The position numbers and the translations under genes are program-made. Below, in pieces: positions 1 to 64,000 of a stretch of 64,000 bases of DNA. The DNA is taken from contig PAJV01000076.1 in assembly GCA_002706765.1 (NCBI GenBank), positions 1 through 64,000 of the forward strand. Reading direction: 5' to 3'. Position 1 is the stretch's first letter. The number at the start of each line of letters is the position of its first letter. Under the pieces are notes generated by a model. That model ran no database searches. It saw only the letters and a program-made list of their open reading frames with translations, and was not told where the DNA came from. The DNA comes from Gimesia sp. (lineage in GTDB: Bacteria; Planctomycetota; Planctomycetia; Planctomycetales; Planctomycetaceae).

Positions 1-1219
1 CCAGAGCCGAGTTCGGCTCGACGAGCTTTTCGTCGAACTGCCGATGCAGCCAACTCTTCAATTCCGTCATCGCCGGTTGGCTGTGGGCTTGATGTAACTT
101 CAGACGTGCTTCAGAAGACAGCCCATCCTTCCGGGCAGCGGCATCATTTTTATAGACGATCTTCAATGCTTCGAGCATCGTCGAACAGCTTCTGCTGTCC
201 CTGCATCACCTTCACCTGCTTTCGCAGGACGACCATGCGATACGTGTGATTGCAGGTGGTCGGGCTGTAGTCGAATTCCGCGACGAATTCCTGTTCCAGA
301 ATCTTGTTCTGATATTTCTTTTTGACGACGAACTGTTCTTTGAAATTCGGCCGCTTCGCTCGTGTCTGCTTCGTTTTGTTGACGAACTTCGGCTTGCGTT
401 TGAGCTCCTTCCATGCCGAACACGAACTCCACGCCCTCCTCGTGCCAGCGGTCCAGGTGCGTTGTCTGGGAGAAGTCAGAGTCGCCTCGCAGACGAACTT
501 TTCGAAAGCCCGCTTCGCGGCACAGGCGAACCGAGCGATCAAAGTAACCAGCCGCGTCTTCATGCGACGGGCGGTTGCCCGAACGATTCGCCAGGTACAG
601 AACTTCACGCGTGTTGGCCAGGGTGATCACCAATGGATGATAGCCCCACTGGCGTTTGTAGTTCATCCCGATGCCTTCCTTCTTCTCGCCGCACGTTTCC
701 ACCATCGTGCCATCGCCTTCGATGGGCGCCAGGTCGAAGAAACTGTCGGGCTGCTGCTGCCAGACTTTCAAACGTGGTTCATGAAGAGCGTCCATCAGTT
801 TCTGGATGTGAGCTTCGCTGAACCGTCGACAGAAGTCACCCGCTGTTGTCGGATCAGGAATACGCTGAGCTCCCAGTGCATCAAGGTACGCTTCGTCGCA
901 GTTCGAGATGTTCCAGGCAGCTGCCTCCAGCGAACAGGTTGAAGGCAATGTTGAGCACATGGTCGGCTTCGGAATACGGCATGTGAAACATAAAGATCGG
1001 ACAGCCGCGATTGATGCTCTCCGTAATGCTCAACTGCCGAACCAACTGTTGCGCGACGCCAATTCCCCCGCCGGCAATGGTCTGAGTCTTTTCCGCCAGT
1101 TCATATTTCACGTTCGGACACGTCAGCATCGGCGACTGCCCGTTCCAGTTGGCTTTATCAATCCGTTTCTTCGTGCGACGCTTCCGTGCGTCGAGCTGTC
1201 GTTGTATACTTTTCTTCAC
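1..1219 (-). pseudogene. IS1380-like transposase, frameshifted and cut by the window edge
   Basis: The minus strand reads as a DDE transposase that needs three frames. The first part starts at a GTG at 1219 behind a GGAGG ribosome site and begins with a Lys/Arg-rich segment (KKSIQRQLDARKRRTKK). The frame changes near 900-910 (LEHLEL continues as NCDEAYLDALGA), giving the catalytic core with IEGDGTMVET and RLRGDSDF. It changes again near 420, where ELKRKPKFVNKTK continues into the C-terminal region, which runs off the window at base 1. Order and wording match IS1380-family transposases as I know them; the assignment is from memory, not a search. Two frame breaks make it non-functional unless they are sequencing errors. 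It marks the left part of the island as IS-associated. Confidence 0.7.
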
Positions 1220-1220
1220 T

Positions 1221-1293
1221 TGAAAACCTCCCTGTAAGCTGATGTTTCTTGAACTACAATCAAATAAACACCGGAATGCAACGGAGGTTTTCA
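1221..1293. repeat. 11-bp perfect inverted repeat over the transposase ribosome site
   Basis: TGAAAACCTCC at 1221-1231 and GGAGGTTTTCA at 1283-1293 are perfect complements separated by 51 bases. The inner arm contains the GGAGG that serves the transposase start at 1219. The outer arm could be the terminal inverted repeat of the IS. A transcript entering from outside would fold and hide the ribosome site, a known way in which insertion sequences limit transposase made from external promoters; that role is inference. Confidence 0.6.
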
Positions 1294-1335
1294 TCTTTCA
1301 ACCAATTTGCAGACACCTGCTACGCTGGTTTAAAG

Positions 1336-1486
1336 ACTAGGGGATGGCGAGCAAGCGGCTCATGTCAATCCGCAAATTCTGTGCTGGCACCTCATATTAT
1401 ACTCGCAACCGTTGAGAACACACGCAGTTCGGTGGGCTTTGCCGTCCCAGGTTGATCGGCTTGCAAATATCAAGGTACAACTGGAT
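1336..1486. repeat. Direct repeat, copy A (recombinase-derived)
   Basis: This stretch is nearly identical to 13413-13646. Both run from ACTAG through GGCTCATGTCAATCCGCAAA to CCAGGTTGATCGGCTTGCAA and a final ACTGGAT. Copy A lacks 82 bases that copy B has between two copies of GGTGGGCTTT, plus one base near 1416. The right-hand part encodes a short piece of a serine-recombinase C-terminal region that is longer in copy B. The two copies flank cassette A, the decayed mer copy and the CDF gene. Confidence 0.85.
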
Positions 1487-1632
1487 AGCGGAGTCCAGGG
1501 GGCGGCAATGAGTCCCCGGTCGCCGGCATGGAAGCGGCGAAATCTTCCACGGATGCAGGGCCGGAGCCGTGCCCGACCGGGTTTCCTCGAACATCGCTGA
1601 TAGCTACCTCAGCATTGCCGTTGCCTTTCTCC

Positions 1633-1663
1633 TTGACTCCGTACTATGGTACTGAGTTAATAT
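1633..1663 (+). promoter_or_regulatory. MerR-type operator/promoter 1
   Basis: TTGACT (1633-1638) and TAATAT (1658-1663) are separated by 19 bases, the over-long spacing typical of MerR-activated promoters. The spacer holds a near-perfect dyad, ACTCCGTAC-tatg-GTACTGAGT, closely resembling the Tn501/Tn21 mer operator half-site. It precedes the regulator gene at 1712, implying autoregulation. Confidence 0.85.
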
Positions 1664-1671
1664 TAGATTTG

Positions 1672-1698
1672 AACAACAACAACAACAACAACAACAAC
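1672..1698 (+). repeat. (AAC)9 microsatellite in the regulator leader
   Basis: Nine uninterrupted AAC triplets lie between operator/promoter 1 and the regulator's ribosome site (GAGG at 1699-1702), so they would be transcribed as an unstructured A/C-rich leader. Changes in repeat number would alter leader length but not the reading frame. The corresponding leader in cassette B (19490-19518) has no such repeat. Confidence 0.9.
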
Positions 1699-1711
1699 GA
1701 GGATGAGTCCC

Positions 1712-2146
1712 ATGCCGTCCCTTCGCACCGCGCAAGTTGCTCGCCTCGCGGGCGTGAATGTCGAAACCCTTCGCTTCTACGAACGAGAGGGCATCCTTCC
1801 GGAGCCGCCCCGGCGGGCCTCGGGCTACCGGGATTACCCACCGGAGACCGTCAGCCGCATCCGGTTCATCAAGCGCGCCCAGGAGCTTGGCTTCTCCCTC
1901 AAGGAGATCAAGGAACTGCTCGACCTGACCACGGCGCCCCGCGCGAAGTCGGGGCGCGTGCGCCAGATGGCCGAGGCCAAGCTGGCCGAGATCGAGCATA
2001 AAATCCACGACTTGGAAGCAATGAAACAGACGCTCATGGACTTGGTATGCGGCTGCGACGGTCGTCGGCCGCTGGCCGCCTGTCCCATCATTGAGTCGTT
2101 AAGCGGCTGCCCTCGGAGTGGCGAGACGCAAACCGGAACGTCGTAA
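1712..2146 (+). CDS. MerR-family metal sensor of CueR/MerR type (cassette A)
   Basis: A 144-residue one-component metal-responsive activator. Residues 1-70 are the MerR winged-helix DNA-binding domain (VETLRFYEREGIL, then RRASGYRDYP), followed by the long dimerisation helix and a C-terminal metal loop. Ligand-type residues are Cys113, Cys115, Cys124 and Cys133. The position that is Cys in MerR, ZntR and PbrR is Ser80, as in Cu(I)-sensing CueR, and the tail CPIIESLSGC matches CueR. The Cys115-Cys124 spacing of nine is MerR-like, while CueR has eight. ATG 1712 is preferred to ATG 1703 because GAGG at 1699 is well spaced for it and the N-terminus then aligns with the cassette B copy. It probably controls operators at 1633, 2410, 5716 and 19458. 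Cu(I)/Ag(I)/Au(I) sensing is inferred. Confidence 0.9.
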   Translation: MPSLRTAQVARLAGVNVETLRFYEREGILPEPPRRASGYRDYPPETVSRIRFIKRAQELGFSLKEIKELLDLTTAPRAKSGRVRQMAEAKLAEIEHKIHDLEAMKQTLMDLVCGCDGRRPLAACPIIESLSGCPRSGETQTGTS

Positions 2147-2174
2147 CCCAGGCTTGAGCGGAAGGACCACCTAC

Positions 2175-2372
2175 ATGCTGACAGTGGACGCCCCGGATCG
2201 AAGCGTCGAGGACGGCCGTCGCGAGCGCCTGCTCTGGGTGTTGTCGGCGACCACGTTCCTCATCTTCTTTCAAGCCTACATGGTGGCCCCGCTCATTCCG
2301 CGGCTTGCAGAGACCTTTGAGGTTTCAGCGCAGGGCATCGATCTAATTGTCCCCGCCTCTCTGGGCCGGTAG
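2175..2372 (+). pseudogene. N-terminal stub of an MFS transporter
   Basis: A 65-codon frame whose sequence (a short cytoplasmic head, then a first membrane helix with FLIFFQAYMVAPLIPRLAE) looks like the beginning of a major-facilitator exporter. Such proteins have about 400 residues and 12 helices. The frame stops at TAG/GCC just after helix 1, so the rest has been deleted. It lies 28 bases behind the regulator and was probably its operon partner. Operator 2 follows within 40 bases of the stop. A functional one-helix protein is possible but unsupported. Confidence 0.65.
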
Positions 2373-2409
2373 GCCGGACGGAATTTCGGGATGAATATGG
2401 CCTTTGGTC

Positions 2410-2441
2410 TTGACTCCGTACCGTAGTCCGGAGCCGATACT
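2410..2441 (+). promoter_or_regulatory. MerR-type operator/promoter 2
   Basis: TTGACT at 2410-2415 and a -10 candidate GATACT at 2436-2441, with about 20 bases between. The dyad ACTCCGTAC-cgta-GTCCGGAGC is the most diverged of the four, with two mismatches in the right half. It lies about 95 bases ahead of the exporter operon at 2537. Confidence 0.7.
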
Positions 2442-2536
2442 TAGGTAATCGTCCTGTTTTCCGCCGGTGTTGGCTCGCCCGCCTGGAATGCAGCCGCAGG
2501 TCTCGGGCGGATGGTCAAGCTAGAAAGAAGTGAGTG

Positions 2537-3640
2537 ATGGGGAAATTGTTCCTGTGCGGCTCAATTGTGCTTGCGGGGTTGGCTCTTGCCAAGTTCGTAG
2601 TTCTTGCGCCCCGCGAAGTGAGCATCGCGGCTGTCGCCGTCCAAGATGTCGTCGCCGAGATCCAGGGAACAGGGACTGTGGCCACTGAACGACAGCCCCG
2701 GATGGGGTCGAAAATCAACGGGCGCATCGAACGGGTATTGGCGGACGAGGGAGATTTTGTGAAGGAGGGCCAGCTTCTCGCCGTCCTAGAAGATGCAGAC
2801 CTGCACCACCAGGTGGCATTGGCGCGCGCTCAGTTGGAAGCCGCCCGTGCCTCGGCACACCGGGCCAAACTGGATTGGGAACGGGCGAAGAAGTTGGTTG
2901 TTCGGGACAACGCCATTTCGGAGGCGGAGTACGACGCCTACGAGGAAGATTACCGTGTGGCGGAGAGCGCTGTCGGCGTGGAAGAGGCGGAACTCCGCTA
3001 CCGCGAGTTCAAGCTCTCGGAGACAAAGGTCGTCAGCCCCGTGAGCGGTCTCGTCACGAAGCGCTGGGTTGATCCCGGTGATGCGGTGGTCGCCGGTCAG
3101 CCGCTCCTTACAGTGGCCGAGACGGCCACGATCTGGGTTGCGGCCGACGTAGACCAGCGCTTCGCTCACAAGGTTCTCAAAGGACAGCCGGCTACGGTTA
3201 TCCTGCGCGGTCGTCCAGACAAGCCCATCCGTGGTGAGGTGTATCGAGTGAACCCGCAAGCCGACCCCATTACAGAGGAGATGCGTGTCGAGGTGACGTT
3301 TCCACTTCCGCCAGACGAACTCCAGGTCGGGCAGTGGGCGGAGGTCTACATCGAGGTGGGGACCGTCACGAATGTCCTCACGGTGCCGAAGGCCGCCGTC
3401 CTGCCCTTCGGAAATGACAAGTTCGTGTTCGTGGCCGGATCGGACGGAAAGGTGCGCCGGGCCAAGGTGGAACTGGGGCCGACCAGCCCGCGGCTTCCCT
3501 TTGTCCCCGTGACAGGAGATCTGCAAGTCGGGGAGCGGGTGATTCTCAAACCGATCGGTCTTCAGGGAGGCGAAACCGTGCGTGTGGCGGAAGCGCCCGC
3601 CGCTTCGTCTCAAGGTCGTCAGCCGGAGAGCCGGCCATGA
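2537..3640 (+). CDS. HlyD/MacA-like membrane-fusion protein of an ABC exporter
   Basis: A 367-residue periplasmic adaptor. It has one N-terminal membrane anchor (about residues 5-25), then a lipoyl/barrel-sandwich half (GSKINGRIERVL...EGDFVKEGQ), an alpha-helical hairpin rich in Ala/Glu/Arg (about 85-165), the second lipoyl half (VVSPVSGLVTKRWVDPGD) and a beta-barrel region ending near VPKAAVLPFG. ATG 2537 follows AGAAAG; a GTG at 2534 is the alternative. Its stop overlaps the permease start (ATGA), showing translational coupling with the FtsX-like permease and ATPase. The substrate is not evident. The shared operator implies metal-induced expression, either for exporting a metal or metal complex or for repairing envelope damage. 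Confidence 0.88.
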   Translation: MGKLFLCGSIVLAGLALAKFVVLAPREVSIAAVAVQDVVAEIQGTGTVATERQPRMGSKINGRIERVLADEGDFVKEGQLLAVLEDADLHHQVALARAQLEAARASAHRAKLDWERAKKLVVRDNAISEAEYDAYEEDYRVAESAVGVEEAELRYREFKLSETKVVSPVSGLVTKRWVDPGDAVVAGQPLLTVAETATIWVAADVDQRFAHKVLKGQPATVILRGRPDKPIRGEVYRVNPQADPITEEMRVEVTFPLPPDELQVGQWAEVYIEVGTVTNVLTVPKAAVLPFGNDKFVFVAGSDGKVRRAKVELGPTSPRLPFVPVTGDLQVGERVILKPIGLQGGETVRVAEAPAASSQGRQPESRP

Positions 3641-4926
3641 ACCTCGCGCTCAAGGACATCAATTATCACCGTTTCAAGTTCTTCAGCTCGGTGGCGGGCG
3701 TGAGCCAGCTCTTGATGGTCGTTCTGGCTATCGGCGGGATCATCCGGGGAGTGATCTACGACTCGGCCATCATTATTACGGAGACGGGCGCGGACCTCTG
3801 GGTCGTTGAGAAAGGCACGCTCGGCCCCTTCGCGGAGCTCTCCCGGATGCCGGAAGACTACTATCACGCCATCGAAGTAATCCCCGGCGTGGTCGAAGCC
3901 AGCCCGCTGGTGATGGCCTGGGAGCACGTCGTCCGACCGCCCCGGCCCACACCCCTGATGAAGTTCATGTACCGCAATGCGGTCCTCGGTACGAAGACGA
4001 TGGTCGAACCGGGCTGGATGGACGTGCCGATGGAGCAGCGCTTCGTCGTGATCGGCTCCAAGCCGGGCCGGATCGGCGGACCCCCACGGATCATCGCCGG
4101 ACGCGGCATCGAGGCCGACAACTACGAGATCGTGGCCGACGCGAAGGCCGGCTTCCAGCTCGGCGAGCGCGTGCGCTTGGGCTACCACGACTACACGGTG
4201 GTCGGGCTGACGAATAATATGGTCGGCCTCACTGCCGACCCGGTGATCTACACCACCTTGAAAGAGGCGCAGCAGATCCTCTTCCGGCCCGACCCGGACC
4301 TGCTCCGCGACCGCCGCCGCCGGTTCCAACAACAGTTCGCCCAGGCAGCGACGATTGCTCCCCGGCTGGCGGATGGACTGGCGTATCAGGCTTCTACTGT
4401 GGCCGAAGACACGCACTTCATCAACGCCATCGCGGTCAAGCTGGAGCCGGGAACCTCGCCCGATGCTGTGGCCCAAGAGATCGGCCGCTGGAAGCGGCTG
4501 GAGGTCTACACCGCTCCTCAGCAGGTCAACCTCCAGCTCATGGGGTCGAATCGTCTGATCCTGCTGCAACTATCGCTCTTCCGGGTGGTCCTGGTGCTGA
4601 TCGCCGGGATCATCATCGGCTTGATCATCTACACCTTCACACTGGACAAGGTGAAGGAGATCGCCGTGCTGAAACTCCTGGGGACGCCAGGGCGACGGAT
4701 CTACGGCATGATCTTCCAGCAGGCCATTCTCATGGGCGTACTGGGAACCCTTCTCGGTGGCGCGCTTGAACTGGCCATCGAACCCTTCTTCCCAAGACGG
4801 GTTGAGGCCACTTATGGGGACATTGGACAGATGCTCGTCGCCATGACGGTGGTCGCGGTGCTGGCGAGCGTGCTGGCAGTCAGGCGGGCAATGAAAGTGG
4901 ACGCGCAGAGCGTCCTGGGAACATGA
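3637..4926 (+). CDS. FtsX/MacB-like (DevC-type) ABC transporter permease
   Basis: A 429-residue permease. It has one N-terminal membrane helix near residues 15-40, a large extracytoplasmic domain (about 45-300), then three C-terminal helices (LVLIAGIIIGLIIYTF; a second beginning GMIFQQAILMGVLG; a third with VAMTVVAVLASVLAV). This is the four-helix FtsX/MacB topology. The segment VKEIAVLKLLGTPGRRI between helices is the coupling region typical of the family. It overlaps the upstream adaptor by four bases and is followed 13 bases later by the ATPase, so the three make one exporter of the mechanotransmission type. Confidence 0.88.
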   Translation: MNLALKDINYHRFKFFSSVAGVSQLLMVVLAIGGIIRGVIYDSAIIITETGADLWVVEKGTLGPFAELSRMPEDYYHAIEVIPGVVEASPLVMAWEHVVRPPRPTPLMKFMYRNAVLGTKTMVEPGWMDVPMEQRFVVIGSKPGRIGGPPRIIAGRGIEADNYEIVADAKAGFQLGERVRLGYHDYTVVGLTNNMVGLTADPVIYTTLKEAQQILFRPDPDLLRDRRRRFQQQFAQAATIAPRLADGLAYQASTVAEDTHFINAIAVKLEPGTSPDAVAQEIGRWKRLEVYTAPQQVNLQLMGSNRLILLQLSLFRVVLVLIAGIIIGLIIYTFTLDKVKEIAVLKLLGTPGRRIYGMIFQQAILMGVLGTLLGGALELAIEPFFPRRVEATYGDIGQMLVAMTVVAVLASVLAVRRAMKVDAQSVLGT

Positions 4927-4939
4927 GGCGAGGAGTGCA

Positions 4940-5662
4940 ATGGAATACGTCGTTCAGGCCGAAAAACTGGTCAAGACCTACGGAGAAGGGCATAACCGCG
5001 TCGAGGTGCTCAAGGGCCTGGACCTCGCCGTCCGTCCTGGTGAACTGTTCGCCATCATGGGGCCGAGCGGTTCGGGCAAGACCACGCTGCTCAACATTCT
5101 CGGATTGGTCATCGAGCCGACCGAGGGACGGCTCCGACTCGGCGGTGAGGATATCTACAACGGCAAGCGGCGCGACCTCCAAAGACTCCGCCGTGAGAGG
5201 ATCGGCTTTATTTTTCAGTTCGCCAACCTGATCCCGTTCCTGACAGCTCGTGAGAACGTGCTGTTGCCGCTGGAACTCATTGGCGTGCGCGGCCGGCAGG
5301 CCGTGCAGAAAGGGATGGAGCTTCTCGACTATTTGGAAGTCGCCGATCGCGCCGAGCACCTCCCCGAGCAACTCTCGGGCGGGGAAAGGCAGCGGGTGGC
5401 GATTGCCCGCGCCTTGGCGAATGAGCCAAGGGTCATCCTGGCCGATGAACCGACCGCGAGCCTGGATTCCGAGCGCGGCCTGAGCGTGATGCGGCTGCTG
5501 CGCAAGCTCTCCAGCGAACGTGGTACAGCGATCCTGGTGGTGACGCACGATACCCGCATGATCGGCGAGGTGGATCGGGTGATCCGGCTCATTGACGGGC
5601 AGGTTGTCGATGAGGTGACAGAGTCCACGGCTCCGTCAGAGCAGCCTGTAATCCAGCACTGA
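4940..5662 (+). CDS. ABC transporter ATPase (LolD/MacB type)
   Basis: A 240-residue nucleotide-binding subunit. It shows Walker A GPSGSGKTT, the Q-loop in FIFQFANLIPFLTARENV, signature LSGGERQRVAIARAL, Walker B VILADEPTASLD and the switch His in VVTHD. It partners the permease immediately upstream. The size and the TARENV segment fit the LolD/MacB/DevA group. A 3' tail (about residues 225-240) is extra and low-complexity. Confidence 0.93.
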   Translation: MEYVVQAEKLVKTYGEGHNRVEVLKGLDLAVRPGELFAIMGPSGSGKTTLLNILGLVIEPTEGRLRLGGEDIYNGKRRDLQRLRRERIGFIFQFANLIPFLTARENVLLPLELIGVRGRQAVQKGMELLDYLEVADRAEHLPEQLSGGERQRVAIARALANEPRVILADEPTASLDSERGLSVMRLLRKLSSERGTAILVVTHDTRMIGEVDRVIRLIDGQVVDEVTESTAPSEQPVIQH

Positions 5663-5715
5663 TCGCAGGCAACTCAGCTTTTTCGCGGAAGGAGTCGATT
5701 TCTCTGATTCTCCTC

Positions 5716-5747
5716 TTGACTCCGTACATGGGTACGGAGTGGATAAT
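5716..5747 (+). promoter_or_regulatory. MerR-type operator/promoter 3 (perfect dyad)
   Basis: TTGACT at 5716-5721 and GATAAT at 5742-5747 are separated by 20 bases. The spacer dyad ACTCCGTAC-atgg-GTACGGAGT is perfect and almost matches the Tn501/Tn21 mer operator (TCCGTACatgaGTACGGA). It serves the HMA/CcdA-like/ATPase genes and, having the best -10 box, is probably the strongest of the four. Confidence 0.88.
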
Positions 5748-5799
5748 GCATGCAGTCCTGGTTACTCCGGGATTCCAAGGCAAGCTCAGGAGGTGGTCG

Positions 5800-6492
5800 A
5801 TGACGGAGAAAAACAGCAGCGATTCCGGCAAAAATGTTGCAAAGCAGTGGCTTATGATCGGCGTGGTTCTTGTCGCCATCGGCGCGGGAACCTATTTCGT
5901 CGTGTTTGGTCAGAGAGGCTCGAACACCGCGCCGCCGGCCGATGCCGCGCAAGCGATTCCTAACACCGCGACCCCGGATGGCCTCACGGATGTGATCCTT
6001 CCGGTCGAGGGCATGTCCTGCGGGGCGTGTGCCGCCCGCGTCAAGGGAACGCTTAAAGGCATAGACGGCGTGGCGGATATTGAGGTGAGCTTGGCAGAGC
6101 GCCACGTCCGTGTGCGCTACGCGGATGAGAAAGTTAATCCCGAGCGTCTGGCCGAAGCAATCAATGAGCTTGGTTACAAAGCGAGCGTTCCCGCCGCACG
6201 CAAGACGGGAGCGGGAGCGCCGCAGGTCGAAACCGTTGCGAGCGCGGATGCCGGACCATTGCAGGTAAAGACTGTCACGATCCCCGTCGATGGGATGGCC
6301 TGCGAGTACTGTGCGCAATCGGTCAAAGAGAGGCTCGCCGGTATCGACGGCGTGAAAGATGTCGGAATCCGCCTCAAGGAGAAAGAGGCACGGGTGCAGT
6401 ACGTCGAGGGGAAGGTCACGCCGCAGCGCCTCGTCGAGGAAATCGCTGCCCAAGGCTTCAAAGCCGGAACGCCAACCGTCAAGGAGGAGTAA
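5800..6492 (+). CDS. Membrane-anchored tandem heavy-metal-associated (HMA) protein
   Basis: A 230-residue protein. It has an N-terminal uncleaved anchor (about residues 18-38, IGVVLVAIGAGTYFVVF), an Ala/Pro linker, HMA domain 1 (about 66-130; GMSCGAC, Cys74 and Cys77), a linker, and HMA domain 2 (about 158-224; GMACEYC, Cys168 and Cys171). With a short positively charged head before the anchor, the HMA domains should face the periplasm, like two MerP units on a tether. ATG 5800 follows AGGAGG (5788-5793). It overlaps the next gene by one base (TAATG). Likely role: binding the incoming or outgoing soft metal and handing it to the downstream CcdA-like protein or ATPase. The direction of transfer is not shown by the sequence. 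Confidence 0.9.
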   Translation: MTEKNSSDSGKNVAKQWLMIGVVLVAIGAGTYFVVFGQRGSNTAPPADAAQAIPNTATPDGLTDVILPVEGMSCGACAARVKGTLKGIDGVADIEVSLAERHVRVRYADEKVNPERLAEAINELGYKASVPAARKTGAGAPQVETVASADAGPLQVKTVTIPVDGMACEYCAQSVKERLAGIDGVKDVGIRLKEKEARVQYVEGKVTPQRLVEEIAAQGFKAGTPTVKEE

Positions 6493-7178
6493 TGACGCTC
6501 GACGAGTTCCTGCGGAATTTCGGCTCGGCCTTGTCCGAGGGATCGCTGCTGGCCCTTGGAGTCGCTCTCGTCGCGGGTGTTCTCGCCAGCGCTGTCTGTC
6601 CCTGCACGCTCCCGGTGGGAATCGGCATGGCGGGCGTCGTCGGCACCACCGAGAATCAATCTCGCCGGACGGGCTTCCTCATTGCCTTAGCGTTCTTTCT
6701 CGGCATCGTTGTCAACCTCACGCTGCTAGGGGCTGTCGCCGGTCGGCTCGGGGCGATTCTCACCGAGTCGTTTGGTCGGTACTGGGCACTGATGATGGCC
6801 GTAATCTCCTTTGCGGCTGCCATTCTCGCTTTCCGGGGACCGCGGCTGAACGTGGATCGTCTGGCCGCACTGCGAAAGCCGGGATTCATCGGGTCGTTCG
6901 GATACGGTTTCATTTTTAGCCTGGGAACCTCGGCTGCCCCGCTGCTCCTGCTGATGACAGTTGCGGCGACGCAAGCAGAGCCGGCATATGGAGCTCTGCT
7001 GGCCTTTATCTTCGGCTTGGGGCGAGGGCTTCCCTTCCTGCTTGTCGGACTCTTTGCGGGGGCACTCATTCGCTTGACTCGGATCGGAGTCTGGCGACGT
7101 GCGATTCAGACGGTGAGCGGGTTCGCCTTGCTCTTCGTCGGTGCTTATTACACCAGGGCGTTTATCGCCCTGCTTTAA
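6492..7178 (+). CDS. CcdA/DsbD-like six-helix membrane protein with a CPC motif
   Basis: A 228-residue, very hydrophobic protein of CcdA/DsbD-transmembrane type, about six helices. Helix 1 contains ASAVCPCTLPVG with Cys36 and Cys38. In CcdA/DsbD a second redox cysteine sits in helix 4 (the PC in GxxPC). Here the equivalent segment reads SLGTSAAPLLLL, and the protein has no other cysteine. It therefore should not shuttle electrons by the CcdA thiol-disulfide mechanism. The CPC pair and the neighbouring tandem HMA protein and P-type ATPase suggest a metal-handling membrane protein; this is inference. It is translationally coupled to the HMA gene and 15 bases ahead of the ATPase. Confidence 0.8.
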   Translation: MTLDEFLRNFGSALSEGSLLALGVALVAGVLASAVCPCTLPVGIGMAGVVGTTENQSRRTGFLIALAFFLGIVVNLTLLGAVAGRLGAILTESFGRYWALMMAVISFAAAILAFRGPRLNVDRLAALRKPGFIGSFGYGFIFSLGTSAAPLLLLMTVAATQAEPAYGALLAFIFGLGRGLPFLLVGLFAGALIRLTRIGVWRRAIQTVSGFALLFVGAYYTRAFIALL

Positions 7179-7193
7179 AAGTTGGAGGAAATT

Positions 7194-9590
7194 ATGGCTA
7201 CTGAAGCCGTTCAAATGAAAGTCTCGGGCCTCATGTGCTCCTTCTGCACAATGAGCGTCGAGAAGGCGCTGAAGCGCTACCCGGCTGTGAAGAGCGTCAT
7301 GGTCAACCTGGTTCATGGTATCGTCTTGGTCGAGGCCGATACGTCAAAAATGAGCCGCGCCGAGTTGGCCGATGCCGTCGAAAAGCTCGGCTACAGTGTC
7401 TCGACAACCGAGGTCCAGCAATACGCAACCGATGAGGCGCTTTTCGGCCTCATCAAGCAGCGCGGCATGATCGGGATGGGCCTGTCCATCGTCGATCTCA
7501 TTATCGATCCGCTGAATCTCTTTGGACTGCCCGCCTATCCCAGGGCACTGTTCAGCCTGGCGGTCGCCGCCTTCGTTCTCTTCTGGGTCGGCTACCCGAT
7601 TCTGAGAAAAACCTTGATGGCCCTCCGTCAGCGGGTCATCAACGCCAACGTGCTCCTCTCGGCAGGCGCGTGGGGATCGTTCATCGTGGGCGCCCTCTCG
7701 CTCTACGATCCCCGCTGGCCAAACTTTTTGCCGGTCGCCGCTTGGTTGATGTCGCTGCATCTTTTCTTCGGCTACTTCAAGCTGGATACCCGACGGAAGG
7801 CATCCGAAGCGGTCCGAAAGCTCCTGTCGCTTCAGCCCCCTCGCGCTAGAGTGCTTCGCGGAGATCAGGCCGTGGAGGTACTCACGAAGGATATCGCGGT
7901 CGGTGAACTGGTCGTCGTCCGACCCGGCGAGCGCATTCCGCTGGATGGTGAAGTGCTTGAGGGAACGGCGAGCGTGGATGAGTCGAGCTTCACGGGCGAA
8001 TCGGTCCCTGCGACAAGAGGAGTTGGTTCCAAGGTCATTGGCGGAACGCTCAACCTGGACGGTGCGCTGCAAGTTAAGGTGACCAAGGTCGGTGAGGACA
8101 GTTTCCTAAGCCAGATCGTCCGGCTCATGACCCAGATCGCCGAGCGCAAGCCTTCGATTGAACTGATGGCTGACTGGCTGATGAATTACTATGGCCCGGT
8201 CGTCTTCATTGCGGCTATCCTGGCCTTCGCAGGGTGGATGCTCGCAACGGGCGATCCCCTTCAAGCCACGGTAGTGCTGCTCACGACCATCATCATGGGC
8301 TATCCGTGCGCCCTGGGGATCACCACTCCGATGCTCGCGGCAATTGCCGGGGGGAAGGGGATTGCCATCGGTCTCTTGGTAAAGGCCAGTGAAGTCTTTC
8401 ACGGGCTTTCGCTGGTAAACACCATCGTTTTCGACAAAACGGGAACGCTCACCTACGGCCGGCCGACCGTGACCGATGTCGCAGCTTTTGGTCTCGACCG
8501 CCACGAAGTTTTGTCGATGGCCGGGTCTGTGGAGGCGCAATCGGAGCATCCCCTCGGCCAAGCCATTGGCTTCTACGCGGAACGCGAAGGAGCAAGGAAG
8601 GTCGCCGTTCAGAATTTTCGCGCCATACCCGGCAAGGGCGTGTCTGCGACTCTTGATGGAGCGGAAATTGTCGCCGGAAAGCCCTTGTTCATCGAAGAGC
8701 GGGGAATTTCGCTGTCCGGGGAGGCGGGTGCGAAAGTCGAGGCACTGAGCGCCGAAGGAAAAACGGTCGTGCTTCTTGCTCGCGGTGGCGAGGTCGTCGG
8801 TGCCATCGCGCTTCAGGACACGCCGCGTCGCGGGGCGGAACGGGTCATTGCGCGGTTGCGGGAGCGGGGTGTGACGACGGTCATGCTCACCGGCGATGCC
8901 CGGCCGGTGGCCGAGGCAATCGGTAAGTTGCTCGGTATCGATCAGGTCCAGGCGGAACTGCTGCCCGCGGACAAGGTAGCCGCTATCGAAGCGCTTCAGA
9001 AAGAGGAGCGAAATGTTGCGATGGTCGGCGATGGCATCAACGATGCCCCGGCTCTCGCCCAGGCGGATGTCGGCATCGCCATCGGCGCTGGCACCGATGT
9101 GGCAATCGAATCGGCCGGTGTCATCCTCATCGGCGACCGGCTTGACGAAGTGGTGAGCGCTCTCACCCTGGGAAAGGCAAGCTACCGCACGCTGACCGGG
9201 AATGTGATTGTCGCCGTGCTCTTCAATCTGGTGGGGATGGGGCTTGCGGCCTTTGGTCTTATCACGCCGCTCCTTGCTATCGCCTTCATGATCGTCAGCA
9301 TCTTCGCGATTCTGCTGAACACGCTCCGCATCCGAGGCATCAACCTCGAACGGGAGGAAGTCGAAGACACCGGGCCGCTTGCCGAAGTGGAACTCCTCAT
9401 TCCGAACATGGTCTGCGAAGGCTGCGCGAGCAAGATCAGCACGGCGCTCACGGCGCTGCCAGGCGTGCGCGAGGTCAAGCCGAAGGTCGCCCAAAAGCAC
9501 GTCTCCGTGCGATACGAGCCTGCGAAGGTGCAGGAACAGGGCCTGAAGCAGGCAGTTGAGAATGCTGGATTTACGGCGGTAGAGGTCTAG
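7194..9590 (+). CDS. P1B-type heavy-metal ATPase with YPC motif and N- and C-terminal HMA domains
   Basis: A 798-residue metal-pumping ATPase. The N-terminal HMA domain (about 1-70) has GLMCSFC (Cys15, Cys18). Actuator TGES lies in SSFTGESVPA. The membrane metal site reads GYPCALG (Tyr370-Pro-Cys372), where Cu and Zn pumps have CPC. The phosphorylated Asp is in DKTGT (Asp414). HP is in SEHPLG, then GDGINDAPALAQADVGIA. The last helix has MIVSIFAILLN, close to the MxxSS of CopA. A second HMA domain at the C-terminus has NMVCEGC (Cys741, Cys744), which is uncommon for the family. ATG 7194 follows GGAGG. Cu(I)-type export is suggested by the helix-8 pattern, CueR-like regulator and Csp remnant. 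The YPC change leaves specificity open. Confidence 0.92.
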   Translation: MATEAVQMKVSGLMCSFCTMSVEKALKRYPAVKSVMVNLVHGIVLVEADTSKMSRAELADAVEKLGYSVSTTEVQQYATDEALFGLIKQRGMIGMGLSIVDLIIDPLNLFGLPAYPRALFSLAVAAFVLFWVGYPILRKTLMALRQRVINANVLLSAGAWGSFIVGALSLYDPRWPNFLPVAAWLMSLHLFFGYFKLDTRRKASEAVRKLLSLQPPRARVLRGDQAVEVLTKDIAVGELVVVRPGERIPLDGEVLEGTASVDESSFTGESVPATRGVGSKVIGGTLNLDGALQVKVTKVGEDSFLSQIVRLMTQIAERKPSIELMADWLMNYYGPVVFIAAILAFAGWMLATGDPLQATVVLLTTIIMGYPCALGITTPMLAAIAGGKGIAIGLLVKASEVFHGLSLVNTIVFDKTGTLTYGRPTVTDVAAFGLDRHEVLSMAGSVEAQSEHPLGQAIGFYAEREGARKVAVQNFRAIPGKGVSATLDGAEIVAGKPLFIEERGISLSGEAGAKVEALSAEGKTVVLLARGGEVVGAIALQDTPRRGAERVIARLRERGVTTVMLTGDARPVAEAIGKLLGIDQVQAELLPADKVAAIEALQKEERNVAMVGDGINDAPALAQADVGIAIGAGTDVAIESAGVILIGDRLDEVVSALTLGKASYRTLTGNVIVAVLFNLVGMGLAAFGLITPLLAIAFMIVSIFAILLNTLRIRGINLEREEVEDTGPLAEVELLIPNMVCEGCASKISTALTALPGVREVKPKVAQKHVSVRYEPAKVQEQGLKQAVENAGFTAVEV

Positions 9591-9668
9591 GCAATGGGAG
9601 TGACTGCCACGCGACGCTGGTCGCGATTCGGGAACGGAGTATGCGGGCTGTCGTGCAACGCCGTGGCG

Positions 9669-9694
9669 AAAGGAGGTGATGTATGATGAGTTGA
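9669..9694 (+). other. Perfect Shine-Dalgarno before a three-codon ORF
   Basis: AAAGGAGGTGAT (9669-9680), fully complementary to the 16S 3' end, is followed by ATG ATG AGT TGA at 9683-9694. No protein of interest follows in any frame before the Csp remnant at 9799. It may be the leftover start of a deleted gene or a ribosome-stalling leader. Only the sequence pattern is certain. Confidence 0.45.
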
Positions 9695-9798
9695 ATCGGG
9701 GTGCGACACCAGGAGGAAGCTTTTTTTTCGATTATTCCGCATGGATATTTTATCTGTTTAGGAGTAATCAGTCCAAACCAAGAGAAAGGAATACGGTC

Positions 9799-9876
9799 AT
9801 GGCCAACGACAAACGACAACAGTGCATCGACGAGTGTGTGGCGTGCGCCCAGGTGTGCCAGGCGATGGCTGCCTAG
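9799..9876 (+). pseudogene. Remnant of a Csp/DUF326 copper-storage gene (in-frame internal deletion)
   Basis: A 25-codon frame, beginning MANDKRQQCIDECVACAQ and ending VCQAMAA. The first 18 residues correspond to the start of the intact protein at 20119 (MTNEAKQKCIDACVACSQ), and the last seven to its end (ACQAMAA). About 80 codons in between are gone without loss of frame. The start has an AAAGGA ribosome site 8-10 bases upstream. It lies downstream of the ATPase, the place the intact csp gene holds in cassette B. With only four cysteines it cannot form the Cys-lined four-helix bundle that stores Cu(I). Confidence 0.85.
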
Positions 9877-10101
9877 CATAATCACAACTGGCCTGTCTTC
9901 TCTTGTCCTCTCGGTCTCGGGAAGACAGACCCCTGTGATTTCGCATTCGTTCTTCACGGGCAAGAAAAGCCGTATGACGAACATTCAGACTCTAACGAGC
10001 GGTGACTTCGATGCCAAAGCGCTCCGGGTGCGGAACTTGCCGGTTGTCGGCACTGCTACGCTCCTGAACTCGGAGGTTGGGTTCCCGCTCGTTCGGCTTT
10101 G
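9877..10101 (+). other. Gene-free junction with a possible thioredoxin-like remnant
   Basis: Between the Csp remnant and the oxidoreductase fragment there is no convincing gene. A short frame from ATG 9975 reads MTNIQTLTSGDFDAKALR, which resembles the first 20 residues of thioredoxins, but it then degenerates and lacks the WCGPC motif. It is most likely a junk junction between two cargo units. Confidence 0.3.
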
Positions 10102-10662
10102 ATGGAAACGTCCATTTCTGGCATCTTCGCCGCCGGCGACGGGGCGGGTATCGGTGGCGTGTTTGTAGCGATGGAGGAAGGGCGGCTGGCTGGCATCACA
10201 GCCGCTGAACAGGCCGGGGCTATCGCTCCCGACGAAGCAGAACGTCGCCGCAGAGGGCCGCTGGAGCGGCTCGGGGAGTTTGCCGAAATGCGGGCGGCGC
10301 TCGCTGAGGTATCTCAAATCCGGCCCGGCCTCCTCGACTTGGCCACTGCCGACACGCTGGTTTGTCGCTGTGAAGAAGTTGCGTTAAGTGATGTTCAGAC
10401 GGCTTTAGATCAGGGAGCGCGCGGCCTTCAGGCCGTCAAGCTTCTTACCCGCCTCGGAATGGGTCCATGCCAGGGGCGCAACTGCGCCCCGCACGTCGGC
10501 ATGCACTTGTGCCATGCGACAGGGCGGACTCATGAACAAGTTGGACGGATCAATCCCCGCCCACCGCTGAAGCCAGTCACGTTCGGCGCGCTCGCCGCAA
10601 TGGAAGGAGTATCGGACGGGCAGTTCCTCGTCAGAGTCATCATCGTCTCGTACAAAGAATAA
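10102..10662 (+). pseudogene. C-terminal fragment of a FAD/NAD(P) oxidoreductase with BFD-like [2Fe-2S] domain
   Basis: About 186 codons. The start (SISGIFAAGDGAGIGG) is the second dinucleotide-binding motif of an FAD-dependent oxidoreductase. It is followed by a helical linker and a BFD-like iron-sulphur domain with Cys residues in LVCRCEE and GPCQGRNC, then INPRPPLKPV. This is the arrangement of the large subunit of HcnB/opine-oxidase/hydroxyproline-dehydrogenase-type enzymes (about 450-480 residues). The FAD-binding N-terminal half is missing, so it is a truncated relic. ATG 10102 overlaps a stop (tgATG) and has no good ribosome site. The last 20 residues look unrelated to the family, so the 3' end is probably also a junction. 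Confidence 0.75.
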
Positions 10663-10810
10663 GCAGTCCCAGGAATCTGACCAAGATTATGTAATCCTTC
10701 CATGCCCCAACTGCAGGCAAAAACTCAGGTTTCCCAAGGTCCAGGAGCAACTTGCAGTCACTTGTCCGAGATGCCGAAATAATTTCAATCATTCCGCTGG
10801 CAAGACGTGA
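10571..10810 (+). pseudogene. C-terminal fragment with a zinc-ribbon (MJ0042-like)
   Basis: A frame open from 10571 (after a stop) to TGA 10808-10810. It reads a Ser-rich stretch, then ILPCPNCRQKLRFP and VTCPRCRNNF. Two CxxC pairs about 20 residues apart make a zinc ribbon of the type found at the ends of many planctomycete proteins. There is no start codon or ribosome site, and the 5' part overlaps the preceding fragment in another frame. It is probably the tail of a host-type gene broken when the cargo was joined. Confidence 0.4.
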
Positions 10811-10933
10811 GAAATGTGTAAGGGCAAGGCCGCTTTAGGCCAAGGTTGTCATTGAAGTTAAAAAGCACTTTTTGAAAGTTCTCCTGATTATGCCTCGAAT
10901 TAGATTGACAGATTTTCAAATAGCCCGCCAGAT

Positions 10934-11899
10934 CTAAGTGACTGTAAGGAAGCTTGTGTTCTTCCTTACGGTTGCTGTCTGCACATCATGGTTGACCGGA
11001 ATGTTTTTCGCCTCATACAGCAAAAAAGCGACGGCTAAAACCGTCACGACCCATAGCATGACCTTGTTCATGGCCATCATACTGAAGCGGCTTTTTTGAG
11101 CGGACTCGCAGTAATCATCATCGCCACCTGCCCCAGCGGCCCTCTCTGGCGGACAACAACCGTGTCCCGCTTCGGAAGCCGCCTTCTTCTGCCGATAGGT
11201 GAAATCAAACGCCGCAGCTAGGAAGCCGAACGTCACGATGATAAACAGCGGCCGATACGTTTCGAGAGCCGCGGCGATTCCGACGCCGGAAATGCCAACC
11301 GCCAGCAACGACAGCGGCAACCAGCAGCAGGCCGATGCGATGAACGCCGAGACGACGGTGCCGATCTTGGCGACTATCTCACCGTGACCGGCGGACGACC
11401 GAAAAGACGCCGCATTGGACGAATGATTTCCTGCGGTTTTCGCGGTCGATATTTTTGTTGGAGTGGTTTTCATCCCTAATTCCTCCTGCGCAATCTGAAT
11501 GCCTTTCGTGACACTCCCGAGGCAACATGCCCCGGCAGCATTCTCGGTTTCACAGCGGCAACCGGGGTCTTCCATTTTCGCCCGGATGTCCGCCAAGGCA
11601 TCACAGCGGCTCTTCGTGCGCAGTTCCTCCTTGATACTGGCCACGGAGTGGCCGAAGCAGTAGCAAAGCGGCCGATTGCCCGTGTTCAACTAAACACCGA
11701 CAGACACCTGCAAATGTGACTTCAGGAAGGTGCGGTCGCTGGACTCTGAAAAGTAGACGACATCGCACTCCTGCGAGTTGCAAAACCGCCAGCCAGTGTA
11801 ACCCGTGAGCGGCGCGCAGCCAGGATCGTCATTGGTCTTTACATCGCAGCATGCCCGCTCTCCGCCGCTGAACTCGTGTGCGAACTCCTCCTTTAGCAA
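10934..11899 (-). pseudogene. Decayed CopZ-domain/MerT fusion (second copy)
   Basis: A truncated relative of the protein at 16523-18061. The frame starts inside the CopZ-like domain (LKEEFAHEFSGGE, then FCNSQECDVVYF). A TAG interrupts it at 11690-11692 exactly in frame, and it resumes with RPLCYCFGHSV, GCRCE and ACCLGSVTKG, followed by a MerT domain (VSAFIASACCWLPLSLLAVG, two further helices). The tail after helix 3 (LLYEAKNIPVNHDV) no longer matches, and both MerP-like domains are missing. The 5' end was lost together with the divergent promoter. A TTG directly after the TAG could restart translation, but no ribosome site is visible. Confidence 0.85.
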
Positions 11900-12284
11900 G
11901 GCCCGCAGCCGAGGTTCCCACGACGACGGTGCGATATTACGAGCGGGTCAGGCTGGTAGATCCGGAAGCCCGCAATGCAGCCAACTATCGGCTCTACAGC
12001 GAAGAGTCTCTCCGCAAGCTGAAGTTCATCCGGGCCGCGCAGGCCATCGGCTTCACGCTGGATGACGTGAAGGCCCGCCTTTCCACGCCGAAAACACGGC
12101 TGCGTCGTGTCGAGAAGTGCAGTCGCTCATCGAAAACATGCTGGCGGAAGTCGATCAGGGTCTCAAGAATCTGCGACATGTCCAGCGGGTTCTGAAAGCG
12201 TCCTTGAAGAAATGCAAGGAAATGGAGAGAGCAAACTGCTGCCACGTCATTGAGACGTTGCGAGAATCTTCGGGGGCCGGCTGA
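11893..12284 (+). pseudogene. merR: Decayed MerR (second copy, truncated and frameshifted)
   Basis: Divergent from the CopZ-MerT relic and homologous to the MerR at 18231. It begins abruptly at LARPAAEVPTTTVRYYERV (equivalent to about residue 10 of the intact gene) with no start codon of its own. It runs through NYRLYSEESLRKLKFIRAAQ and GFTLDDVKARL, then changes frame near 12085-12115 to continue LIENMLAEVDQGLKNLRHVQ and end KCKEMERANCCHVIETL. The metal-site cysteines at the end are still present. The frame change falls where the first metal-binding cysteine would be. Confidence 0.85.
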
Positions 12285-12709
12285 AGATTACGGAAGGCCG
12301 TCGCGCGTCGTCCGTGTGACGCCAAGAGAGGTGGCAGGTTTGTATCCGAGCCTGCCAGTTAGGTCCCTCTCTGAGCAGCAAGCCCGGCAATGCCACCCCA
12401 ATATGAGTGCGATGCCACTGCAAGGTAGTCGGGGCGACAAGACGGCTCTTGAACTTTTCCTGGTTGGATTGAGGGGCTGGGAAGCCGTGTTGCGACGACT
12501 TTTCTCCGGGAAATTCGACGGCCATTCACAGATATAACAGCTGGCTGCCTGTGGTTTCGAGTTGTTCTGCAATCGCTGAACGCATCGATCACATGTATCC
12601 AGAACTCCGGGCAGGAGCACGCCAAGTTCCAACATTGTCTTATTCATGAGTTGCTTGCGGTTGCGGTTGTTTCATCGAATTTCTCACAATTGTTCTCCTT
12701 TTGCGTTGC
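12285..12709. other. Gene-poor stretch between mer relic and CDF gene
   Basis: No complete gene is supported. On the minus strand a frame starting at 12647 begins MNKTMLELGVLLPGVLDTCD and CVQRLQ, which resembles the N-terminus of some heavy-metal P-type ATPases, but after about 27 residues it turns into unrelated sequence. It lies just downstream of the CDF gene on the same strand, so it may be the first bit of a deleted pump. A plus-strand frame ending at 12537 (LELFLVGLRGWEAVLRRLF) is unidentified. Confidence 0.35.
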
Positions 12710-13366
12710 TCATTTTGTATTTTCGCATCCTTTGTCCGCATCGTCAGGTTTCGCGTTCCACGCATCGCGCCCGGCATTAAACGCTTCCCATGCGACATAA
12801 GGAACAATTAGCAACGCTGCTACCGGATCAGCCCACCACCATCCTTGCCACTGAACCAAACCGATGCCGATCAATACGACGATGGTTTGATATTCACAAA
12901 TCATCGTGTCGATCGCGTCATATTTTAGAGTTGGGGAATCGGTCTTCTTGCCGTAGAGGTACTTGCCCCATGCCAGCATCGGATTAACAACTAAGCTGAC
13001 CAATAAGATGCCAATGCCCCACCGCGACATCGATGCAGTTTCGCCACTGATCAATTTACTGATTGCTTCATAGAGGATGAACAGCACTGCGATCGTGAAC
13101 GCAGCCGATAGAACACTCAGCGCAATCTTTTTGCGTTTTAGTACATCGTGTTGGCTGATGCCTTTTTCTTCACCACGTAATCGCCAGATCATGAACGATG
13201 CTGAATTCGCCTCGACGATGCTGTCCACACCCCAGCTAATTAGCGCGGAACTACCGGTCGCAAAGCCAGCCGTCAACGAAACAACCACCTCCGCAATGTT
13301 GTAGACCAGACTCGCGACTTCGACGTAGCGGCCTCTCCGGATCAATTTGGTTCGTTCATCGTTCAT
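12710..13366 (-). CDS. Cation diffusion facilitator (CDF) metal transporter
   Basis: A 218-residue membrane protein of the CDF family, which exports Zn, Cd, Co or Fe from the cytoplasm in exchange for protons. About five to six helices are visible. The metal-site-type aspartates lie in SWGVDSIVEANSA (helix 2) and KYDAIDTMICEY (helix 5). It lacks the C-terminal cytoplasmic domain of full-length CDF proteins (about 300 residues), like other short members. ATG 13366 gives MNDERTKLIRRG. The C-terminus is charged (KPDDADKGCENTK). It stands between the decayed mer copy and direct repeat copy B, on the minus strand, apparently a single-gene unit. Confidence 0.85.
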   Translation of the reverse strand: MNDERTKLIRRGRYVEVASLVYNIAEVVVSLTAGFATGSSALISWGVDSIVEANSASFMIWRLRGEEKGISQHDVLKRKKIALSVLSAAFTIAVLFILYEAISKLISGETASMSRWGIGILLVSLVVNPMLAWGKYLYGKKTDSPTLKYDAIDTMICEYQTIVVLIGIGLVQWQGWWWADPVAALLIVPYVAWEAFNAGRDAWNAKPDDADKGCENTK

Positions 13367-13412
13367 TAGTTCTCTTCTAACACTCGAACAATTTTCATAA
13401 CAACAAAGGGAT

Positions 13413-13646
13413 ACTAGGAGATGGCGGGAAAGCGGCTCATGTCAATCCGCAAATTCTGTGCTGGCACCTCATATTATACTCGCAACCGTTGACGAACACA
13501 CGCAGTTCGGTGGGCTTTGTTGCGAAAGCTGGGACAGTCCGCCAATCTTATCTTCGGTCAACAGTGACATGAACGTCATTTTGCGATGGAGGTGGGCTTT
13601 GCCGTCCCAGGTTGATCGGCTTGCAAATATCAAGCTACAACTGGAT
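13413..13646. repeat. Direct repeat, copy B (fuller copy)
   Basis: Counterpart of 1336-1486 and 82 bases longer between its two GGTGGGCTTT motifs (13509 and 13591). The extra part includes GTTGCGAAAGCTGGGACAG, which looks like the end of an insertion element. Loss of 82 bases from copy A by slippage or recombination between the 10-base repeats is the simplest explanation. The right end continues into the serine-recombinase remnant. Confidence 0.85.
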
Positions 13647-13988
13647 GTGGTTGACCGCTCACATGATGAAACGGCCGAGTTAGCGGCCAAAGTTTATAGG
13701 ATTTCGCAAACACTTTAGCAGCAATGGCTTACGGCGGACTATACCGCAAAGCATCGTTTGCTCGAAATCGTGTTTTTGAACTGCACGCTCGATGGGGTAA
13801 GTCTTTGCCCTACAATGAGAAAGTCCTTGGACGTACTCGCCAAAGAGTTCATTTCTGCAAAAAATCGGAGCGACAAGACACGGTTAGAACTTTTTTGCTC
13901 CGCTCTTTCTGACCTGCAAACATCCGATCCCGTGGGTTTTGCAGGGCTTAAGTCCCTGATCGGACAAAGCCGTAAACAGCTGAAGTGA
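13601..13988 (+). pseudogene. C-terminal remnant of a large serine recombinase
   Basis: One frame from RLANIKLQLDVV through ETAELAAKVYRISQTL, a TAG stop (13716-13718), then QQWLTADYTAKHRLLEIVFL, TLDGVSLCPTMRKSLDVLA and NRSDKTRLELF. This order (helix, then the LLEIV/RKPFDVLAEG-type ending) is how resolvase/transposon serine recombinases with a recombinase zinc-ribbon domain finish. The catalytic N-terminal domain is absent, and the nonsense codon breaks what remains. Its 5' piece is duplicated in repeat copy A, so the recombinase gene was probably part of the mobile element that delivered the region. Confidence 0.7.
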
Positions 13989-14211
13989 TTCGCTTCTCGC
14001 CTTCCAAAGCAAGGCGGAAAGCGGTTCACCGAACAGCTTTCTCCGCAGCCTTGCAAATCGAAGTTTGATTAGCGGCTCCTTCGCTGGCACGATCCCGCAA
14101 AGACGCTTTCCAGGGCTTCTTTGCTGATCGCCTATTTGTGCTTCTGGCTACCCGTACGCAAAGGCGTTGTGGCGTGGCCCTGCCAAGCGTTTCAGATGGA
14201 GACCCAAACCG

Positions 14212-14406
14212 ATGAGTGCCTCCGCTACTCCAAGCGAAGATCCCAAGGAAGAGCAAGAGACTGAATGCAGCCTCGATACAACCGAGAAACAGACTGAGCA
14301 AGACGCCCTCGATGATCCCACCAAGCAAGAACAATACCGCCAGGAATACCTTCGTCAGCTTCGCCTAATGTCGTGTCCCGGATGCGGTGAGACAGATGTG
14401 TTCTAG
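14212..14406 (+). CDS. Small acidic protein with C-terminal CPGCG zinc knuckle
   Basis: 64 residues: a Glu/Asp/Thr/Gln-rich disordered head followed by EQYRQEYLRQLRLMSCPGCG and a short end. GGAG at about 14198 precedes the ATG. I believe small proteins of this pattern accompany serine recombinases in planctomycetes; that is recollection, not a search. It sits just behind the recombinase relic. Function unknown. Confidence 0.5.
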   Translation: MSASATPSEDPKEEQETECSLDTTEKQTEQDALDDPTKQEQYRQEYLRQLRLMSCPGCGETDVF

Positions 14407-14470
14407 TGCATCTGTATTTCTGCGGAAGGCCGAGTCGATGACAAGCCCGTAACGGTGCGTGTGTCGCCGC

Positions 14471-15905
14471 TTACTCTGCACAGCACGAGAGTTTCGCTGG
14501 GTCCTTGTATTTGGAAATGGCGGCAATTTTTAAAGCCTCCGCCATTGTTGGGTAGACGTGCAGCAGGTCGATGAAATCGTGGAGCTTGGCACGAAATCGC
14601 AGGCCCATCGCCGCTTCATGGATAACCTCCCCTGCATCAGCACCAACCATTGAGACACCCAGGACCTCGCTCGTTTCGGCGTCGGCGACCATTTTGATCA
14701 TGCCTCTGGTATCTCGAATCGCCCCGGCACGGGGGACGAGCGACATGGGAATCGTATTGCACCAGCACTGATGGCCGGCGGCAACTGCCTGTTCCTCAGT
14801 CATGCCAACCACGGCAATCTGGGGATCAGTGAAAATGCACCGAGGGATCACCCGATGGTCGGCTGCTCGCAACTTGCCGTTGGAAAATGCGTTTCTCGCC
14901 GCAATTCCTCCGTCTTGGCTTCCCACCGGAGTCGCCATCTGGCTTTCGGCTTGCAGCCCAACAACGTCTCCGGCAGCGAAAATGTGCGGGACGCTGGTTC
15001 TCAGGTATTCGTCCACCTTGATTTCGCTACGCTCATTGACGGATATGCCTGTTTTCTCAATGCCAATCTTGTCTGTGTTCGGGCGTCGGCCTGTTGCCAC
15101 CAGCAGCTTCTCGGCTCGGTACTCTCGTTCTGTCCCGTTTATCGTGGCCGTCGCCACGACTTCATGATCTGCTTGTCGGACAGCGTTCACTGAGGCGTCG
15201 GTAACAACTTCGATACCTTCTTCTGCGAACACCTGCCCGATGGCTTGCCCGACCTCTGGCTCGTAGCCGTGGGCAATCAACTGCGAGTTTCGCTCCAGAA
15301 TCTTCACGTCGGTCCCGAAGCGGTGAAACATCTGGCCGAGTTCCAAAGAAATGTAACCACCGCCGACGATCAGCAGGGACTTGGGAAGTTCGGTCAGTTC
15401 GACTTCTTCATCCACGGTCAGCAGATCGCTGGTCAGATAAGGCACCTGATCCAAGCCCTCGATGTCAGGAGTGACTGGACGGGAGCCGGTGGCGATCAGC
15501 ACCTTCTCGCCGGTGAGCCGCTTTCCGTTGATCTCGACTGTATGCGGGTCGATGAACTGAACATGTCCCTGTTCAATGTGGATGCGACCATCGATCAGGC
15601 TCTCGTACTTCTCTCTGTCTGTAGCCGTGGACGACATCGCTCTTTTGAGCGATTAAGGCCGAGAAATCCAATTCCATTGAGCAGGAATTGAGGCCGGGAT
15701 AGCGAGGATGACGAGCATCGTTCAGGAGCTTGGCCGCTTCGATCAAGTTCTTCGACGGCAAGCAACCCCGGTTGACGCAGGTGCCGCCGACGATTCGCTC
15801 CTCCGTCATCACGGCAGTTTTGCCCAATTCCTGCGCTGCCAGTGCCGCAGCAAAGGCCGTCGAACCGGAGCCAAGGACAACGAGATCATAATTATTTTTA
15901 TCCAT
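14471..15905 (-). pseudogene. merA: Mercuric reductase MerA, split by a frameshift
   Basis: Flavin disulfide reductase that reduces Hg(II) to Hg(0) in the cytoplasm. The first part (ATG 15905) has the FAD motif [14 protein letters not shown] and the redox-active pair in [13 protein letters not shown] (Cys43, Cys48), without the N-terminal HMA domain some MerA proteins carry. The second part has KVLIATGSRPV, the NAD motif LLIVGGGYISLELG, IFAAGDVV, and the substrate-binding C-terminal Cys pair in LSCCAE. The frames part near 15609-15620, within an AG-repeat tract where CAGAGAGAAG would need one more AG unit to keep GYRQREKYESL in frame. Apart from this the roughly 477-residue protein is complete with all catalytic cysteines. 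It is the last gene of the CopZ-MerT-MerP/DsrE/MerA operon. Confidence 0.9.
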
Positions 15906-15926
15906 ATTTCTTTTTCTTTGTAAATG

Positions 15927-16526
15927 TTAGTAAACGATGACAGAATCTGCCTCAGAGAGTAATTCCGCCACCTTTGCGTATGTGACCGGCTCAACGAACT
16001 CGTAACCGGAAATCTTCTGTTTCACCTGTGGGGCGTCTCCGGTGACAATCAATATTGCAGTGTTGGCATACACCTTTGCTCCTCGACGTTGTAGCAAGTC
16101 AAGATATTCACCGTAGTTCTTGGGCATTTGATCGACAGAGAGGTTCATCTGATAGGCAATGAGCTTCTGAAGACGCACAGGCACGCTCGTTGAGGCCAAA
16201 TTGCCGTGCAGGTCGAGAATCGCACCCGCGTCGAACAGGATCGAAACATCGGCCCCTGCTTCAATGGCCGCAAAGATGATGTTGAAGCCGACACAAATCT
16301 GGCTGTCATCCTGATCCAGCCCGGTCTTCATGTGGAAAACAAGTCTCTTCCCCTTGAGGTCGGGAGCAATCTCGGAGGGAGGAGCGAATTGTTCCTCATA
16401 CGTTTGGTCCAATTCACGCCACGTTAGCAACTTGGAAACGAAGCGGGTGCCAAAATAGGCCCCCGTTCCCAGAACAATGAGTAGCCCTACGGCAATGACA
16501 ATACGTTTTCTCTTGTTTCCTGTCAC
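15927..16526 (-). CDS. Membrane-anchored DsrE-like protein in the mer operon
   Basis: 199 residues: a basic head and one membrane segment (about 8-30, RIVIAVGLLIVLGTGAYF), then a soluble domain with RLVFHMKTGLDQD, a central GFNIIFAAIEAGADVSILFD and NTAILIVTGD, the alpha/beta fold of DsrE/DsrF proteins. DsrE-type proteins carry sulphur or reduce thiols. The family's conserved cysteine is not obvious; the only Cys is in DSQICVG. Its GTG start overlaps the upstream stop (GTGA) and follows AAGGAG, so it is translationally coupled to the MerT fusion. Its role in mercury handling is unknown. Confidence 0.75.
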   Translation of the reverse strand: MTGNKRKRIVIAVGLLIVLGTGAYFGTRFVSKLLTWRELDQTYEEQFAPPSEIAPDLKGKRLVFHMKTGLDQDDSQICVGFNIIFAAIEAGADVSILFDAGAILDLHGNLASTSVPVRLQKLIAYQMNLSVDQMPKNYGEYLDLLQRRGAKVYANTAILIVTGDAPQVKQKISGYEFVEPVTYAKVAELLSEADSVIVY

Positions 16527-18061
16527 GATCCTGCTCCTTGCTTGGAGGCGGGAGACTCATCCTCATCCACTTCTCCCTTGAAACCGGCTTTCTCCACCGC
16601 AGACAAAACGGCGTTCTTCGGGAAAGTGCAGCAAGCCGGGCTTTGGACTTTGGCTCGGCCTGCCTTGAAATCAACCTGAACAGCGGTGATACCGGGAAGA
16701 TTGCGAAGAGTTTCCGAAACCGCCGTCGCACACCCTTCGCAGGTCATGCCCTCAATGTTTACAACTGTTTGACGAAGTGATTCGTTCGGAGCATTGCTCG
16801 CCTGCTTGTCGTCCATTGACCATTTGACTTCTGTTGCCGTCGTGTCGTCCGCTTCGGATGTTTCTCCTGAACTCAGAAGCTCTCCGCTGTATCCGGCTCT
16901 CTTCAAGGCCGTCTGAATCTCTTCTTTGGGGATCAGGTTGCCGGGTTCTACGCCGACGACCGCCTGCCGTTTCTCGTAGTTGATATCGACGGCGACAACG
17001 CCGGGAACCTGACGGATCGCTTGAGCGACCGTCGTAGAGCAACCTTCACAGGTCATGCCTTCGATCTGGAAGACGGCCCGATTCATATCCTCCGTCACGG
17101 CGGCGGCATCACTCGTGCCAAACAATACACCGACGTAGCTGGGAAAGAAGAGGAAGGCGACCGCCAACACGGTCACGCCCCATAGCATGACCTTGTTCAA
17201 CGTCATCATGTTGAAGCGACGTTTACCGGTCGTGGCACAGCAGTCGTCCGCCACTTCACTTTCCGTGGTACAGCAGTCGTGTCCCGATTCGGCAACAGCT
17301 TTCGTGGGACGGTAGGTGAAGTAGAACGCTGCGCCGAGAAATCCGAACGTCACGACCATGAATAGTGGGCGATACGTTTCCAGCGTGGCTGCGATCCCGG
17401 CCCCGGACACGCCAACCGCCAGCAGAAGCAGCGGTAGCCAGCAACAGGCCGAGGCCATGATCGCCGAGACGACAGTGCCGATCTTGGCGATTTTCTCGCC
17501 ACGGCCTGTCGATGATTTCGCCGTCGATGTGGGCGTCACGTTCAAGTCATTCATCCGCATTTCCTCCTGAGCGATTTGGATACCTTTCGTCACACTCCCC
17601 AGACAGCACGAACCGCTCGGATTGGAAGTCTCACAGTGACAGCCGGGGTCTTTCATCTTCGCCCGGATGTCTTCCAGAGCGTCGGAGCGGCCCTTCGCGC
17701 CAAGTTCCTCTTTGATGCTGCCAACCGAATGGCCGAAACAGTAGCACAGGGGGCGCTCCCCGCTGGACTCCTTCACACCGACCGGAACTTTCAGTTGCGA
17801 CTCGGTGAACTGCGTGTCTTCTTCCTCAGCGAAGTACACTACGTCGCAGTCCTGCGATGGGCAAAACCGCCAGCCAGTGTCATCTTTGACGGATGCGCAA
17901 TCTTCACTTGCCGTAGCACAGCAGGATCGACTGTCTGCTGTGAACTTTTCGGCGAACTCGTCATCGAGCAACGCGCCGAGCGTCAATGTGCTCACTCGTT
18001 TGGCCTTGTATCCACAGGACGGGCACTGAACCCTCTTCGCTGTCTCGGTCTGCTCGTTCAT
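16523..18061 (-). CDS. Mercury transporter fusion: CopZ-type [2Fe-2S]/Zn domain, MerT and two MerP-like HMA domains
   Basis: A 512-residue four-module protein. Residues 10-165 match the N-terminal domain of Archaeoglobus CopZ: CPSCG (13-16), paired Cys at 47-48 and around 67-72, and the [2Fe-2S]-type set CYC (106-108), CHC (141-143) and CC (152-153). Residues 188-315 are MerT: three helices, the membrane Cys pair ACCWLP (206-207) and Cys pairs in the loop (263-264, 274-275). HMA 1 is 328-392 (Cys338, Cys341) and HMA 2 is 431-497 (Cys441, Cys444). MerT brings Hg(II) inward and MerP delivers it, so this single chain should feed MerA. ATG 18061 follows GGAG. It is expressed from the divergent promoter at 18120-18151 under MerR. 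A decayed copy is at 10934. Confidence 0.9.
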   Translation of the reverse strand: MNEQTETAKRVQCPSCGYKAKRVSTLTLGALLDDEFAEKFTADSRSCCATASEDCASVKDDTGWRFCPSQDCDVVYFAEEEDTQFTESQLKVPVGVKESSGERPLCYCFGHSVGSIKEELGAKGRSDALEDIRAKMKDPGCHCETSNPSGSCCLGSVTKGIQIAQEEMRMNDLNVTPTSTAKSSTGRGEKIAKIGTVVSAIMASACCWLPLLLLAVGVSGAGIAATLETYRPLFMVVTFGFLGAAFYFTYRPTKAVAESGHDCCTTESEVADDCCATTGKRRFNMMTLNKVMLWGVTVLAVAFLFFPSYVGVLFGTSDAAAVTEDMNRAVFQIEGMTCEGCSTTVAQAIRQVPGVVAVDINYEKRQAVVGVEPGNLIPKEEIQTALKRAGYSGELLSSGETSEADDTTATEVKWSMDDKQASNAPNESLRQTVVNIEGMTCEGCATAVSETLRNLPGITAVQVDFKAGRAKVQSPACCTFPKNAVLSAVEKAGFKGEVDEDESPASKQGAGS

Positions 18062-18119
18062 CACATCGTTGCTCCGTGTTCGTTTCCAGTCGCGCTTGCC
18101 ACAAGGGCAACGTTCTCTT

Positions 18120-18151
18120 ATTATCGAGGTTGTACCTAAGTGCAAGGTCAA
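18120..18151 (-). promoter_or_regulatory. MerR-controlled divergent mer promoter
   Basis: On the minus strand TTGACC (18146-18151) and GATAAT (18120-18125) are separated by 20 bases, the stretched spacing used by MerR activators. A dyad CTTGCAC-ttag-GTACAAC lies in the spacer. It drives the CopZ-MerT-MerP gene. Its operator differs from the ACTCCGTAC set, so the two regulons should not cross-talk. Confidence 0.8.
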
Positions 18152-18230
18152 GCCGAATTAGCAATTTTTTCCTTTTTCGCTGGAAAGGCCAGCGTTTTAC
18201 CGGTTCGGACTCGGACCGTGGAGAAGTAAA

Positions 18231-18638
18231 TTGAGCAAGCGACTGACAATCAGCGAGTTGGCGAAAGCGGCTGGCATCCCAACAACGACTCTGCGTTACT
18301 ACGAGCGAATCCGTCTCGTTGAACCGGAAGATCGCAGTTGCAGCAATTACCGACTCTACGGCGATCAATCGCTTAAGAAACTGAAGTTCATTCGAGCCGC
18401 ACAAGCCATTGGTTTCACACTGGAAGACGTCAAGTCACTGCTTGCCGACGGCGAAGGCAAAGCACCAACGTGCGGCAACGTTCAGGACCTCATTGAAGCA
18501 CGATTGACCGATGTCGAGGAACGACTTAAAGACCTGCGGCATGTTCGCAAGGTGCTGAAGTCTGCCTTGGAACAATGCCACCGGCAGAAGAACTCTGACT
18601 GTTGCCAAGTCGTCGCTGACTTGAGGAACAAGAAGTGA
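18231..18638 (+). CDS. merR: Mercury-type MerR regulator
   Basis: 135 residues, divergent from the mer operon. The winged-helix head (ISELAKAAGIPTTTLRYYERI) is followed by RAAQAIGFTLEDVKSLLA, the dimerisation helix, and metal ligands Cys81, Cys116 and Cys124/125. The 35-residue and 8-9-residue spacings match the Hg(II)-binding triad of MerR. A TTG at 18231 is the start, preceded by GGAGAAG at 18220-18226; no ATG is available. It should repress and activate the promoter at 18120-18151. The YnfA-like gene follows 46 bases downstream and may be cotranscribed. Confidence 0.9.
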   Translation: MSKRLTISELAKAAGIPTTTLRYYERIRLVEPEDRSCSNYRLYGDQSLKKLKFIRAAQAIGFTLEDVKSLLADGEGKAPTCGNVQDLIEARLTDVEERLKDLRHVRKVLKSALEQCHRQKNSDCCQVVADLRNKK

Positions 18639-18684
18639 TCCGTCGATTCAAGAAAGCAACCTGTAGCGAAGACTTGGAATTTGC

Positions 18685-19011
18685 ATGGACCTGCTAAAGA
18701 TTACGATTCTGTTCATCATCACGGCTCTGGCTGAAATCGTCGGCTGCTATTTGCCGTACTTGTGGCTTAGACGTGAAGGATCGGCTTGGCTCTTGTTGCC
18801 AGCAGCGGCGAGTCTTGGCATTTTCGCGTGGCTGCTGTCCCTTCATCCGACAGCAGCCGGACGCGTCTACGCGGCTTACGGTGGCGTCTACATTTCCGTT
18901 GCGCTGGTATGGCTTTGGAAGGTCGACGGCATTCGGCCAAACACGTGGGACCTGCTCGGAGTCTGCCTTTGCTTGGCTGGTATGGCAGTGATCATGCTGG
19001 GCTCGCGCTAA
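18685..19011 (+). CDS. YnfA-family (UPF0060) small membrane protein
   Basis: 108 residues with four membrane helices: [40 protein letters not shown], then [19 protein letters not shown] and [18 protein letters not shown]. These are hallmarks of the YnfA family, relatives of small multidrug exporters. The conserved Glu in helix 1 is present. It lies behind merR on the same strand and so may be a passenger in the mercury unit. Substrate unknown. Confidence 0.9.
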
Positions 19012-19457
19012 TTCGCGACGACTCGCGACGTTTGCAAGTGTATGGGGCCACCTGACAGGAGCGTCCTTGCGGCTCAAATGCCGAATCTCACACTACAAGA
19101 GCCAAGCAGCACGACCCGTTTGTTTCCGAAGTTGGGGAAAGGAGGTCGGAAAGGCGATCGATAACGCTGAGTCAAGGGCGATGTTTCGTTGACGAACTCA
19201 ACATCGTTAGGAAACTTTAGAATCAACGGAAATCGCTGCCAACCACCTCGCATCCCACGGTCCGTTCGATCTGCGCGAGTGTGCTGGCGAAAGTTGCGCT
19301 GGTATGGGCGACCTGCACTTCAAGGAAAGCAATTCTCGGTAGATGTCGACGAGGTCCGTGAAGTCGGCTTCCTCATCTTGGTCGTCTGCTGTGGCTCCCT
19401 CGGATTGACGCGACACAACATTCTCCGCCTGCGTCCCAAAAAACAGCCAGTCTTCGC
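19012..19457. other. Gene-free spacer between mer unit and cassette B
   Basis: About 450 bases with no convincing gene on either strand. The frames present have no ribosome sites and no recognisable motifs. It ends at the cassette B operator and probably represents the joint between two cargo modules. Confidence 0.5.
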
Positions 19458-19489
19458 TTGACTCCGTACTGACGTACGGGGTGTACAAT
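19458..19489 (+). promoter_or_regulatory. MerR-type operator/promoter 4 (cassette B)
   Basis: TTGACT at 19458-19463 and TACAAT at 19484-19489 with 20 bases between. The dyad ACTCCGTAC-tgac-GTACGGGGT has one mismatch. It is the same site as those at 1633, 2410 and 5716, so the regulator at 1712 could control cassette B, whose own regulator has lost its sensor domain. Confidence 0.85.
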
Positions 19490-19518
19490 ACAGGGCAACC
19501 AAATCAGCGGAGTTGGGT

Positions 19519-20037
19519 ATGACACTGAATACAGGAAAAGTCGCTAAGCTTGCGGGGGTCAATGTCGAGACGCTGCGCTTTTATGAGCGTGAAGGCATTC
19601 TACCGGAACCGCCACGGCGAGCCTCCGGCTATCGAGAGTATCCTCGCAAAATGAAACAGAACATTGCAGTTGCCGTTCTATTCAACTTCGTCGGAATGAC
19701 TCTGGCGGTTGCCGGATTGATAACGCCGGCGGTCGCTATCGGGGTCATGATTTTCTCGATCTTTGCCATTCTTCTGAACACTTTGTCGCTGACGCGTGTG
19801 GATCTTGGACAGGATTACGACGAAGAAAACGCGTCCGTCATCGAAACGGAACTCTCCGCACCGGGAATGGTCTGCGAGGGTTGCTCGCAAAAAATTACGC
19901 AAGGGCTAATGGCACTGGACGGTGTGCAGAAGGTCATACCAGACGTTAAAGCCAAACGCGTTCATGTGCTCCATGACCCCGGTCATACGAACGAGCAACG
20001 AATGCGCGAGACCCTGAAGAAATTGGGATACGCGTGA
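19519..20037 (+). CDS. Chimera: MerR DNA-binding head fused to P-type ATPase helices 7-8 and C-terminal HMA domain
   Basis: 172 residues in one open frame. Residues 1-43 are the head of a MerR regulator (KVAKLAGVNVETLRFYERE, RRASGYREYP), nearly identical to the gene at 1712. From about residue 44 it becomes the end of a metal ATPase: RKMKQNIAVAVLFNFVG, a second helix with GVMIFSIFAILLNTLSL, then an HMA domain with GMVCEGC, matching the last part of the ATPase at 7194-9590. An in-frame deletion of the intervening operon explains it. The helical hairpin would put both the DNA-binding head and the HMA domain in the cytoplasm. The MerR part lacks the dimerisation helix, so activity as a regulator is doubtful. 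It has its own operator and is 81 bases ahead of csp. Confidence 0.85.
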   Translation: MTLNTGKVAKLAGVNVETLRFYEREGILPEPPRRASGYREYPRKMKQNIAVAVLFNFVGMTLAVAGLITPAVAIGVMIFSIFAILLNTLSLTRVDLGQDYDEENASVIETELSAPGMVCEGCSQKITQGLMALDGVQKVIPDVKAKRVHVLHDPGHTNEQRMRETLKKLGYA

Positions 20038-20118
20038 TCAACACGAACAAATTCCAGTTGGATGACGGTCCACTCTCGCTGGAGTTTTCACCAAAATTGG
20101 ACCATAAAGGAAAAGATG

Positions 20119-20445
20119 ATGACGAATGAAGCAAAACAAAAATGCATTGACGCGTGCGTCGCATGCTCTCAGGAATGTGAAACATGTGCCACGCAGTGCT
20201 GTGCGCCGGCAGGAGGCGAACGAGCCGACTGTCTGAGATCATGCCTGGACTGCGCTGCAATGTGCTGGCTGTGTGCGTCGCTGTGTAGTCGCGACTCCCA
20301 GTTTTGCGGGGACATCTGCAAGCTATGCGCGACGATTTGCAACGCCTGCGCGGACGAGTGCTCGAAGCATGAAGCCGAACAATGTAAGCGCTGCGAGGAA
20401 GCCTGCCGTCGATGTGCTGAAGCGTGTCAGGCGATGGCCGCATAG
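20119..20445 (+). CDS. Four-helix Cys-rich copper-storage protein (Csp/DUF326)
   Basis: 108 residues with 24 cysteines spaced mostly as CxxxC and CxxC (CIDACVACSQECETC, CLDCAAMCWLCASLC, CKLCATICNACADEC, CEEACRRCAEAC). This is the pattern of the Csp four-helix bundles whose inward-facing cysteines bind many Cu(I) ions. There is no signal peptide, so it should be cytosolic (Csp3-like). AAAGGA precedes the start. ATG 20119 is chosen over ATG 20116 because it matches the N-terminus of the remnant at 9799. It is downstream of the chimera and operator 4 and followed by a terminator, so it should be metal-induced. It is the only intact gene of cassette B. Confidence 0.92.
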   Translation: MTNEAKQKCIDACVACSQECETCATQCCAPAGGERADCLRSCLDCAAMCWLCASLCSRDSQFCGDICKLCATICNACADECSKHEAEQCKRCEEACRRCAEACQAMAA

Positions 20446-20491
20446 CCGAGGAAAGCTGGACGTTTAAGTTTCGCCGATGGACGCTATTTAT

Positions 20492-20526
20492 GCCTGTCCG
20501 GACAGCCTGGGTCCGGCAGGCTTTTT
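20492..20526 (+). terminator. Intrinsic terminator after csp
   Basis: GCCTGTCCGGA pairs with TCCGGCAGGC (one bulged base) around a short loop and is followed by TTTTT at 20522-20526. It closes cassette B. Confidence 0.85.
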
Positions 20527-20974
20527 CACCCAATAAATCAGGCTCTATCGACGACCCAGCCTCGCCTTCTTGGACGACGAACCGTTCTACGCGCGCTGGA
20601 CGCACGTTGCTGAGCCCATTCGAATTCTATACATCCCCGCCGCAACATGACCGATCACCAGGCAACCGCCAAAACGACCAAAGCAAGCTTTGCAAACAGG
20701 TAAGAACTTTATCCGCACAGGCGACAAGATAAGAACACCATAAGCTGTTGCTGCATAAGCGTTTGCGTACACCAGTACCTCAGCAGAAAATCACTGTCTA
20801 TTGTACATGCAACGAACAAAAAGCACGCTAAGTGCTACTCGTTCAAACGTTTATGTTCACGGTGGTCTGACTGTAAACACCCTCACGTTTCCTCAGTCGG
20901 GATGACAAGATTTGAACTTGCGACCTCTGCGTGTCGAAAAGAATGGTTTTGCATTTTCTGTCAGTGCAGGTGCT
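20527..20974. other. Gene-free stretch at the integrase-proximal edge
   Basis: No complete gene. A plus-strand frame ending at 20650 reads LDDEPFYARWTHVAEPIRIL, which looks protein-like but is too short to identify and has no start. A tRNA-like 3' fragment lies at 20897-20935. This is where island cargo meets the integrase module. Confidence 0.4.
20897..20935 (-). pseudogene. 3' fragment of a tRNA gene (tRNA-Val-like), possible attachment-site scar
   Basis: Read on the minus strand, GACACGCAGAGGTC is the end of an anticodon arm and a variable loop. GCAAG-TTCAAAT-CTTGT is a complete T arm, and CATCCCGA is the 3' acceptor strand with its discriminator base. The anticodon arm is cut just before the GAC, and no 5' half is nearby. 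Islands commonly carry such 3' pieces at their ends. The isoacceptor is a guess from the GAC and the AGGTC loop. Confidence 0.5.
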
Positions 20975-22798
20975 TTAGTCTTTCTGGCTATGGCGACTCG
21001 CTGTTTGTTTTGTGATTCTCAGAGCTTTTGCGACATAGTCCAGATTGAAGCCTTGCCTGCGCATTGACTTAATTCGACGGATCTTACTTTGGCTGATGTT
21101 GCTTCCTCCTCGTTTTCGCTGTTCTGGGAACGGTGTTTCTACCGAGGACCATATCGGACTTAATCTCAGTCCAACCAGATCGATGGCTTCAAAAACCTTG
21201 GCAAAGGGACGATTCGTGTAGAAGTCCAATAAATCATCTGACTTCACTGGGGTTCCGTGGCACAGGAAGACTCCAGCTGCTTCACCTCCAGATTCAACGC
21301 GTATCAGGTTTCCAGCCGTCTTGCGAAGTTTGCCAAAGCTCAACTTGCGAAATTCGGTATGATCTTCATCTTTGCGTATTTGGTCACTGAGTCCTCTCCA
21401 GAGATTGGGGATTTGCATGTTTCTGTCATTACCGGCTGTCGGCGTGTCATAAGCGTGCCCTTTCTGGTTGACTATAAAAGCAGAAACATCTTCGGCAATC
21501 TCGATTTGGGTTCGCTGTTTTTGCCACCATTCTATGGCGGATACGGTGATTGGCCATAGTTTCCATTCGCCATACACAGATGTTTTATTTCGGAGACGAA
21601 AAATCCAGCTGTCGTTTTCAGTCGACTGATACTGTATCTCACGAGCTGATGGATGTTCCTGGTTGAGGAGAATATCTTCGGGCTGAAGTGTGGCAATCAT
21701 TTTGGCGTCGAATCCACAATTTAGTCCCATCAGCAGTAATAGTCGTTTGAGCGGAGAGGCGTATTCCCAAAGTGTCTGGATTTCCTCGTATGAATAAGTC
21801 TGAACCCTGGAAGTGCGGGCCGCTGTTGCCTTTTCCTGAACAGTTTCGGGAATTCTGATGGCTGTAAATTCAAGATCTGAGGGACGCTTCCAGGAATAAC
21901 CTGGAGCTGTACTTAGCCATCTGATGAAGTGTCGTAACTGTTTGATGTAGTTTCTTGCAGTCCGGACCGCGATTCGTTTTACGCGTTTTCCAGGTGGTCT
22001 GAGCGCTAACGTTTCCTGATAAGCCAAAATTCTTGGAGTGTCTAAATCCGCTAATAAACAATCTGAGAGGCACTCTTTTAGAAACTGGGTCTGCCGAACT
22101 TGTGCGGTGCCTGTCGGGTTTACTGTGCCATCAAGATTTACATGTTTACTTTCAAGAGCTTTAATGTATTCATCGAGTGCGAGGTGCATTGTTTCCCCAC
22201 CGGCACCTTGGAAGATCATGCGTCGGCCCTGGTTGATAAGTTTGGTGCCTTGTGTTTTAATTTCACTTTCTGCTTCGAACTGTAGGTCTTCGTCGAGTAA
22301 TTCAATGTGTATGAAAGGTATGTCGCGTCTAAGCTGATCCAGCCATTGTCCGATGGAAGGGGGGGCCAAGCCAGATTGTCCAAGCTGGCGCGGTAGCGGC
22401 ACTCGAACGGTCGCTTCGCCATTCCGGATCGCTTCTGCAATAGTCAGACTAACTTCGTCCCATACAGGCTTCCCTGGTCTCTCAAATTCGAGTTCACCAA
22501 CACCTATTGAGTGAATAGCTGTGAGTTGTCGGTTGGGGGTACTTATAGTTTCAGTGGTGATCTTGTGCCTGGGGTTTGGTTTGGATGATAGCTGGGGGGT
22601 TGGTAGGGTTGATGCTTCCCATCTGCGGCACGCAGCGTTCCAAAGCTGCTCCAGTTTGAGGCTTGCGATCTTTGCCTGGGGTTCCTCACGTCCGAGGTAG
22701 AACTTTTTTTGGGAGTATCCCTTCGGGGTTTTCTTCCAGCCCAGGTTGCGTACAAATAGACCATTCTTACTACGACAGAGCTCTTTTTTCTGGGCCAT
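20975..22798 (-). CDS. Tyrosine-recombinase integrase next to ssrA
   Basis: 607 residues. A long N-terminal region with basic KKTPKGYSQKKFYLG is followed by a SAM-like arm (about 255-350) and a C-terminal catalytic domain. Visible catalytic features are KLRKTAGNLIR (second Arg), FLCHGTP (box III His) and DFYTN (nucleophile Tyr). The first catalytic Arg is not where expected: NCGFDAKMIATLQPEDI stands in place of TGxR. The His of HxxR is also changed. I recall this divergent pattern in planctomycete integrases, so the enzyme may still be active. The last 30 residues look like a helix-turn-helix. ATG 22798 follows AAGGCGG. It is read away from ssrA, whose 3' end is about 190 bases upstream, as expected for an ssrA-inserting island. 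Confidence 0.85.
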   Translation of the reverse strand: MAQKKELCRSKNGLFVRNLGWKKTPKGYSQKKFYLGREEPQAKIASLKLEQLWNAACRRWEASTLPTPQLSSKPNPRHKITTETISTPNRQLTAIHSIGVGELEFERPGKPVWDEVSLTIAEAIRNGEATVRVPLPRQLGQSGLAPPSIGQWLDQLRRDIPFIHIELLDEDLQFEAESEIKTQGTKLINQGRRMIFQGAGGETMHLALDEYIKALESKHVNLDGTVNPTGTAQVRQTQFLKECLSDCLLADLDTPRILAYQETLALRPPGKRVKRIAVRTARNYIKQLRHFIRWLSTAPGYSWKRPSDLEFTAIRIPETVQEKATAARTSRVQTYSYEEIQTLWEYASPLKRLLLLMGLNCGFDAKMIATLQPEDILLNQEHPSAREIQYQSTENDSWIFRLRNKTSVYGEWKLWPITVSAIEWWQKQRTQIEIAEDVSAFIVNQKGHAYDTPTAGNDRNMQIPNLWRGLSDQIRKDEDHTEFRKLSFGKLRKTAGNLIRVESGGEAAGVFLCHGTPVKSDDLLDFYTNRPFAKVFEAIDLVGLRLSPIWSSVETPFPEQRKRGGSNISQSKIRRIKSMRRQGFNLDYVAKALRITKQTASRHSQKD

Positions 22799-22951
22799 GA
22801 AACCGCCTTGAAAAACAGTGGATTCTGATATCTGAAAACAGATGTTATTGCCAAAAATCAGACATCGCAAGGCGAAAATCAGACACGAAATCAGACATTA
22901 TGTCAAAAGAACAGTTTTTAAATGGGCTTATCTTATCCGTAACTCAATAAA

Positions 22952-22987
22952 AAATAGCTACTTACCGATTTTGGTAAGTAGCTATTT
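22952..22987 (-). terminator. ssrA: Intrinsic terminator of ssrA
   Basis: A perfect 15-bp stem, AAATAGCTACTTACC (22952-22966) with GGTAAGTAGCTATTT (22973-22987), and a six-base loop. On the minus strand it is followed by TTTTTATT and lies two bases past the tmRNA 3' end. Because it is on the island side of the presumed att core, it may have been supplied by the island. Confidence 0.9.
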
Positions 22988-22989
22988 AA

Positions 22990-23344
<355 letters not shown>

Positions 23345-23842
23345 GTGTCTTCAGTAGTACGTTATTTTTAATACGTCATTTTCGAACAGAATGATAAAAC
23401 TATTTAACAGAAAATCAGTCCGTTCTCTTCTTATTATTATCAGCAGGTCGGCTGGAGTCAATTTACTCTGTTTACCGAAATTCTGATCTGAGAACAATTT
23501 AATGGCAGAACTCTCTGTTTTTACTGCATTTCCGGTTCCTGAGCCGCGACAGAAATATCAGCAAAATATCAAGATATGACACCCGACAGCAAAACGCAGG
23601 TCGAGAACACGTTACCAGAGAAGCAAAAAGAGACTTCAGTAGAAGCAGGCAAACAGACGCAGGGTCCGGTTTTGAATCGGGGCAACGTTTTCACTGCTTT
23701 TCCGGTCGGCAGGGAATTCTCTTTCAAATCGGTCTACATTCCTGGCTGTCATTCTCCTAAAATAAGCTGAATCATTTATTGTGTCACTGGGAGGAAACAG
23801 TGGCAGTTTTTTATCTCACTTTGAAGTGGAAGTTTATCTGGT
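23345..23842. other. Intergenic region upstream of ssrA and the hydrolase
   Basis: About 500 bases, AT-rich near ssrA. A plus-strand frame at 23576-23770 (64 codons, MTPDSKTQVENTLPEKQKET) has no ribosome site and a low-complexity composition; I do not regard it as a gene. A promoter for ssrA must lie just right of 23344, but I see no clear -35/-10 pair. Confidence 0.4.
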
Positions 23843-24928
23843 ATGGATCGTGAATCTCATCTGTCACTGGCACGACGTCTCTCGATTACCTGTTCTGTAT
23901 TGCTCTGTCTGGTCAGTCTGACCGGAGTGGGTTGGGCCGAATCGAAAGCCGTGAATTCTCTGTTCGTAGACATTCCGGAGCAGGGGGAGGTTCACTTCGA
24001 GACAACACAGAAAGAGGCCAACGTACCGGCGCGTTTCCAGCTGGAGTCTCACACGTTTCCGTTTACCTGTGAATTCAAACGGATGAGTGGCCCGGTCAAG
24101 GTGTACGATGTCACGTTCCCTTCGCCTGTGAAAACGGCTGTGAAGGAAAACAATACGGTCCACGGTCATTATTATCAGCCTGAAGGTCCGGGCCCATTTC
24201 CTGCCTGCGTGTGCCTGCATATTCTGGGGGGCGGTTTTGAGCTGTCGGAGATGTCTGCGAATTCTCTGGCGCGGCAGGGTGTGGCGGCCCTGACCATCAA
24301 AATGCCTTATTATGCGGCGCGACGGGGGACGGGGGCACAGAGTCGACGGCGGATGATTTCGTTTGTACCCGAACATACGGCGGAGGGGATGACTCAGGCG
24401 GTGCTGGATATCCGGCGGGCGGCAGCATGGCTGGCGAGCCGTCAGGAAGTGGATGCAGAGCGTCTGGGAGTGACGGGAATCAGTCTGGGAGGCATCATGT
24501 CTGCGCTGTCTGCGGAAGCAGAGCCCCGTTTCAAGAAAGTGGCGATTTACCTGGGGGGCGGCAACCTGGCACTGGGGATCTGGGAAAACCCTCATCCGCA
24601 TGCTGTGCAGTTTCGCAAGCAGTGGCTGGAGAACGGGGGGACGTTTGAGTCATTTCTGGAAATCATGTCACCCGTAGATCCGCATACGTATGGAAAACTG
24701 TTACAGGATCGCGATGTGCTGATGGTGGCTGCGAAGCATGATGAGATTCTCCCTCCGAAAAGCGCAGTAGCATTATGGGAATCGATGGGTAAGAAGCCGG
24801 AACTGGTCTGGCTGGATGCGGGACATATCTCGGCTGCATTGTATATCTTTGGAGAAACGCGACGGCTGACCACGTTCTTTTCTGACTGGGATGATCAGAA
24901 GCAAAGTGCCGATTCAACCGGCTCTTAA
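23843..24928 (+). CDS. Secreted alpha/beta hydrolase
   Basis: 361 residues. The N-terminal signal peptide (about 1-32) ends near VGWAES. The core has an oxyanion-type HILGGGF, the nucleophile elbow GISLGG (Ser), an acid in AAKHDEILP and the catalytic His in LDAGHISA, giving a complete Ser-Asp-His triad of the dienelactone-hydrolase/acetylxylan-esterase superfamily. Helical segments with RRMISFVPEHTAEGM form the lid. The substrate is unknown. The stop overlaps the convergent LptF-type gene by four bases. Confidence 0.85.
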   Translation: MDRESHLSLARRLSITCSVLLCLVSLTGVGWAESKAVNSLFVDIPEQGEVHFETTQKEANVPARFQLESHTFPFTCEFKRMSGPVKVYDVTFPSPVKTAVKENNTVHGHYYQPEGPGPFPACVCLHILGGGFELSEMSANSLARQGVAALTIKMPYYAARRGTGAQSRRRMISFVPEHTAEGMTQAVLDIRRAAAWLASRQEVDAERLGVTGISLGGIMSALSAEAEPRFKKVAIYLGGGNLALGIWENPHPHAVQFRKQWLENGGTFESFLEIMSPVDPHTYGKLLQDRDVLMVAAKHDEILPPKSAVALWESMGKKPELVWLDAGHISAALYIFGETRRLTTFFSDWDDQKQSADSTGS

Positions 24929-26103
24929 TTTCGCAGCACTTTTCGCAGCATGTGAATGGCGACAATCAGCAAACCTGCATTGCCTGCCCAGAGTGACCAG
25001 GTCGGTTCAATTTTCCCCAGTTTGGCCAGATTGATTGCCAGCAATACGATGGGGTAATAAAAGAGCAGAATCGGCAGGAACACCAGAAAGAAGCTGGTGA
25101 GAAACTGTCGGCGTGCCTGGGCAATGGAAAAAGGACAGCCGACCAGGACAAAGAAAAAGCAGCTGCAGCTTAAAGCGAAGCGACTGGAGAGTGCGGTTTT
25201 GAGCTTGTTCTTGCGTTTTTCCTGCATGTGATCTTTGGGGAGATCGTCATTGACTTCAGGTGACTGAAACCGTTCAAAATCTCCCAGCGCCAGCAGCATG
25301 GCGACTTCGATATCCCGCTGAAATTCGAATTCGATTTTTTTTTCGCTGATATCAACGAGCTCGGATTTGATGGATTTTACACTCATGTGCCTGGGTTTGG
25401 CCATGGTGGTCTGACTGGGGAGGGGAAACGGAAACGTATCTTTTTCGACAAAAAATCGTGGTTTGCCCGGGAAATCGATATGCCCTTTGGATATATGCAG
25501 GATCACCTGCTGATTGGTGAGATCAAATTCCAGGGTCGCTTCTTCCGCCTGTAAATGGACGGGTTTCTTGTTGGGGGGCGAATAGCGAAATGTGGGGACG
25601 AGTAATGTTTTGTCGCGCACGCCCATGACGGTGATGGAGATGCCGCTGGCCGGATCATGGATCTGGTTTTGTGAACGCAGTTTTTCCAGGAAGATGGTTT
25701 CGAGTTCACAGGCGATGGTGTTCTCGATGTTTTTTTCCGCCCAGGGAATGATCTGGTCGCTTAATATCAGTGAACCCAGACTTAAGAAGCCCCCCAGAAT
25801 AAAAGAGGGCCAGAGGAGAGAGAGCACATTGATCCCCGCTGCTTTCGCGGCGGTGATTTCCTGGTCGCCGGCGATGCGTCCATAAACCACACAGACCGTG
25901 AGCAACAGGGTGGCCGGAATCGTAAAGGGGAGCATACTGGGAACGATGAACGGCAGGATCTTCAGGACCAGCAGCACACCCAGACCCTGACTGGTTGCCT
26001 GTTGGAATGCACCAACAAATACCAGCAGAACTGTCAGGACAGTAATCATGAGTGTAAAAACGCGCAGGAGTTCGAAAAGAACGTAGCGCTGTAACAATCG
26101 CAT
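24925..26103 (-). CDS. LptF/LptG-family permease (YjgP/YjgQ)
   Basis: 392 residues. There are N-terminal helices (RYVLFELLRVFTLMITVLTV; PFIVPSMLPFTIPATLLLT), KAAGINVLSL, which is the coupling region to the ATPase LptB, a periplasmic beta-jellyroll domain (about 130-300), and C-terminal helices (FALSCSCFFFVLVGCPFSI; LILFYYPIVLLAIN). The family forms the membrane part of the lipopolysaccharide-export ABC transporter. Only one of the usual two permeases is here, and which one cannot be told. The promoter at 26266-26294 gives a leader of about 155 nt. Confidence 0.9.
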   Translation of the reverse strand: MRLLQRYVLFELLRVFTLMITVLTVLLVFVGAFQQATSQGLGVLLVLKILPFIVPSMLPFTIPATLLLTVCVVYGRIAGDQEITAAKAAGINVLSLLWPSFILGGFLSLGSLILSDQIIPWAEKNIENTIACELETIFLEKLRSQNQIHDPASGISITVMGVRDKTLLVPTFRYSPPNKKPVHLQAEEATLEFDLTNQQVILHISKGHIDFPGKPRFFVEKDTFPFPLPSQTTMAKPRHMSVKSIKSELVDISEKKIEFEFQRDIEVAMLLALGDFERFQSPEVNDDLPKDHMQEKRKNKLKTALSSRFALSCSCFFFVLVGCPFSIAQARRQFLTSFFLVFLPILLFYYPIVLLAINLAKLGKIEPTWSLWAGNAGLLIVAIHMLRKVLRN

Positions 26104-26613
26104 GGCAGGAATATATTAATCTAGAACTAAAGAGAATGGATTAAAAGATTTAGCTCAAAATATCTGAGACTGATCACTCCGGTGAATCAGAGCGAGGCTT
26201 TGTCGGCCCCCGTTTGGGAAACGACTTCACTCCTTGGGTTGGGAGTCGCAGAAATCACCGCAGGTGTATAAGGCAAGAACCCGGTTTGAGTCAATATCAG
26301 ACGGTAGATACGTGTTCTTGTGTTTATTGCAGATGGCCTTGTAAATCTGGAATGTTAAACTGGTTTGAGTATGTTTCGTATCGGCATATCTGGCTTAATC
26401 AGTACATTCAATTCCCGTGCACCTGATACTTCACATGTAAATTGGATAAATGAACCTTTTTTCCGCCACGCGTCCTACTCCAAACTATTAATTGAAAACG
26501 TAGCTGGACGGAACTGACACTATTGTCCACCCGGATGAAGTTCTGAAACGCAAATTAAACAATAGAAAAAATGATAATTCTGGGACCCTGAGTTGGATTG
26601 GAGTATCTTAGAA
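26104..26613. other. Intergenic region with the LptF-type leader
   Basis: The left 160 bases should be the transcribed leader of the permease gene. It includes a hairpin in which CTGATTCAC faces GTGATCAG. The rest, up to the Hpt gene, has no gene-like frame and is AT-rich. A start site for the Hpt gene is expected here, but no clear promoter was found. Confidence 0.45.
26266..26294 (-). promoter_or_regulatory. Sigma-70-type promoter for the LptF/LptG-family gene
   Basis: On the minus strand TTGACT (26289-26294) and TTATAC (26266-26271) are exactly 17 bases apart. It faces the gene starting at 26103. Confidence 0.6.
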
Positions 26614-26928
26614 ATGTTGAATGCCTTAGAAAATACCCCCGTTCGATCGGCATATTGTGATGACGAAGATTTTCAGGAACTGATTGAAATGTTCGTCGAT
26701 GGGATCGAAGAGAAAAAACAGATATTGAGCCAGACCGTATGTTCAGAGCAGATCGATCAGCTTCAAACGCTGGCGCATCAGCTGAAAGGCGCCGGTGCCG
26801 GCTACGGATTTCATGAACTCTCCCAGCTGTCTGCTCAACTGGAAGAAGCCTGCAAATCCGAAGATCGGATCGAGATTGCACAGCAGAAAGAGTTGTTGCT
26901 GCATCACCTGAGTCGCGTTGTAGTCTGA
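26614..26928 (+). CDS. Stand-alone histidine phosphotransfer (Hpt) domain protein
   Basis: 104 residues, all helical. LAHQLKGAGAGYGF carries the phospho-accepting His in the HxLKGxxxxxG pattern of Hpt domains, preceded by an acidic helix (DDEDFQELIEMFVDGIEEKK). Such proteins relay phosphate between hybrid kinases and response regulators. No kinase or receiver gene is adjacent, so its partner lies elsewhere. ATG 26614 is chosen: GGAG lies 10 bases upstream. A longer TTG start at 26593 is possible. Confidence 0.9.
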   Translation: MLNALENTPVRSAYCDDEDFQELIEMFVDGIEEKKQILSQTVCSEQIDQLQTLAHQLKGAGAGYGFHELSQLSAQLEEACKSEDRIEIAQQKELLLHHLSRVVV

Positions 26929-27040
26929 AACTGGATCGAAGCGGGAAACGGGACTGTGTCCGGTTTTACTGGAGCGTCTCCAGGTCCATTTGCCCCGGGT
27001 AGAATAGCTTGAGAGATGCTATGGTTAAAAGTGACGCACT

Positions 27041-27373
27041 CTAGACAGTCAGTCGATCGATCAGTTTTGACAGGGCGACGATTCTGGTGATGAGCGCTTT
27101 TGCCGTTTGAACTCCGGGAAGTCCCATTCCCTGCCTGTCAAAAAGAATCGAGGTTTTTCGATGGCTTTTAAAGGCAGGCTGGACCGCGTTGACATCACTG
27201 CAGATCGATTCCCACTCGGACCTCAGGTGAGCTGGAACGGATGCCGGGATCTGTCCGGAAAGATCCAGGATTTTTTCAGAAAGATCCAGAAGCAGGTGCC
27301 TCGCGTCATAATCGGCTTTCTGGAACTGCGTGACGATCTGTGAGAGTGCCTGTTGGAATTCCTGGATGGTCAT
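27041..27373 (-). CDS. Small helical protein of unknown function
   Basis: 110 residues with no signal peptide and no cysteine-rich site. Predicted mostly helical (MTIQEFQQALSQIVTQFQKA, DARHLLLDLSEKILDLSGQI; C-terminal ALITRIVALSKLIDRLTV). It is convergent with the Hpt gene. Nothing in it is diagnostic. It could be a structural or regulatory partner, but no function can be given. The start at 27373 follows a weak AAGAT-type ribosome site. Confidence 0.55.
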   Translation of the reverse strand: MTIQEFQQALSQIVTQFQKADYDARHLLLDLSEKILDLSGQIPASVPAHLRSEWESICSDVNAVQPAFKSHRKTSILFDRQGMGLPGVQTAKALITRIVALSKLIDRLTV

Positions 27374-27664
27374 CTTGGTAAGTCTCCAGCCTCGAGTGCA
27401 GACTCCGGGATCAGCCAGGATCTGGTTCGATCGGACTGAATTCCGGTCAAAAACTTAGTGGATCGTGGTTTCAGCAGCTAAATTTCAGGGTTCTTATTGA
27501 CCTGAGCTGCCAATTATTAGTAAAAATGATCTGCAAATGCTACTGCACGTCATGCGATTTGACTATTTTAAGCCAACAGTACGAGATGCCAAAACGTGTC
27601 TCACGGTTGTTGACCTTGAATAAAAACCACAAAACAACATTGTTGCAATCACAGGGAGTCTTTC
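27374..27664. other. Divergent intergenic region
   Basis: About 290 bases between two divergent hypothetical genes. AGGGAGT at about 27655 is the ribosome site of the right-hand gene. No other signal is evident. Confidence 0.4.
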
Positions 27665-28153
27665 ATGTCCAGGGTTAGCCAGGTCGCTGTCGGTTTACTG
27701 CTGATCACCGTCGGTTATGTTTTAGGTGCCTCACAAAGCTTTGAAAGTACCCGGTTGCATGCACAACAGGCCTCCGGTACTCCCACAGAAGAGACCGAAG
27801 ATAAAATTAAACGTGGAGTGAAGCAACTGATGGAAGCACAGTCTGCACTTGAGCAGGAAAATTTCATGCGTCCAGCCACCAAAGGGCTGAATGCATTTGC
27901 TGTTTCCTGTGGTGGTGTGAATGCTCTGGATGACCTGGAAGCCGGAAATGGTGTTGATCCGGAAACCTTTGCCGGGCTGTATGCAGGAATGGCCAAGCCG
28001 GATATTGCAGCCCAACTGGGCCGTGATGATCAAGGTCGAATTACCTATAAGAATAAGATCGTGCGGATGTATCCCGTATCTCGTCTGAAGAAGATGTTTG
28101 CGACCCGCCTGAAATATCTGGGTGAAAATCAGGACGATTCTGCCAGTTTTTAA
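27665..28153 (+). CDS. Secreted or anchored protein of unknown function
   Basis: 162 residues. A hydrophobic start (VAVGLLLITVGYVLGASQSF) serves as signal peptide or anchor. The mature part has ETEDKIKRGVKQLMEAQSAL, FAVSCGGVNALDDLEAGNGVDPETFAGLYAGMA and a C-terminal RMYPVSRLKKMFATRLKYLG. I do not recognise a known family; it looks like a lineage-specific planctomycete protein. AGGGAG lies seven bases before ATG 27665. It is convergent with the large HExxH protein. Confidence 0.75.
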   Translation: MSRVSQVAVGLLLITVGYVLGASQSFESTRLHAQQASGTPTEETEDKIKRGVKQLMEAQSALEQENFMRPATKGLNAFAVSCGGVNALDDLEAGNGVDPETFAGLYAGMAKPDIAAQLGRDDQGRITYKNKIVRMYPVSRLKKMFATRLKYLGENQDDSASF

Positions 28154-28165
28154 TTTCAACATGGT

Positions 28166-30175
28166 TTAGTTTGCAGAATCGCTGACTTTGTTTGCCAGTC
28201 TGCGCGGTGGCAGCGAAGGTAAATCGAGTTCCACCTGGGCAACGCTTCGTTTCTGGTTTTCAGAAATCACGATGGCTTTCCAGCTGAGGCTTTCGATGCC
28301 CGTCTTACCTTCGAAACTGGTTCGTGGGATTAACACACGGTATTCTGTCAGCTGTTTTTCCTGATCGGTCTCGCTATCCTGAATATCGATTTGCAGGCCG
28401 GATCTTTGGTCAATCGAGCCAGAAGTGATCGTTGTCACGTCTATTTTTCGTGGCTGGCGTTCTGCCTGGGAGAGGTAGGCCCCGTTAAATTCCAGGCTGA
28501 TCATTTCGACGAGTGATTTGACAGGGTGACTGCAACGCAGCTGGATTTCAACGAATTCAGAATTTGACTCTGTGGGATTTTCAGCAATGGCATACTGGGC
28601 CTGTAATGAAACCTGCTGTGTTGGCTGTTCCAATTTCAACAGGGTCAACTGCATTGAAGGAAACCCCTGCACTTTAATCAGCTGATTTTCCTTCAGTTGG
28701 CTGTTCGACTTAAGTCGCAGGAAACCAGATGCCGTCGAGGCAAGTTTCAGGCTTGTGTGGTTCTGGTCTGAAATATTCCAGTCGTGAAGGGCGGGACCAG
28801 CCAGCAAGAATCTTCCACAGTGGATGAGCGGCGCTGGTGAACTCACGTCTGTCTGGGGTGTGTTATATGCCAGAGACTGTCTGGCCAGATCCAGAGACCA
28901 GAGTCGAAACAGTTCCGGAAAGGGAGTGGAAGTTAACTGTTCCATTTTGGCGATACCAGTTAACCGATGATGAATGAATCGATTGGCAAAACGCCTGTTC
29001 GGCTCCCGCTGATGACACCAGTTGAGAAACAGATTCACTGCCCCGCGGCATCCATGGTTCCGCCAGAGTTGTGCGCGGTAATAATCGGAGACAACGAGAG
29101 GATAGGATTCCGGTGACCGGAAAAACTCACTGATCCGGTAGTCTCGATTCGTATAACCGGGCTCCATCAGGTGTGCGATGCCTTCGTTCAGCCAGTCTTC
29201 CTCATCAGGCAGCGAGTAGCCACGGACAGTGCGGATGCTGGAGACTGCTGCATGCGTCACTTCATGGCTTAAAAGATCCAGTAGCTGCTGACCGGGTTTC
29301 AATGCAGAATTGAGATACAGCATATCACAGTGATTACTGAATGGTTCCGCGACATTTTCACGAAAGTCACTGGGGCGAACAAATCCATTGATGGTGGTTT
29401 TCCCCCCCTGCAACTTACTTAACCAGGGTGAGAGCAGGATTGTGAAGCGGCCGTTGCCATCCACGTCCCGTATCGGACCACATTCCAAGCTGATTTTGTC
29501 CAGCACTTCATTTTCAAGCTGTGAAATCAGATCACTGACCAGCCCGGCAGCCAGCTCTTCGGTCTTCTGCTGTTCGTCGAGATAAATCGCGACACGGGGA
29601 CTTTCCTGGATCAATCGTGCTTTGAGCCGCGTGTATTGTTTTTTGTCCGATAGATCCCCATCGGTTACAAACAGGTTGAAGTGCCTGACGGGCTCGAGAG
29701 CTTCTTTTTCTGTTGATGCCTCATCTTCCAAATCAGCAGTGTCCGGAGTACGCTGCGCAGTGGAAGCATCGAGCAGGCGACTGGGTGGGGAGCCGGAAGC
29801 GGGCTCCTGCGTATTTTCAAAATAGCAGTTGATGGACTGTTCGCCCGTCGATTCCTCGACAGACAGTCTGATCGTTTTTGTACGTCTGGTGGAGCGATCC
29901 AGATTATTGACAATAAGTACGTATTCAACTCCAGGTGAGAATGAGAGAGGGAAATGCAGCTGATTTTTCAAGCAGGCCAGGCTGACGGGGCGATTCCAGT
30001 CCACGGGCTGGGGAGAGTGAAAGATGGGTTTATTGGCTTGGATCTGCTTTACTGCATGGCGGCTTCCAGCTGCAGCAGACCGGGGGGCCGATTTGGTGGA
30101 ATGGACTCCCCATGTTATCAGTGCAGCGATCAACGCGATCAGACATGATAGGATGTAAAACGGTCGAGAGAGCAT
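28166..30175 (-). CDS. Large secreted protein with an HExxH metallopeptidase-type domain
   Basis: 669 residues. A signal or anchor at 5-26 (FYILSCLIALIAALITWGV) is followed by a beta-rich domain, a middle domain with DGNGRFTILLSPWL, and LLSHEVTHAAVSS, which is the HExxH zinc motif. NEGIAHLMEPGY about 30 residues later supplies the third ligand Glu, as in gluzincins (M30/M1-like order). The last 220 residues are beta-rich and may bind a substrate or the surface. HExxH plus the downstream NEG-xxH make proteolysis likely, but the substrate is unknown. Confidence 0.7.
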   Translation of the reverse strand: MLSRPFYILSCLIALIAALITWGVHSTKSAPRSAAAGSRHAVKQIQANKPIFHSPQPVDWNRPVSLACLKNQLHFPLSFSPGVEYVLIVNNLDRSTRRTKTIRLSVEESTGEQSINCYFENTQEPASGSPPSRLLDASTAQRTPDTADLEDEASTEKEALEPVRHFNLFVTDGDLSDKKQYTRLKARLIQESPRVAIYLDEQQKTEELAAGLVSDLISQLENEVLDKISLECGPIRDVDGNGRFTILLSPWLSKLQGGKTTINGFVRPSDFRENVAEPFSNHCDMLYLNSALKPGQQLLDLLSHEVTHAAVSSIRTVRGYSLPDEEDWLNEGIAHLMEPGYTNRDYRISEFFRSPESYPLVVSDYYRAQLWRNHGCRGAVNLFLNWCHQREPNRRFANRFIHHRLTGIAKMEQLTSTPFPELFRLWSLDLARQSLAYNTPQTDVSSPAPLIHCGRFLLAGPALHDWNISDQNHTSLKLASTASGFLRLKSNSQLKENQLIKVQGFPSMQLTLLKLEQPTQQVSLQAQYAIAENPTESNSEFVEIQLRCSHPVKSLVEMISLEFNGAYLSQAERQPRKIDVTTITSGSIDQRSGLQIDIQDSETDQEKQLTEYRVLIPRTSFEGKTGIESLSWKAIVISENQKRSVAQVELDLPSLPPRRLANKVSDSAN

Positions 30176-30699
30176 ACCTGGAATCAGTGTCTGGAGTGTG
30201 AAGTTCTGACGATGATGTGTATCCGCGTGTTTACTTCGGGTGCGTCAGTTAGCAGTTAATTCATGTGTGGAAACAAGGGGTGAGACACAAGAAAAGATCG
30301 ACATTTTCGCGTCTGATCATTGAATAGAATCAGTACAATCCGAATGTCTTAAATATGAAAGCAGAAGGGAGTTGAGGGATAAGGTATGAACAATTGGGTA
30401 GATCCAAGCTGTTTTATCAGCTCTGTTTGTTGAAATCGCTGATTTCGCTAAGTGGGCTTTGATCCTTACGTTCCCCATAATCGGACTACAAATTACGCGG
30501 ATACTTCAGTCCGTGCCGACAAACCCTTTTCAACTCGCATCAAATTTGGAGAATTAAGAGAAAATCGGGGGAATTTCCTTCAATGGTGTCCGAGACTGTA
30601 TATACAATGCACAGTTGAGGAGAATGCGCAATTTGGCAATCGACCATCTTGGCTTGAGTTCAAGCATTCTTGCCTAAAGTTACTCGGGAGAGAGAAATC
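30176..30699. other. Upstream region of the VWA gene
   Basis: About 520 bases with no gene. The frames present have odd composition and no ribosome sites. CGGGAGAGAG at 30685-30694 is the ribosome site of the VWA gene. Two divergent promoters are expected, but none is clear by eye. Confidence 0.4.
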
Positions 30700-33432
30700 A
30701 TGTCGCTATCCAGATTTGGAATTTCAATGTTTGTTCTGGCTGCCTCGACGATAATGTTGAGTTCGCCACAAAGTTTTGCTGAACAGCAGGTTCCAGAAAT
30801 CTCAAACATTGGCCAGATCCTCAGTTACCAGAACAGCGAAGGCGAGCATTTTTATGCCCTGCAATTCAAAGCGGATCGCCTGCCAGCTCCTGCCCACGCC
30901 AGTGAGCAGATTGCGATTCTGTTTGATACGTCTGCCAGTCAGGTAGGCGAGCATCGGACTCAGGCTCTGGATGTCCTCAAATCCCTGTTGAATGAACTCC
31001 CCAATGATTCGAGTGTCGCCGTTTATGCCGTCGACGTTCAATGTACTCCCTTTGTAAATGAATTTGTTGCTCCCAAGAGTCGACAGGCTCAACTGGCAGT
31101 GGAATCGCTGGCAGCCCGTGCTCCGCTTGGTGCAACGAATTTGTCTGTGGCTTTGAAAACAGTCATGCAGGGACTGCAGAATCAGCAGGCCCGATCTATT
31201 GTCTACATTGGTGATGGAATGAGTACCGCCAGACTGATCTCACTTCCGGAAATGGCAGACTTGACAGGCAAACTGGCTCAACAGCATATTCCCGTTCACA
31301 GCTATGCAGTTGGACCTAGAAAAGACATGCAACTGCTCGGATTGCTTGGCGTTTACACGGGGGGTGTTGTATTTTCTGATGAAGCAGCAGGAAAACAGGA
31401 TTTACCAGCCATTGTTGGTAAAGAACTGGTCAAAGCGATTCAGGCACCTGTATTTTATCCCGAATCCATTCAAATCTCAGACAAACAGTTAGAATTAAAT
31501 ACCACACGAGCACTGCCTGTCCGAACGGACCGCGAGACGATTTATCTCGCCAAAGGTGATATCTCAAACAATTTCACAGTCGACCTGAAAAACAGTAATC
31601 TCGACGGCGTCTGGAAGTTTAATGTACCTGTCGCTCAAGCCGTGAACAGCTTTCTGGCCGTGCCTTGGACAAATCAGCAGCCCGGACAGGAACTGGCAGT
31701 TGCTTTTGCCGGTCAGCGGATGATGAATCTGGCACGCACCGGACATGAAGAGCACATGGCGCAGCTTGAATTTGCGGGAACCAATGCCATTCGCAGTGGC
31801 AATTTCGAACAGGCTGCAAAATATGGAAATCTGCTGCAACAGCTGGATCCTGAAAACGCCCGTGCTGAATCACTGCTGAAAATGTCAGATCGTTTTCAGA
31901 AAGCACAGCTGGCTCAGGCTGATACAAACCAACCAGCGCCCGCAGCTCCAGCAGAACCCGCAGCTCCAAGTGATCCCAATCCACCGATTGATGACGCCAT
32001 CAGCAAAGTTGAACAGCTGCGTCAAATCAAGGGTGCGCAGATGAAAATTGAAGTTCAGAATGCCATTGAAGAGGCCCGGCAGGTTTCTGCTGAAAATCCG
32101 GATGGAGCCCTGGGAGTTCTAAAACGAACATTGAATTTCCTCAAATCCACGTCGGATATCGATATTGATTTACGTCAGCAACTGGAAAGCCGTCTGAATA
32201 ACATGATGGTTGATGTTCGCAGTCAGATGGAAGTCGCTGAGACGCGACGGATTCGTCAGCAACAGCAGCTTGCTCAAATCGAACAACAGAAGCGTCTGGT
32301 AGATCAGATTCTGCTGGAAGATGAAAAACTGGAACAGTTAATCGACCGAGTTCGATCCCTGATTCAGGATGGTAAACATGGCAATTTTGAAGCCTATGAA
32401 GAAGCGGAAGCCGTTGCCCGTGTTGCCGTTGATATGGAACCAGGGAATGGACCTGCGACCGCAGCTTTGTTTACTTCAGAAGCAGCAGGCCAACTGGCCA
32501 AAGTCTTCAAGATGCGTTCCTTACGAGCCGACCGGTTCCTGGAAACCTTGTATCAGGTTGAACTCTCACACGTTCCCTTCCCGGATGAGCCTCCTATTCG
32601 CTGGCCATCCGCTCCTGTCTGGACTGCTTTGACTGAGCGTCGCAAGAAATGGTCTAATGTGGACCTGCATCGCAACAGTCCTGCAGAACAGCGGATTTTT
32701 GAAGAACTGCAAAAAGAGACCGAAGCAAACTTCCCTGACATCCCACTGTCTGAAGTGATGACTTACTTTGCTGAACTGCATAACATTACAATCCTGATCA
32801 ATTCCAATGATCTGGGTGAAGAAGGTTTGACTGTCGATGAACCCGTCAATGTGGCTCTCAGCGGTATCAAACTGAAAAGTGCGTTGAATATCATTTTAAA
32901 GCCCATTGGTCTGACATATCTGGTTGAAGACGAAGTGATGAAAATCACAACCAGCATCAAAGCTGAAGAAATCTTAAGCACACGCGTTTATCCTGTGGCT
33001 GACCTGGTTATCTCGGTTTCCACACAGCAGTCTTCCGTGGGAACAAGCCAGGGTGGCTTTGGTGGCCAGCAGGGTGGTCAGCAGGGCGGCCTGGGCGGCG
33101 GCGGCGGTGGCTTGGGTGGCGGTGGCGGCGGCCTGGGTGGCGGCGGCGGCGGTGGTCAGGGTTTCTTCAACGTGGCTCCTGAGATGCTGCTGATGAATTC
33201 ATTACCCAAGCAAAAGACGAAGCAGCAGCCTGTACCCAAAGCAAAAGCAAAGGCTGAACAACCAGGGCTGAAACCAATCAAAGATGCGGAAATGAAAGCC
33301 ATTCTGGATAACATTCTGGGAGAATCGGAAACGAAAGCATCTCAAGCTCAGTTCCAGGTGGAAGACAAACCCTTTCGGTTTGACAATCGCACGATTGAAC
33401 AACTCAAAAAAAAACCAGTGATCCTGAAGTAG
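30700..33432 (+). CDS. Secreted VWA-domain protein with C-terminal STN-like domain (frame interrupted at A9)
   Basis: 910 residues up to the first stop. It has a signal peptide (about 1-28, ending SFA), then a von Willebrand A domain from about 60 (AILFDTSAS, a DxSxS-type MIDAS; IVYIGDGMS) and a Gln/Ala/Pro linker. Long helical segments (about 440-620) follow. Near 680-770 there is a secretin/TonB short N-terminal-like domain (MTYFAELHNITILIN, LKSALNIILKPIGLTYLVE), then a Gly-rich run and a Lys-rich end. The frame ends 18 bases after a run of nine A's (33406-33414). One frame over, the sequence stays open and carries a further protein for 490 codons. With one extra A the two would make a single 1,391-residue protein. 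Confidence 0.85.
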   Translation: MSLSRFGISMFVLAASTIMLSSPQSFAEQQVPEISNIGQILSYQNSEGEHFYALQFKADRLPAPAHASEQIAILFDTSASQVGEHRTQALDVLKSLLNELPNDSSVAVYAVDVQCTPFVNEFVAPKSRQAQLAVESLAARAPLGATNLSVALKTVMQGLQNQQARSIVYIGDGMSTARLISLPEMADLTGKLAQQHIPVHSYAVGPRKDMQLLGLLGVYTGGVVFSDEAAGKQDLPAIVGKELVKAIQAPVFYPESIQISDKQLELNTTRALPVRTDRETIYLAKGDISNNFTVDLKNSNLDGVWKFNVPVAQAVNSFLAVPWTNQQPGQELAVAFAGQRMMNLARTGHEEHMAQLEFAGTNAIRSGNFEQAAKYGNLLQQLDPENARAESLLKMSDRFQKAQLAQADTNQPAPAAPAEPAAPSDPNPPIDDAISKVEQLRQIKGAQMKIEVQNAIEEARQVSAENPDGALGVLKRTLNFLKSTSDIDIDLRQQLESRLNNMMVDVRSQMEVAETRRIRQQQQLAQIEQQKRLVDQILLEDEKLEQLIDRVRSLIQDGKHGNFEAYEEAEAVARVAVDMEPGNGPATAALFTSEAAGQLAKVFKMRSLRADRFLETLYQVELSHVPFPDEPPIRWPSAPVWTALTERRKKWSNVDLHRNSPAEQRIFEELQKETEANFPDIPLSEVMTYFAELHNITILINSNDLGEEGLTVDEPVNVALSGIKLKSALNIILKPIGLTYLVEDEVMKITTSIKAEEILSTRVYPVADLVISVSTQQSSVGTSQGGFGGQQGGQQGGLGGGGGGLGGGGGGLGGGGGGGQGFFNVAPEMLLMNSLPKQKTKQQPVPKAKAKAEQPGLKPIKDAEMKAILDNILGESETKASQAQFQVEDKPFRFDNRTIEQLKKKPVILK

Positions 33433-34874
33433 GCAGCAAACAGAAGCTACCTGTTGTCACTGATCAATCTAAATTAACAGCGCGGAGCCGTTCCCAGGGG
33501 AAAGGCTCCGTTTCTGTTGATGGTGAACTCGAAAAAAAGAACGAGTTCAAGGCACCATTGCTTGCGAATGTGAAAAACCCACAGGCGTTCTGGAACGAGT
33601 ATTTTTCCAAGCGTAAGCCAGCTCCCGATGTGGTGAATGATCTGATTTTCAATCTGCATCAGTCCGGCAAACATGAGCATGTGATTGCTGCCATCAATGC
33701 CGCGTTGATCAATAATCAATCTCAGCCGTGGATGTATGACGTACTGGCATTATCCATGGAAATTGCCGGGCGTCCTCAGCAGGAAATTCAGCGTGTGTTA
33801 CTTTCCCGCATCGATTTTTCTGCTACCGATGTGCCCAGTATGGTTTATTCCGCCGCGTATCTTTCCCGTTTTGAGGCTGATGAACAGGCACTGAAGCTTT
33901 ATCAACAGGCTGCAAAACTGCAACCCGCCCGCCCCGAGTCTTATATCATGGGGTTAAGGCTGGCGACCAAACTGAAGGATGCCGAAGCCATTCTGTGGGC
34001 GGCTACGGGAATCCTGACACATGTCTGGATCAAAGATCATCAGCAATTACATGTCAAAGCATTGAATGCATTAGCTGATCTGGAACAGTCGTTAAATAAA
34101 GCAGGGCGAAAAGCAGAAGCTGAGCGAGTCAGATCTGCCAGAAAAGCGGCTCTGGAGCGCGATTTGAAACTGGAACTCACCTGGAACGGAGATGGTGACC
34201 TGGATTTGATCGTAGAAGAGCCCAAAGGGACTGTCTGTTCTTTTGAAGCTCCCTTGACTGCGGGTGGGGGAGTACTTCTGAATGACGGGTATGGCCCGAA
34301 ACAGGAAAACTGTATTGAAGAGTATCTCTGTGCAAGCGGATTCCCGGGAAACTATACTGTTCGAGTCCGCTATGTATCCGGGAATATTGTCGGGCAGAGA
34401 GCGAAACTGAAAATCACTCGTTACGCAGGCACAGAGCAGCCTGTAGTTGAAACGATGATTGTTCCGCTGGCAAAAGAGGATCAGCTGATTCGGATCAATC
34501 TGGAAAAAGGCAGACGCGATAAGAAATCACAGGTCCCGGGTTCGCCTCAAAATACCGAGAAAACCAGTCGTCTGCGAAATCGTCATCTGACTGATCCGGC
34601 AGGCAAGCTTTCGAGAAGCGCTCGAGAATCTCTGAACAGCTTTCGGGTTTCCAGACAGGTGGGAGTTTCAACCGGGCAGCAGTCTCCCTTTGTAACGGGA
34701 GTACAAAACACGGGTGGCATAGCCAGTCAGCCAGTGATTACTGTCATTCCTGAAGGGATCAGCCTGACAGGGGCAGCAGTGGTTTCATCGGATCGCAGGT
34801 ATGTCAGGTTGTCTTTGTCGCCGCAGTTCACGAACGTCACTGAGATTTTTACATTCAGTTTCATGAATCCCTGA
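33405..34874 (+). CDS. TPR-like and DUF2135-like C-terminal part, in the -1 frame of the VWA gene
   Basis: The frame is open from before the A9 run and reads TSDPEVGSKQKLPVVTDQSK and onwards without a stop into AFWNEYFSKRKPAPDVVNDL, TPR-like helices (about 100-280 residues from the run), and a beta domain with LTWNGDGDLDLIVEEPKG and GFPGNYTVRVRYVSG, as in YfaP/DUF2135 proteins. It ends with a basic, Ser-rich region. There is no ATG with a ribosome site: the first candidate start is TTG 33558. DUF2135-type domains often accompany VWA domains, so this is best seen as the second half of the same protein, reached by -1 frameshifting or transcript slippage, unless the A9 is a sequencing error. Confidence 0.7.
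   Translation, partial: QKKTSDPEVGSKQKLPVVTDQSKLTARSRSQGKGSVSVDGELEKKNEFKAPLLANVKNPQAFWNEYFSKRKPAPDVVNDLIFNLHQSGKHEHVIAAINAALINNQSQPWMYDVLALSMEIAGRPQQEIQRVLLSRIDFSATDVPSMVYSAAYLSRFEADEQALKLYQQAAKLQPARPESYIMGLRLATKLKDAEAILWAATGILTHVWIKDHQQLHVKALNALADLEQSLNKAGRKAEAERVRSARKAALERDLKLELTWNGDGDLDLIVEEPKGTVCSFEAPLTAGGGVLLNDGYGPKQENCIEEYLCASGFPGNYTVRVRYVSGNIVGQRAKLKITRYAGTEQPVVETMIVPLAKEDQLIRINLEKGRRDKKSQVPGSPQNTEKTSRLRNRHLTDPAGKLSRSARESLNSFRVSRQVGVSTGQQSPFVTGVQNTGGIASQPVITVIPEGISLTGAAVVSSDRRYVRLSLSPQFTNVTEIFTFSFMNP
33406..33414 (+). other. A9 run at the frame break (candidate slippery site)
   Basis: CTC-AAA-AAA-AAA-CCA in the VWA frame. Adding one A, or slipping back one base, gives CTC-AAA-AAA-AAA-ACC-AGT and joins the downstream frame. 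Runs of nine A's are known sites of RNA-polymerase slippage and contain A-AAA-AAA shift heptamers. Confidence 0.6.
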
Positions 34875-34905
34875 TCGCATTTCAGGGGTTTTACAGACCA
34901 GTCTC

Positions 34906-35937
34906 TCAGCGAACAAGCCCGGGAGTCACATCCAGGTCAAGTGATGCGATTCGACCCTGGTCCAGATGATGCCAGGCAATCGCAGCCATGGCGGCATTGT
35001 CGGTGCACAGATCTGGAGGGGCAAGACTCAGGTGGCACCCTGTCTGCTTTGTCATTTCCTCCAGTCGCTCTCGCAGTAAGGTATTCGCTGCTACCCCTCC
35101 GCCTACACAGAGCGTAGAGTACCCATACCGGGTCAAAGCCTGCTTGCATTTGGCGACCAGAACATCGACGACGGTAGCCTGAAAGCTGGCTGCGAGATCA
35201 GCAACGCGTTCTGCAGTCAGGGCCGGTGGCTGTTTCCTGGCTCCAGGATTCCCCAGCGCTTCATATAAAACCGCCGTTTTCAGGCCACTGAAGCTGAATC
35301 GCAGTTCCGGGTCTTTCAGAAAAGTACGGGGAAATGGAAATGCTTTCGGGTTCCCCTGCCGGGCGGCTTTTTGAATGGAAGGGCCTCCGGGATAAGTCAG
35401 GCCGAGAATCTTGGCGACTTTATCAAAGGCTTCGCCTGCTGCATCATCAATGGTCGCACCGATCAGGTCAAACTGCAGAGTTTCCGAACAGTGATACAGG
35501 TTCGTGTGGCCTCCGCTGACAACCAGGCCGATGGCCGGAAACAGGGGCCGCTCTTCCTGCATCTGACAGGCAAACAAATGACCTTCAATGTGATTGACTG
35601 CGATCAAGGGGATCTCAAGTGTGAGTGCCAGCGTTTTGGCAGCCGTCAGGCCGATCAGCAGCGATCCAACCAGCCCGGGTTCTGTGGCTACTGCGACAGC
35701 CGTCAGTTGGTCCAGCGTAATTCCGGCCTGGCTTAAAGCATCATCAATGACGGGCAAAATGCGCTCCAGGTGTGCCCGCGAAGCGATTTCGGGGACAACA
35801 CCCCCGAATTTTTCATGCAGCCTCGTCTGGGAAGAGACGACATTCGAAAGAATCCGCATCTCACGTGTGATCACCGCAGCGGCGGTCTCGTCACAGGAAG
35901 ATTCAATGGCCAGGAGATAGTCTTCAGATTGATTCAT
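34906..35937 (-). CDS. tsaD: tRNA N6-adenosine threonylcarbamoyltransferase TsaD
   Basis: 343 residues, full length. It transfers the threonylcarbamoyl group to A37 of ANN-decoding tRNAs, with TsaB and TsaE. Motifs: [18 protein letters not shown] (metal ligands), [39 protein letters not shown] and [16 protein letters not shown] with [12 protein letters not shown]. All are typical of the ASKHA fold of TsaD/Kae1. It is a single gene, separated from the S41 protease upstream by a terminator. Confidence 0.97.
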
Positions 35938-35965
35938 AGAGGGAAGTTACGGTATTTGAAATAAA

Positions 35966-36007
35966 AAAGCGACTGTCGGGACCAGACTGATTCCCGAAAG
36001 TCGCTTT
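35966..36007 (-). terminator. Intrinsic terminator after the S41 protease
   Basis: On the minus strand AAAGCGACT and AGTCGCTTT form the outer stem and GGGA/TCCC an inner one, followed by TTTTTT. It separates the protease from tsaD. Confidence 0.8.
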
Positions 36008-36102
36008 CCATTGAGAACAGGCTGTTGTCATTCAGGTCACAGACCAGCATGAGGTGGCAATTTAGCTTGAATCTGCTACGACATCAGCTGCAGAAGAAAT
36101 CA

Positions 36103-37551
36103 TCAGGTGGTTTGAATCACCAGGGGTGCTTTTGCCGGTTGTGGAAGTGCGGCTGCTTTCTTGGCAGGTTTCGCGTCCTTTTCAGCCGGCTTTTTCTCTG
36201 CCTTTTCAGTTTCTTCTTTGGCATCAGGTTTCGTTTCTTCATTCAACGCAGACTTGATATAATCTAATGCCAGATCAAGCTGTTTATCTTTGAATTCAGT
36301 ATCCAGTTTAGCATTATGATCCAGAATATCGCGGTTGCGTCGGTAATCGCCGAACGCTTCCAGTTCTTCATCAGTCAGTCTCAGGCGGTACTTGTCGTCG
36401 GGAGTAACACCCCAGACGTCTGAATCTTTCGCTCCCGGAAAACGGTGGATATTTTTACCGCTGGGTCTGTGATAACTGGCGGTCGTCAGCTTGAGGGCGC
36501 TGTCTCCCTCTTCCAGTTCGATCACATTCTGTACGCTGCCTTTGCCCCAGGTTCTCTCCCCGACAATGACCGCCCGTTTGTGATCCTGCAGACAGGCTGA
36601 AACGATCTCACTGGCAGAAGCGGAATAACGGTTGACGAGAATTGCCATGGGGAATCCGTCGTAAGTGCCTTCGGCAGTCGCTTCCCACTTGCGGTTACGG
36701 CTGTTTCGTCCTTCCGTACTCACAATTTTCCCGGACTTGATGAACATGTCCGAGATCTCTGTTGCCTGAGAAAGTAAACCGCCGGGGTTGAATCTCAAGT
36801 CCAGAATGAGGGCTTTCATTCCCTGTTTCTTCAGGTCCTCGATCGCAGCCTGTAACTCTTCTGCACTGTGACGGCTAAAGTGTGTGAGCCGGATATACCC
36901 GATCTTTTCTTTCTTATCGAGCATGTAATCCCAGGAATCATCAGATTTATAAGTGTCACCCAGAACTGTGGCGACATGGATTAACTCGCGCGTGACTGTT
37001 AAGGGGATCGCTTCTTCAGAACCCTTGTGAATGACTGATATGCTGACTGATTCTCCCGCCCGGCCCTTCAGGGTTTTAATTGCCTCGGGAAGCGTAAACC
37101 CTTTGGTTGATTTTCCCTCGATCGTGTCAATCACATCACCGGCACGAATACCAGCTTTGTAGGCGGGAGTCCCTGGCAGGGGGGTCATGACAGTCAGTCG
37201 TCTGCCATTGTTTTCGTCGATGTGAACCTGAATGCCGATGCCGCCGAATTCCTGCTCGACGACCTGGTTAAACCGGGACAGATCCTTGGGGCTGATATAA
37301 TTTGAGTACTGGTCCAGTTCCTCTACCATGCCCCGGATTGCTGCTTCAACCAGAATACGACGGTCGATATCTTTCACATAGTTTCGTTCGATTTGCTCGT
37401 AGGTGTCTGCGAACAGTTTCATCATCTGGTAATAGTCGTCATCCTTCTCTTTCTCACTGCTTTTTTCATCCGCAAAACTGAATTGCGGAACGATCGAGAA
37501 GAGGATCAGGCTGAGGAGAGAGAACGAACTGATCAAGCGGAATTTTTGCAT
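36103..37551 (-). CDS. C-terminal processing protease (S41, CtpA/Prc type)
   Basis: 482 residues. A signal peptide (1-26) ends at SFA. It has a helical domain, a PDZ domain (about 100-185; GIGIQVHIDENNGR, GIRAGDVIDTIEGKS), then the S41 catalytic core: DLRFNPGG, NRYSASASEIVSA with the nucleophile Ser, and GERTWGKGSVQ with the catalytic Lys. The end is a Lys/Ala/Pro/Glu-rich tail of about 45 residues. It acts in the periplasm, cutting proteins at their C-termini. ATG 37551 follows AAGGAA. The promoter candidate at 37686-37714 precedes it. Confidence 0.95.
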   Translation of the reverse strand: MQKFRLISSFSLLSLILFSIVPQFSFADEKSSEKEKDDDYYQMMKLFADTYEQIERNYVKDIDRRILVEAAIRGMVEELDQYSNYISPKDLSRFNQVVEQEFGGIGIQVHIDENNGRRLTVMTPLPGTPAYKAGIRAGDVIDTIEGKSTKGFTLPEAIKTLKGRAGESVSISVIHKGSEEAIPLTVTRELIHVATVLGDTYKSDDSWDYMLDKKEKIGYIRLTHFSRHSAEELQAAIEDLKKQGMKALILDLRFNPGGLLSQATEISDMFIKSGKIVSTEGRNSRNRKWEATAEGTYDGFPMAILVNRYSASASEIVSACLQDHKRAVIVGERTWGKGSVQNVIELEEGDSALKLTTASYHRPSGKNIHRFPGAKDSDVWGVTPDDKYRLRLTDEELEAFGDYRRNRDILDHNAKLDTEFKDKQLDLALDYIKSALNEETKPDAKEETEKAEKKPAEKDAKPAKKAAALPQPAKAPLVIQTT

Positions 37552-37894
37552 GGACGATTCCTTATGAGATATACAGAACACAATTCAAGCCCGAAGAACT
37601 GCATGTTCGCCAGGGCCTGAAAATGTTTTGTCTGGTGTCGAAACTCGTGAGAGCTTCCTTTTCATTTCTATAAGTGTAGGCGATCTGTAAAGCACTGGCA
37701 AGATTTGCTGTCAAAACTGAGGGTTTAAAACCGGTTTCTCCTGGAATTCATTCTGAAATTGAATTCTCCTGCCCGGCCGGATACATTGCACAGGGGCTGT
37801 TATTGAATCTCAGGATTCAGGACACCCAGGTCAAAATAAGGCCTGCCCAAACAGGGCGATTGATATTACTTCTTAAGACCGGGTAAGGCCATCC
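37552..37894. other. Divergent region between S41 protease and addB
   Basis: About 340 bases without genes. It holds the minus-strand promoter at 37686-37714. For addB I see only a weak AAGG ribosome site at 37885-37888 and no clear promoter. Confidence 0.45.
37686..37714 (-). promoter_or_regulatory. Sigma-70-type promoter for the S41 protease
   Basis: On the minus strand TTGACA (37709-37714) and TTTACA (37686-37691) are 17 bases apart. The -35 is consensus; the -10 is poor. Confidence 0.5.
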
Positions 37895-40800
37895 ATGCAG
37901 CCTGAAGTTCAAATTTTAACAGGTATAGCCGGTTCCGGCAAAACGGATCGCCTGCTGAAAGAGTATCGCCGGGCGCTTCAGGAAGGTCTGAAAAGGCATA
38001 TCCCCGGTAATACTCTCTGGATCTCTCCGACTGTGCGGTCCCGCAGACAGGTGCTGGACCAGCTCCTCTGTCCGGAAATGCCGGTTTGTTTTGCTCCTCA
38101 TGTATATACTTTTGAAGCCTTTGCCGAGACAATTTTACAGTCACTCGATCAGCCTGTTCAGACCCTGCCTGAGATCTCCAAACGTTATCTGCTGAGGAGT
38201 ATTGTGGATGATCTGATTGCCTCAGGCCAAATCCAGTATTTCAGTTCCATCGCGGGAACGTCCGGATTTCTGGATCTGATCTCGCATTTCATCTCCGAAT
38301 TGAAACGGGAAGAAATCTGGCCGGAACAGTTTTCCGAGGCATGTGCCCGTTTGAAAACCGATTCCCGCCAGAAGGATCAGGAACTGGGGTTCATCTATGA
38401 CCGCTATCAAGTCGCGCTACACGAGATGCGGCGTTATGATTCTGAGGGACGTTTCTGGTCTGCCCGGACTGCGCTGCAGGAAGGGATGTGGGGCCCTTTC
38501 GGGCAGTTTGATCTGATCGTGCTGGATGGATTTGCTGATTTCACCCATACCCAATACGAGATCCTGGAACTGCTGGCTGCCAGAACCAGCAGGCTGCTGA
38601 TTTCACTTCCACTGGAAAATGAGTCACGCAGGCAGGATCTGTTTGCAAAATCAATGGTCGCCCGGCAGGTTCTTGAAAGCAGATTGCCGGGAACGATCCG
38701 TTGTATCGCCTGCGAACGCGATGAACGAGCCGATTCGCGGACTCAAATTTGCGAGGCATTATTTGCTAATCCTCGCGAGATCAAACCATCAGAGGCAGGG
38801 GATCAGATTCAGGTACTGGCGGTCGCCGGTCAGAGGAATGAAATGGAAGTCCTCGCGGTCGAAGTAAAACAGTTGCTGCTCAAAGGGGTTCCGCCTGAAG
38901 AAATTGCGCTGGTATTTCGTTCGACACGGGAGTATGGCGACCTGATTCATGAAACCTTATCTGCAGCCGGGATTCCTTACTTCCTGGGGCAGGAACAGGA
39001 GTTTTCCCGGTTCTCCGTGGTCAGGGCTATTTTTGCGTTCCTGCAGATAGAGCTCGATAACTGGTCGTTCGACAGTCTGATGTCCATTCTGGATTCGAAT
39101 TATTTTTCTCCTGACTGGCCGGAATATCAGTCAGGAGCAGCGGTGCGTTGTCTTTCCCGGATCTTACGACAACTGAAGATCGACTCCGGTAAGAACGATA
39201 TTTTAAACGCCCTGGAGAAGGAATGCAGCAAAGCCAGCGAGCTTTGTATCCGTTATCCCGATCAACCGAAACGAAAATTAGTACTGCGGGAAGTGGAATC
39301 TGCATTTCAACTCGCCAAGCGACTTTCCAGTGAAACGCAGAGGTTGAGAGGCAAAGAACTGTTTGTGACCTGGATTGAAATTCTGATTTCACTCGCGAAT
39401 GAATTTGGGTTACCCAAAGTCTGGTCCCAGGGAGAAGACAGTGCCAGTACGCTCGATCAACGTGATCAACTGGTCTGGGATCGATTTCAGAAACTCCTGT
39501 TTCATGCCGTTTCTGAGGTCGATCAGATTGAACAGTTTCATCAGCGGGAAGCCGTTCCCCAGGATTTACTGACGTTTCGGAGTTTGTTGCTGGATTTGCT
39601 GGAACAGCAGACACTCACCTTACAAACGGAAGAAGCAGGGCGGATTCAGGTTCTGGATGCGTCGCAGTTGAGAAATCTGAGTGTTCCCTGGCTGCTGGTG
39701 GGGGGGCTCAGTGAAGCCAGTTTTCCCCGCAGCCATCGCGAGGATTGTCTTTACAGTGAAAAAGACCGGGGGGACTTGAATGAACATGGGCTGTCTCTGA
39801 AGCGCCATGCAAATCAGCAGCAGGAAGAAATGCTGTTGTTCTATGAAGTGATGACGCGATTCTCGAAGCGACTCATTCTCAGCTATCCCGCCATCAGCTC
39901 AACAGGACAGCCATTATTTCCCAGTCCCTACCTGTCCGCATTAATCGATCTGTTTGAGCCGGGGACACTTTCGGTTCGGCAGGTGGGGGAGTTGAATCCA
40001 CTGCCTCGTCGTGAGCAGGCGATGTCATCACGCGATCTGCGGATTCTGGCGATTGACGAATTGAAACGGAATCAGCCCGGGCTGTTTCTGAAAATTCTGG
40101 AAGAACCGGAACTGCAATCGACGGCCCGAAATATTCTGGGAGCTGCGGAAATGGCAGTGGCCCGATTTGAGCAGGAAGGCTTTACCGAATTTGAAGGAGT
40201 CATGGTTTCCGCAGCTTCCCGACAGGCGATCCGTGAGCGGTTTCCGCAGGACTATGAATTCAGTACCACTCAACTGGAGCTGTATCTGGCCTGTCCCTTT
40301 CAGTTTTTTGCACAGAATGTGTTGGGGATTGAGGTGCCGGAACCTCCGGAATTAAGAACGAATTTCCTGCAGCGGGGGATTCACGTTCACAGTATTCTGA
40401 CCCGCTTGTATGAACGACTCAGTGTCGAAGGACCCGGCGCCCAGCTGTATGCCGCTGACCAGATTGAGCCCCTGTTTCTTGAATTGCTGGAAAAGCGCGT
40501 CTCGGATTCTGATGCCGAATCCAAACTGCAGCAGGTATTACAGCTGATTGAGAAACAGATTCTGAAAGACTGGGGAAGCCTGTTTGCCGAACAGTCAGAA
40601 ACTTATGGTCAACTGTTTGAGGAACTATGGGATCGTGTTCCCGAGATAGTGGGCCGAGAGGTTCCGTTTGGTAAAGTGCCCGGGGAACCCGATCCATCAC
40701 AAAGGCAGTATCAACATCTGACTCTGGGGAGCGGTTCGCGTGAGACTCGCATTCGGGGGCAGATTGACCGGATTGACGTAGGATCGGTCAATGGCCAGAA

Positions 40801-41275
40801 GTATTTCAATATCATTGACTATAAAACCGGGCGCAGTGTTCCTTCTTCTACGGAAATACGATCCGGTAAGAAGCTGCAACTGGCCTTATACCTGATTGCG
40901 GCGCGGCGACTGCAAATGATTGACACTGACGCGGAACCCTTTCATCTGGGGTACTGGAAGATTCAGGAATCCGGTTTTGTGATGCCTTTGCAATCTGCCC
41001 GAAAGAAAATAGTGGAACCGATCTCAGCTGAAGATCTGGAAATTCTGGAAGTGACACTGGAAGGTCTGGTTCCGCATCTGGCCGCTTTAATTCGCAGTGG
41101 ATTCTTTCCCGTGCAGGTGGATGAAAAAATTGCACACCTCGACCAGGCTTTTCAATCGGTCTGTCGTGCTTCCCAGGTGGAGAGCTATCGAGACAGCCTG
41201 GGCAAGCAGATCGATCTGCTGCAGTTTACCGATTCTGAACCGGATTCCAACACCGAACATTCACCAGCCCCCTGA
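37895..41275 (+). CDS. addB: AddB-like helicase-fold/nuclease subunit
   Basis: 1,126 residues. It begins ILTGIAGSGKTDRLL (Walker A) and continues through a UvrD-like fold with FDLIVLDGFADFTHTQ and VPWLLVGGLSEASFPRS. It ends with a RecB-type PD-(D/E)xK nuclease: GQIDRID and FNIIDYKTGRS, preceded by a His in RGIHVHSIL. AddB of Bacillus has four cysteines for an Fe-S cluster around the nuclease; here LACPFQFF is the first, and the C-terminal group is reduced to a single Cys, so the cluster is probably missing. It processes double-strand breaks with AddA, whose gene follows nine bases later. Confidence 0.88.
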   Translation: MQPEVQILTGIAGSGKTDRLLKEYRRALQEGLKRHIPGNTLWISPTVRSRRQVLDQLLCPEMPVCFAPHVYTFEAFAETILQSLDQPVQTLPEISKRYLLRSIVDDLIASGQIQYFSSIAGTSGFLDLISHFISELKREEIWPEQFSEACARLKTDSRQKDQELGFIYDRYQVALHEMRRYDSEGRFWSARTALQEGMWGPFGQFDLIVLDGFADFTHTQYEILELLAARTSRLLISLPLENESRRQDLFAKSMVARQVLESRLPGTIRCIACERDERADSRTQICEALFANPREIKPSEAGDQIQVLAVAGQRNEMEVLAVEVKQLLLKGVPPEEIALVFRSTREYGDLIHETLSAAGIPYFLGQEQEFSRFSVVRAIFAFLQIELDNWSFDSLMSILDSNYFSPDWPEYQSGAAVRCLSRILRQLKIDSGKNDILNALEKECSKASELCIRYPDQPKRKLVLREVESAFQLAKRLSSETQRLRGKELFVTWIEILISLANEFGLPKVWSQGEDSASTLDQRDQLVWDRFQKLLFHAVSEVDQIEQFHQREAVPQDLLTFRSLLLDLLEQQTLTLQTEEAGRIQVLDASQLRNLSVPWLLVGGLSEASFPRSHREDCLYSEKDRGDLNEHGLSLKRHANQQQEEMLLFYEVMTRFSKRLILSYPAISSTGQPLFPSPYLSALIDLFEPGTLSVRQVGELNPLPRREQAMSSRDLRILAIDELKRNQPGLFLKILEEPELQSTARNILGAAEMAVARFEQEGFTEFEGVMVSAASRQAIRERFPQDYEFSTTQLELYLACPFQFFAQNVLGIEVPEPPELRTNFLQRGIHVHSILTRLYERLSVEGPGAQLYAADQIEPLFLELLEKRVSDSDAESKLQQVLQLIEKQILKDWGSLFAEQSETYGQLFEELWDRVPEIVGREVPFGKVPGEPDPSQRQYQHLTLGSGSRETRIRGQIDRIDVGSVNGQKYFNIIDYKTGRSVPSSTEIRSGKKLQLALYLIAARRLQMIDTDAEPFHLGYWKIQESGFVMPLQSARKKIVEPISAEDLEILEVTLEGLVPHLAALIRSGFFPVQVDEKIAHLDQAFQSVCRASQVESYRDSLGKQIDLLQFTDSEPDSNTEHSPAP

Positions 41276-41284
41276 CGAGAGCAC

Positions 41285-44200
41285 ATGTCGAAGCAACCTA
41301 CTTATACCGATCAGCAGGCCGCGGCCATCAATACGCGTGATGCTTCCATTGCGCTGTCTGCCGGGGCCGGTTGTGGCAAGACGTTTGTACTCACACAGCG
41401 GTTTTTAAAACTGATTGAGCCAGGAGCACCCCCCGATCGGCTCAGCCATATTGTTGCAATCACCTTTACAGAGCGGGCCGCCCGGGAGATGCGGGACCGG
41501 ATTCGGGAAACCTGCCTGGATCAGTTGAAGAACTGTCCGCCGGAAGAAGTGAATCACTGGCAGGCTGTCATTCGAGGTCTGGATTCGGCACGCATCAGCA
41601 CAATTCACTCTTTTTGTACCTCCATTCTGCGGAGCCATGCAGTCAGTGCCCGGCTCGATCCTCATTTTGGACTGCTGGAGCAGGGGACCAGTGACACTTT
41701 TTTACGAAAAGTCGTTCATGAAGCCGTCCATGATCTGTTGAAACAGGAAAATGCGGACTGCATTCAATTAGTCTACCGCTTTGGTCTGGAACGAACCTAC
41801 GAGCTGTTGATTGCCCTGGTCCCTCAGCAGTTTCGCATTGAGTTTGAAGAGTTTCGCGAACTGGCTCCAGAACAGCTGGCAGGACGCATGCGCGATTACT
41901 GGGAGCAGGTTTATATCCCCCTGCAACTCGCAGAGATCGCTCATGCGGATGCGACGCAGCATCTATTAAGATTGATGAACTCAAATCAGCCCACCAATCC
42001 CAAAATGCGCGAGCGGTTTCAGGTACTCAAGGCTCGCCTTCCCGAGTTATTAAACGGCGCGCCCCGGTTACGAGAAGAATTGCTGGGGACCTTGATGAAT
42101 CATGCGAAAGTGCAGGGGGCCGGGACCAAAAAAGACTGGGATGACGTCAACGTTTATGAACAGATCCGCGATGGATTCAAAGATTTGCGAGATGCTTTGA
42201 AACCGGTTTACGAGACGTTGTCACCCGATCCAGCCGGTTTTCTTTCCGCGGCGGAATTCAGTCTGGTCGTGTTAAGAGTGACCGAATATGCCGCGAAATG
42301 CTATCAGGAGAATAAAGCGGAAAAAGGACTGTTGGACTTTGATGACCTGCTGCTGCAGACACGGGACCTGTTTCGTCGCGATCCGCATGCCCGGCAAAGG
42401 GCTGCTGCGGGAATTCAATACCTGATGGTGGATGAGTTTCAGGATACCGATCCTGTGCAGAGCGAAATCGTTCGTGCGTTATGTGGGAAAGAACTGTTAA
42501 CCGGGAAACTGTTTCTGGTAGGGGATGCCAAGCAGTCCATTTATCGATTCCGACGGGCCGACCCGGAAGTCTTTCACAAGCTGAGGCAGGAAATTCCTGA
42601 AAAGGGTCGGCTCCCGTTAAGCACGAATTTCCGCAGCCAGCCCGCGATTCTGAATTTTACGAACTGTCTGTTTGCTTCCGCTATGGAACTTTATTACGAA
42701 GCGCTGACGCCTTTCGATCAGCAACAACACTCACCCATCCCGGGAATCGAGTTCCTGTTTGCCTCTCCTGATGACCCGGACATCAAGTTGGCCGATGCGC
42801 TCCGCGACATCGAAGCAGACTGGATTGCGGCTCGCATTCGTCAGTTACTGGAAGATGAAACCCCCCGCATCTGGTCGAAAAACCCGCAGACCGGTGAGCG
42901 GGAATTGAGACGGGTTGAACCCGGTGATATCTGCATTCTGTTTCGTTCGCTGTCGAGTGTCAGCCTGTATGAAAAAGCGTTACAGCAACGTGATCTGGAT
43001 TATTACCTGGTCGGTGGCCGTGCTTTTTACGCGCAGCAGGAAATTTATGATCTGAGTAACCTGTGTCAGTACCTCGACAGCAGCGATGATGAGTTAAGCC
43101 TGCTGGGACTGTTGCGTTCTCCGTTCTTCAGTCTGTCTGACGATACGATTTATGCCATCACCCGTCACGCGGAAAGTCTGACCGCAGCGATGCAGATCCC
43201 GCCGCCAGACGATGTGCGGCCCGAACAGAAACGCCAGGTGCTGTATGCCCAGACCGTGCTTCAGGAACTGCGCGCGAAAAAAGACCGGTTGTCACTGGTG
43301 GAATTATTGAACCTGGCTCTGGAACGAACCGGATATGATGCCGCCCTGCTCAATGAATTTCTGGGTGATCGCAAACTGGCTAACCTGCGAAAACTGATCG
43401 AGCTGGCCCGTAACTTTGAAGCGTCCGGCCTGTTTACCCTGAAGGACTTTGTTCAACGGATTCGGGATTCGATTCTGGAAGAGAGTAAAGAAGAGCTGGC
43501 GGCGACTCTACCTGAAACCAGCGATGTCATTCGACTGATGACGATCCATCAGTCCAAGGGACTGGAATTTCCTGTCGTCATTGTTGCCGACATGGATCGT
43601 AAATCACCTGGAGCTTCCAGAAATCCGTTCCTGCATCCACAATGGGGGGCGCTCCTGAACTTACCCGCTGTACGAGGAGTGACTCCGGAAAACTTCGCAT
43701 TCAAAATGCATCGTGCGATCGAACAGACAGCCGACGAAGACGAAACCGTCAGACTATTATACGTGGCCGTGACCCGCGCGGCTGATTATCTGATTCTCTC
43801 TGCCGGTTTACCCTATGATCGCAGAGTGCAATCTCCCTGGATGAAACTGCTGGCGCGCCACTTTGATCTTTCAACGGGACTCCCGACCCTGGATCCCTAC
43901 CTGGGACGGTTCACCATGGGGAATATTCCCGCAGAGCAGATTCCGGAAATTCGCGTGCATCTGAATCAGCCTCAAACCGAAACGAAACCAGCAAAGAAAA
44001 TCAAAGAATTAAAACCCAGCCAGTTCCGGTCTGTTCTCGAACAGGGAACTCCCGGTGACTACCCGGAGACATGTAAAATCTTTTTGCCTCAACAACTCAG
44101 GCGATCGCAATTCAGTGTGTCACAACTGGAAGTGACGGATGCCTTGTTGCGGGAACTGCCTGAACCACACTACCCCGTGCTGGCAGCGGCGGATTTGCTG

Positions 44201-44800
44201 AATGCTGATGAGGCAACCCAACTGGGGACATTGACACACGCTGCGATTGAGCGACTGGATCCATCGAAGCCTGAACAGTCGGATCGGATTGTGGAACTCG
44301 TTCTGTTCGATCAGCCTCAGCCAGTACGAGACAGACTGAAACCGCTGATTCAGCAACAGATCTCAGCCTGGTACGGATCAGAACTCTGCAGTGATCTGCA
44401 GGCGGCACGAGTACATTATCGGGAACTGGATTTTCTACTACGCATGCCTGCCGCGGCTGATCAGGAATCGACTGTGACGGTAACCGGAATGATAGATGCC
44501 GTTTATCAGACTGACGATCAGCGCTGGGTCGTCCTTGACTATAAAACGGGTGCCCGCCTCGCACAATTAACAGACCAAGCGTTGATCTCAGAGTATGAAT
44601 TTCAGCTGGGAGTTTATACACTGGCGATCGAACAGCTCATTGGATGCCTGCCGGACACTGTCGGTCTGGCAGTGGTACATGATTCTGTTCGAATTGTGGA
44701 AATGAAGTTCGATGCAATGCAACTTGTTCAAATTTCAGACCGAATTACCCAGGCGATATCTCACATCAATCAATCTCTCGTGGCGACAGAAAGTTGTTAA
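41285..44800 (+). CDS. addA: AddA-like helicase/nuclease subunit
   Basis: 1,171 residues, UvrD/RecB-type. SAGAGCGKTFVLTQRFL is Walker A, AITFTERAAREM motif Ia, MVDEFQDTDPVQSE Walker B, GDAKQSIYRFRRADPEVF motif III, LMTIHQSKGLEFPVV motif V and LLYVAVTRAAD motif VI. The C-terminal nuclease has LGTLTHAAIERL, GMIDAVY and WVVLDYKTGARL. Both helicase and nuclease signatures are complete, so this subunit should power end resection at double-strand breaks. It is in one operon with addB and, eight bases downstream, the methyltransferase gene. Confidence 0.93.
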   Translation: MSKQPTYTDQQAAAINTRDASIALSAGAGCGKTFVLTQRFLKLIEPGAPPDRLSHIVAITFTERAAREMRDRIRETCLDQLKNCPPEEVNHWQAVIRGLDSARISTIHSFCTSILRSHAVSARLDPHFGLLEQGTSDTFLRKVVHEAVHDLLKQENADCIQLVYRFGLERTYELLIALVPQQFRIEFEEFRELAPEQLAGRMRDYWEQVYIPLQLAEIAHADATQHLLRLMNSNQPTNPKMRERFQVLKARLPELLNGAPRLREELLGTLMNHAKVQGAGTKKDWDDVNVYEQIRDGFKDLRDALKPVYETLSPDPAGFLSAAEFSLVVLRVTEYAAKCYQENKAEKGLLDFDDLLLQTRDLFRRDPHARQRAAAGIQYLMVDEFQDTDPVQSEIVRALCGKELLTGKLFLVGDAKQSIYRFRRADPEVFHKLRQEIPEKGRLPLSTNFRSQPAILNFTNCLFASAMELYYEALTPFDQQQHSPIPGIEFLFASPDDPDIKLADALRDIEADWIAARIRQLLEDETPRIWSKNPQTGERELRRVEPGDICILFRSLSSVSLYEKALQQRDLDYYLVGGRAFYAQQEIYDLSNLCQYLDSSDDELSLLGLLRSPFFSLSDDTIYAITRHAESLTAAMQIPPPDDVRPEQKRQVLYAQTVLQELRAKKDRLSLVELLNLALERTGYDAALLNEFLGDRKLANLRKLIELARNFEASGLFTLKDFVQRIRDSILEESKEELAATLPETSDVIRLMTIHQSKGLEFPVVIVADMDRKSPGASRNPFLHPQWGALLNLPAVRGVTPENFAFKMHRAIEQTADEDETVRLLYVAVTRAADYLILSAGLPYDRRVQSPWMKLLARHFDLSTGLPTLDPYLGRFTMGNIPAEQIPEIRVHLNQPQTETKPAKKIKELKPSQFRSVLEQGTPGDYPETCKIFLPQQLRRSQFSVSQLEVTDALLRELPEPHYPVLAAADLLNADEATQLGTLTHAAIERLDPSKPEQSDRIVELVLFDQPQPVRDRLKPLIQQQISAWYGSELCSDLQAARVHYRELDFLLRMPAAADQESTVTVTGMIDAVYQTDDQRWVVLDYKTGARLAQLTDQALISEYEFQLGVYTLAIEQLIGCLPDTVGLAVVHDSVRIVEMKFDAMQLVQISDRITQAISHINQSLVATESC

Positions 44801-44808
44801 GCGGTTCC

Positions 44809-45981
44809 ATGTCCAGTGAGTCCCCCACCGAGCTCGATTGTTTTCAGCAGCTGTATCAACATTCTGAAATCTTTGAGATCATCCGCGAACACTCCGGTTC
44901 GGAATTTCATCTGCAGAAACAGTTGCGTAAAAATTACTCCGATGAGATGGTTCGAGCTGCTTTGACGCTCTCGGAATTACGCAAACGGGGTCGCTCCAAG
45001 TTTACCCGGGCGGACCAGATGTGGTTTGACCGAAAAAGTCTGGAGCAGGCAACACCTGAGCCTGTTTCACAGCATAAGGCGAACCGGTTTTCGGGCACGG
45101 TATATGATTTCTGCTGCGGAATGGGCGGGGATCTGATTGCACTGGCAGAGCATGCGACTGTGATGGGCGTTGAGATTTCACCGGTTCTCTGTCAGTTTGC
45201 TGCCTGGAACAGTGAAGTTTACGGGGTTTCCGGTTCAGTCAGTCTGCTGAATCAGCGACTGGAAGACATCCAGGATCGCCAGGGAAGGCTGCACATTGAC
45301 CCGGATCGACGCCCTGATTCGGGAGGAAAAGTCATTCGGATCGAGGACTATCTGCCGGGACTGGAAACGCTCCAGGAATTGATTTCTCAATTTCAAGGGG
45401 GGGCCATTAAACTCAGTCCCGCCAGTAATTTCGCCGGTAAGTTTCCCGGCTCTGAAACCGAACTGATCAGCCTGAGCGGGGAGTGCAAGGAAGCGACGAT
45501 CTGGTTTGGGGATCTGGCCGGAGAACACGAATTTCGAGCGACCGCCATTTCCAAAACCGGGCAGATCGACAGTATTGCCGGTCATCCGATGGATGCGTAT
45601 GTTGAGCTTGCCGATCCGGGCAGCTATATCTACGATCCCGATCCGGCTGTGGTCCGCTCCGGGCTGCTGGACGTCGCAGCTGCACAAGCGGGATTGAGCC
45701 GCCTGGATCCGGAAGAGGAATACCTGACTTCGGCTGAAGTCGTAGAATCACCGTTCTTCAGGCGTTTTCGGATTCTGGAAGAACTGCCGAACAATGACCG
45801 GGAAATCCGGAAGTACTTTCGAAGCGCCAACTTTGGCCAGCTTGAAATTAAATGCCGGCGGATACCGGTTGGTATTGAAGCGCTCCGCCGTAAACTGTCG
45901 CTGAAAGGTGAGGGAGCCGGTGTACTGATCATCGCCCGTCTGCAAGGCAGATCACGTGCCCTGGTTTGCGAACGGGAATAA
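44809..45981 (+). CDS. SAM-dependent methyltransferase with THUMP-like C-terminal domain
   Basis: 390 residues from ATG 44809; a TTG at 44794 would overlap addA. A helical head (FHLQKQLRKNYSDEMVRAAL) leads to motif I YDFCCGMGGDLIALAEHA and GVEISPVLCQFAAWN. HIDPDRRPDSGGKVIRIEDY follows, the DPxRR motif known from this family, then YDPDPAVVRSGLLDVAA and a THUMP-like end (EIKCRRIPVGIEALRRKL). The family has no settled substrate; RNA is likely from the THUMP-like part. Its place behind addBA is unusual and may only reflect shared transcription. Confidence 0.8.
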   Translation: MSSESPTELDCFQQLYQHSEIFEIIREHSGSEFHLQKQLRKNYSDEMVRAALTLSELRKRGRSKFTRADQMWFDRKSLEQATPEPVSQHKANRFSGTVYDFCCGMGGDLIALAEHATVMGVEISPVLCQFAAWNSEVYGVSGSVSLLNQRLEDIQDRQGRLHIDPDRRPDSGGKVIRIEDYLPGLETLQELISQFQGGAIKLSPASNFAGKFPGSETELISLSGECKEATIWFGDLAGEHEFRATAISKTGQIDSIAGHPMDAYVELADPGSYIYDPDPAVVRSGLLDVAAAQAGLSRLDPEEEYLTSAEVVESPFFRRFRILEELPNNDREIRKYFRSANFGQLEIKCRRIPVGIEALRRKLSLKGEGAGVLIIARLQGRSRALVCERE

Positions 45982-46020
45982 ATCGCGGACCTGCTTTCCA
46001 CAGCAATCATCTACAAAAAA

Positions 46021-46050
46021 AAAACGGGATCCAAATCAGGATCCCGTTTT
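46021..46050. terminator. Bidirectional intrinsic terminator
   Basis: AAAACGGGATCC (46021-46032) pairs with GGATCCCGTTTT (46039-46050) around a six-base loop. On the minus strand a T10 run follows, on the plus strand TTTT. It serves the convergent addBA-methyltransferase operon and the gene at 46087. Confidence 0.92.
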
Positions 46051-46086
46051 CTGTATGCTGTTGTTTTAACACAAAAATCAGACAGA

Positions 46087-46590
46087 TTATTGTGCCTGTC
46101 GGAACTGGAACCGATCGACTGGAATTAATTGTTGCGGGGCAGCCGGTGCATTGTTAAACACGAACGAGAAGGCATAGCAGATCACCATCCCGGATGACAT
46201 TTCCCCGACGTAGATGCCTCCTTCGGCAAATTGAGCCCGACCCTGTGCCGGCAGATCGACGGCACCCGGAATAATCACATAATGGGGTTTCGCTGTCGGG
46301 TCGACACCAAAGTCAGCAGCAAGATTTCGAAAATAGGCATAAGTGAATTTGCCGGTCCGTGAGTTCAGGACAGCTCCCTGCAGACGACCAGTGAGGAAGT
46401 CAAGCACAAATACCCCTTCTGCATTACCAGCGCGCGTTGGCACGGTTGTAATTGCAAAACGATCGCCATCCCGGTCGGTGGCGACTGCATAAGCCGGTTC
46501 ATGTGGCCAGAAATAAGATAAACACATACCGCAGACTACGCCGATGGTCAGCCACAAAAATCGGCGTTCTCCATTTTGATTTTTCACCAC
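46087..46590 (-). CDS. Anchored protein of unknown function
   Basis: 167 residues. A membrane segment at about 11-28 (FLWLTIGVVCGMCLSYFW) is followed by a beta-rich part (GDRFAITTVPTRAGNAEGVF, VLDFLTGRLQGAVLN) and a hydrophobic stretch (GMVICYAFSFVFNN). I recognise no family by name, although the FAITTVP/VLDFLTG/LQGAVLN wording seems widespread in planctomycetes. The start follows GGGAGGC. A single gene ending in the strong terminator at 46021. Confidence 0.75.
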   Translation of the reverse strand: MVKNQNGERRFLWLTIGVVCGMCLSYFWPHEPAYAVATDRDGDRFAITTVPTRAGNAEGVFVLDFLTGRLQGAVLNSRTGKFTYAYFRNLAADFGVDPTAKPHYVIIPGAVDLPAQGRAQFAEGGIYVGEMSSGMVICYAFSFVFNNAPAAPQQLIPVDRFQFRQAQ

Positions 46591-46972
46591 AAATGCCTCC
46601 CAGTGCTCTATTTAATCAGAATACGAGTGTATTGACTCACAGCCTGCTGTCTGTACCAGATGAGGAGTACAAACTTGATCAATGAAGATCGACCCGAACG
46701 GATCGTGGCTGACAAACGTATTGTAACCAAGATTTGAAATCCCTGCCAGACTTGATTTCGTCGAATTCGAGGAAAGCCAGGGAGGTCGAATCAAGGGTTT
46801 TTTCAGGTTAAAAGCCTGAATTACTCATTGGTTGTAATTCCGATCAAGCGAAAGTATGCTGATTTCTGGTAACTGCCATCCAGGCAGATCGGATTCAACA
46901 TGTCGCAGCTCAACTCTAACTCGTCTTTTCGCACGGGTCTGGAATGAATCATCGAGAGGAAGGAATGCAACT
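46591..46972. other. Divergent intergenic region
   Basis: About 380 bases without a gene. GAGGAAGGA at 46955-46963 is the ribosome site of the oxidoreductase to the right. No repeat or convincing promoter is seen. Confidence 0.4.
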
Positions 46973-48172
46973 ATGGAAACAATGAACGGTCAATTGAATC
47001 GTAAATTGCGAATGGCGCTGGTGGGTGGTGGACAGGGTTCGTTTATCGGTCGAGTTCATTCCATCGCTGCCTGTCTGGATAACCGTGCGGAACTGGTGGC
47101 CGGAGCATTATCTTCCAATCCTGAGAAAGCAAAAGCATCCGCACCTGCCTATGATATTCATCCCGATCGCGCTTATGGTTCCATCGAAGAACTCGTCGAG
47201 AAAGAGGCAGCGCTGCCCGCAGATCAACGAATCGATTTCATCAGCATCGCGACTCCTAATTTTACTCATTTTCCAATCGCGAAGACGGCCATCGAAGCCG
47301 GGTTCAATGTCATCTGTGATAAGCCAATGACCTTTGATCTGGCACAGGCTGAAGAGCTGAAGTCACTCGTGGAAAAATCAGGCGTCGTCTTTGCCGTCAG
47401 TCATAATTATACCGGTTATCCACTCGTTCGCATGGCGCGGGAAATGATTTTGAATGGGGACTTCGGCGAGATCCAGGCAGTCCGTTCCAATTACATTCAA
47501 GGCTGGTTGCGTTCCCGGCTGGAACAGGAAGATCAGAAACAGGCTGCATGGCGCACCGACCCTGCGAAGTCAGGTGCAGCAGGCGCTTTTGGGGATATCG
47601 CAACGCATGCCTACAACCTGGGACGTTATATGACGGGACTGTTGCCGGAAGAAATTTCCTGCAATCTGAAAATCTTCGCACCCGGGCGTCAACTGGATGA
47701 CTATGGTCATGCTGTCATTCGATTCCAGAATGGTGCACTGGGAACAGTCACTGCCAGTCAGATATCACATGGTCGCGAAAATGACCTGTTCATTGAAATT
47801 GATGGTACGAAGGGAGCGTTGGCCTGGCGACAGGAAGAGCCTAACCAGATGATCATCCGCCGCAATGGCCAGCCGCATTCGATTTATACACGCGATCCGA
47901 ATGCCCCCTTCATGAGCGAAGCGGGGGCTGCTGCCTGCCGCTTGCCAGCAGGGCACCCGGAAGCCTTTTTTGAAGCATTCGCGAATATCTACCGATCTGC
48001 TTTTGATGCGATGATTAATCGAATTACCGGTCAGCCTTTTGAACCGAAAAATACAATCTATCCGAATGTCTATGACGGCGTGGAGGGGATGTTTTTCATA
48101 CAGCAGTCTGTAGCCAGCAGTCAGGAAAACGGAGCCTGGTTACCATTTCAGTGTGACTCTGCCCGCAGTTAG
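46973..48172 (+). CDS. Gfo/Idh/MocA-family oxidoreductase
   Basis: 399 residues. The NAD(P)-binding head has MALVGGGQGSFIGRVHS and SIATPNFTHFPIAKTAIEAG, with CDKPMTFD, the EKP-type motif that carries the catalytic Lys. The substrate half follows with GDIATHAYNLGRYMTG, supplying the usual Asp/His. These enzymes oxidise or reduce sugars and cyclitols. No sugar genes flank it. ATG 46973 follows GAGGAAGGA; the ATG at 46982 is possible. Confidence 0.93.
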   Translation: METMNGQLNRKLRMALVGGGQGSFIGRVHSIAACLDNRAELVAGALSSNPEKAKASAPAYDIHPDRAYGSIEELVEKEAALPADQRIDFISIATPNFTHFPIAKTAIEAGFNVICDKPMTFDLAQAEELKSLVEKSGVVFAVSHNYTGYPLVRMAREMILNGDFGEIQAVRSNYIQGWLRSRLEQEDQKQAAWRTDPAKSGAAGAFGDIATHAYNLGRYMTGLLPEEISCNLKIFAPGRQLDDYGHAVIRFQNGALGTVTASQISHGRENDLFIEIDGTKGALAWRQEEPNQMIIRRNGQPHSIYTRDPNAPFMSEAGAAACRLPAGHPEAFFEAFANIYRSAFDAMINRITGQPFEPKNTIYPNVYDGVEGMFFIQQSVASSQENGAWLPFQCDSARS

Positions 48173-48326
48173 TCAGGTCTTAACCTGATTCACATTCGTG
48201 AGCCGAGTGTCGAAACCGAAGTTGATGACAGGATACGTGCCTGCCGGAGATCGTTGTCTTTGTTGCTGAAGATGCATTGCGATCTCATTTTCAAATCGCA
48301 AACGAGAAGCGGAAAGCCGGTGTTTC

Positions 48327-49898
48327 ATGAAGAAAATTCCACTGCATTTTCAGATTCTGATAGCACTGATCGCAGGCACGATTCTTGGTTTCATATTTAA
48401 CCCGGGGGAAATCCAGCTTGATGATCAGACCTTAACCGTCAGCCCGGTGGCTGGCGGTTTTGAGGTCGTTCAAAAGACAGCAAAGCAGGACCCGCAGGAA
48501 TACGACTTCGCAAGTCGGGATCAGTTGCTAAAGCGTTTTCCGGAACTGAAAAGTCTGTTTGTTACCGGGGATCCTGAAAAAACGGTCTCTGTCAACGTGA
48601 CCGGGCGATTGATTCATATCGTGGATGCTGCCCGGAAAGTCACTCTCACGTACACCCGGAATGTCGATCAGAAAAAAACGGTGACGTCCATCTCTGCGGA
48701 CAACGGAGAAGAACTGGCCAGGCAGTATCCGGAATGGAAACAAACCTACGAGAAATATGGTACGGGCATTTCACAAACCGTGATGGCAGTTTCCAAATGG
48801 CTGGGTGATGTGTTCCTGCGTTTACTGAAGATGGTGACAATCCCGCTGATTGTCACCTCGCTGATTACCGGGATTGCGAGTCTGGGAAATGCTACCCGTT
48901 TTGGTGCGATGTTCTCGAAGACGCTGCTGTATTATTTTTGTACAAGCCTGCTGGCAATCTTTACCGGTATTTTCGTAGTCAATCTGATTCAACCTGGTAT
49001 CGGCGCAGAATTACCGGGGGGCAGTGGCTCACTTTCGGCGGGAACGGACTCGATCGGTTCTATTTTTCTGGATATGGTGGATCGGCTTATCCCGACCAAT
49101 ATCATTCACTCGCTGGGCGAGGGCGAATTTCTTTCGATTATCTCGTTCAGCATGCTGACTGGTATCTTTATCATCATTGTTGGCGGCAAGCATGCCAAGG
49201 TGCTGACGGAATTCTTTCAGGCCGGCTTTGAAGTCATGATGCGGATGACGATGTTCGTAATCAGTCTCGCCCCGATTGGCGTTCTGGCCTTTATGGTGTA
49301 CGCGGTTTCTTCCCAGGGGTTTGAGATCTTTAAGACATTAGCCTGGTATATGATTGCCGTCTTTTTAGCATTAGTCATCCACGCGGTGGTCATCTTACCT
49401 TGTCTGTTAAAGTTTGTCGCGCGGCGTTCTCCACTGGAATTCGCACGCGCGATGAGCCCGGCGCTGATGACCGCTTTCTCGACGGCTTCTTCCAACGGAA
49501 CTCTTCCGCTAACGATCAGTTGTGTGGAAGAAAATGCAGAAATCTCGAACGAAGTCAGTTCTTTCGTGCTGCCCCTGGGAGCAACGATCAATATGGACGG
49601 GACTGCCCTGTATGAAGCAGTAGCGGTGATGTTTATTGCCCAGGCTTATACCGGTATCGTCATGCCCGTAGAACAACAGATTCTGGTGGCCGTGACTGCT
49701 TTGCTGGCCAGTATCGGAGCCGCCGGAATTCCCCATGCCGGTCTGGTGATGATGGCGATTGTACTGCAGGCTGTGGGACTGCCCCTGGAAGCGCAGGGAG
49801 TAATTATTGCTGTCGACCGTATTCTGGATATGTGCCGCACATCTGTGAATGTCTGGAGCGATTCCTGCGGTTGTGCCATCATTGAACGGTATCGCTGA
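48327..49898 (+). CDS. Dicarboxylate/amino acid:cation symporter (DAACS, GltP/DctA family)
   Basis: 523 residues, longer than the usual 420-450. Helix 1 is FQILIALIAGTILGFIF. Between it and the conserved WLGDVFLRLLKMVTIPLIVTS there is an extra charged stretch of about 120 residues, predicted to be outside the membrane. Family hallmarks are AFSTASSNGTLPLTISCVEE (hairpin 1) and LGATINMDGTALYEAVAVMF (the NMDG motif of helix 7). It ends with DRILDMCRTSVNVWSD and the helix 8 Asp. It should import aspartate, glutamate or C4-dicarboxylates with Na+ or H+. Confidence 0.95.
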   Translation: MKKIPLHFQILIALIAGTILGFIFNPGEIQLDDQTLTVSPVAGGFEVVQKTAKQDPQEYDFASRDQLLKRFPELKSLFVTGDPEKTVSVNVTGRLIHIVDAARKVTLTYTRNVDQKKTVTSISADNGEELARQYPEWKQTYEKYGTGISQTVMAVSKWLGDVFLRLLKMVTIPLIVTSLITGIASLGNATRFGAMFSKTLLYYFCTSLLAIFTGIFVVNLIQPGIGAELPGGSGSLSAGTDSIGSIFLDMVDRLIPTNIIHSLGEGEFLSIISFSMLTGIFIIIVGGKHAKVLTEFFQAGFEVMMRMTMFVISLAPIGVLAFMVYAVSSQGFEIFKTLAWYMIAVFLALVIHAVVILPCLLKFVARRSPLEFARAMSPALMTAFSTASSNGTLPLTISCVEENAEISNEVSSFVLPLGATINMDGTALYEAVAVMFIAQAYTGIVMPVEQQILVAVTALLASIGAAGIPHAGLVMMAIVLQAVGLPLEAQGVIIAVDRILDMCRTSVNVWSDSCGCAIIERYR

Positions 49899-50096
49899 GA
49901 TTTTGACCCGGTCCGCTGAGTTCAATCGAAGCGGGGAGATTCTGCGATTCTGCCGTATATTCAAATAACTAACCGTTTCAATCGTTACAAACTGACTCCC
50001 GCCTGATCTGCCGATAACCGATTGCCGATACGAGATAACAGGGCAATCCGCCTTCAACTCTGCATTATTCTTCTTCGGCGTTTTGGATCAGGTGAA

Positions 50097-51659
50097 ATGG
50101 AACAGGTAATCACCCAGCCACTGGAATGGATTCACAATGTTTGTGACCAGTTTACGGAAATCACCGGCTGGCCTTTGAAATTCACGCCTGCCAAACCAGG
50201 AGAGCGAAAGTCCCTTGAAGCCGAGTTATGCCAAAGCGAAAAATATTGCTGGTATGAATCCATCGAGGATGGCAAGCGGATTCTGGGATATCTATACCTG
50301 ACCCTGCCTGATGAAACGGCAAACGATCATCTGTTCGTGACCGCGATCAAGTTTGCAGAACTGGTCGGGGGATTGATTTCTCAACTCGAAACCATGCATT
50401 CTTCGCTTGAATCCAAGACCAGGGAAGTGACGACACTGGTGGATGTAGGGCTGTCTGCAACAAGGCAGGAAGGATTGCAGGACGCGTTACAGAAGTTGCT
50501 GGAAGCGGCTTTGCAACTGACGGGATTTCGCGCAGCCAGCTTCTTTTTATTGAACTCTGAGTCAAACCAGTTGTCTCTGCGAGTCCAATATTGTTTAACG
50601 GCTCTTGAGATTCCCTTTCATCGCCGGAAACTGAATGAATCACCACCGGACCTTGAAGCATTTGAAAATGAGGCATTGATCATCAATCGGCAGGAAAACC
50701 CTGAGTTATCCCGCTGGTTACCAGAAGGCTGCCTGACAGGTGTCTGCGTTTCAGTGCAGTCGGAATCCGGTCCGTTTGGAACGTTGTGGGCGTTTGACCG
50801 GCGTGCCCGGCATTTAAAAGACCGGGATATTCATATCCTCAAGTCAATCGGTGCCCAGGTCAGTACAATTTTAGAGCGTGCGGTTTTACTGAAAGAAAGC
50901 CAGAACCAGATTCGTTTGAAAAAAGAGCTGAAGGTGATCTCGGAATCGTTTCCGGCTGAACTGGCACGGGAATCTCATCGGGAACGGGACTTCCAGGCTG
51001 CGGTACAGACAATCAGCCATCATGAAGTCGGGGGGGACTTATGCGAGTTCATTACCCTGGCACCACATATTACCTGTTTCGCTCTGGGTGATGCCTCCGG
51101 CGACAGTATTCCCGCGGCAGTGGTAATGGCCTCGGTCCGGGGAGCGCTCAGAACATTAACGGAAGGCCCGATTGAACAGGCAAAAGATACACGCTTTGTC
51201 ATCGGCCGCATTAACACAGCCTTGTATCATACTTCATTGCCGCATCAGTTCATGAGCATGATGTATGGCGTCATCGACACCAAAAATCGGACTTTCACAT
51301 ATACGAATGCCGGGCATCCTGCGCCGTTCTGGGTTCATAAAGGCAAAATCACCAGCCTGACTTCGCATGGCATGTTACTCGGCGTGACTGAGACAAACGA
51401 CTATGACTACTCAGTTATTCCCATTTGCACCAATGATATCATTGTCGGTTTCAGTGATGGCATCAGCGAAGCGATGAGCAGTGAACGCAAAATGTTTCGC
51501 TCGGATGGGATTATGAAAGTCCTGGAAAATCATATCGAAGATACCGCGGAAGAAGTGATGCAGGGGATCTGGGCCAAGCTGCAGAAACATCTGGAAGGCG
51601 GGAACGATGGTGATGACAGAACATTGATGGTTATGAAATTCGCCCGCAATCCAGTCTGA
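50097..51659 (+). CDS. GAF-domain/SpoIIE-type (PP2C) protein phosphatase
   Basis: 520 residues. An N-terminal sensor-like region (about 1-100), a GAF-like domain (about 125-280; LQLTGFRAASFFLLNSES) and a coiled linker lead to a PPM/SpoIIE phosphatase core. This has HHEVGGDLCEFI, CFALGDASGDSIPAAVVMA with the metal-binding Asp residues, FTYTNAGHPAPFWVH, VGFSDGISEAM and DDRTLMVMK. This is the RsbU-type arrangement used in partner-switching control of anti-sigma factors. No anti-sigma genes are near. ATG 50097 follows AGGTGA. Confidence 0.92.
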   Translation: MEQVITQPLEWIHNVCDQFTEITGWPLKFTPAKPGERKSLEAELCQSEKYCWYESIEDGKRILGYLYLTLPDETANDHLFVTAIKFAELVGGLISQLETMHSSLESKTREVTTLVDVGLSATRQEGLQDALQKLLEAALQLTGFRAASFFLLNSESNQLSLRVQYCLTALEIPFHRRKLNESPPDLEAFENEALIINRQENPELSRWLPEGCLTGVCVSVQSESGPFGTLWAFDRRARHLKDRDIHILKSIGAQVSTILERAVLLKESQNQIRLKKELKVISESFPAELARESHRERDFQAAVQTISHHEVGGDLCEFITLAPHITCFALGDASGDSIPAAVVMASVRGALRTLTEGPIEQAKDTRFVIGRINTALYHTSLPHQFMSMMYGVIDTKNRTFTYTNAGHPAPFWVHKGKITSLTSHGMLLGVTETNDYDYSVIPICTNDIIVGFSDGISEAMSSERKMFRSDGIMKVLENHIEDTAEEVMQGIWAKLQKHLEGGNDGDDRTLMVMKFARNPV

Positions 51660-51773
51660 TGCTCAGCGACTCCCCGCCTGACTGGAACACATCACATTGA
51701 GCCCGGGAGGCTCTCAATCTATTATGCTCGATCCAAATGGCAGGGGAGACGTTCCAGCAGGATGGGACGCAGT

Positions 51774-53063
51774 CTAACCGACAATGCGAAAACGTGGCTG
51801 ATCTTCTGACGAAACCCCCCGGCTATCATCGGTCCCAGCCCAGTCCTGTGGCTCATCCTCTGCTATTTCAATACAGGACTCCGGCTTCATTGCTGTCGCT
51901 GATTGCGGTACAGGACTGTTGCCGATTTGAGAGCCTGGTTTCGATATTTTCTTTGCAGTCGGGATTGAGACCGGTGTTTGTATCCAGCGATTCACCCTCA
52001 ACAACTGCGAACGTGGTGCCAGGAGCGGGAAATGAGAGCAGCGATAACTGGTCTGTTGCTCGTTACTCCACATTCCAGAGAGAGTGTTTCCTACTAATCC
52101 CAGGTTCAGTGAAGTTTCTCCGTCCTGAATCGATTGCTGAACCATTCGCGCCATCAGTGTCGTGATGACTTCCGGTGGCGTCTCTTTATGTCGCCCCACT
52201 GCCAGGTAATCTGTACCGGAACCGTATTGCATCCCATAGGCGCAGGCAACCAGTGAATGATTCACAAACAGGGCATCAATCCGTGCCATGCCTGCACGTA
52301 CAGCGGGCCCGTGGATGTCATGCAGAAAGGAAAGTTTTTTGTCCTGGGGAAAATTCCCCCCCGCGATGTGCAACTGATTCCCGTCCTGAAAATTCATAAG
52401 CTGGAACTCCGCCCAGAGATCCCAGCGTGGATTCCAGCCGGGTGTCAGTGGATTCTCGAGCCGTGAACGGTAAAAGGCGATGTGCCCCGCTTTGCCGGTG
52501 ATCTGTTCTGCATGGGAGATCAGCTGTTGTGTTTTCTCAGACCGGGAAGCCAGATAGTCTTCCCAACTGGTTTGAGTGGTGTTGACCAGAGGCTGTTTCT
52601 GCCAGACTGCCTGATTACCTTGAAAACCGACTGACTTGAAGGAATTCAAAGTGCGTCGATGGTCGTGACCCTCCTGGTCGATATACCTCAAGTCGATCAG
52701 GTCCCAGTCGCGTTTGGAAGTATGAATGTGCCTCATCGCAGTGACCATGGTCGCAGCAGGGTTGGATCCAATCTGCCCGTAAAAAGTTCCCCACCCATCC
52801 AGAGGATAAGTCAGAACGCGCATGACACCCACTTTTGTCGTCACGGGTTTTACGACCAGGGGAACGATACCGATAATTTTATTGCCCAGGGTTACAAACA
52901 GAATCCGCAGTTTCTGATCGTGTCCAAAATGCGTCCAGTAATGTTCCAGCCATTCAGGTGAATGCGCAAAGGTGGCCCCTTTGGTTTTTCCCAGCAGAGC
53001 TCGCCAGGCCAGACGAAAATGATCGAGACGATCAATGTCGTTAATTTCGGCAACGGTGATCAT
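51774..53063 (-). CDS. GNAT/FemAB-like acyltransferase (CelD/BioF2-like)
   Basis: 429 residues. It begins VAEINDIDRLDHFRLAW and FAHSPEWLEHYWTHFG, the opening typical of the acetyltransferase-6 (CelD-like) family. RYIDQEGHDHRR, HAEQITGKAGHIAFYRSRLE and VACAYGMQYGSGTDYLAVG follow, the GNAT core with its acyl-CoA region. Members often act in exopolysaccharide or wall synthesis. The last 60 residues are low-complexity and may not fold. ATG 53063 follows GGAG; an earlier start at 53096 is possible but lacks one. Confidence 0.75.
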   Translation of the reverse strand: MITVAEINDIDRLDHFRLAWRALLGKTKGATFAHSPEWLEHYWTHFGHDQKLRILFVTLGNKIIGIVPLVVKPVTTKVGVMRVLTYPLDGWGTFYGQIGSNPAATMVTAMRHIHTSKRDWDLIDLRYIDQEGHDHRRTLNSFKSVGFQGNQAVWQKQPLVNTTQTSWEDYLASRSEKTQQLISHAEQITGKAGHIAFYRSRLENPLTPGWNPRWDLWAEFQLMNFQDGNQLHIAGGNFPQDKKLSFLHDIHGPAVRAGMARIDALFVNHSLVACAYGMQYGSGTDYLAVGRHKETPPEVITTLMARMVQQSIQDGETSLNLGLVGNTLSGMWSNEQQTSYRCSHFPLLAPRSQLLRVNRWIQTPVSIPTAKKISKPGSQIGNSPVPQSATAMKPESCIEIAEDEPQDWAGTDDSRGVSSEDQPRFRIVG

Positions 53064-53370
53064 GGCAACTCCGATTCTGGAAATGACAGGCAGCAATTCA
53101 GTACATCAGGAAATGAACTAAAATGCAACAATCATGCCAGAAGACAGGCGAGTCGAAATTCAGCACCAGATATCAGGTCTGTCAATAGCAGCCAGTTGGG
53201 AGCCTATGCTGTAACATGCCTGCAAACATCGATTTCCGGATCAAATTGATCAGGATGATTTGGAATCACGCTGTCCAAGATCTGTTCCCCTCTGAAATGA
53301 GACGTTGAATTAATGCCACACAGAACCAGCTTGTGTGGCAGAAAATCAACATGCTCCGGCAGGGGGGAAT
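53064..53370. other. Intergenic region with an inverted repeat
   Basis: About 300 bases between two minus-strand genes. It holds the terminator-like inverted repeat at 53314-53340 and otherwise nothing recognisable. Confidence 0.4.
53314..53340 (-). terminator. Terminator-like inverted repeat after the HEAT-repeat gene
   Basis: TGCCACACA and TGTGTGGCA form a perfect nine-base stem with a nine-base loop, 30 bases past the stop of the gene at 53371. The following TTAATT is a weak U-tract. Confidence 0.5.
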
Positions 53371-55449
53371 TCAGCTACTGAGTTTTTTCAAAGCTGTTTC
53401 TGCTGCTTTCTGGACGCGTGGATCTTTGTCTTTGGTGGCCGTCTCCAGGGCCTGCTTGATTTCCGGTGTTTTGATTCCGAATTCTCCCAGGCTGATGGCT
53501 GCTTCGACTCGTGCATCCGGGTTGGGATGTTTTGTGAGCAGATCGGTCAGCGCGGGAAGGGCAGCCTTGGCTCGCGCTGGGCTGGGATCAATTTTTGTCA
53601 ATGCCCATAAAGTAATTGCGTTTTCGTGTTCGTTATGTGATTTGAGTTCTTTCTCCAGCAGGGGAACCGCTGATTCAGAGAGTTTGCCAAAACGGGCCAG
53701 GGCATAAGTTGCAACGACACGCAGAACCAGATCATCAGAATTAACGTAGGGTGTAATGAGTGGGATCGCATCTGCCGCAGGGGGGCCGATCTCAGCCAGG
53801 GCTGTGATTAACTCAGCGATGACGGTCTGGTCTTTTTCATTTTCCAGGGCTGCTTTCAGACTGGGAACTGCTGATTTTGCCAGAGGTCCTGACAGGGCAA
53901 TCGCACTGGCTGCTTCTCTGCGAAGCAGTGCATTATCATCTGAAAGCGCCTTAATCAGGCCTGGTAATGCAGCGTTCACGGCTTCAGGGTTGGTTGGATC
54001 TTCTCTCAGAAGTGCCCAGGCGCAGACGAGCCGGAAACGCTCATCACCAGAATCAGCTGCCGCATATTTTTTGATCAGTGGCAATGCTTTTTTACTGCCG
54101 ATTTTTGACAGTGCATAAACGGCTTTGTTTCTGGTGGTGCCAGTACTGTTTTCCAGAATGTTGATCAGTTGAGTTTCTGCTTCGATCGCTTTAGGGCCAA
54201 TTTCACCTAAGCTGACAATGGCTGTCTCGCGAATATCCGTATCTTCTGATTTTGTCAGTTTCAGTAATTCGGGAATGGATGCTGCCGATTCGGTTCCGAT
54301 TTCACCCAGAACATGAATAGCCAGAAGTTTCAGAGAAGAGTCCTCATTTAACAGTTTTGTGATTTCAGGCACAGATGCTTTCCCAATGGATGCCAAGGCT
54401 GATGCGCTGGTGAGCGTTAAGGCCGTGGGACCATCCTGCATCGACTTAACAAGTGCTGAGACGGCTGAGGAAGCGTCCGGACCAATTGCACCCAATGCCG
54501 CTGCGGCGTCCAGTTTGACATTCAGGTCAGAATCGGACAGTAGTTTGATCAACTCAGGAACCGCTGACTTGGCAGCACTGCCAAAATTTCCTAAAGCAAT
54601 CGCGGCATGAGCACGAACTTCAGGAGAGGAGTTTTTCAACAGAGGTGTTAACGCGGGCACAACTTCAGCAGGTTTGGCGGAGATAGCGCCTAATGCGTGT
54701 GCGGCATGCCAGACCAGTTCGGGATTTTCCACTTTCAAAGCTTTGATCAAAGTGGGAATGGCTGCTTCACCCTGGGCTCCCATATTAGCAAATACATCAC
54801 AAATTTGCTGACACTGTTCTGTATGATTAACTTTGTACTCCGTTTTCAGTTGTTCCAGAAGCGGTTCTACAGCGGGGGCACCAATTTCAGTAAGGGCGAC
54901 TGCTGCACTGGAGCGTACTTCGTTGACGGGAACATGCAGACTGTCGACAAGGACCTTGATAATCGGCTGCAGGTTTTCTTTGTTTCCCGGATCAACGGCC
55001 CAGAGTGTGCGGGCAGCAGCAATTTTCAGATAGGAATTATTGCTTTCCAGCAGTGGCAGAATCTGTTTGGCTGCCGGTTTTGATGCCGGGCCAATACTCC
55101 GCAGGGCCTGCAACGTGTTGTATTTCAGGATGATGGAGTAGCCCCGTAAGATTTTAGTCAGTTCAGGAACAGCAGCGGATGCAGCTGGTCCAATTTTTCC
55201 CAGTGCAATGATGGCTTCACTCCGGGCAGCGACTGAACCTTCCTTAACGACCTCAATCAATGCAGGGACGGCAGATTTCGATAAGGGCCCCAGTTCTCCC
55301 AGGCGATGGGCGGCAATTGACTGCTGCTCTTCATTATCGCTGCCCAGATCTTTAATCAGGGGAGCGAGATCAGGGGTTTGAGCAGAAACGATACCAGATG
55401 TGAATAAACTGACGCCCAGAAAAAGCACTGTCGTAAGTAGTCGACGCAT
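53371..55449 (-). CDS. Secreted HEAT-repeat protein
   Basis: 692 residues. A signal peptide (about 1-23) ends at SAQ. Almost all of the rest is HEAT or PBS-lyase-type repeats of 36-39 residues, about 17 units, each with a core like AVPELIKLLSDSDLNVKLDA or AIIALGKIGPAASAAVPEL. Such superhelices bind other proteins. There is no enzyme motif. The repeats are unusually regular for a 690-residue chain, suggesting recent internal duplication. Single gene. Confidence 0.93.
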   Translation of the reverse strand: MRRLLTTVLFLGVSLFTSGIVSAQTPDLAPLIKDLGSDNEEQQSIAAHRLGELGPLSKSAVPALIEVVKEGSVAARSEAIIALGKIGPAASAAVPELTKILRGYSIILKYNTLQALRSIGPASKPAAKQILPLLESNNSYLKIAAARTLWAVDPGNKENLQPIIKVLVDSLHVPVNEVRSSAAVALTEIGAPAVEPLLEQLKTEYKVNHTEQCQQICDVFANMGAQGEAAIPTLIKALKVENPELVWHAAHALGAISAKPAEVVPALTPLLKNSSPEVRAHAAIALGNFGSAAKSAVPELIKLLSDSDLNVKLDAAAALGAIGPDASSAVSALVKSMQDGPTALTLTSASALASIGKASVPEITKLLNEDSSLKLLAIHVLGEIGTESAASIPELLKLTKSEDTDIRETAIVSLGEIGPKAIEAETQLINILENSTGTTRNKAVYALSKIGSKKALPLIKKYAAADSGDERFRLVCAWALLREDPTNPEAVNAALPGLIKALSDDNALLRREAASAIALSGPLAKSAVPSLKAALENEKDQTVIAELITALAEIGPPAADAIPLITPYVNSDDLVLRVVATYALARFGKLSESAVPLLEKELKSHNEHENAITLWALTKIDPSPARAKAALPALTDLLTKHPNPDARVEAAISLGEFGIKTPEIKQALETATKDKDPRVQKAAETALKKLSS

Positions 55450-55704
55450 AAGTCAGGTTCCTGCTAATCATTATTGAGAGTACCAGATTCCCCGAAAGTA
55501 AAGAATTCACATTACCTGCAGAAGAAAGACTGGCGAAATAGAAAGGAGAACATTAAACTGTTACTTAATAGATATCATGATCCGAGTTGAAAAATCAAGT
55601 AATTCTGATCAGATTCATCAGGAAATCATAGAAGCCTGCCTGACGTGATACGAAAGTGCCCGTCCGAATCAGGTCCGTTCTCAATTTATACTCAGGGGTA
55701 AGAG
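55450..55704. other. Divergent intergenic region
   Basis: About 255 AT-rich bases between the HEAT-repeat gene and the coiled-coil protein. AGGGGTAAGAG at about 55693 is the latter's ribosome site. No other signal is seen. Confidence 0.4.
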
Positions 55705-56508
55705 ATGAAACCAGTAATACGCAAAATGGCCCTGTCCGGTGTATGTTTAACAATCCTGTTGTCTACAGGATACATGGCTCAAGCTGCTGGCCCCTTCTTC
55801 CCGAGACAAACGGTTTATAATTTTGGTGGCGGTTACAGTCCCACCGCATTTTATGGTTACCGTGGAATCTATGGTGGTGGTTACTACGGAGGAGGATATC
55901 CTGGATATTATGGTGGGTATTACAACGATGGTTCCTCGCTGATTCGTGCACAGGGTCAGGCAAATGTCGATCAATCCAAAGCCATGGTCAATTATCAGGA
56001 AGCAACCAGTAAATATATTGATAATCAGAAGAAGCTTGCTGAAACCTATGTAGAACGTCAAAAAGCAAAACGCGAGGCGATTCATCAACAAGCTGAAATC
56101 GATAAAGAACTGGCTCAGCAGAAACAGGATGCCATTGAAGCACAAAAGGAAAAGAATCTCAAACTGCAGGAATCTGGTTTGAGTCCCTATTACAACGCCT
56201 CTACCTCGCAGGATCAGGAAACTTTAAACGCCAGCCAACTCAATCCGGCAACAGGAGAAATTTCCTGGCCTGAAGCGCTGATGGGGCCGGAATATGCAGA
56301 TTCGCGTAACAAGCTTCAGGAGCTCTATTCTTTGAAGAATTCCACCGGCATCACTTCCAGCCTTTCGCGGGAAATTCAAGAAGAAGCGCTGAATATGAAA
56401 AACATTCTGCGTGGTCAGATCAAGACGATGCTGCCGAACGATTATCTGGCCGCCCGCGGGTTCATTGAAGGCCTCATCAATATGGGGAAAACCTCCCGGA
56501 CAGGCTGA
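55705..56508 (+). CDS. Secreted Gly/Tyr-rich, coiled-coil protein of unknown function
   Basis: 267 residues. The signal peptide ends near MAQAAG. A Gly/Tyr-rich region (residues 40-75; GGGYYGGGYPGYYGGYY) is followed by a charged coiled coil (about 85-165, KQKDAIEAQKEKNLKLQ) and a folded end (NDYLAARGFIEGLINMG). I believe proteins of this build are common in planctomycetes and may be surface or wall components; no function is known. It is 16 bases ahead of fhcC, though the two need not be related. Confidence 0.8.
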   Translation: MKPVIRKMALSGVCLTILLSTGYMAQAAGPFFPRQTVYNFGGGYSPTAFYGYRGIYGGGYYGGGYPGYYGGYYNDGSSLIRAQGQANVDQSKAMVNYQEATSKYIDNQKKLAETYVERQKAKREAIHQQAEIDKELAQQKQDAIEAQKEKNLKLQESGLSPYYNASTSQDQETLNASQLNPATGEISWPEALMGPEYADSRNKLQELYSLKNSTGITSSLSREIQEEALNMKNILRGQIKTMLPNDYLAARGFIEGLINMGKTSRTG

Positions 56509-56524
56509 TAAAGAATTTCACCGC

Positions 56525-57346
56525 ATGGCCTTCACTTTTACTCTCAAGCATGCGCTCACGATCCCGGTTGAAGTTGATTCGATCAATCATGCAGCGGTAC
56601 AGCAACTGTCGGCAGATGAGGTACGCGCCCTGCCTGTGCTCCAGGGGAATCAACGGGCTTCCCTGGCAGACTTTTTCGATGTGAAACAGTCCGCTACCGA
56701 GCCTGATTTGATGGTCTGGGCAGGAGATTGCAGCCGAGTCAAAGCCATTGGTGCCGAGTTATGCTCCGGTTCCATTCGCATTGAGGGGAATGCCGGCATG
56801 CATCTCGGCAGGGAAATGTCCGGTGGTCGAATTGAAGTGCAGGGGGATGTTGCCGATCTCGTGGCTACTGGAATGCGAGGCGGCGAGATTCATATCACTG
56901 GAAATGCCGGAGATCTGGTCGGAGCTGCCTGGCCGGGCAGTAAACGGGGTATGAATGGCGGGACAATCCTGATTCGCGGCAGCGCCGGCAGAGAAGCCGG
57001 CCATCGCATGCGGCGGGGTACGATTGTCGTAGGAGGCGATCTCGGTGATGCTGCCGGTTTTGATATGATTGCGGGTTCGATATTTTCCTTCGGGAAACTC
57101 GGAGCCTGTCCCGGAGCCGGCATGCGGCGCGGAACGATCGCTGCGATGGATGCCTCCACGCAACCGGAGTTGCTCCCGACGTTCAAGTATTCCTGTCTGC
57201 ACAAGCCTGTCTGGCTGTCTTTTTTTCTCCGTGAGTTGAAAGCAGTCGGCTTTCCGGTTCCGGAAGATTGTCTGGATGCGGAGTATCGTCGATACTGTGG
57301 TGACTTTCTGACACTTGGCAAGGGAGAAGTTCTGGTCCGCCAGTGA
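56525..57346 (+). CDS. fhcC: Formyltransferase/hydrolase complex subunit C (FwdC/FhcC-like)
   Basis: 273 residues. A short head leads to a beta-helix built from repeats of the type GNAGMHLGREMSGGRIEVQG, MRGGEIHITGNAGDLVG and MNGGTILIRGSAGREAGHRM, diagnostic of formylmethanofuran dehydrogenase subunit C and its bacterial counterpart FhcC. In bacteria with tetrahydromethanopterin, the Fhc complex turns formyl-H4MPT into formate in formaldehyde oxidation or detoxification. Planctomycetes are known to have these C1 genes. The other Fhc subunits are not in the window. ATG 56525 leaves a 16-base gap from the gene before; no strong ribosome site is visible. Confidence 0.9.
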   Translation: MAFTFTLKHALTIPVEVDSINHAAVQQLSADEVRALPVLQGNQRASLADFFDVKQSATEPDLMVWAGDCSRVKAIGAELCSGSIRIEGNAGMHLGREMSGGRIEVQGDVADLVATGMRGGEIHITGNAGDLVGAAWPGSKRGMNGGTILIRGSAGREAGHRMRRGTIVVGGDLGDAAGFDMIAGSIFSFGKLGACPGAGMRRGTIAAMDASTQPELLPTFKYSCLHKPVWLSFFLRELKAVGFPVPEDCLDAEYRRYCGDFLTLGKGEVLVRQ

Positions 57347-57386
57347 AAAGTTTTGCCGCTTTTGACAGCCTGCGTTCCCTCTGATT

Positions 57387-59051
57387 ATGTCTACTTCACA
57401 ACGTAATATTGCCGACCGGTTAAAACAGTCCGCTCAAGACTGGCCTTTTCAAAAAGCGGTCGTCTTTCCTGCAGGTCAGGACAAACAGGGCCGTTATACT
57501 TACAGCAGTCTCACCTTTCAGCAACTGGATCAGGAAAGTGATCGACTGGCACGCGGGCTGATCCAACTGGGCGTGCAGCCTGGGACGCGAATGGCTCTGA
57601 TGGTCCGCCCCGGTCTGGAATTTATCGCGCTAACCTTCGCATTGTTTAAAGCAGGTGCCGTGATCATTCTGATTGATCCGGGTATGGGCAGAAAAAATAT
57701 CATGCGCTGCCTGGCGGAAGTCGAGCCTGAAGGGTTTGTGGCAATTCCGCTGGCACAGTTAATCCGCAAACTCAAACGCCGCGCTTTTCCCAGGGCGCAT
57801 CTGAATGTCACTGTCGGCAAGCCGGTGCTGACTTCCGGTATCGATTATCAGTGGCTGCTGGGAAATGAGTGGAAACCGTTTGAAATGGTGCAGCGTTCTG
57901 CCACCGATCCTGCTGCGGTGATCTTCACGAGTGGAAGTACCGGACCTCCCAAAGGTGTTGCGTACGAGCATGGCATGTTCTGGTCGCAGGTGGATCTGCT
58001 CCGCGATTATTATCAGATCCAACCTGGTGAAGTCGATCTGCCAGGGTTCCCATTGTTTGCGCTTTTCAATTCAGCCATGGGAGTCACGACCGTAGTTCCC
58101 GATATGGACCCCACCAAACCGGCCCGGGTTGATCCGGAAAAAATCATCCGGCAGATCAATGATCATGGTGTCACACAGGCATTTGGTTCGCCAGCAATGT
58201 GGAATCGGATCGGCAGGTATTGTGAACAACACCAGATTCAGCTTCCTTCACTAAAACGTGTGTTATCGGCAGGAGCCCCGGTGCCTGTCCATGTGATTCA
58301 ACGTATGCGGCAAACTTTTACCAGTCCGGAAACGGATATCAATACGCCTTACGGTGCAACGGAATCTCTGCCGGTCGCTACGATCTGTGGTCGCGACGTG
58401 CTGGAAAAAACATCAGAACAGACGCAGTCTGGAGCGGGCACCTGTGTGGGAACTCCGTTTCCGGGAGTCCTGGTGAAAATCATTCAGATTCATAACGAGC
58501 CGATTGGAGCGATCGATACCGCCATAGAATTACCTGCCGGCGAGATCGGGGAAATCATCGTACAGGGACCGATGGCGACCCGTGAATATTTTCAGCGGCC
58601 CGAAGCAACACAACTGGCGAAAATTCCTGACGGCGAACGATTCTGGCACCGCATGGGAGATGTCGGTTATCAGGATGCGGAAGGGAAACTCTGGTTCTGC
58701 GGACGCAAGGCCCACATGCTGGAAACCAGCCAGGGGTCCATGTTCACAATCTGTTGCGAAGCAATTTTCAATCAGCATCCTCAGGTTTATCGCAGCGCGC
58801 TGGTAGGAGTCGGGTCCAAACCGAATCAGAAACCTGTAATCATCGTCGAGCCGGAGCAGGGGGACTATCCGGCAACTCAGGCGGACCATGATCGGTTCAC
58901 ACAGGAACTGCTGGCATTGGGGAAAGCCAACCCGTTAACGGTCTCTATCGAGACGGTTCTGTTTCATCGTTCTTTGCCTGTTGATATCCGGCATAATGTC
59001 AAAATCTTTCGTGAGAAATTAACGCCCTGGGCAGAGAAGCAGGTCAAATGA
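57387..59051 (+). CDS. oleC: AMP-forming ligase of the OleC (beta-lactone synthetase) type
   Basis: 554 residues of the acyl-adenylating superfamily: [20 protein letters not shown] (P-loop-like motif), [12 protein letters not shown] (A5-like motif), [18 protein letters not shown] (A7/A8) and a C-terminal Lys region ([13 protein letters not shown]). The wording and the next gene identify the OleC branch, which turns 2-alkyl-3-hydroxy acids into beta-lactones in long-chain olefin synthesis. Its stop overlaps the start of oleD (ATGA). OleA and OleB are not here. Confidence 0.88.
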
Positions 59052-60049
59052 ATGTGCTGGTGACCGGGGGAGGCGGCTTCCTGGGGTTATATATTGTCGA
59101 GCAACTGGTGGCTGCCGGGGAAACGGTTCGTGTACTGTGTCGCGGCGAGTATGCGCGGCTCAAAGAACTGGGTGTCGAAACCGTTCAGGGTGATATTCGT
59201 GATGCCGCCACAGTCAATCAGGCCTGCGAGGGAATTGATACCGTTTATCATACAGCCGCTGTTTCCGGCATCTGGGGACCGTGGGATTACTTCTACAGCA
59301 TCAATACTCAAGGAACTTTGAACGTCATTGAATCCTGCAAATCGCAAGGAGTGACGCGACTGGTTTATACGAGTTCGCCCAGCGTCGTCTATGATGGTTC
59401 TGCGCACGAGAATGCTACCGAAGCCCTGCCTTACAGCGAACAGTTTCTCTGCCATTATCCCCATACCAAGATGCTGGCGGAACGTGCTGTGCTGGCCGCG
59501 AACGGTGCAGCCGGACTGGCGACGGTCGCGCTCAGACCACATCTGATCTGGGGCTCCCGTGATAATCATCTGATTCCCCGATTGATCCAGCGTGCCAGGT
59601 CAGGCCGCTTGCGGCAGGTGGGAGAGGGTACCAATCTGATATCGATGAGCTACGTGGAAAACGCGGCAGCCGCCCATCTCCAGGCCGCTGCCCGACTGTT
59701 TCCTGATTCCCCCGTCGGCGGTCAGGCTTATTTTATCAATGAGCCCGAACCGGTGCTGATGTGGGAATGGATCAATCAATTGCTCGCCGATGCTGGCCTG
59801 CCTCCCGTTAAAAAACAGATCTCCACCAAAGCCGCGAAACGAATCGGAAGCGCGCTGGAGATGATTTATCGGGTTCTGCATCTGCCAGGCGAACCGCCGA
59901 TGACTCGCTTTCTGGCCTCTCAGCTCAGCAGTTCTCATTATTATAACGTGGGCCGTGCGCAACATGATTTCGGGTATCAGCCTCCCGTCAGCTTTGAAGA
60001 AGCGATGCGGCGGATGAAGCCCGAACTGCAGCGACTGGCGGCAGAGTAA
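59048..60049 (+). CDS. oleD: NAD(P)-dependent beta-ketoacid reductase, OleD-like
   Basis: 333 residues, extended short-chain dehydrogenase (3-beta-HSD-like). [17 protein letters not shown] is the Rossmann motif. [27 protein letters not shown] and YPHTKMLAE (catalytic YxxxK) follow, then [17 protein letters not shown]. In olefin synthesis OleD reduces the 2-alkyl-3-keto acid made by OleA before OleC acts. It overlaps oleC by four bases, so they are translationally coupled. Confidence 0.88.
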
Positions 60050-60231
60050 TCCTGGGTGTTTCTCTACTGAAACCTGCCGGTAACTGGACACATAGGTGGG
60101 AATCTCTCTTGGTGAAACTCCGGGGAGAGATTAAACTTGCGTCGAACAGTAGTGCGAAGGGGTTGCTTGCGTACTGTGTCAAACAGGATCGGGTAGCCCT
60201 TTGAATTCAAATCAAGTGAATGGAGTGGAAA

Positions 60232-61818
<1,587 letters not shown>

Positions 61819-61921
61819 TTTTCACTTCGATAGATCTGTTCGAAACATTTCAGGAGTGGGGGGATACGGAGTTCGCCGTGCATGGAAGGATATTAACTTT
61901 ATGATTCAGCTGAAATTTAAT

Positions 61922-62878
61922 TTACTGCTGCGAAAACTTTTTCTCCAGTGTCTGAATTGACTGTTTCACATCTTCCAGCGTACCAATCGCAACGAACACC
62001 TGGAATGAGTAATCGCCGGCGGCGACTCCCTCTGGATCCTTAAACCGAAAGACACAGTTCCATTTCACCACTTTCGCAGCCGGGAAACGAAAGCGGCCGT
62101 AGCCCGCGTGCTGATAGCCGGGGGAGGGCTGATCGGGAGAAAAAACACCCATCGCGTACTTGCCGTCCTGTGTACTCAGGATGACCGGATCGTTCTGTTC
62201 TCCCGGCCCGTCATCCAGAGGCTGCAGTTTCCCGGTCTTCGGATTCAGTTTCCAGAACTCTTCAAATTCCGCAGGCATGTAACCGGTGAGCGCTTCAAAC
62301 TGGGCATAGGTGTGGTGTTCTCCCGAGGGAACCGTAAAAGTCACTCGATAATCGAGCACCTGGTCGAGATCCTGGTAACCAATGCGAACCTGTTTGGCAA
62401 TCTGATGATCAGAAAGAACACGGGTATTGAGGGCCGGCATGCCAGATGATTTCTGTCCGGGCGCCAGCCAGAATGCCATCCGGGTCGTCGTACTCAGCTG
62501 ATGATCACGACTTTGCAAACGAAGCAGTTTGCTGGATGACCGGGGACCCGCGCCGTCAGAACGTGAACCGGCTTCGGTCGGGTTAAAACACTCCGCCCAG
62601 AACTCTCCCGGTTTTCCACAGTCAAAACTGGCGGCTGACTGCAGCTGTCTGCCATGATCAAAACTGTCGATGAATTCCTTGCCATTCCAGGTCAGCGAAT
62701 GAATTGCGCCCGCCAGGCGACTGGTCGTGGTGATCACGATTTCCGAATCACCGGCTTTAGCTCGGATCACGGCATCGCCGTCTGGAGCAGCCTGACTTTG
62801 ACTGGCGATGAAACAGCACAGGTTCAGCATCAGGAAACCGCGATAGCAGAAGCGTGTGCTACACAAATGGATCAACAT
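61922..62878 (-). CDS. Secreted protein of unknown function (planctomycete type)
   Basis: 318 residues. A signal peptide (about 1-30) ends at SQA. The rest is beta-rich: ITTTSRLAGAIHSLTWNGKE, FIDSFDHGRQLQSA, and a middle with DYRVTFTVPSGEHHTYAQFE and DGKYAMGVFSPDQPSPGYQ. The FID-hDHGRQLQ wording recalls proteins that bind or cut sugars (galactose-mutarotase-like fold), but I cannot name a family. Two Cys in the signal region and two in the mature part. Convergent with pckA. Confidence 0.75.
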   Translation of the reverse strand: MLIHLCSTRFCYRGFLMLNLCCFIASQSQAAPDGDAVIRAKAGDSEIVITTTSRLAGAIHSLTWNGKEFIDSFDHGRQLQSAASFDCGKPGEFWAECFNPTEAGSRSDGAGPRSSSKLLRLQSRDHQLSTTTRMAFWLAPGQKSSGMPALNTRVLSDHQIAKQVRIGYQDLDQVLDYRVTFTVPSGEHHTYAQFEALTGYMPAEFEEFWKLNPKTGKLQPLDDGPGEQNDPVILSTQDGKYAMGVFSPDQPSPGYQHAGYGRFRFPAAKVVKWNCVFRFKDPEGVAAGDYSFQVFVAIGTLEDVKQSIQTLEKKFSQQ

Positions 62879-63929
62879 TCAAATGTCCTTCTGAAAAGTA
62901 AGATCACGGGATCACGCCGGACAAACAGAATCTGCATTGGAAATCTCATTATATCGAAACCGGGTAACCCCGAATGCAATTCGGGGTTGTCGCAGACAAC
63001 AGGAAACCGTCAGGGGATTCGCACAATTCAGGATAATAGATCCGACCTGCATTGAGAGTTTCATTATAGCCAGCGTCCTCAAAGTGCATATGTTAAATCA
63101 AAGAGACCAGAAAACGAACCACCACCACTGGCCAGACTGCACTTGACTCCGGCGCGCCGCTGGAGATAAGCGCTGTTTTGGGTCGCGCGCGTGCCCAGTA
63201 TTCCGAGCACCGAAACACGTCCCACTGATTCGGTGAGTTCACTCGATTTGAGCTGCTTTTTTCCACATTTTCACCTGCATAAATTTGATTAGTGACTTCT
63301 GTATGCCTGCGGGTCAACGCAGTTCGCGGGACATCGCCACAGGTTGGCCTCGGCATCGCTTCATACCGCCCCGGCTTCAACCCGTATCGCCAACTCCTTT
63401 TCTTCAGATCCCCCTTGACGTCCACAAGCCACTCCATAGAATCAACCTCCTGAATATTGAAGTTATAAAATCAAACCGGTAGAGAACTGCGACCGCAGCC
63501 TCAGTTGTATTTGCAGTGCGCAACGCAGGGTGCCGTAGCCAGCATTCCAGGCTGAGAAGACAGCAATCCTCCCGTGCATTAAATCCACGCTGAATTATAA
63601 AGTGATGTCACCCATCTCTGCAGATGAAAATCCGTAACCGGTCATGATCATGTTACCATTGATTATGTCTGGATCGTGCCGAGTTGCTTGACTCTGATTG
63701 GATTTCAGCCCCTGGTTGAATCGAGACGGGCTGTCGTAAATAACGACAGTCGTGTCGAAGAGATCTACTCAAGGCGTCCTTGTGAAGCTCCCTGTATCTT
63801 ACTTCAGCAATAGAAACGCTTTCTCAGCCTGATTTCAGCCTCATAAATTTTGTCCCGGAATGGACTGATTTATGCAGTGAATCCTGATTGAACTGTCTGA
63901 CATTCGCTTTGTTCAAGGGATTGCGCCGG
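62879..63929. other. Long, mostly non-coding region
   Basis: Over a kilobase with only one gene-like frame (63093-63437, minus). The rest has no ribosome sites or recognisable motifs. The GC-rich patch at about 63120-63440 differs from the AT-rich surroundings, which suggests an inserted repeat unit. Confidence 0.4.
63093..63437 (-). CDS. Repeat-like ORF of unknown function
   Basis: 114 codons beginning MEWLVDVKGDLKKRSWRYGL and containing CGDVPRTALTRRHTEVTNQI and KTALISSGAPESSAVWP. The composition (many Arg, Ser, Trp and Pro) is unlike a folded protein. I have an impression of similar short ORFs occurring repeatedly in Gimesia/Planctomyces genomes. It may be the translation of an interspersed non-coding repeat. 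Confidence 0.3.
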   Translation of the reverse strand: MEWLVDVKGDLKKRSWRYGLKPGRYEAMPRPTCGDVPRTALTRRHTEVTNQIYAGENVEKSSSNRVNSPNQWDVFRCSEYWARARPKTALISSGAPESSAVWPVVVVRFLVSLI

Positions 63930-64000
63930 ATGAAATCTCCATTGTTTATCAAGATTCTGTTGTGTACCTGCACACTGTTTTACAGCTTGACTTTTATATC
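63930..64000 (+). CDS. Start of a secreted protein, cut by the window end
   Basis: ATG 63930 opens 23 codons, MKSPLFIKILLCTCTLFYSL and on, a typical signal peptide with a basic head and a hydrophobic core. AAGGGA lies at 63914-63919, about ten bases before the start. The mature protein is outside the window. Confidence 0.5.
   Translation, partial: MKSPLFIKILLCTCTLFYSLTFI

Follow-up and report, generated by a model that had tools for sequence, protein, structure and literature searches.

Two metal cassettes of one type

The window, meaning the whole 64,000-nucleotide stretch of Gimesia sp. DNA analysed here, holds two clusters, cassette A (1633-9876) and cassette B (19458-20526). Both appear to derive from a cassette type with a MerR regulator, a CcdA-like protein, a P1B ATPase carrying YPC, a cytosolic copper-storage protein and elongated MerR-type promoters. 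Their features are listed in Table 1. Family searches (Pfam/NCBIfam) and alignment show that every gene of cassette A other than csp is intact. The initial annotation had read cassette A as regulator, exporter, HMA, CcdA-like and ATPase genes followed by a csp scar, and both the positions and the family assignments agree with this; its list was incomplete, as the cassette also holds the start, some 60 codons, of a gene for an MFS transporter.

Table 1. Features of cassettes A and B in the window
Feature	Position	Strand	Basis
Operator/promoter A1, 5' of merR-A	1632..1664	+	operator pattern, alignment
merR-A, regulator, intact; Ser at the CueR Ser77 column, C-x8-C loop	1703..2146	+	
MFS transporter gene remnant, N-terminal ~60 residues	2175..2372	+	58% to Hymenobacter cassette MFS
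Operator-like site A2, 2 mismatches, weaker	2409..2441	+	operator pattern
Periplasmic adaptor, HlyD/RND type	2534..3640	+	Pfam/NCBIfam
Permease, FtsX/MacB type	3637..4926	+	Pfam/NCBIfam
ABC ATP-binding protein	4940..5662	+	Pfam/NCBIfam
Operator A3, 5' of HMA-CcdA-ATPase	5715..5747	+	operator pattern
Double-HMA protein (two HMA domains)	5800..6492	+	Pfam/NCBIfam
CcdA/DsbD_TM-like protein	6492..7178	+	69% Adhaeribacter, 61% Hymenobacter cassette CcdA
P1B ATPase, HMA domains at both ends, YPC replacing CPC	7194..9590	+	
csp scar, 25 codons, internal deletion	9799..9876	+	alignment to csp-B
Operator B1, once that of merR-B	19457..19489	+	operator pattern
Chimeric frame, 42 N-terminal residues of merR-B fused to ~130 C-terminal residues of the B ATPase (final membrane portion and HMA)	19519..20037	+	
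csp-B, intact, Csp3-like copper-storage gene; upstream ATG at 20062	20119..20445	+	
Possible terminator 3' of csp	20498..20524	+	such sites no more frequent than in shuffles

An intact counterpart of cassette B was found in Roseimaritima sediminicola (locus L004, NZ_WIAD01000078.1), in the order operator-MerR-operator-lipoprotein-CcdA-ATPase-csp. Compared with this locus, cassette A has 64% identity in MerR, 55% in the ATPase and 29% in CcdA; its ABC exporter has no counterpart there, its HMA protein is matched only by other HMA domains, and the lipoprotein of the B cassette is absent from A. When the R. sediminicola genome was searched with positions 1300-14000 of the window, no A cassette was found. 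These distant identities and differing accessory genes rule out duplication of a cassette within this genome, and for the same reason the description of A and B as two copies is too strong, although their membership of one cassette type stands. By alignment, A and B are distant relatives, and we suggest that they would have been acquired separately and horizontally. Their losses are complementary, as had been proposed: A lacks csp and B lacks nearly everything else.

Plasmid islands of ATPase, HMA and CcdA genes in Adhaeribacter, Hymenobacter and Ca. Manganitrophus have ATPases 73-75% identical, and the HMA and CcdA genes adjoin the ATPase in three of six (L007, L008 and L011). Upstream lies CsoR in Adhaeribacter (L007) and Hymenobacter sp. 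DG01 (L008), and in Manganitrophus a MerR with merA fragments or merA. No match to the permease or ATP-binding gene of A was seen in the island stretches read. The ABC permease was also rejected as a plasmid cassette member, as all nine records were 35-37% identical, and in the three whose neighbourhoods were read it lay with TetR genes and not with this cassette. The complete order merR-ABC-HMA-CcdA-ATPase-csp, implied by the initial annotation, was not found in the genome searches, which covered the phylum Planctomycetota. Among 99 relatives, the A ATPase was found at E 1e-150 only in this genome itself, and at 1e-200 the B ATPase was found in two of 392 genomes of the phylum, one of them again this genome (a separate check gave one of 29, again G398). 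The permease was found in one of 294, its own genome, and no relative of the ATPase was found in viral contigs.

Two deletions with complementary outcomes

It can be seen from alignment to L004 that the chimeric frame of cassette B, correctly recognised as a collapse in the initial annotation, is the joint of one single 3,716-bp deletion with a 2-bp overlap (TC). Most of merR, the second operator, the lipoprotein gene, the CcdA gene and most of the ATPase gene were removed; of the two operators in L004 (at 5623 and 6146), the second is missing from the window. This one event placed csp under the merR operator, 661 bp behind it. The remaining pieces retain 94-99% DNA identity to L004 and differ from it by only 24 synonymous and three nonsynonymous changes. 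On this evidence the joint is young relative to the divergence from L004, and an old decay of B is unsupported. Repeat-driven deletion can be ruled out, as only 2 bp are common to both ends. csp-B itself differs from the L004 gene at two of 327 bases; the adjoining YnfA gene is equally close, so recent transfer alone may account for this similarity.

An assembly error at the B joint, at the scar or at both would also give such structures, and the genome is in 78 contigs. However, the B joint is clean and flanked on either side by diverged sequence, the contig in whose interior it falls is 604 kb long, and a second, intact copy of the B csp was not found in the genome; we regard this explanation as very unlikely. 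We have even less belief in a working chimera, in which the final helices of the pump would tether the MerR helix-turn-helix to the membrane, together with a cytosolic HMA domain, and the protein would either sense metal there or compete with MerR-A. The chimera is a 172-codon open frame directly behind an operator, Pfam/NCBIfam recognise MerR-HTH and HMA domains at its ends, and the three-to-24 ratio of changes in the kept pieces is low; however, the MerR dimerisation helix and metal loop are gone, and a low nonsynonymous rate is expected if the divergence mostly predates the deletion. The reading frame is kept across this joint and across that of the csp scar in A. Each has a one in three chance of being in frame, and neither is evidence of function.

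The scar matches the first 15 and last 10 residues of csp-B joined together, with 17 of 25 residues and 57 of 78 bases identical, and none of 100,000 shuffles matched equally well, which upholds its identification as a csp remnant. Cassette A has kept all but csp, cut to 25 codons by internal deletion. An origin guided by the repeated Cys motifs of csp may hold for the scar; the intact parent gene of A was not found.

csp-B belongs to Pfam DUF326 and has the Cys-rich four-helix bundle likeness of Csp3 along its length, with residues 5-108 of the structure 5fig aligning to residues 6-108 (E 1.4e-16). The 108-residue form begins MTNEAKQK, and a 127-residue form from the upstream ATG is possible. 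Around the gene, two terminator sites were found against 1.3 in shuffles, which is no excess. A sigma-70 scan gave no site at B, the 16-18 bp spacing used being blind to MerR-type promoters. In tblastn scans of eight loci from elsewhere (L004, L007-L012 and L014), two carried csp; L014 begins inside the ATPase gene, and L009, L010 and L012 come from almost identical plasmids within a single genus. On these counts csp looks to be an optional part of the cassette. The expectation that csp adjoins this ATPase elsewhere was nevertheless borne out at both: csp directly follows the ATPase gene in R. sediminicola and precedes it in Hymenobacter sp. DG01. Whereas B. subtilis csp3 is described in PMC9484137 with yhjR and under SigK, csp-B belongs to a cassette of MerR type, in which it comes immediately after the P1B ATPase.

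Operators, regulators and the metal sensed

A pattern scan allowing up to three mismatches located operators at all four places proposed earlier (1633, 2410, 5716 and 19458), against a chance expectation of 0.01; the output lists eight, as every site is hit on the opposite strand too. By their consensus the operators are of mer type. Across the whole genome, the core with one mismatch allowed occurred six times against four in the reversed control (two against two in R. sediminicola), which is not above control, and so only the placement within the window is used here. The operators of A and B have a core in common, and MerR-A and MerR-B are identical over the 29 residues of the DNA-reading stretch (39 of 45 over the helix-turn-helix region). 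These matches make control of csp-B by MerR-A plausible, and MerR-A may still bind operator B1. However, MerR-A need not be the regulator at B, since a fifth exact core (C25:14833) precedes another MerR gene.

At the column of CueR Ser77, which is the first of three metal-binding positions, both regulators have Ser, while the mer-operon MerR close by (18231) and that of Manganitrophus have Cys. According to PMC11591864, serine marks sensors of monovalent metals. The serine in both regulators points to Cu(I) or Ag(I), despite a closer overall likeness to Hg-type MerR: the nearest structures of MerR-A are Hg-type MerR (E 3.3e-29) ahead of CueR (5.4e-25), its loop is C-x8-C like that of Hg-MerR, and its best family listed is the Hg-MerR equivalog TIGR02051 (140.7 bits, below the cut-off of 150.85), with the CueR family TIGR02044 at 120.8 bits (below 147.4).

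We therefore considered mercury, or some other soft divalent metal, in place of copper as the metal that the cassettes deal with. The overall likeness of MerR-A and the mer-type operators would fit this, as would merA, merTP and Hg-type merR genes, which adjoin ATPase relatives in Ca. Manganitrophus and Adhaeribacter and also B itself. The serine in both regulators, the Csp3-type storage gene, and the CsoR and csp genes beside the Hymenobacter ATPase speak against it, and we consider it unlikely.

Pump, store and a possible split system

The sixth membrane helix carries YPC, not the CPC of P1B-1 CopA pumps, in all six aligned relatives (A, B, L007, L008, L009 and G398). The ATPase of A scored 429.6 bits for the copper-translocating subfamily TIGR01511 (above the cut-off of 397) and 424.1 for the CopA equivalog NF007952 (below 1316). 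By description alone it resembles CopAL6, a pump that has YPC and an HMA domain at each end and that PMC11082258 describes as raising copper content and lowering copper resistance in E. coli, and, in its YPC, the CopA of Sulfolobus solfataricus, cited in PMC4541151 as a verified resistance protein. The CopAL6 precedent makes it uncertain whether cassette A would pump metal out, as first proposed. A speculative extension, which we think improbable, is that the ATPase is no exporter here and instead carries Cu(I) to the cytosolic store, so that regulator, pump and Csp would form a metal-banking unit, split by complementary deletions and run by one MerR in trans. Literature searches returned no match for 'P1B-type ATPase' with 'YPC' and nothing on csp, P-type ATPase and mercury together. 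The arrangement resembles CueR-CopA in its regulator, a MerR-family protein whose Ser77 column holds Ser, its elongated promoter and the P1B ATPase behind; it differs in a regulator nearer Hg-MerR with a C-x8-C loop, in the YPC and the two terminal HMA domains of the pump, and in the added CcdA-like, ABC exporter and csp genes. A pairing of storage with efflux is known, as Csp3 is reported in PMC6747150 to protect copA-deleted E. coli.

Alignment and family searches establish both deletions and the homology, and they show that csp-B and the genes of A are intact. The explanation we favour, at a probability of about one half, is that two separate members of one cassette type have each been half lost and that MerR-A runs both remnants. 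On rising Cu(I) or Ag(I), MerR-A would turn on csp-B together with the genes of A, with A dealing with the metal at the membrane and csp-B keeping it in the cytosol. Independent decay with no functional link, leaving A to act alone without storage and csp-B as a passenger not yet lost, is a real though more tentative possibility. Many genes nearby are broken (merA, which is read in two frames, a further mer remnant and the MFS remnant), the deletion in B looks young, and two further csp genes in the genome (49% and 37% identity) mean that storage does not depend on csp-B. Against this, neither csp-B nor its start region nor its operator is damaged, and csp came to lie close behind a promoter through the deletion.

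If the split system works, it would be an example from nature of two operons, both gained by horizontal transfer, that make good one another's losses by way of a single transcription factor. The placing of a Csp3-type store immediately after a P1B ATPase of YPC type, whose transport direction is uncertain, also bears on whether such pumps export copper or feed a store.

Layout of the cassettes and origin of the cassette B chimera

We found that the genes, operators, chimera and csp scar lie where the initial annotation had placed them; 0.01 matches to the operator pattern would be expected by chance in the whole window. An AAC/CAA triplet run (1675-1700) separates operator A1 from the start of merR-A.

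Features of cassettes A and B in the window and of the intact B cassette in Roseimaritima sediminicola (L004, NZ_WIAD01000078.1)
Feature	Position	Locus
Operator A1, before merR-A	1633	A
merR	1703-2146	A
MFS remnant	2175-2372	A
Operator, weaker than others	2410	A
Adaptor	2534-3640	A
Permease	3637-4926	A
ATP-binding protein	4940-5662	A
Operator A3, before double-HMA gene	5716	A
Double-HMA protein	5800-6492	A
CcdA-like	6492-7178	A
P1B ATPase	7194-9590	A
csp scar	9799-9876	A
Operator B1	19458	B
Chimera	19519-20037	B
csp	20119-20445	B
merR	5685-6104	L004
Lipoprotein	6232-6708	L004
CcdA-like gene	6705-7406	L004
ATPase	ends at 9919	L004
csp	10001-10327	L004

At 99% identity, csp-B matches a csp on a 14.5-kb contig of R. 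sediminicola JC651 (locus L004), where one operator precedes merR and a second the lipoprotein gene. The window matches this DNA in two collinear blocks, one of 5.8 kb at 96% identity and one of 0.9 kb at 97%, and base-by-base comparison identified the joint in B as a deletion of 3,716 bp whose ends share 2 bases; the chimera therefore joins the N-terminal 42 residues of MerR to the C-terminal ~130 residues of the ATPase. With the second operator lost as well, csp now follows the first at a distance of 661 bp. We conclude from this alignment that the present form of B is the product of one clean deletion. The chimera has not decayed since, which fits a young deletion but is no proof that it functions.

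Relative to L004, csp and YnfA each differ at 2/327 bases, while changes in the pieces kept from merR and the ATPase number 7/126 (1 nonsynonymous) and 20/390 (2 nonsynonymous), respectively. Divergence across window 13865-20938 is uneven, ranging per 200 bases from under 1% (much of merA and YnfA) to about 20%, and values of 12-21% occur locally in the HMA end of merTP and in the mer promoter/merR start, a patchiness which argues that variants were mixed by recombination. As rpoB identity between the two genomes is no more than 71-77% (84% against a same-genus genome), the 94-99% stretch must have moved between lineages.

Kinship of the cassettes and loss of csp from A

The two cassettes had been described as copies of one. 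It can be seen that they are of the same type, but they are not copies: their MerR proteins are 64%, ATPases 55% and CcdA proteins 29% identical, L004 has nothing equivalent to A's ABC exporter, and A nothing equivalent to B's lipoprotein. Closer kin of A's ATPase are plasmid relatives in Adhaeribacter, Hymenobacter and Ca. Manganitrophus; a plasmid search at E 1e-100 matched 970 records, six with 60-80% identity (73-75% among the matches listed). In a search of 99 relatives, this Gimesia genome itself gave the sole match at E 1e-150. A's DNA has 60.9% G+C, against 50.5% for window 21000-64000. Together these data indicate that A and B were acquired separately as members of one cassette type.

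The expectation that csp adjoins a related ATPase elsewhere was borne out in two of the eight outside loci scanned: csp lies directly 3' of the ATPase in L004 and within the same cluster in Hymenobacter sp. DG01 (csp, CsoR, glutaredoxin, ATPase, MFS, HMA, CcdA). Of the six csp-less loci, three are near-identical Manganitrophus plasmids and a further one (L014) opens partway through the ATPase, which limits what the lack of csp in them can tell. At 58% identity, A's MFS remnant resembles the MFS gene in the Hymenobacter cassettes, a match that supports common ancestry for the gene set.

The scar in A is a 25-codon frame whose start resembles the first residues of csp-B and whose end resembles its last; the best split falls after residue 15, with 17/25 identical, and scores 101 against 58 for the best of 100,000 shuffles. 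No intact parent gene of A's own turned up in the loci searched. A lost its csp by one internal deletion. Two more csp genes occur in the genome (C75:58668-58988 and C76:240684-240986; 49% and 37% identical to csp-B).

Surroundings of the cassettes

A direct repeat (96-98%; 1336-1486 and 13413-13646) flanks a 12-kb block containing A; from its left copy, 82 bp between a pair of 11-bp repeats are missing, and no further copies were found in the genome. The block also holds a BFD/sarcosine-oxidase A3-type protein reduced to its carboxy-terminal piece, the front part missing (10099-10662), and a second, decayed mer set (10934-12195; MerT-like 10934-11689, short merR frame 11878-12195), whose DNA shares 69-74% identity with the set at 17154-18455. 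merA (14471-15905, minus strand) is split over two frames, which may be a sequencing error; the R. sediminicola copy is a single 507-codon frame. DDE transposase pieces occupy window 1-1300, the start of contig C76, whose end sequence recurs at ends or edges of contigs C1, C53 and C27.

Control, metal specificity and transport

MerR-A and MerR-B share the DNA-reading stretch LAGVNVETLRFYEREGILPEPPRRASGYR and are identical at 39/45 residues across that region, and operators B1 and A3 agree in their core arms and, counted by eye, in a spacer of 20 bp; control of B in trans by MerR-A is therefore plausible. A fifth exact core (C25:14833, L038) precedes its own MerR gene, with an HMA/membrane protein gene behind, so more than one regulator may serve these cores. 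Genome-wide, matches with one mismatch showed no excess (6 against 4 in a reversed control). That A pumps and B stores as one split system would be a candidate reading. MerR-controlled copper handling with storage is already known, and this would be a variant of it.

Both regulators align Ser at the CueR Ser77 column, a residue linked to monovalent-metal sensing in PMC11591864 and PMC10028694; Bacillus Hg-type MerR (4ua1), the neighbouring mer-operon MerR (18231) and Manganitrophus MerR have Cys. Over its whole sequence MerR-A is closer to Hg-MerR than to CueR, and this likeness, with its C-x8-C loop, counts against such sensing. Kinship of csp-B to Csp3 favours copper.

A's ATPase passes the copper-translocating subfamily profile (429.6 bits; cut-off 397), but YPC replaces CPC in all six aligned ATPase relatives. 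One precedent for YPC in a verified copper-resistance pump, cited in PMC4541151, is CopA of S. solfataricus. CopAL6, as described in PMC11082258, shares with A's ATPase both YPC and HMA domains at both ends, a likeness by description only; E. coli carrying it had reduced copper resistance and the highest copper content.
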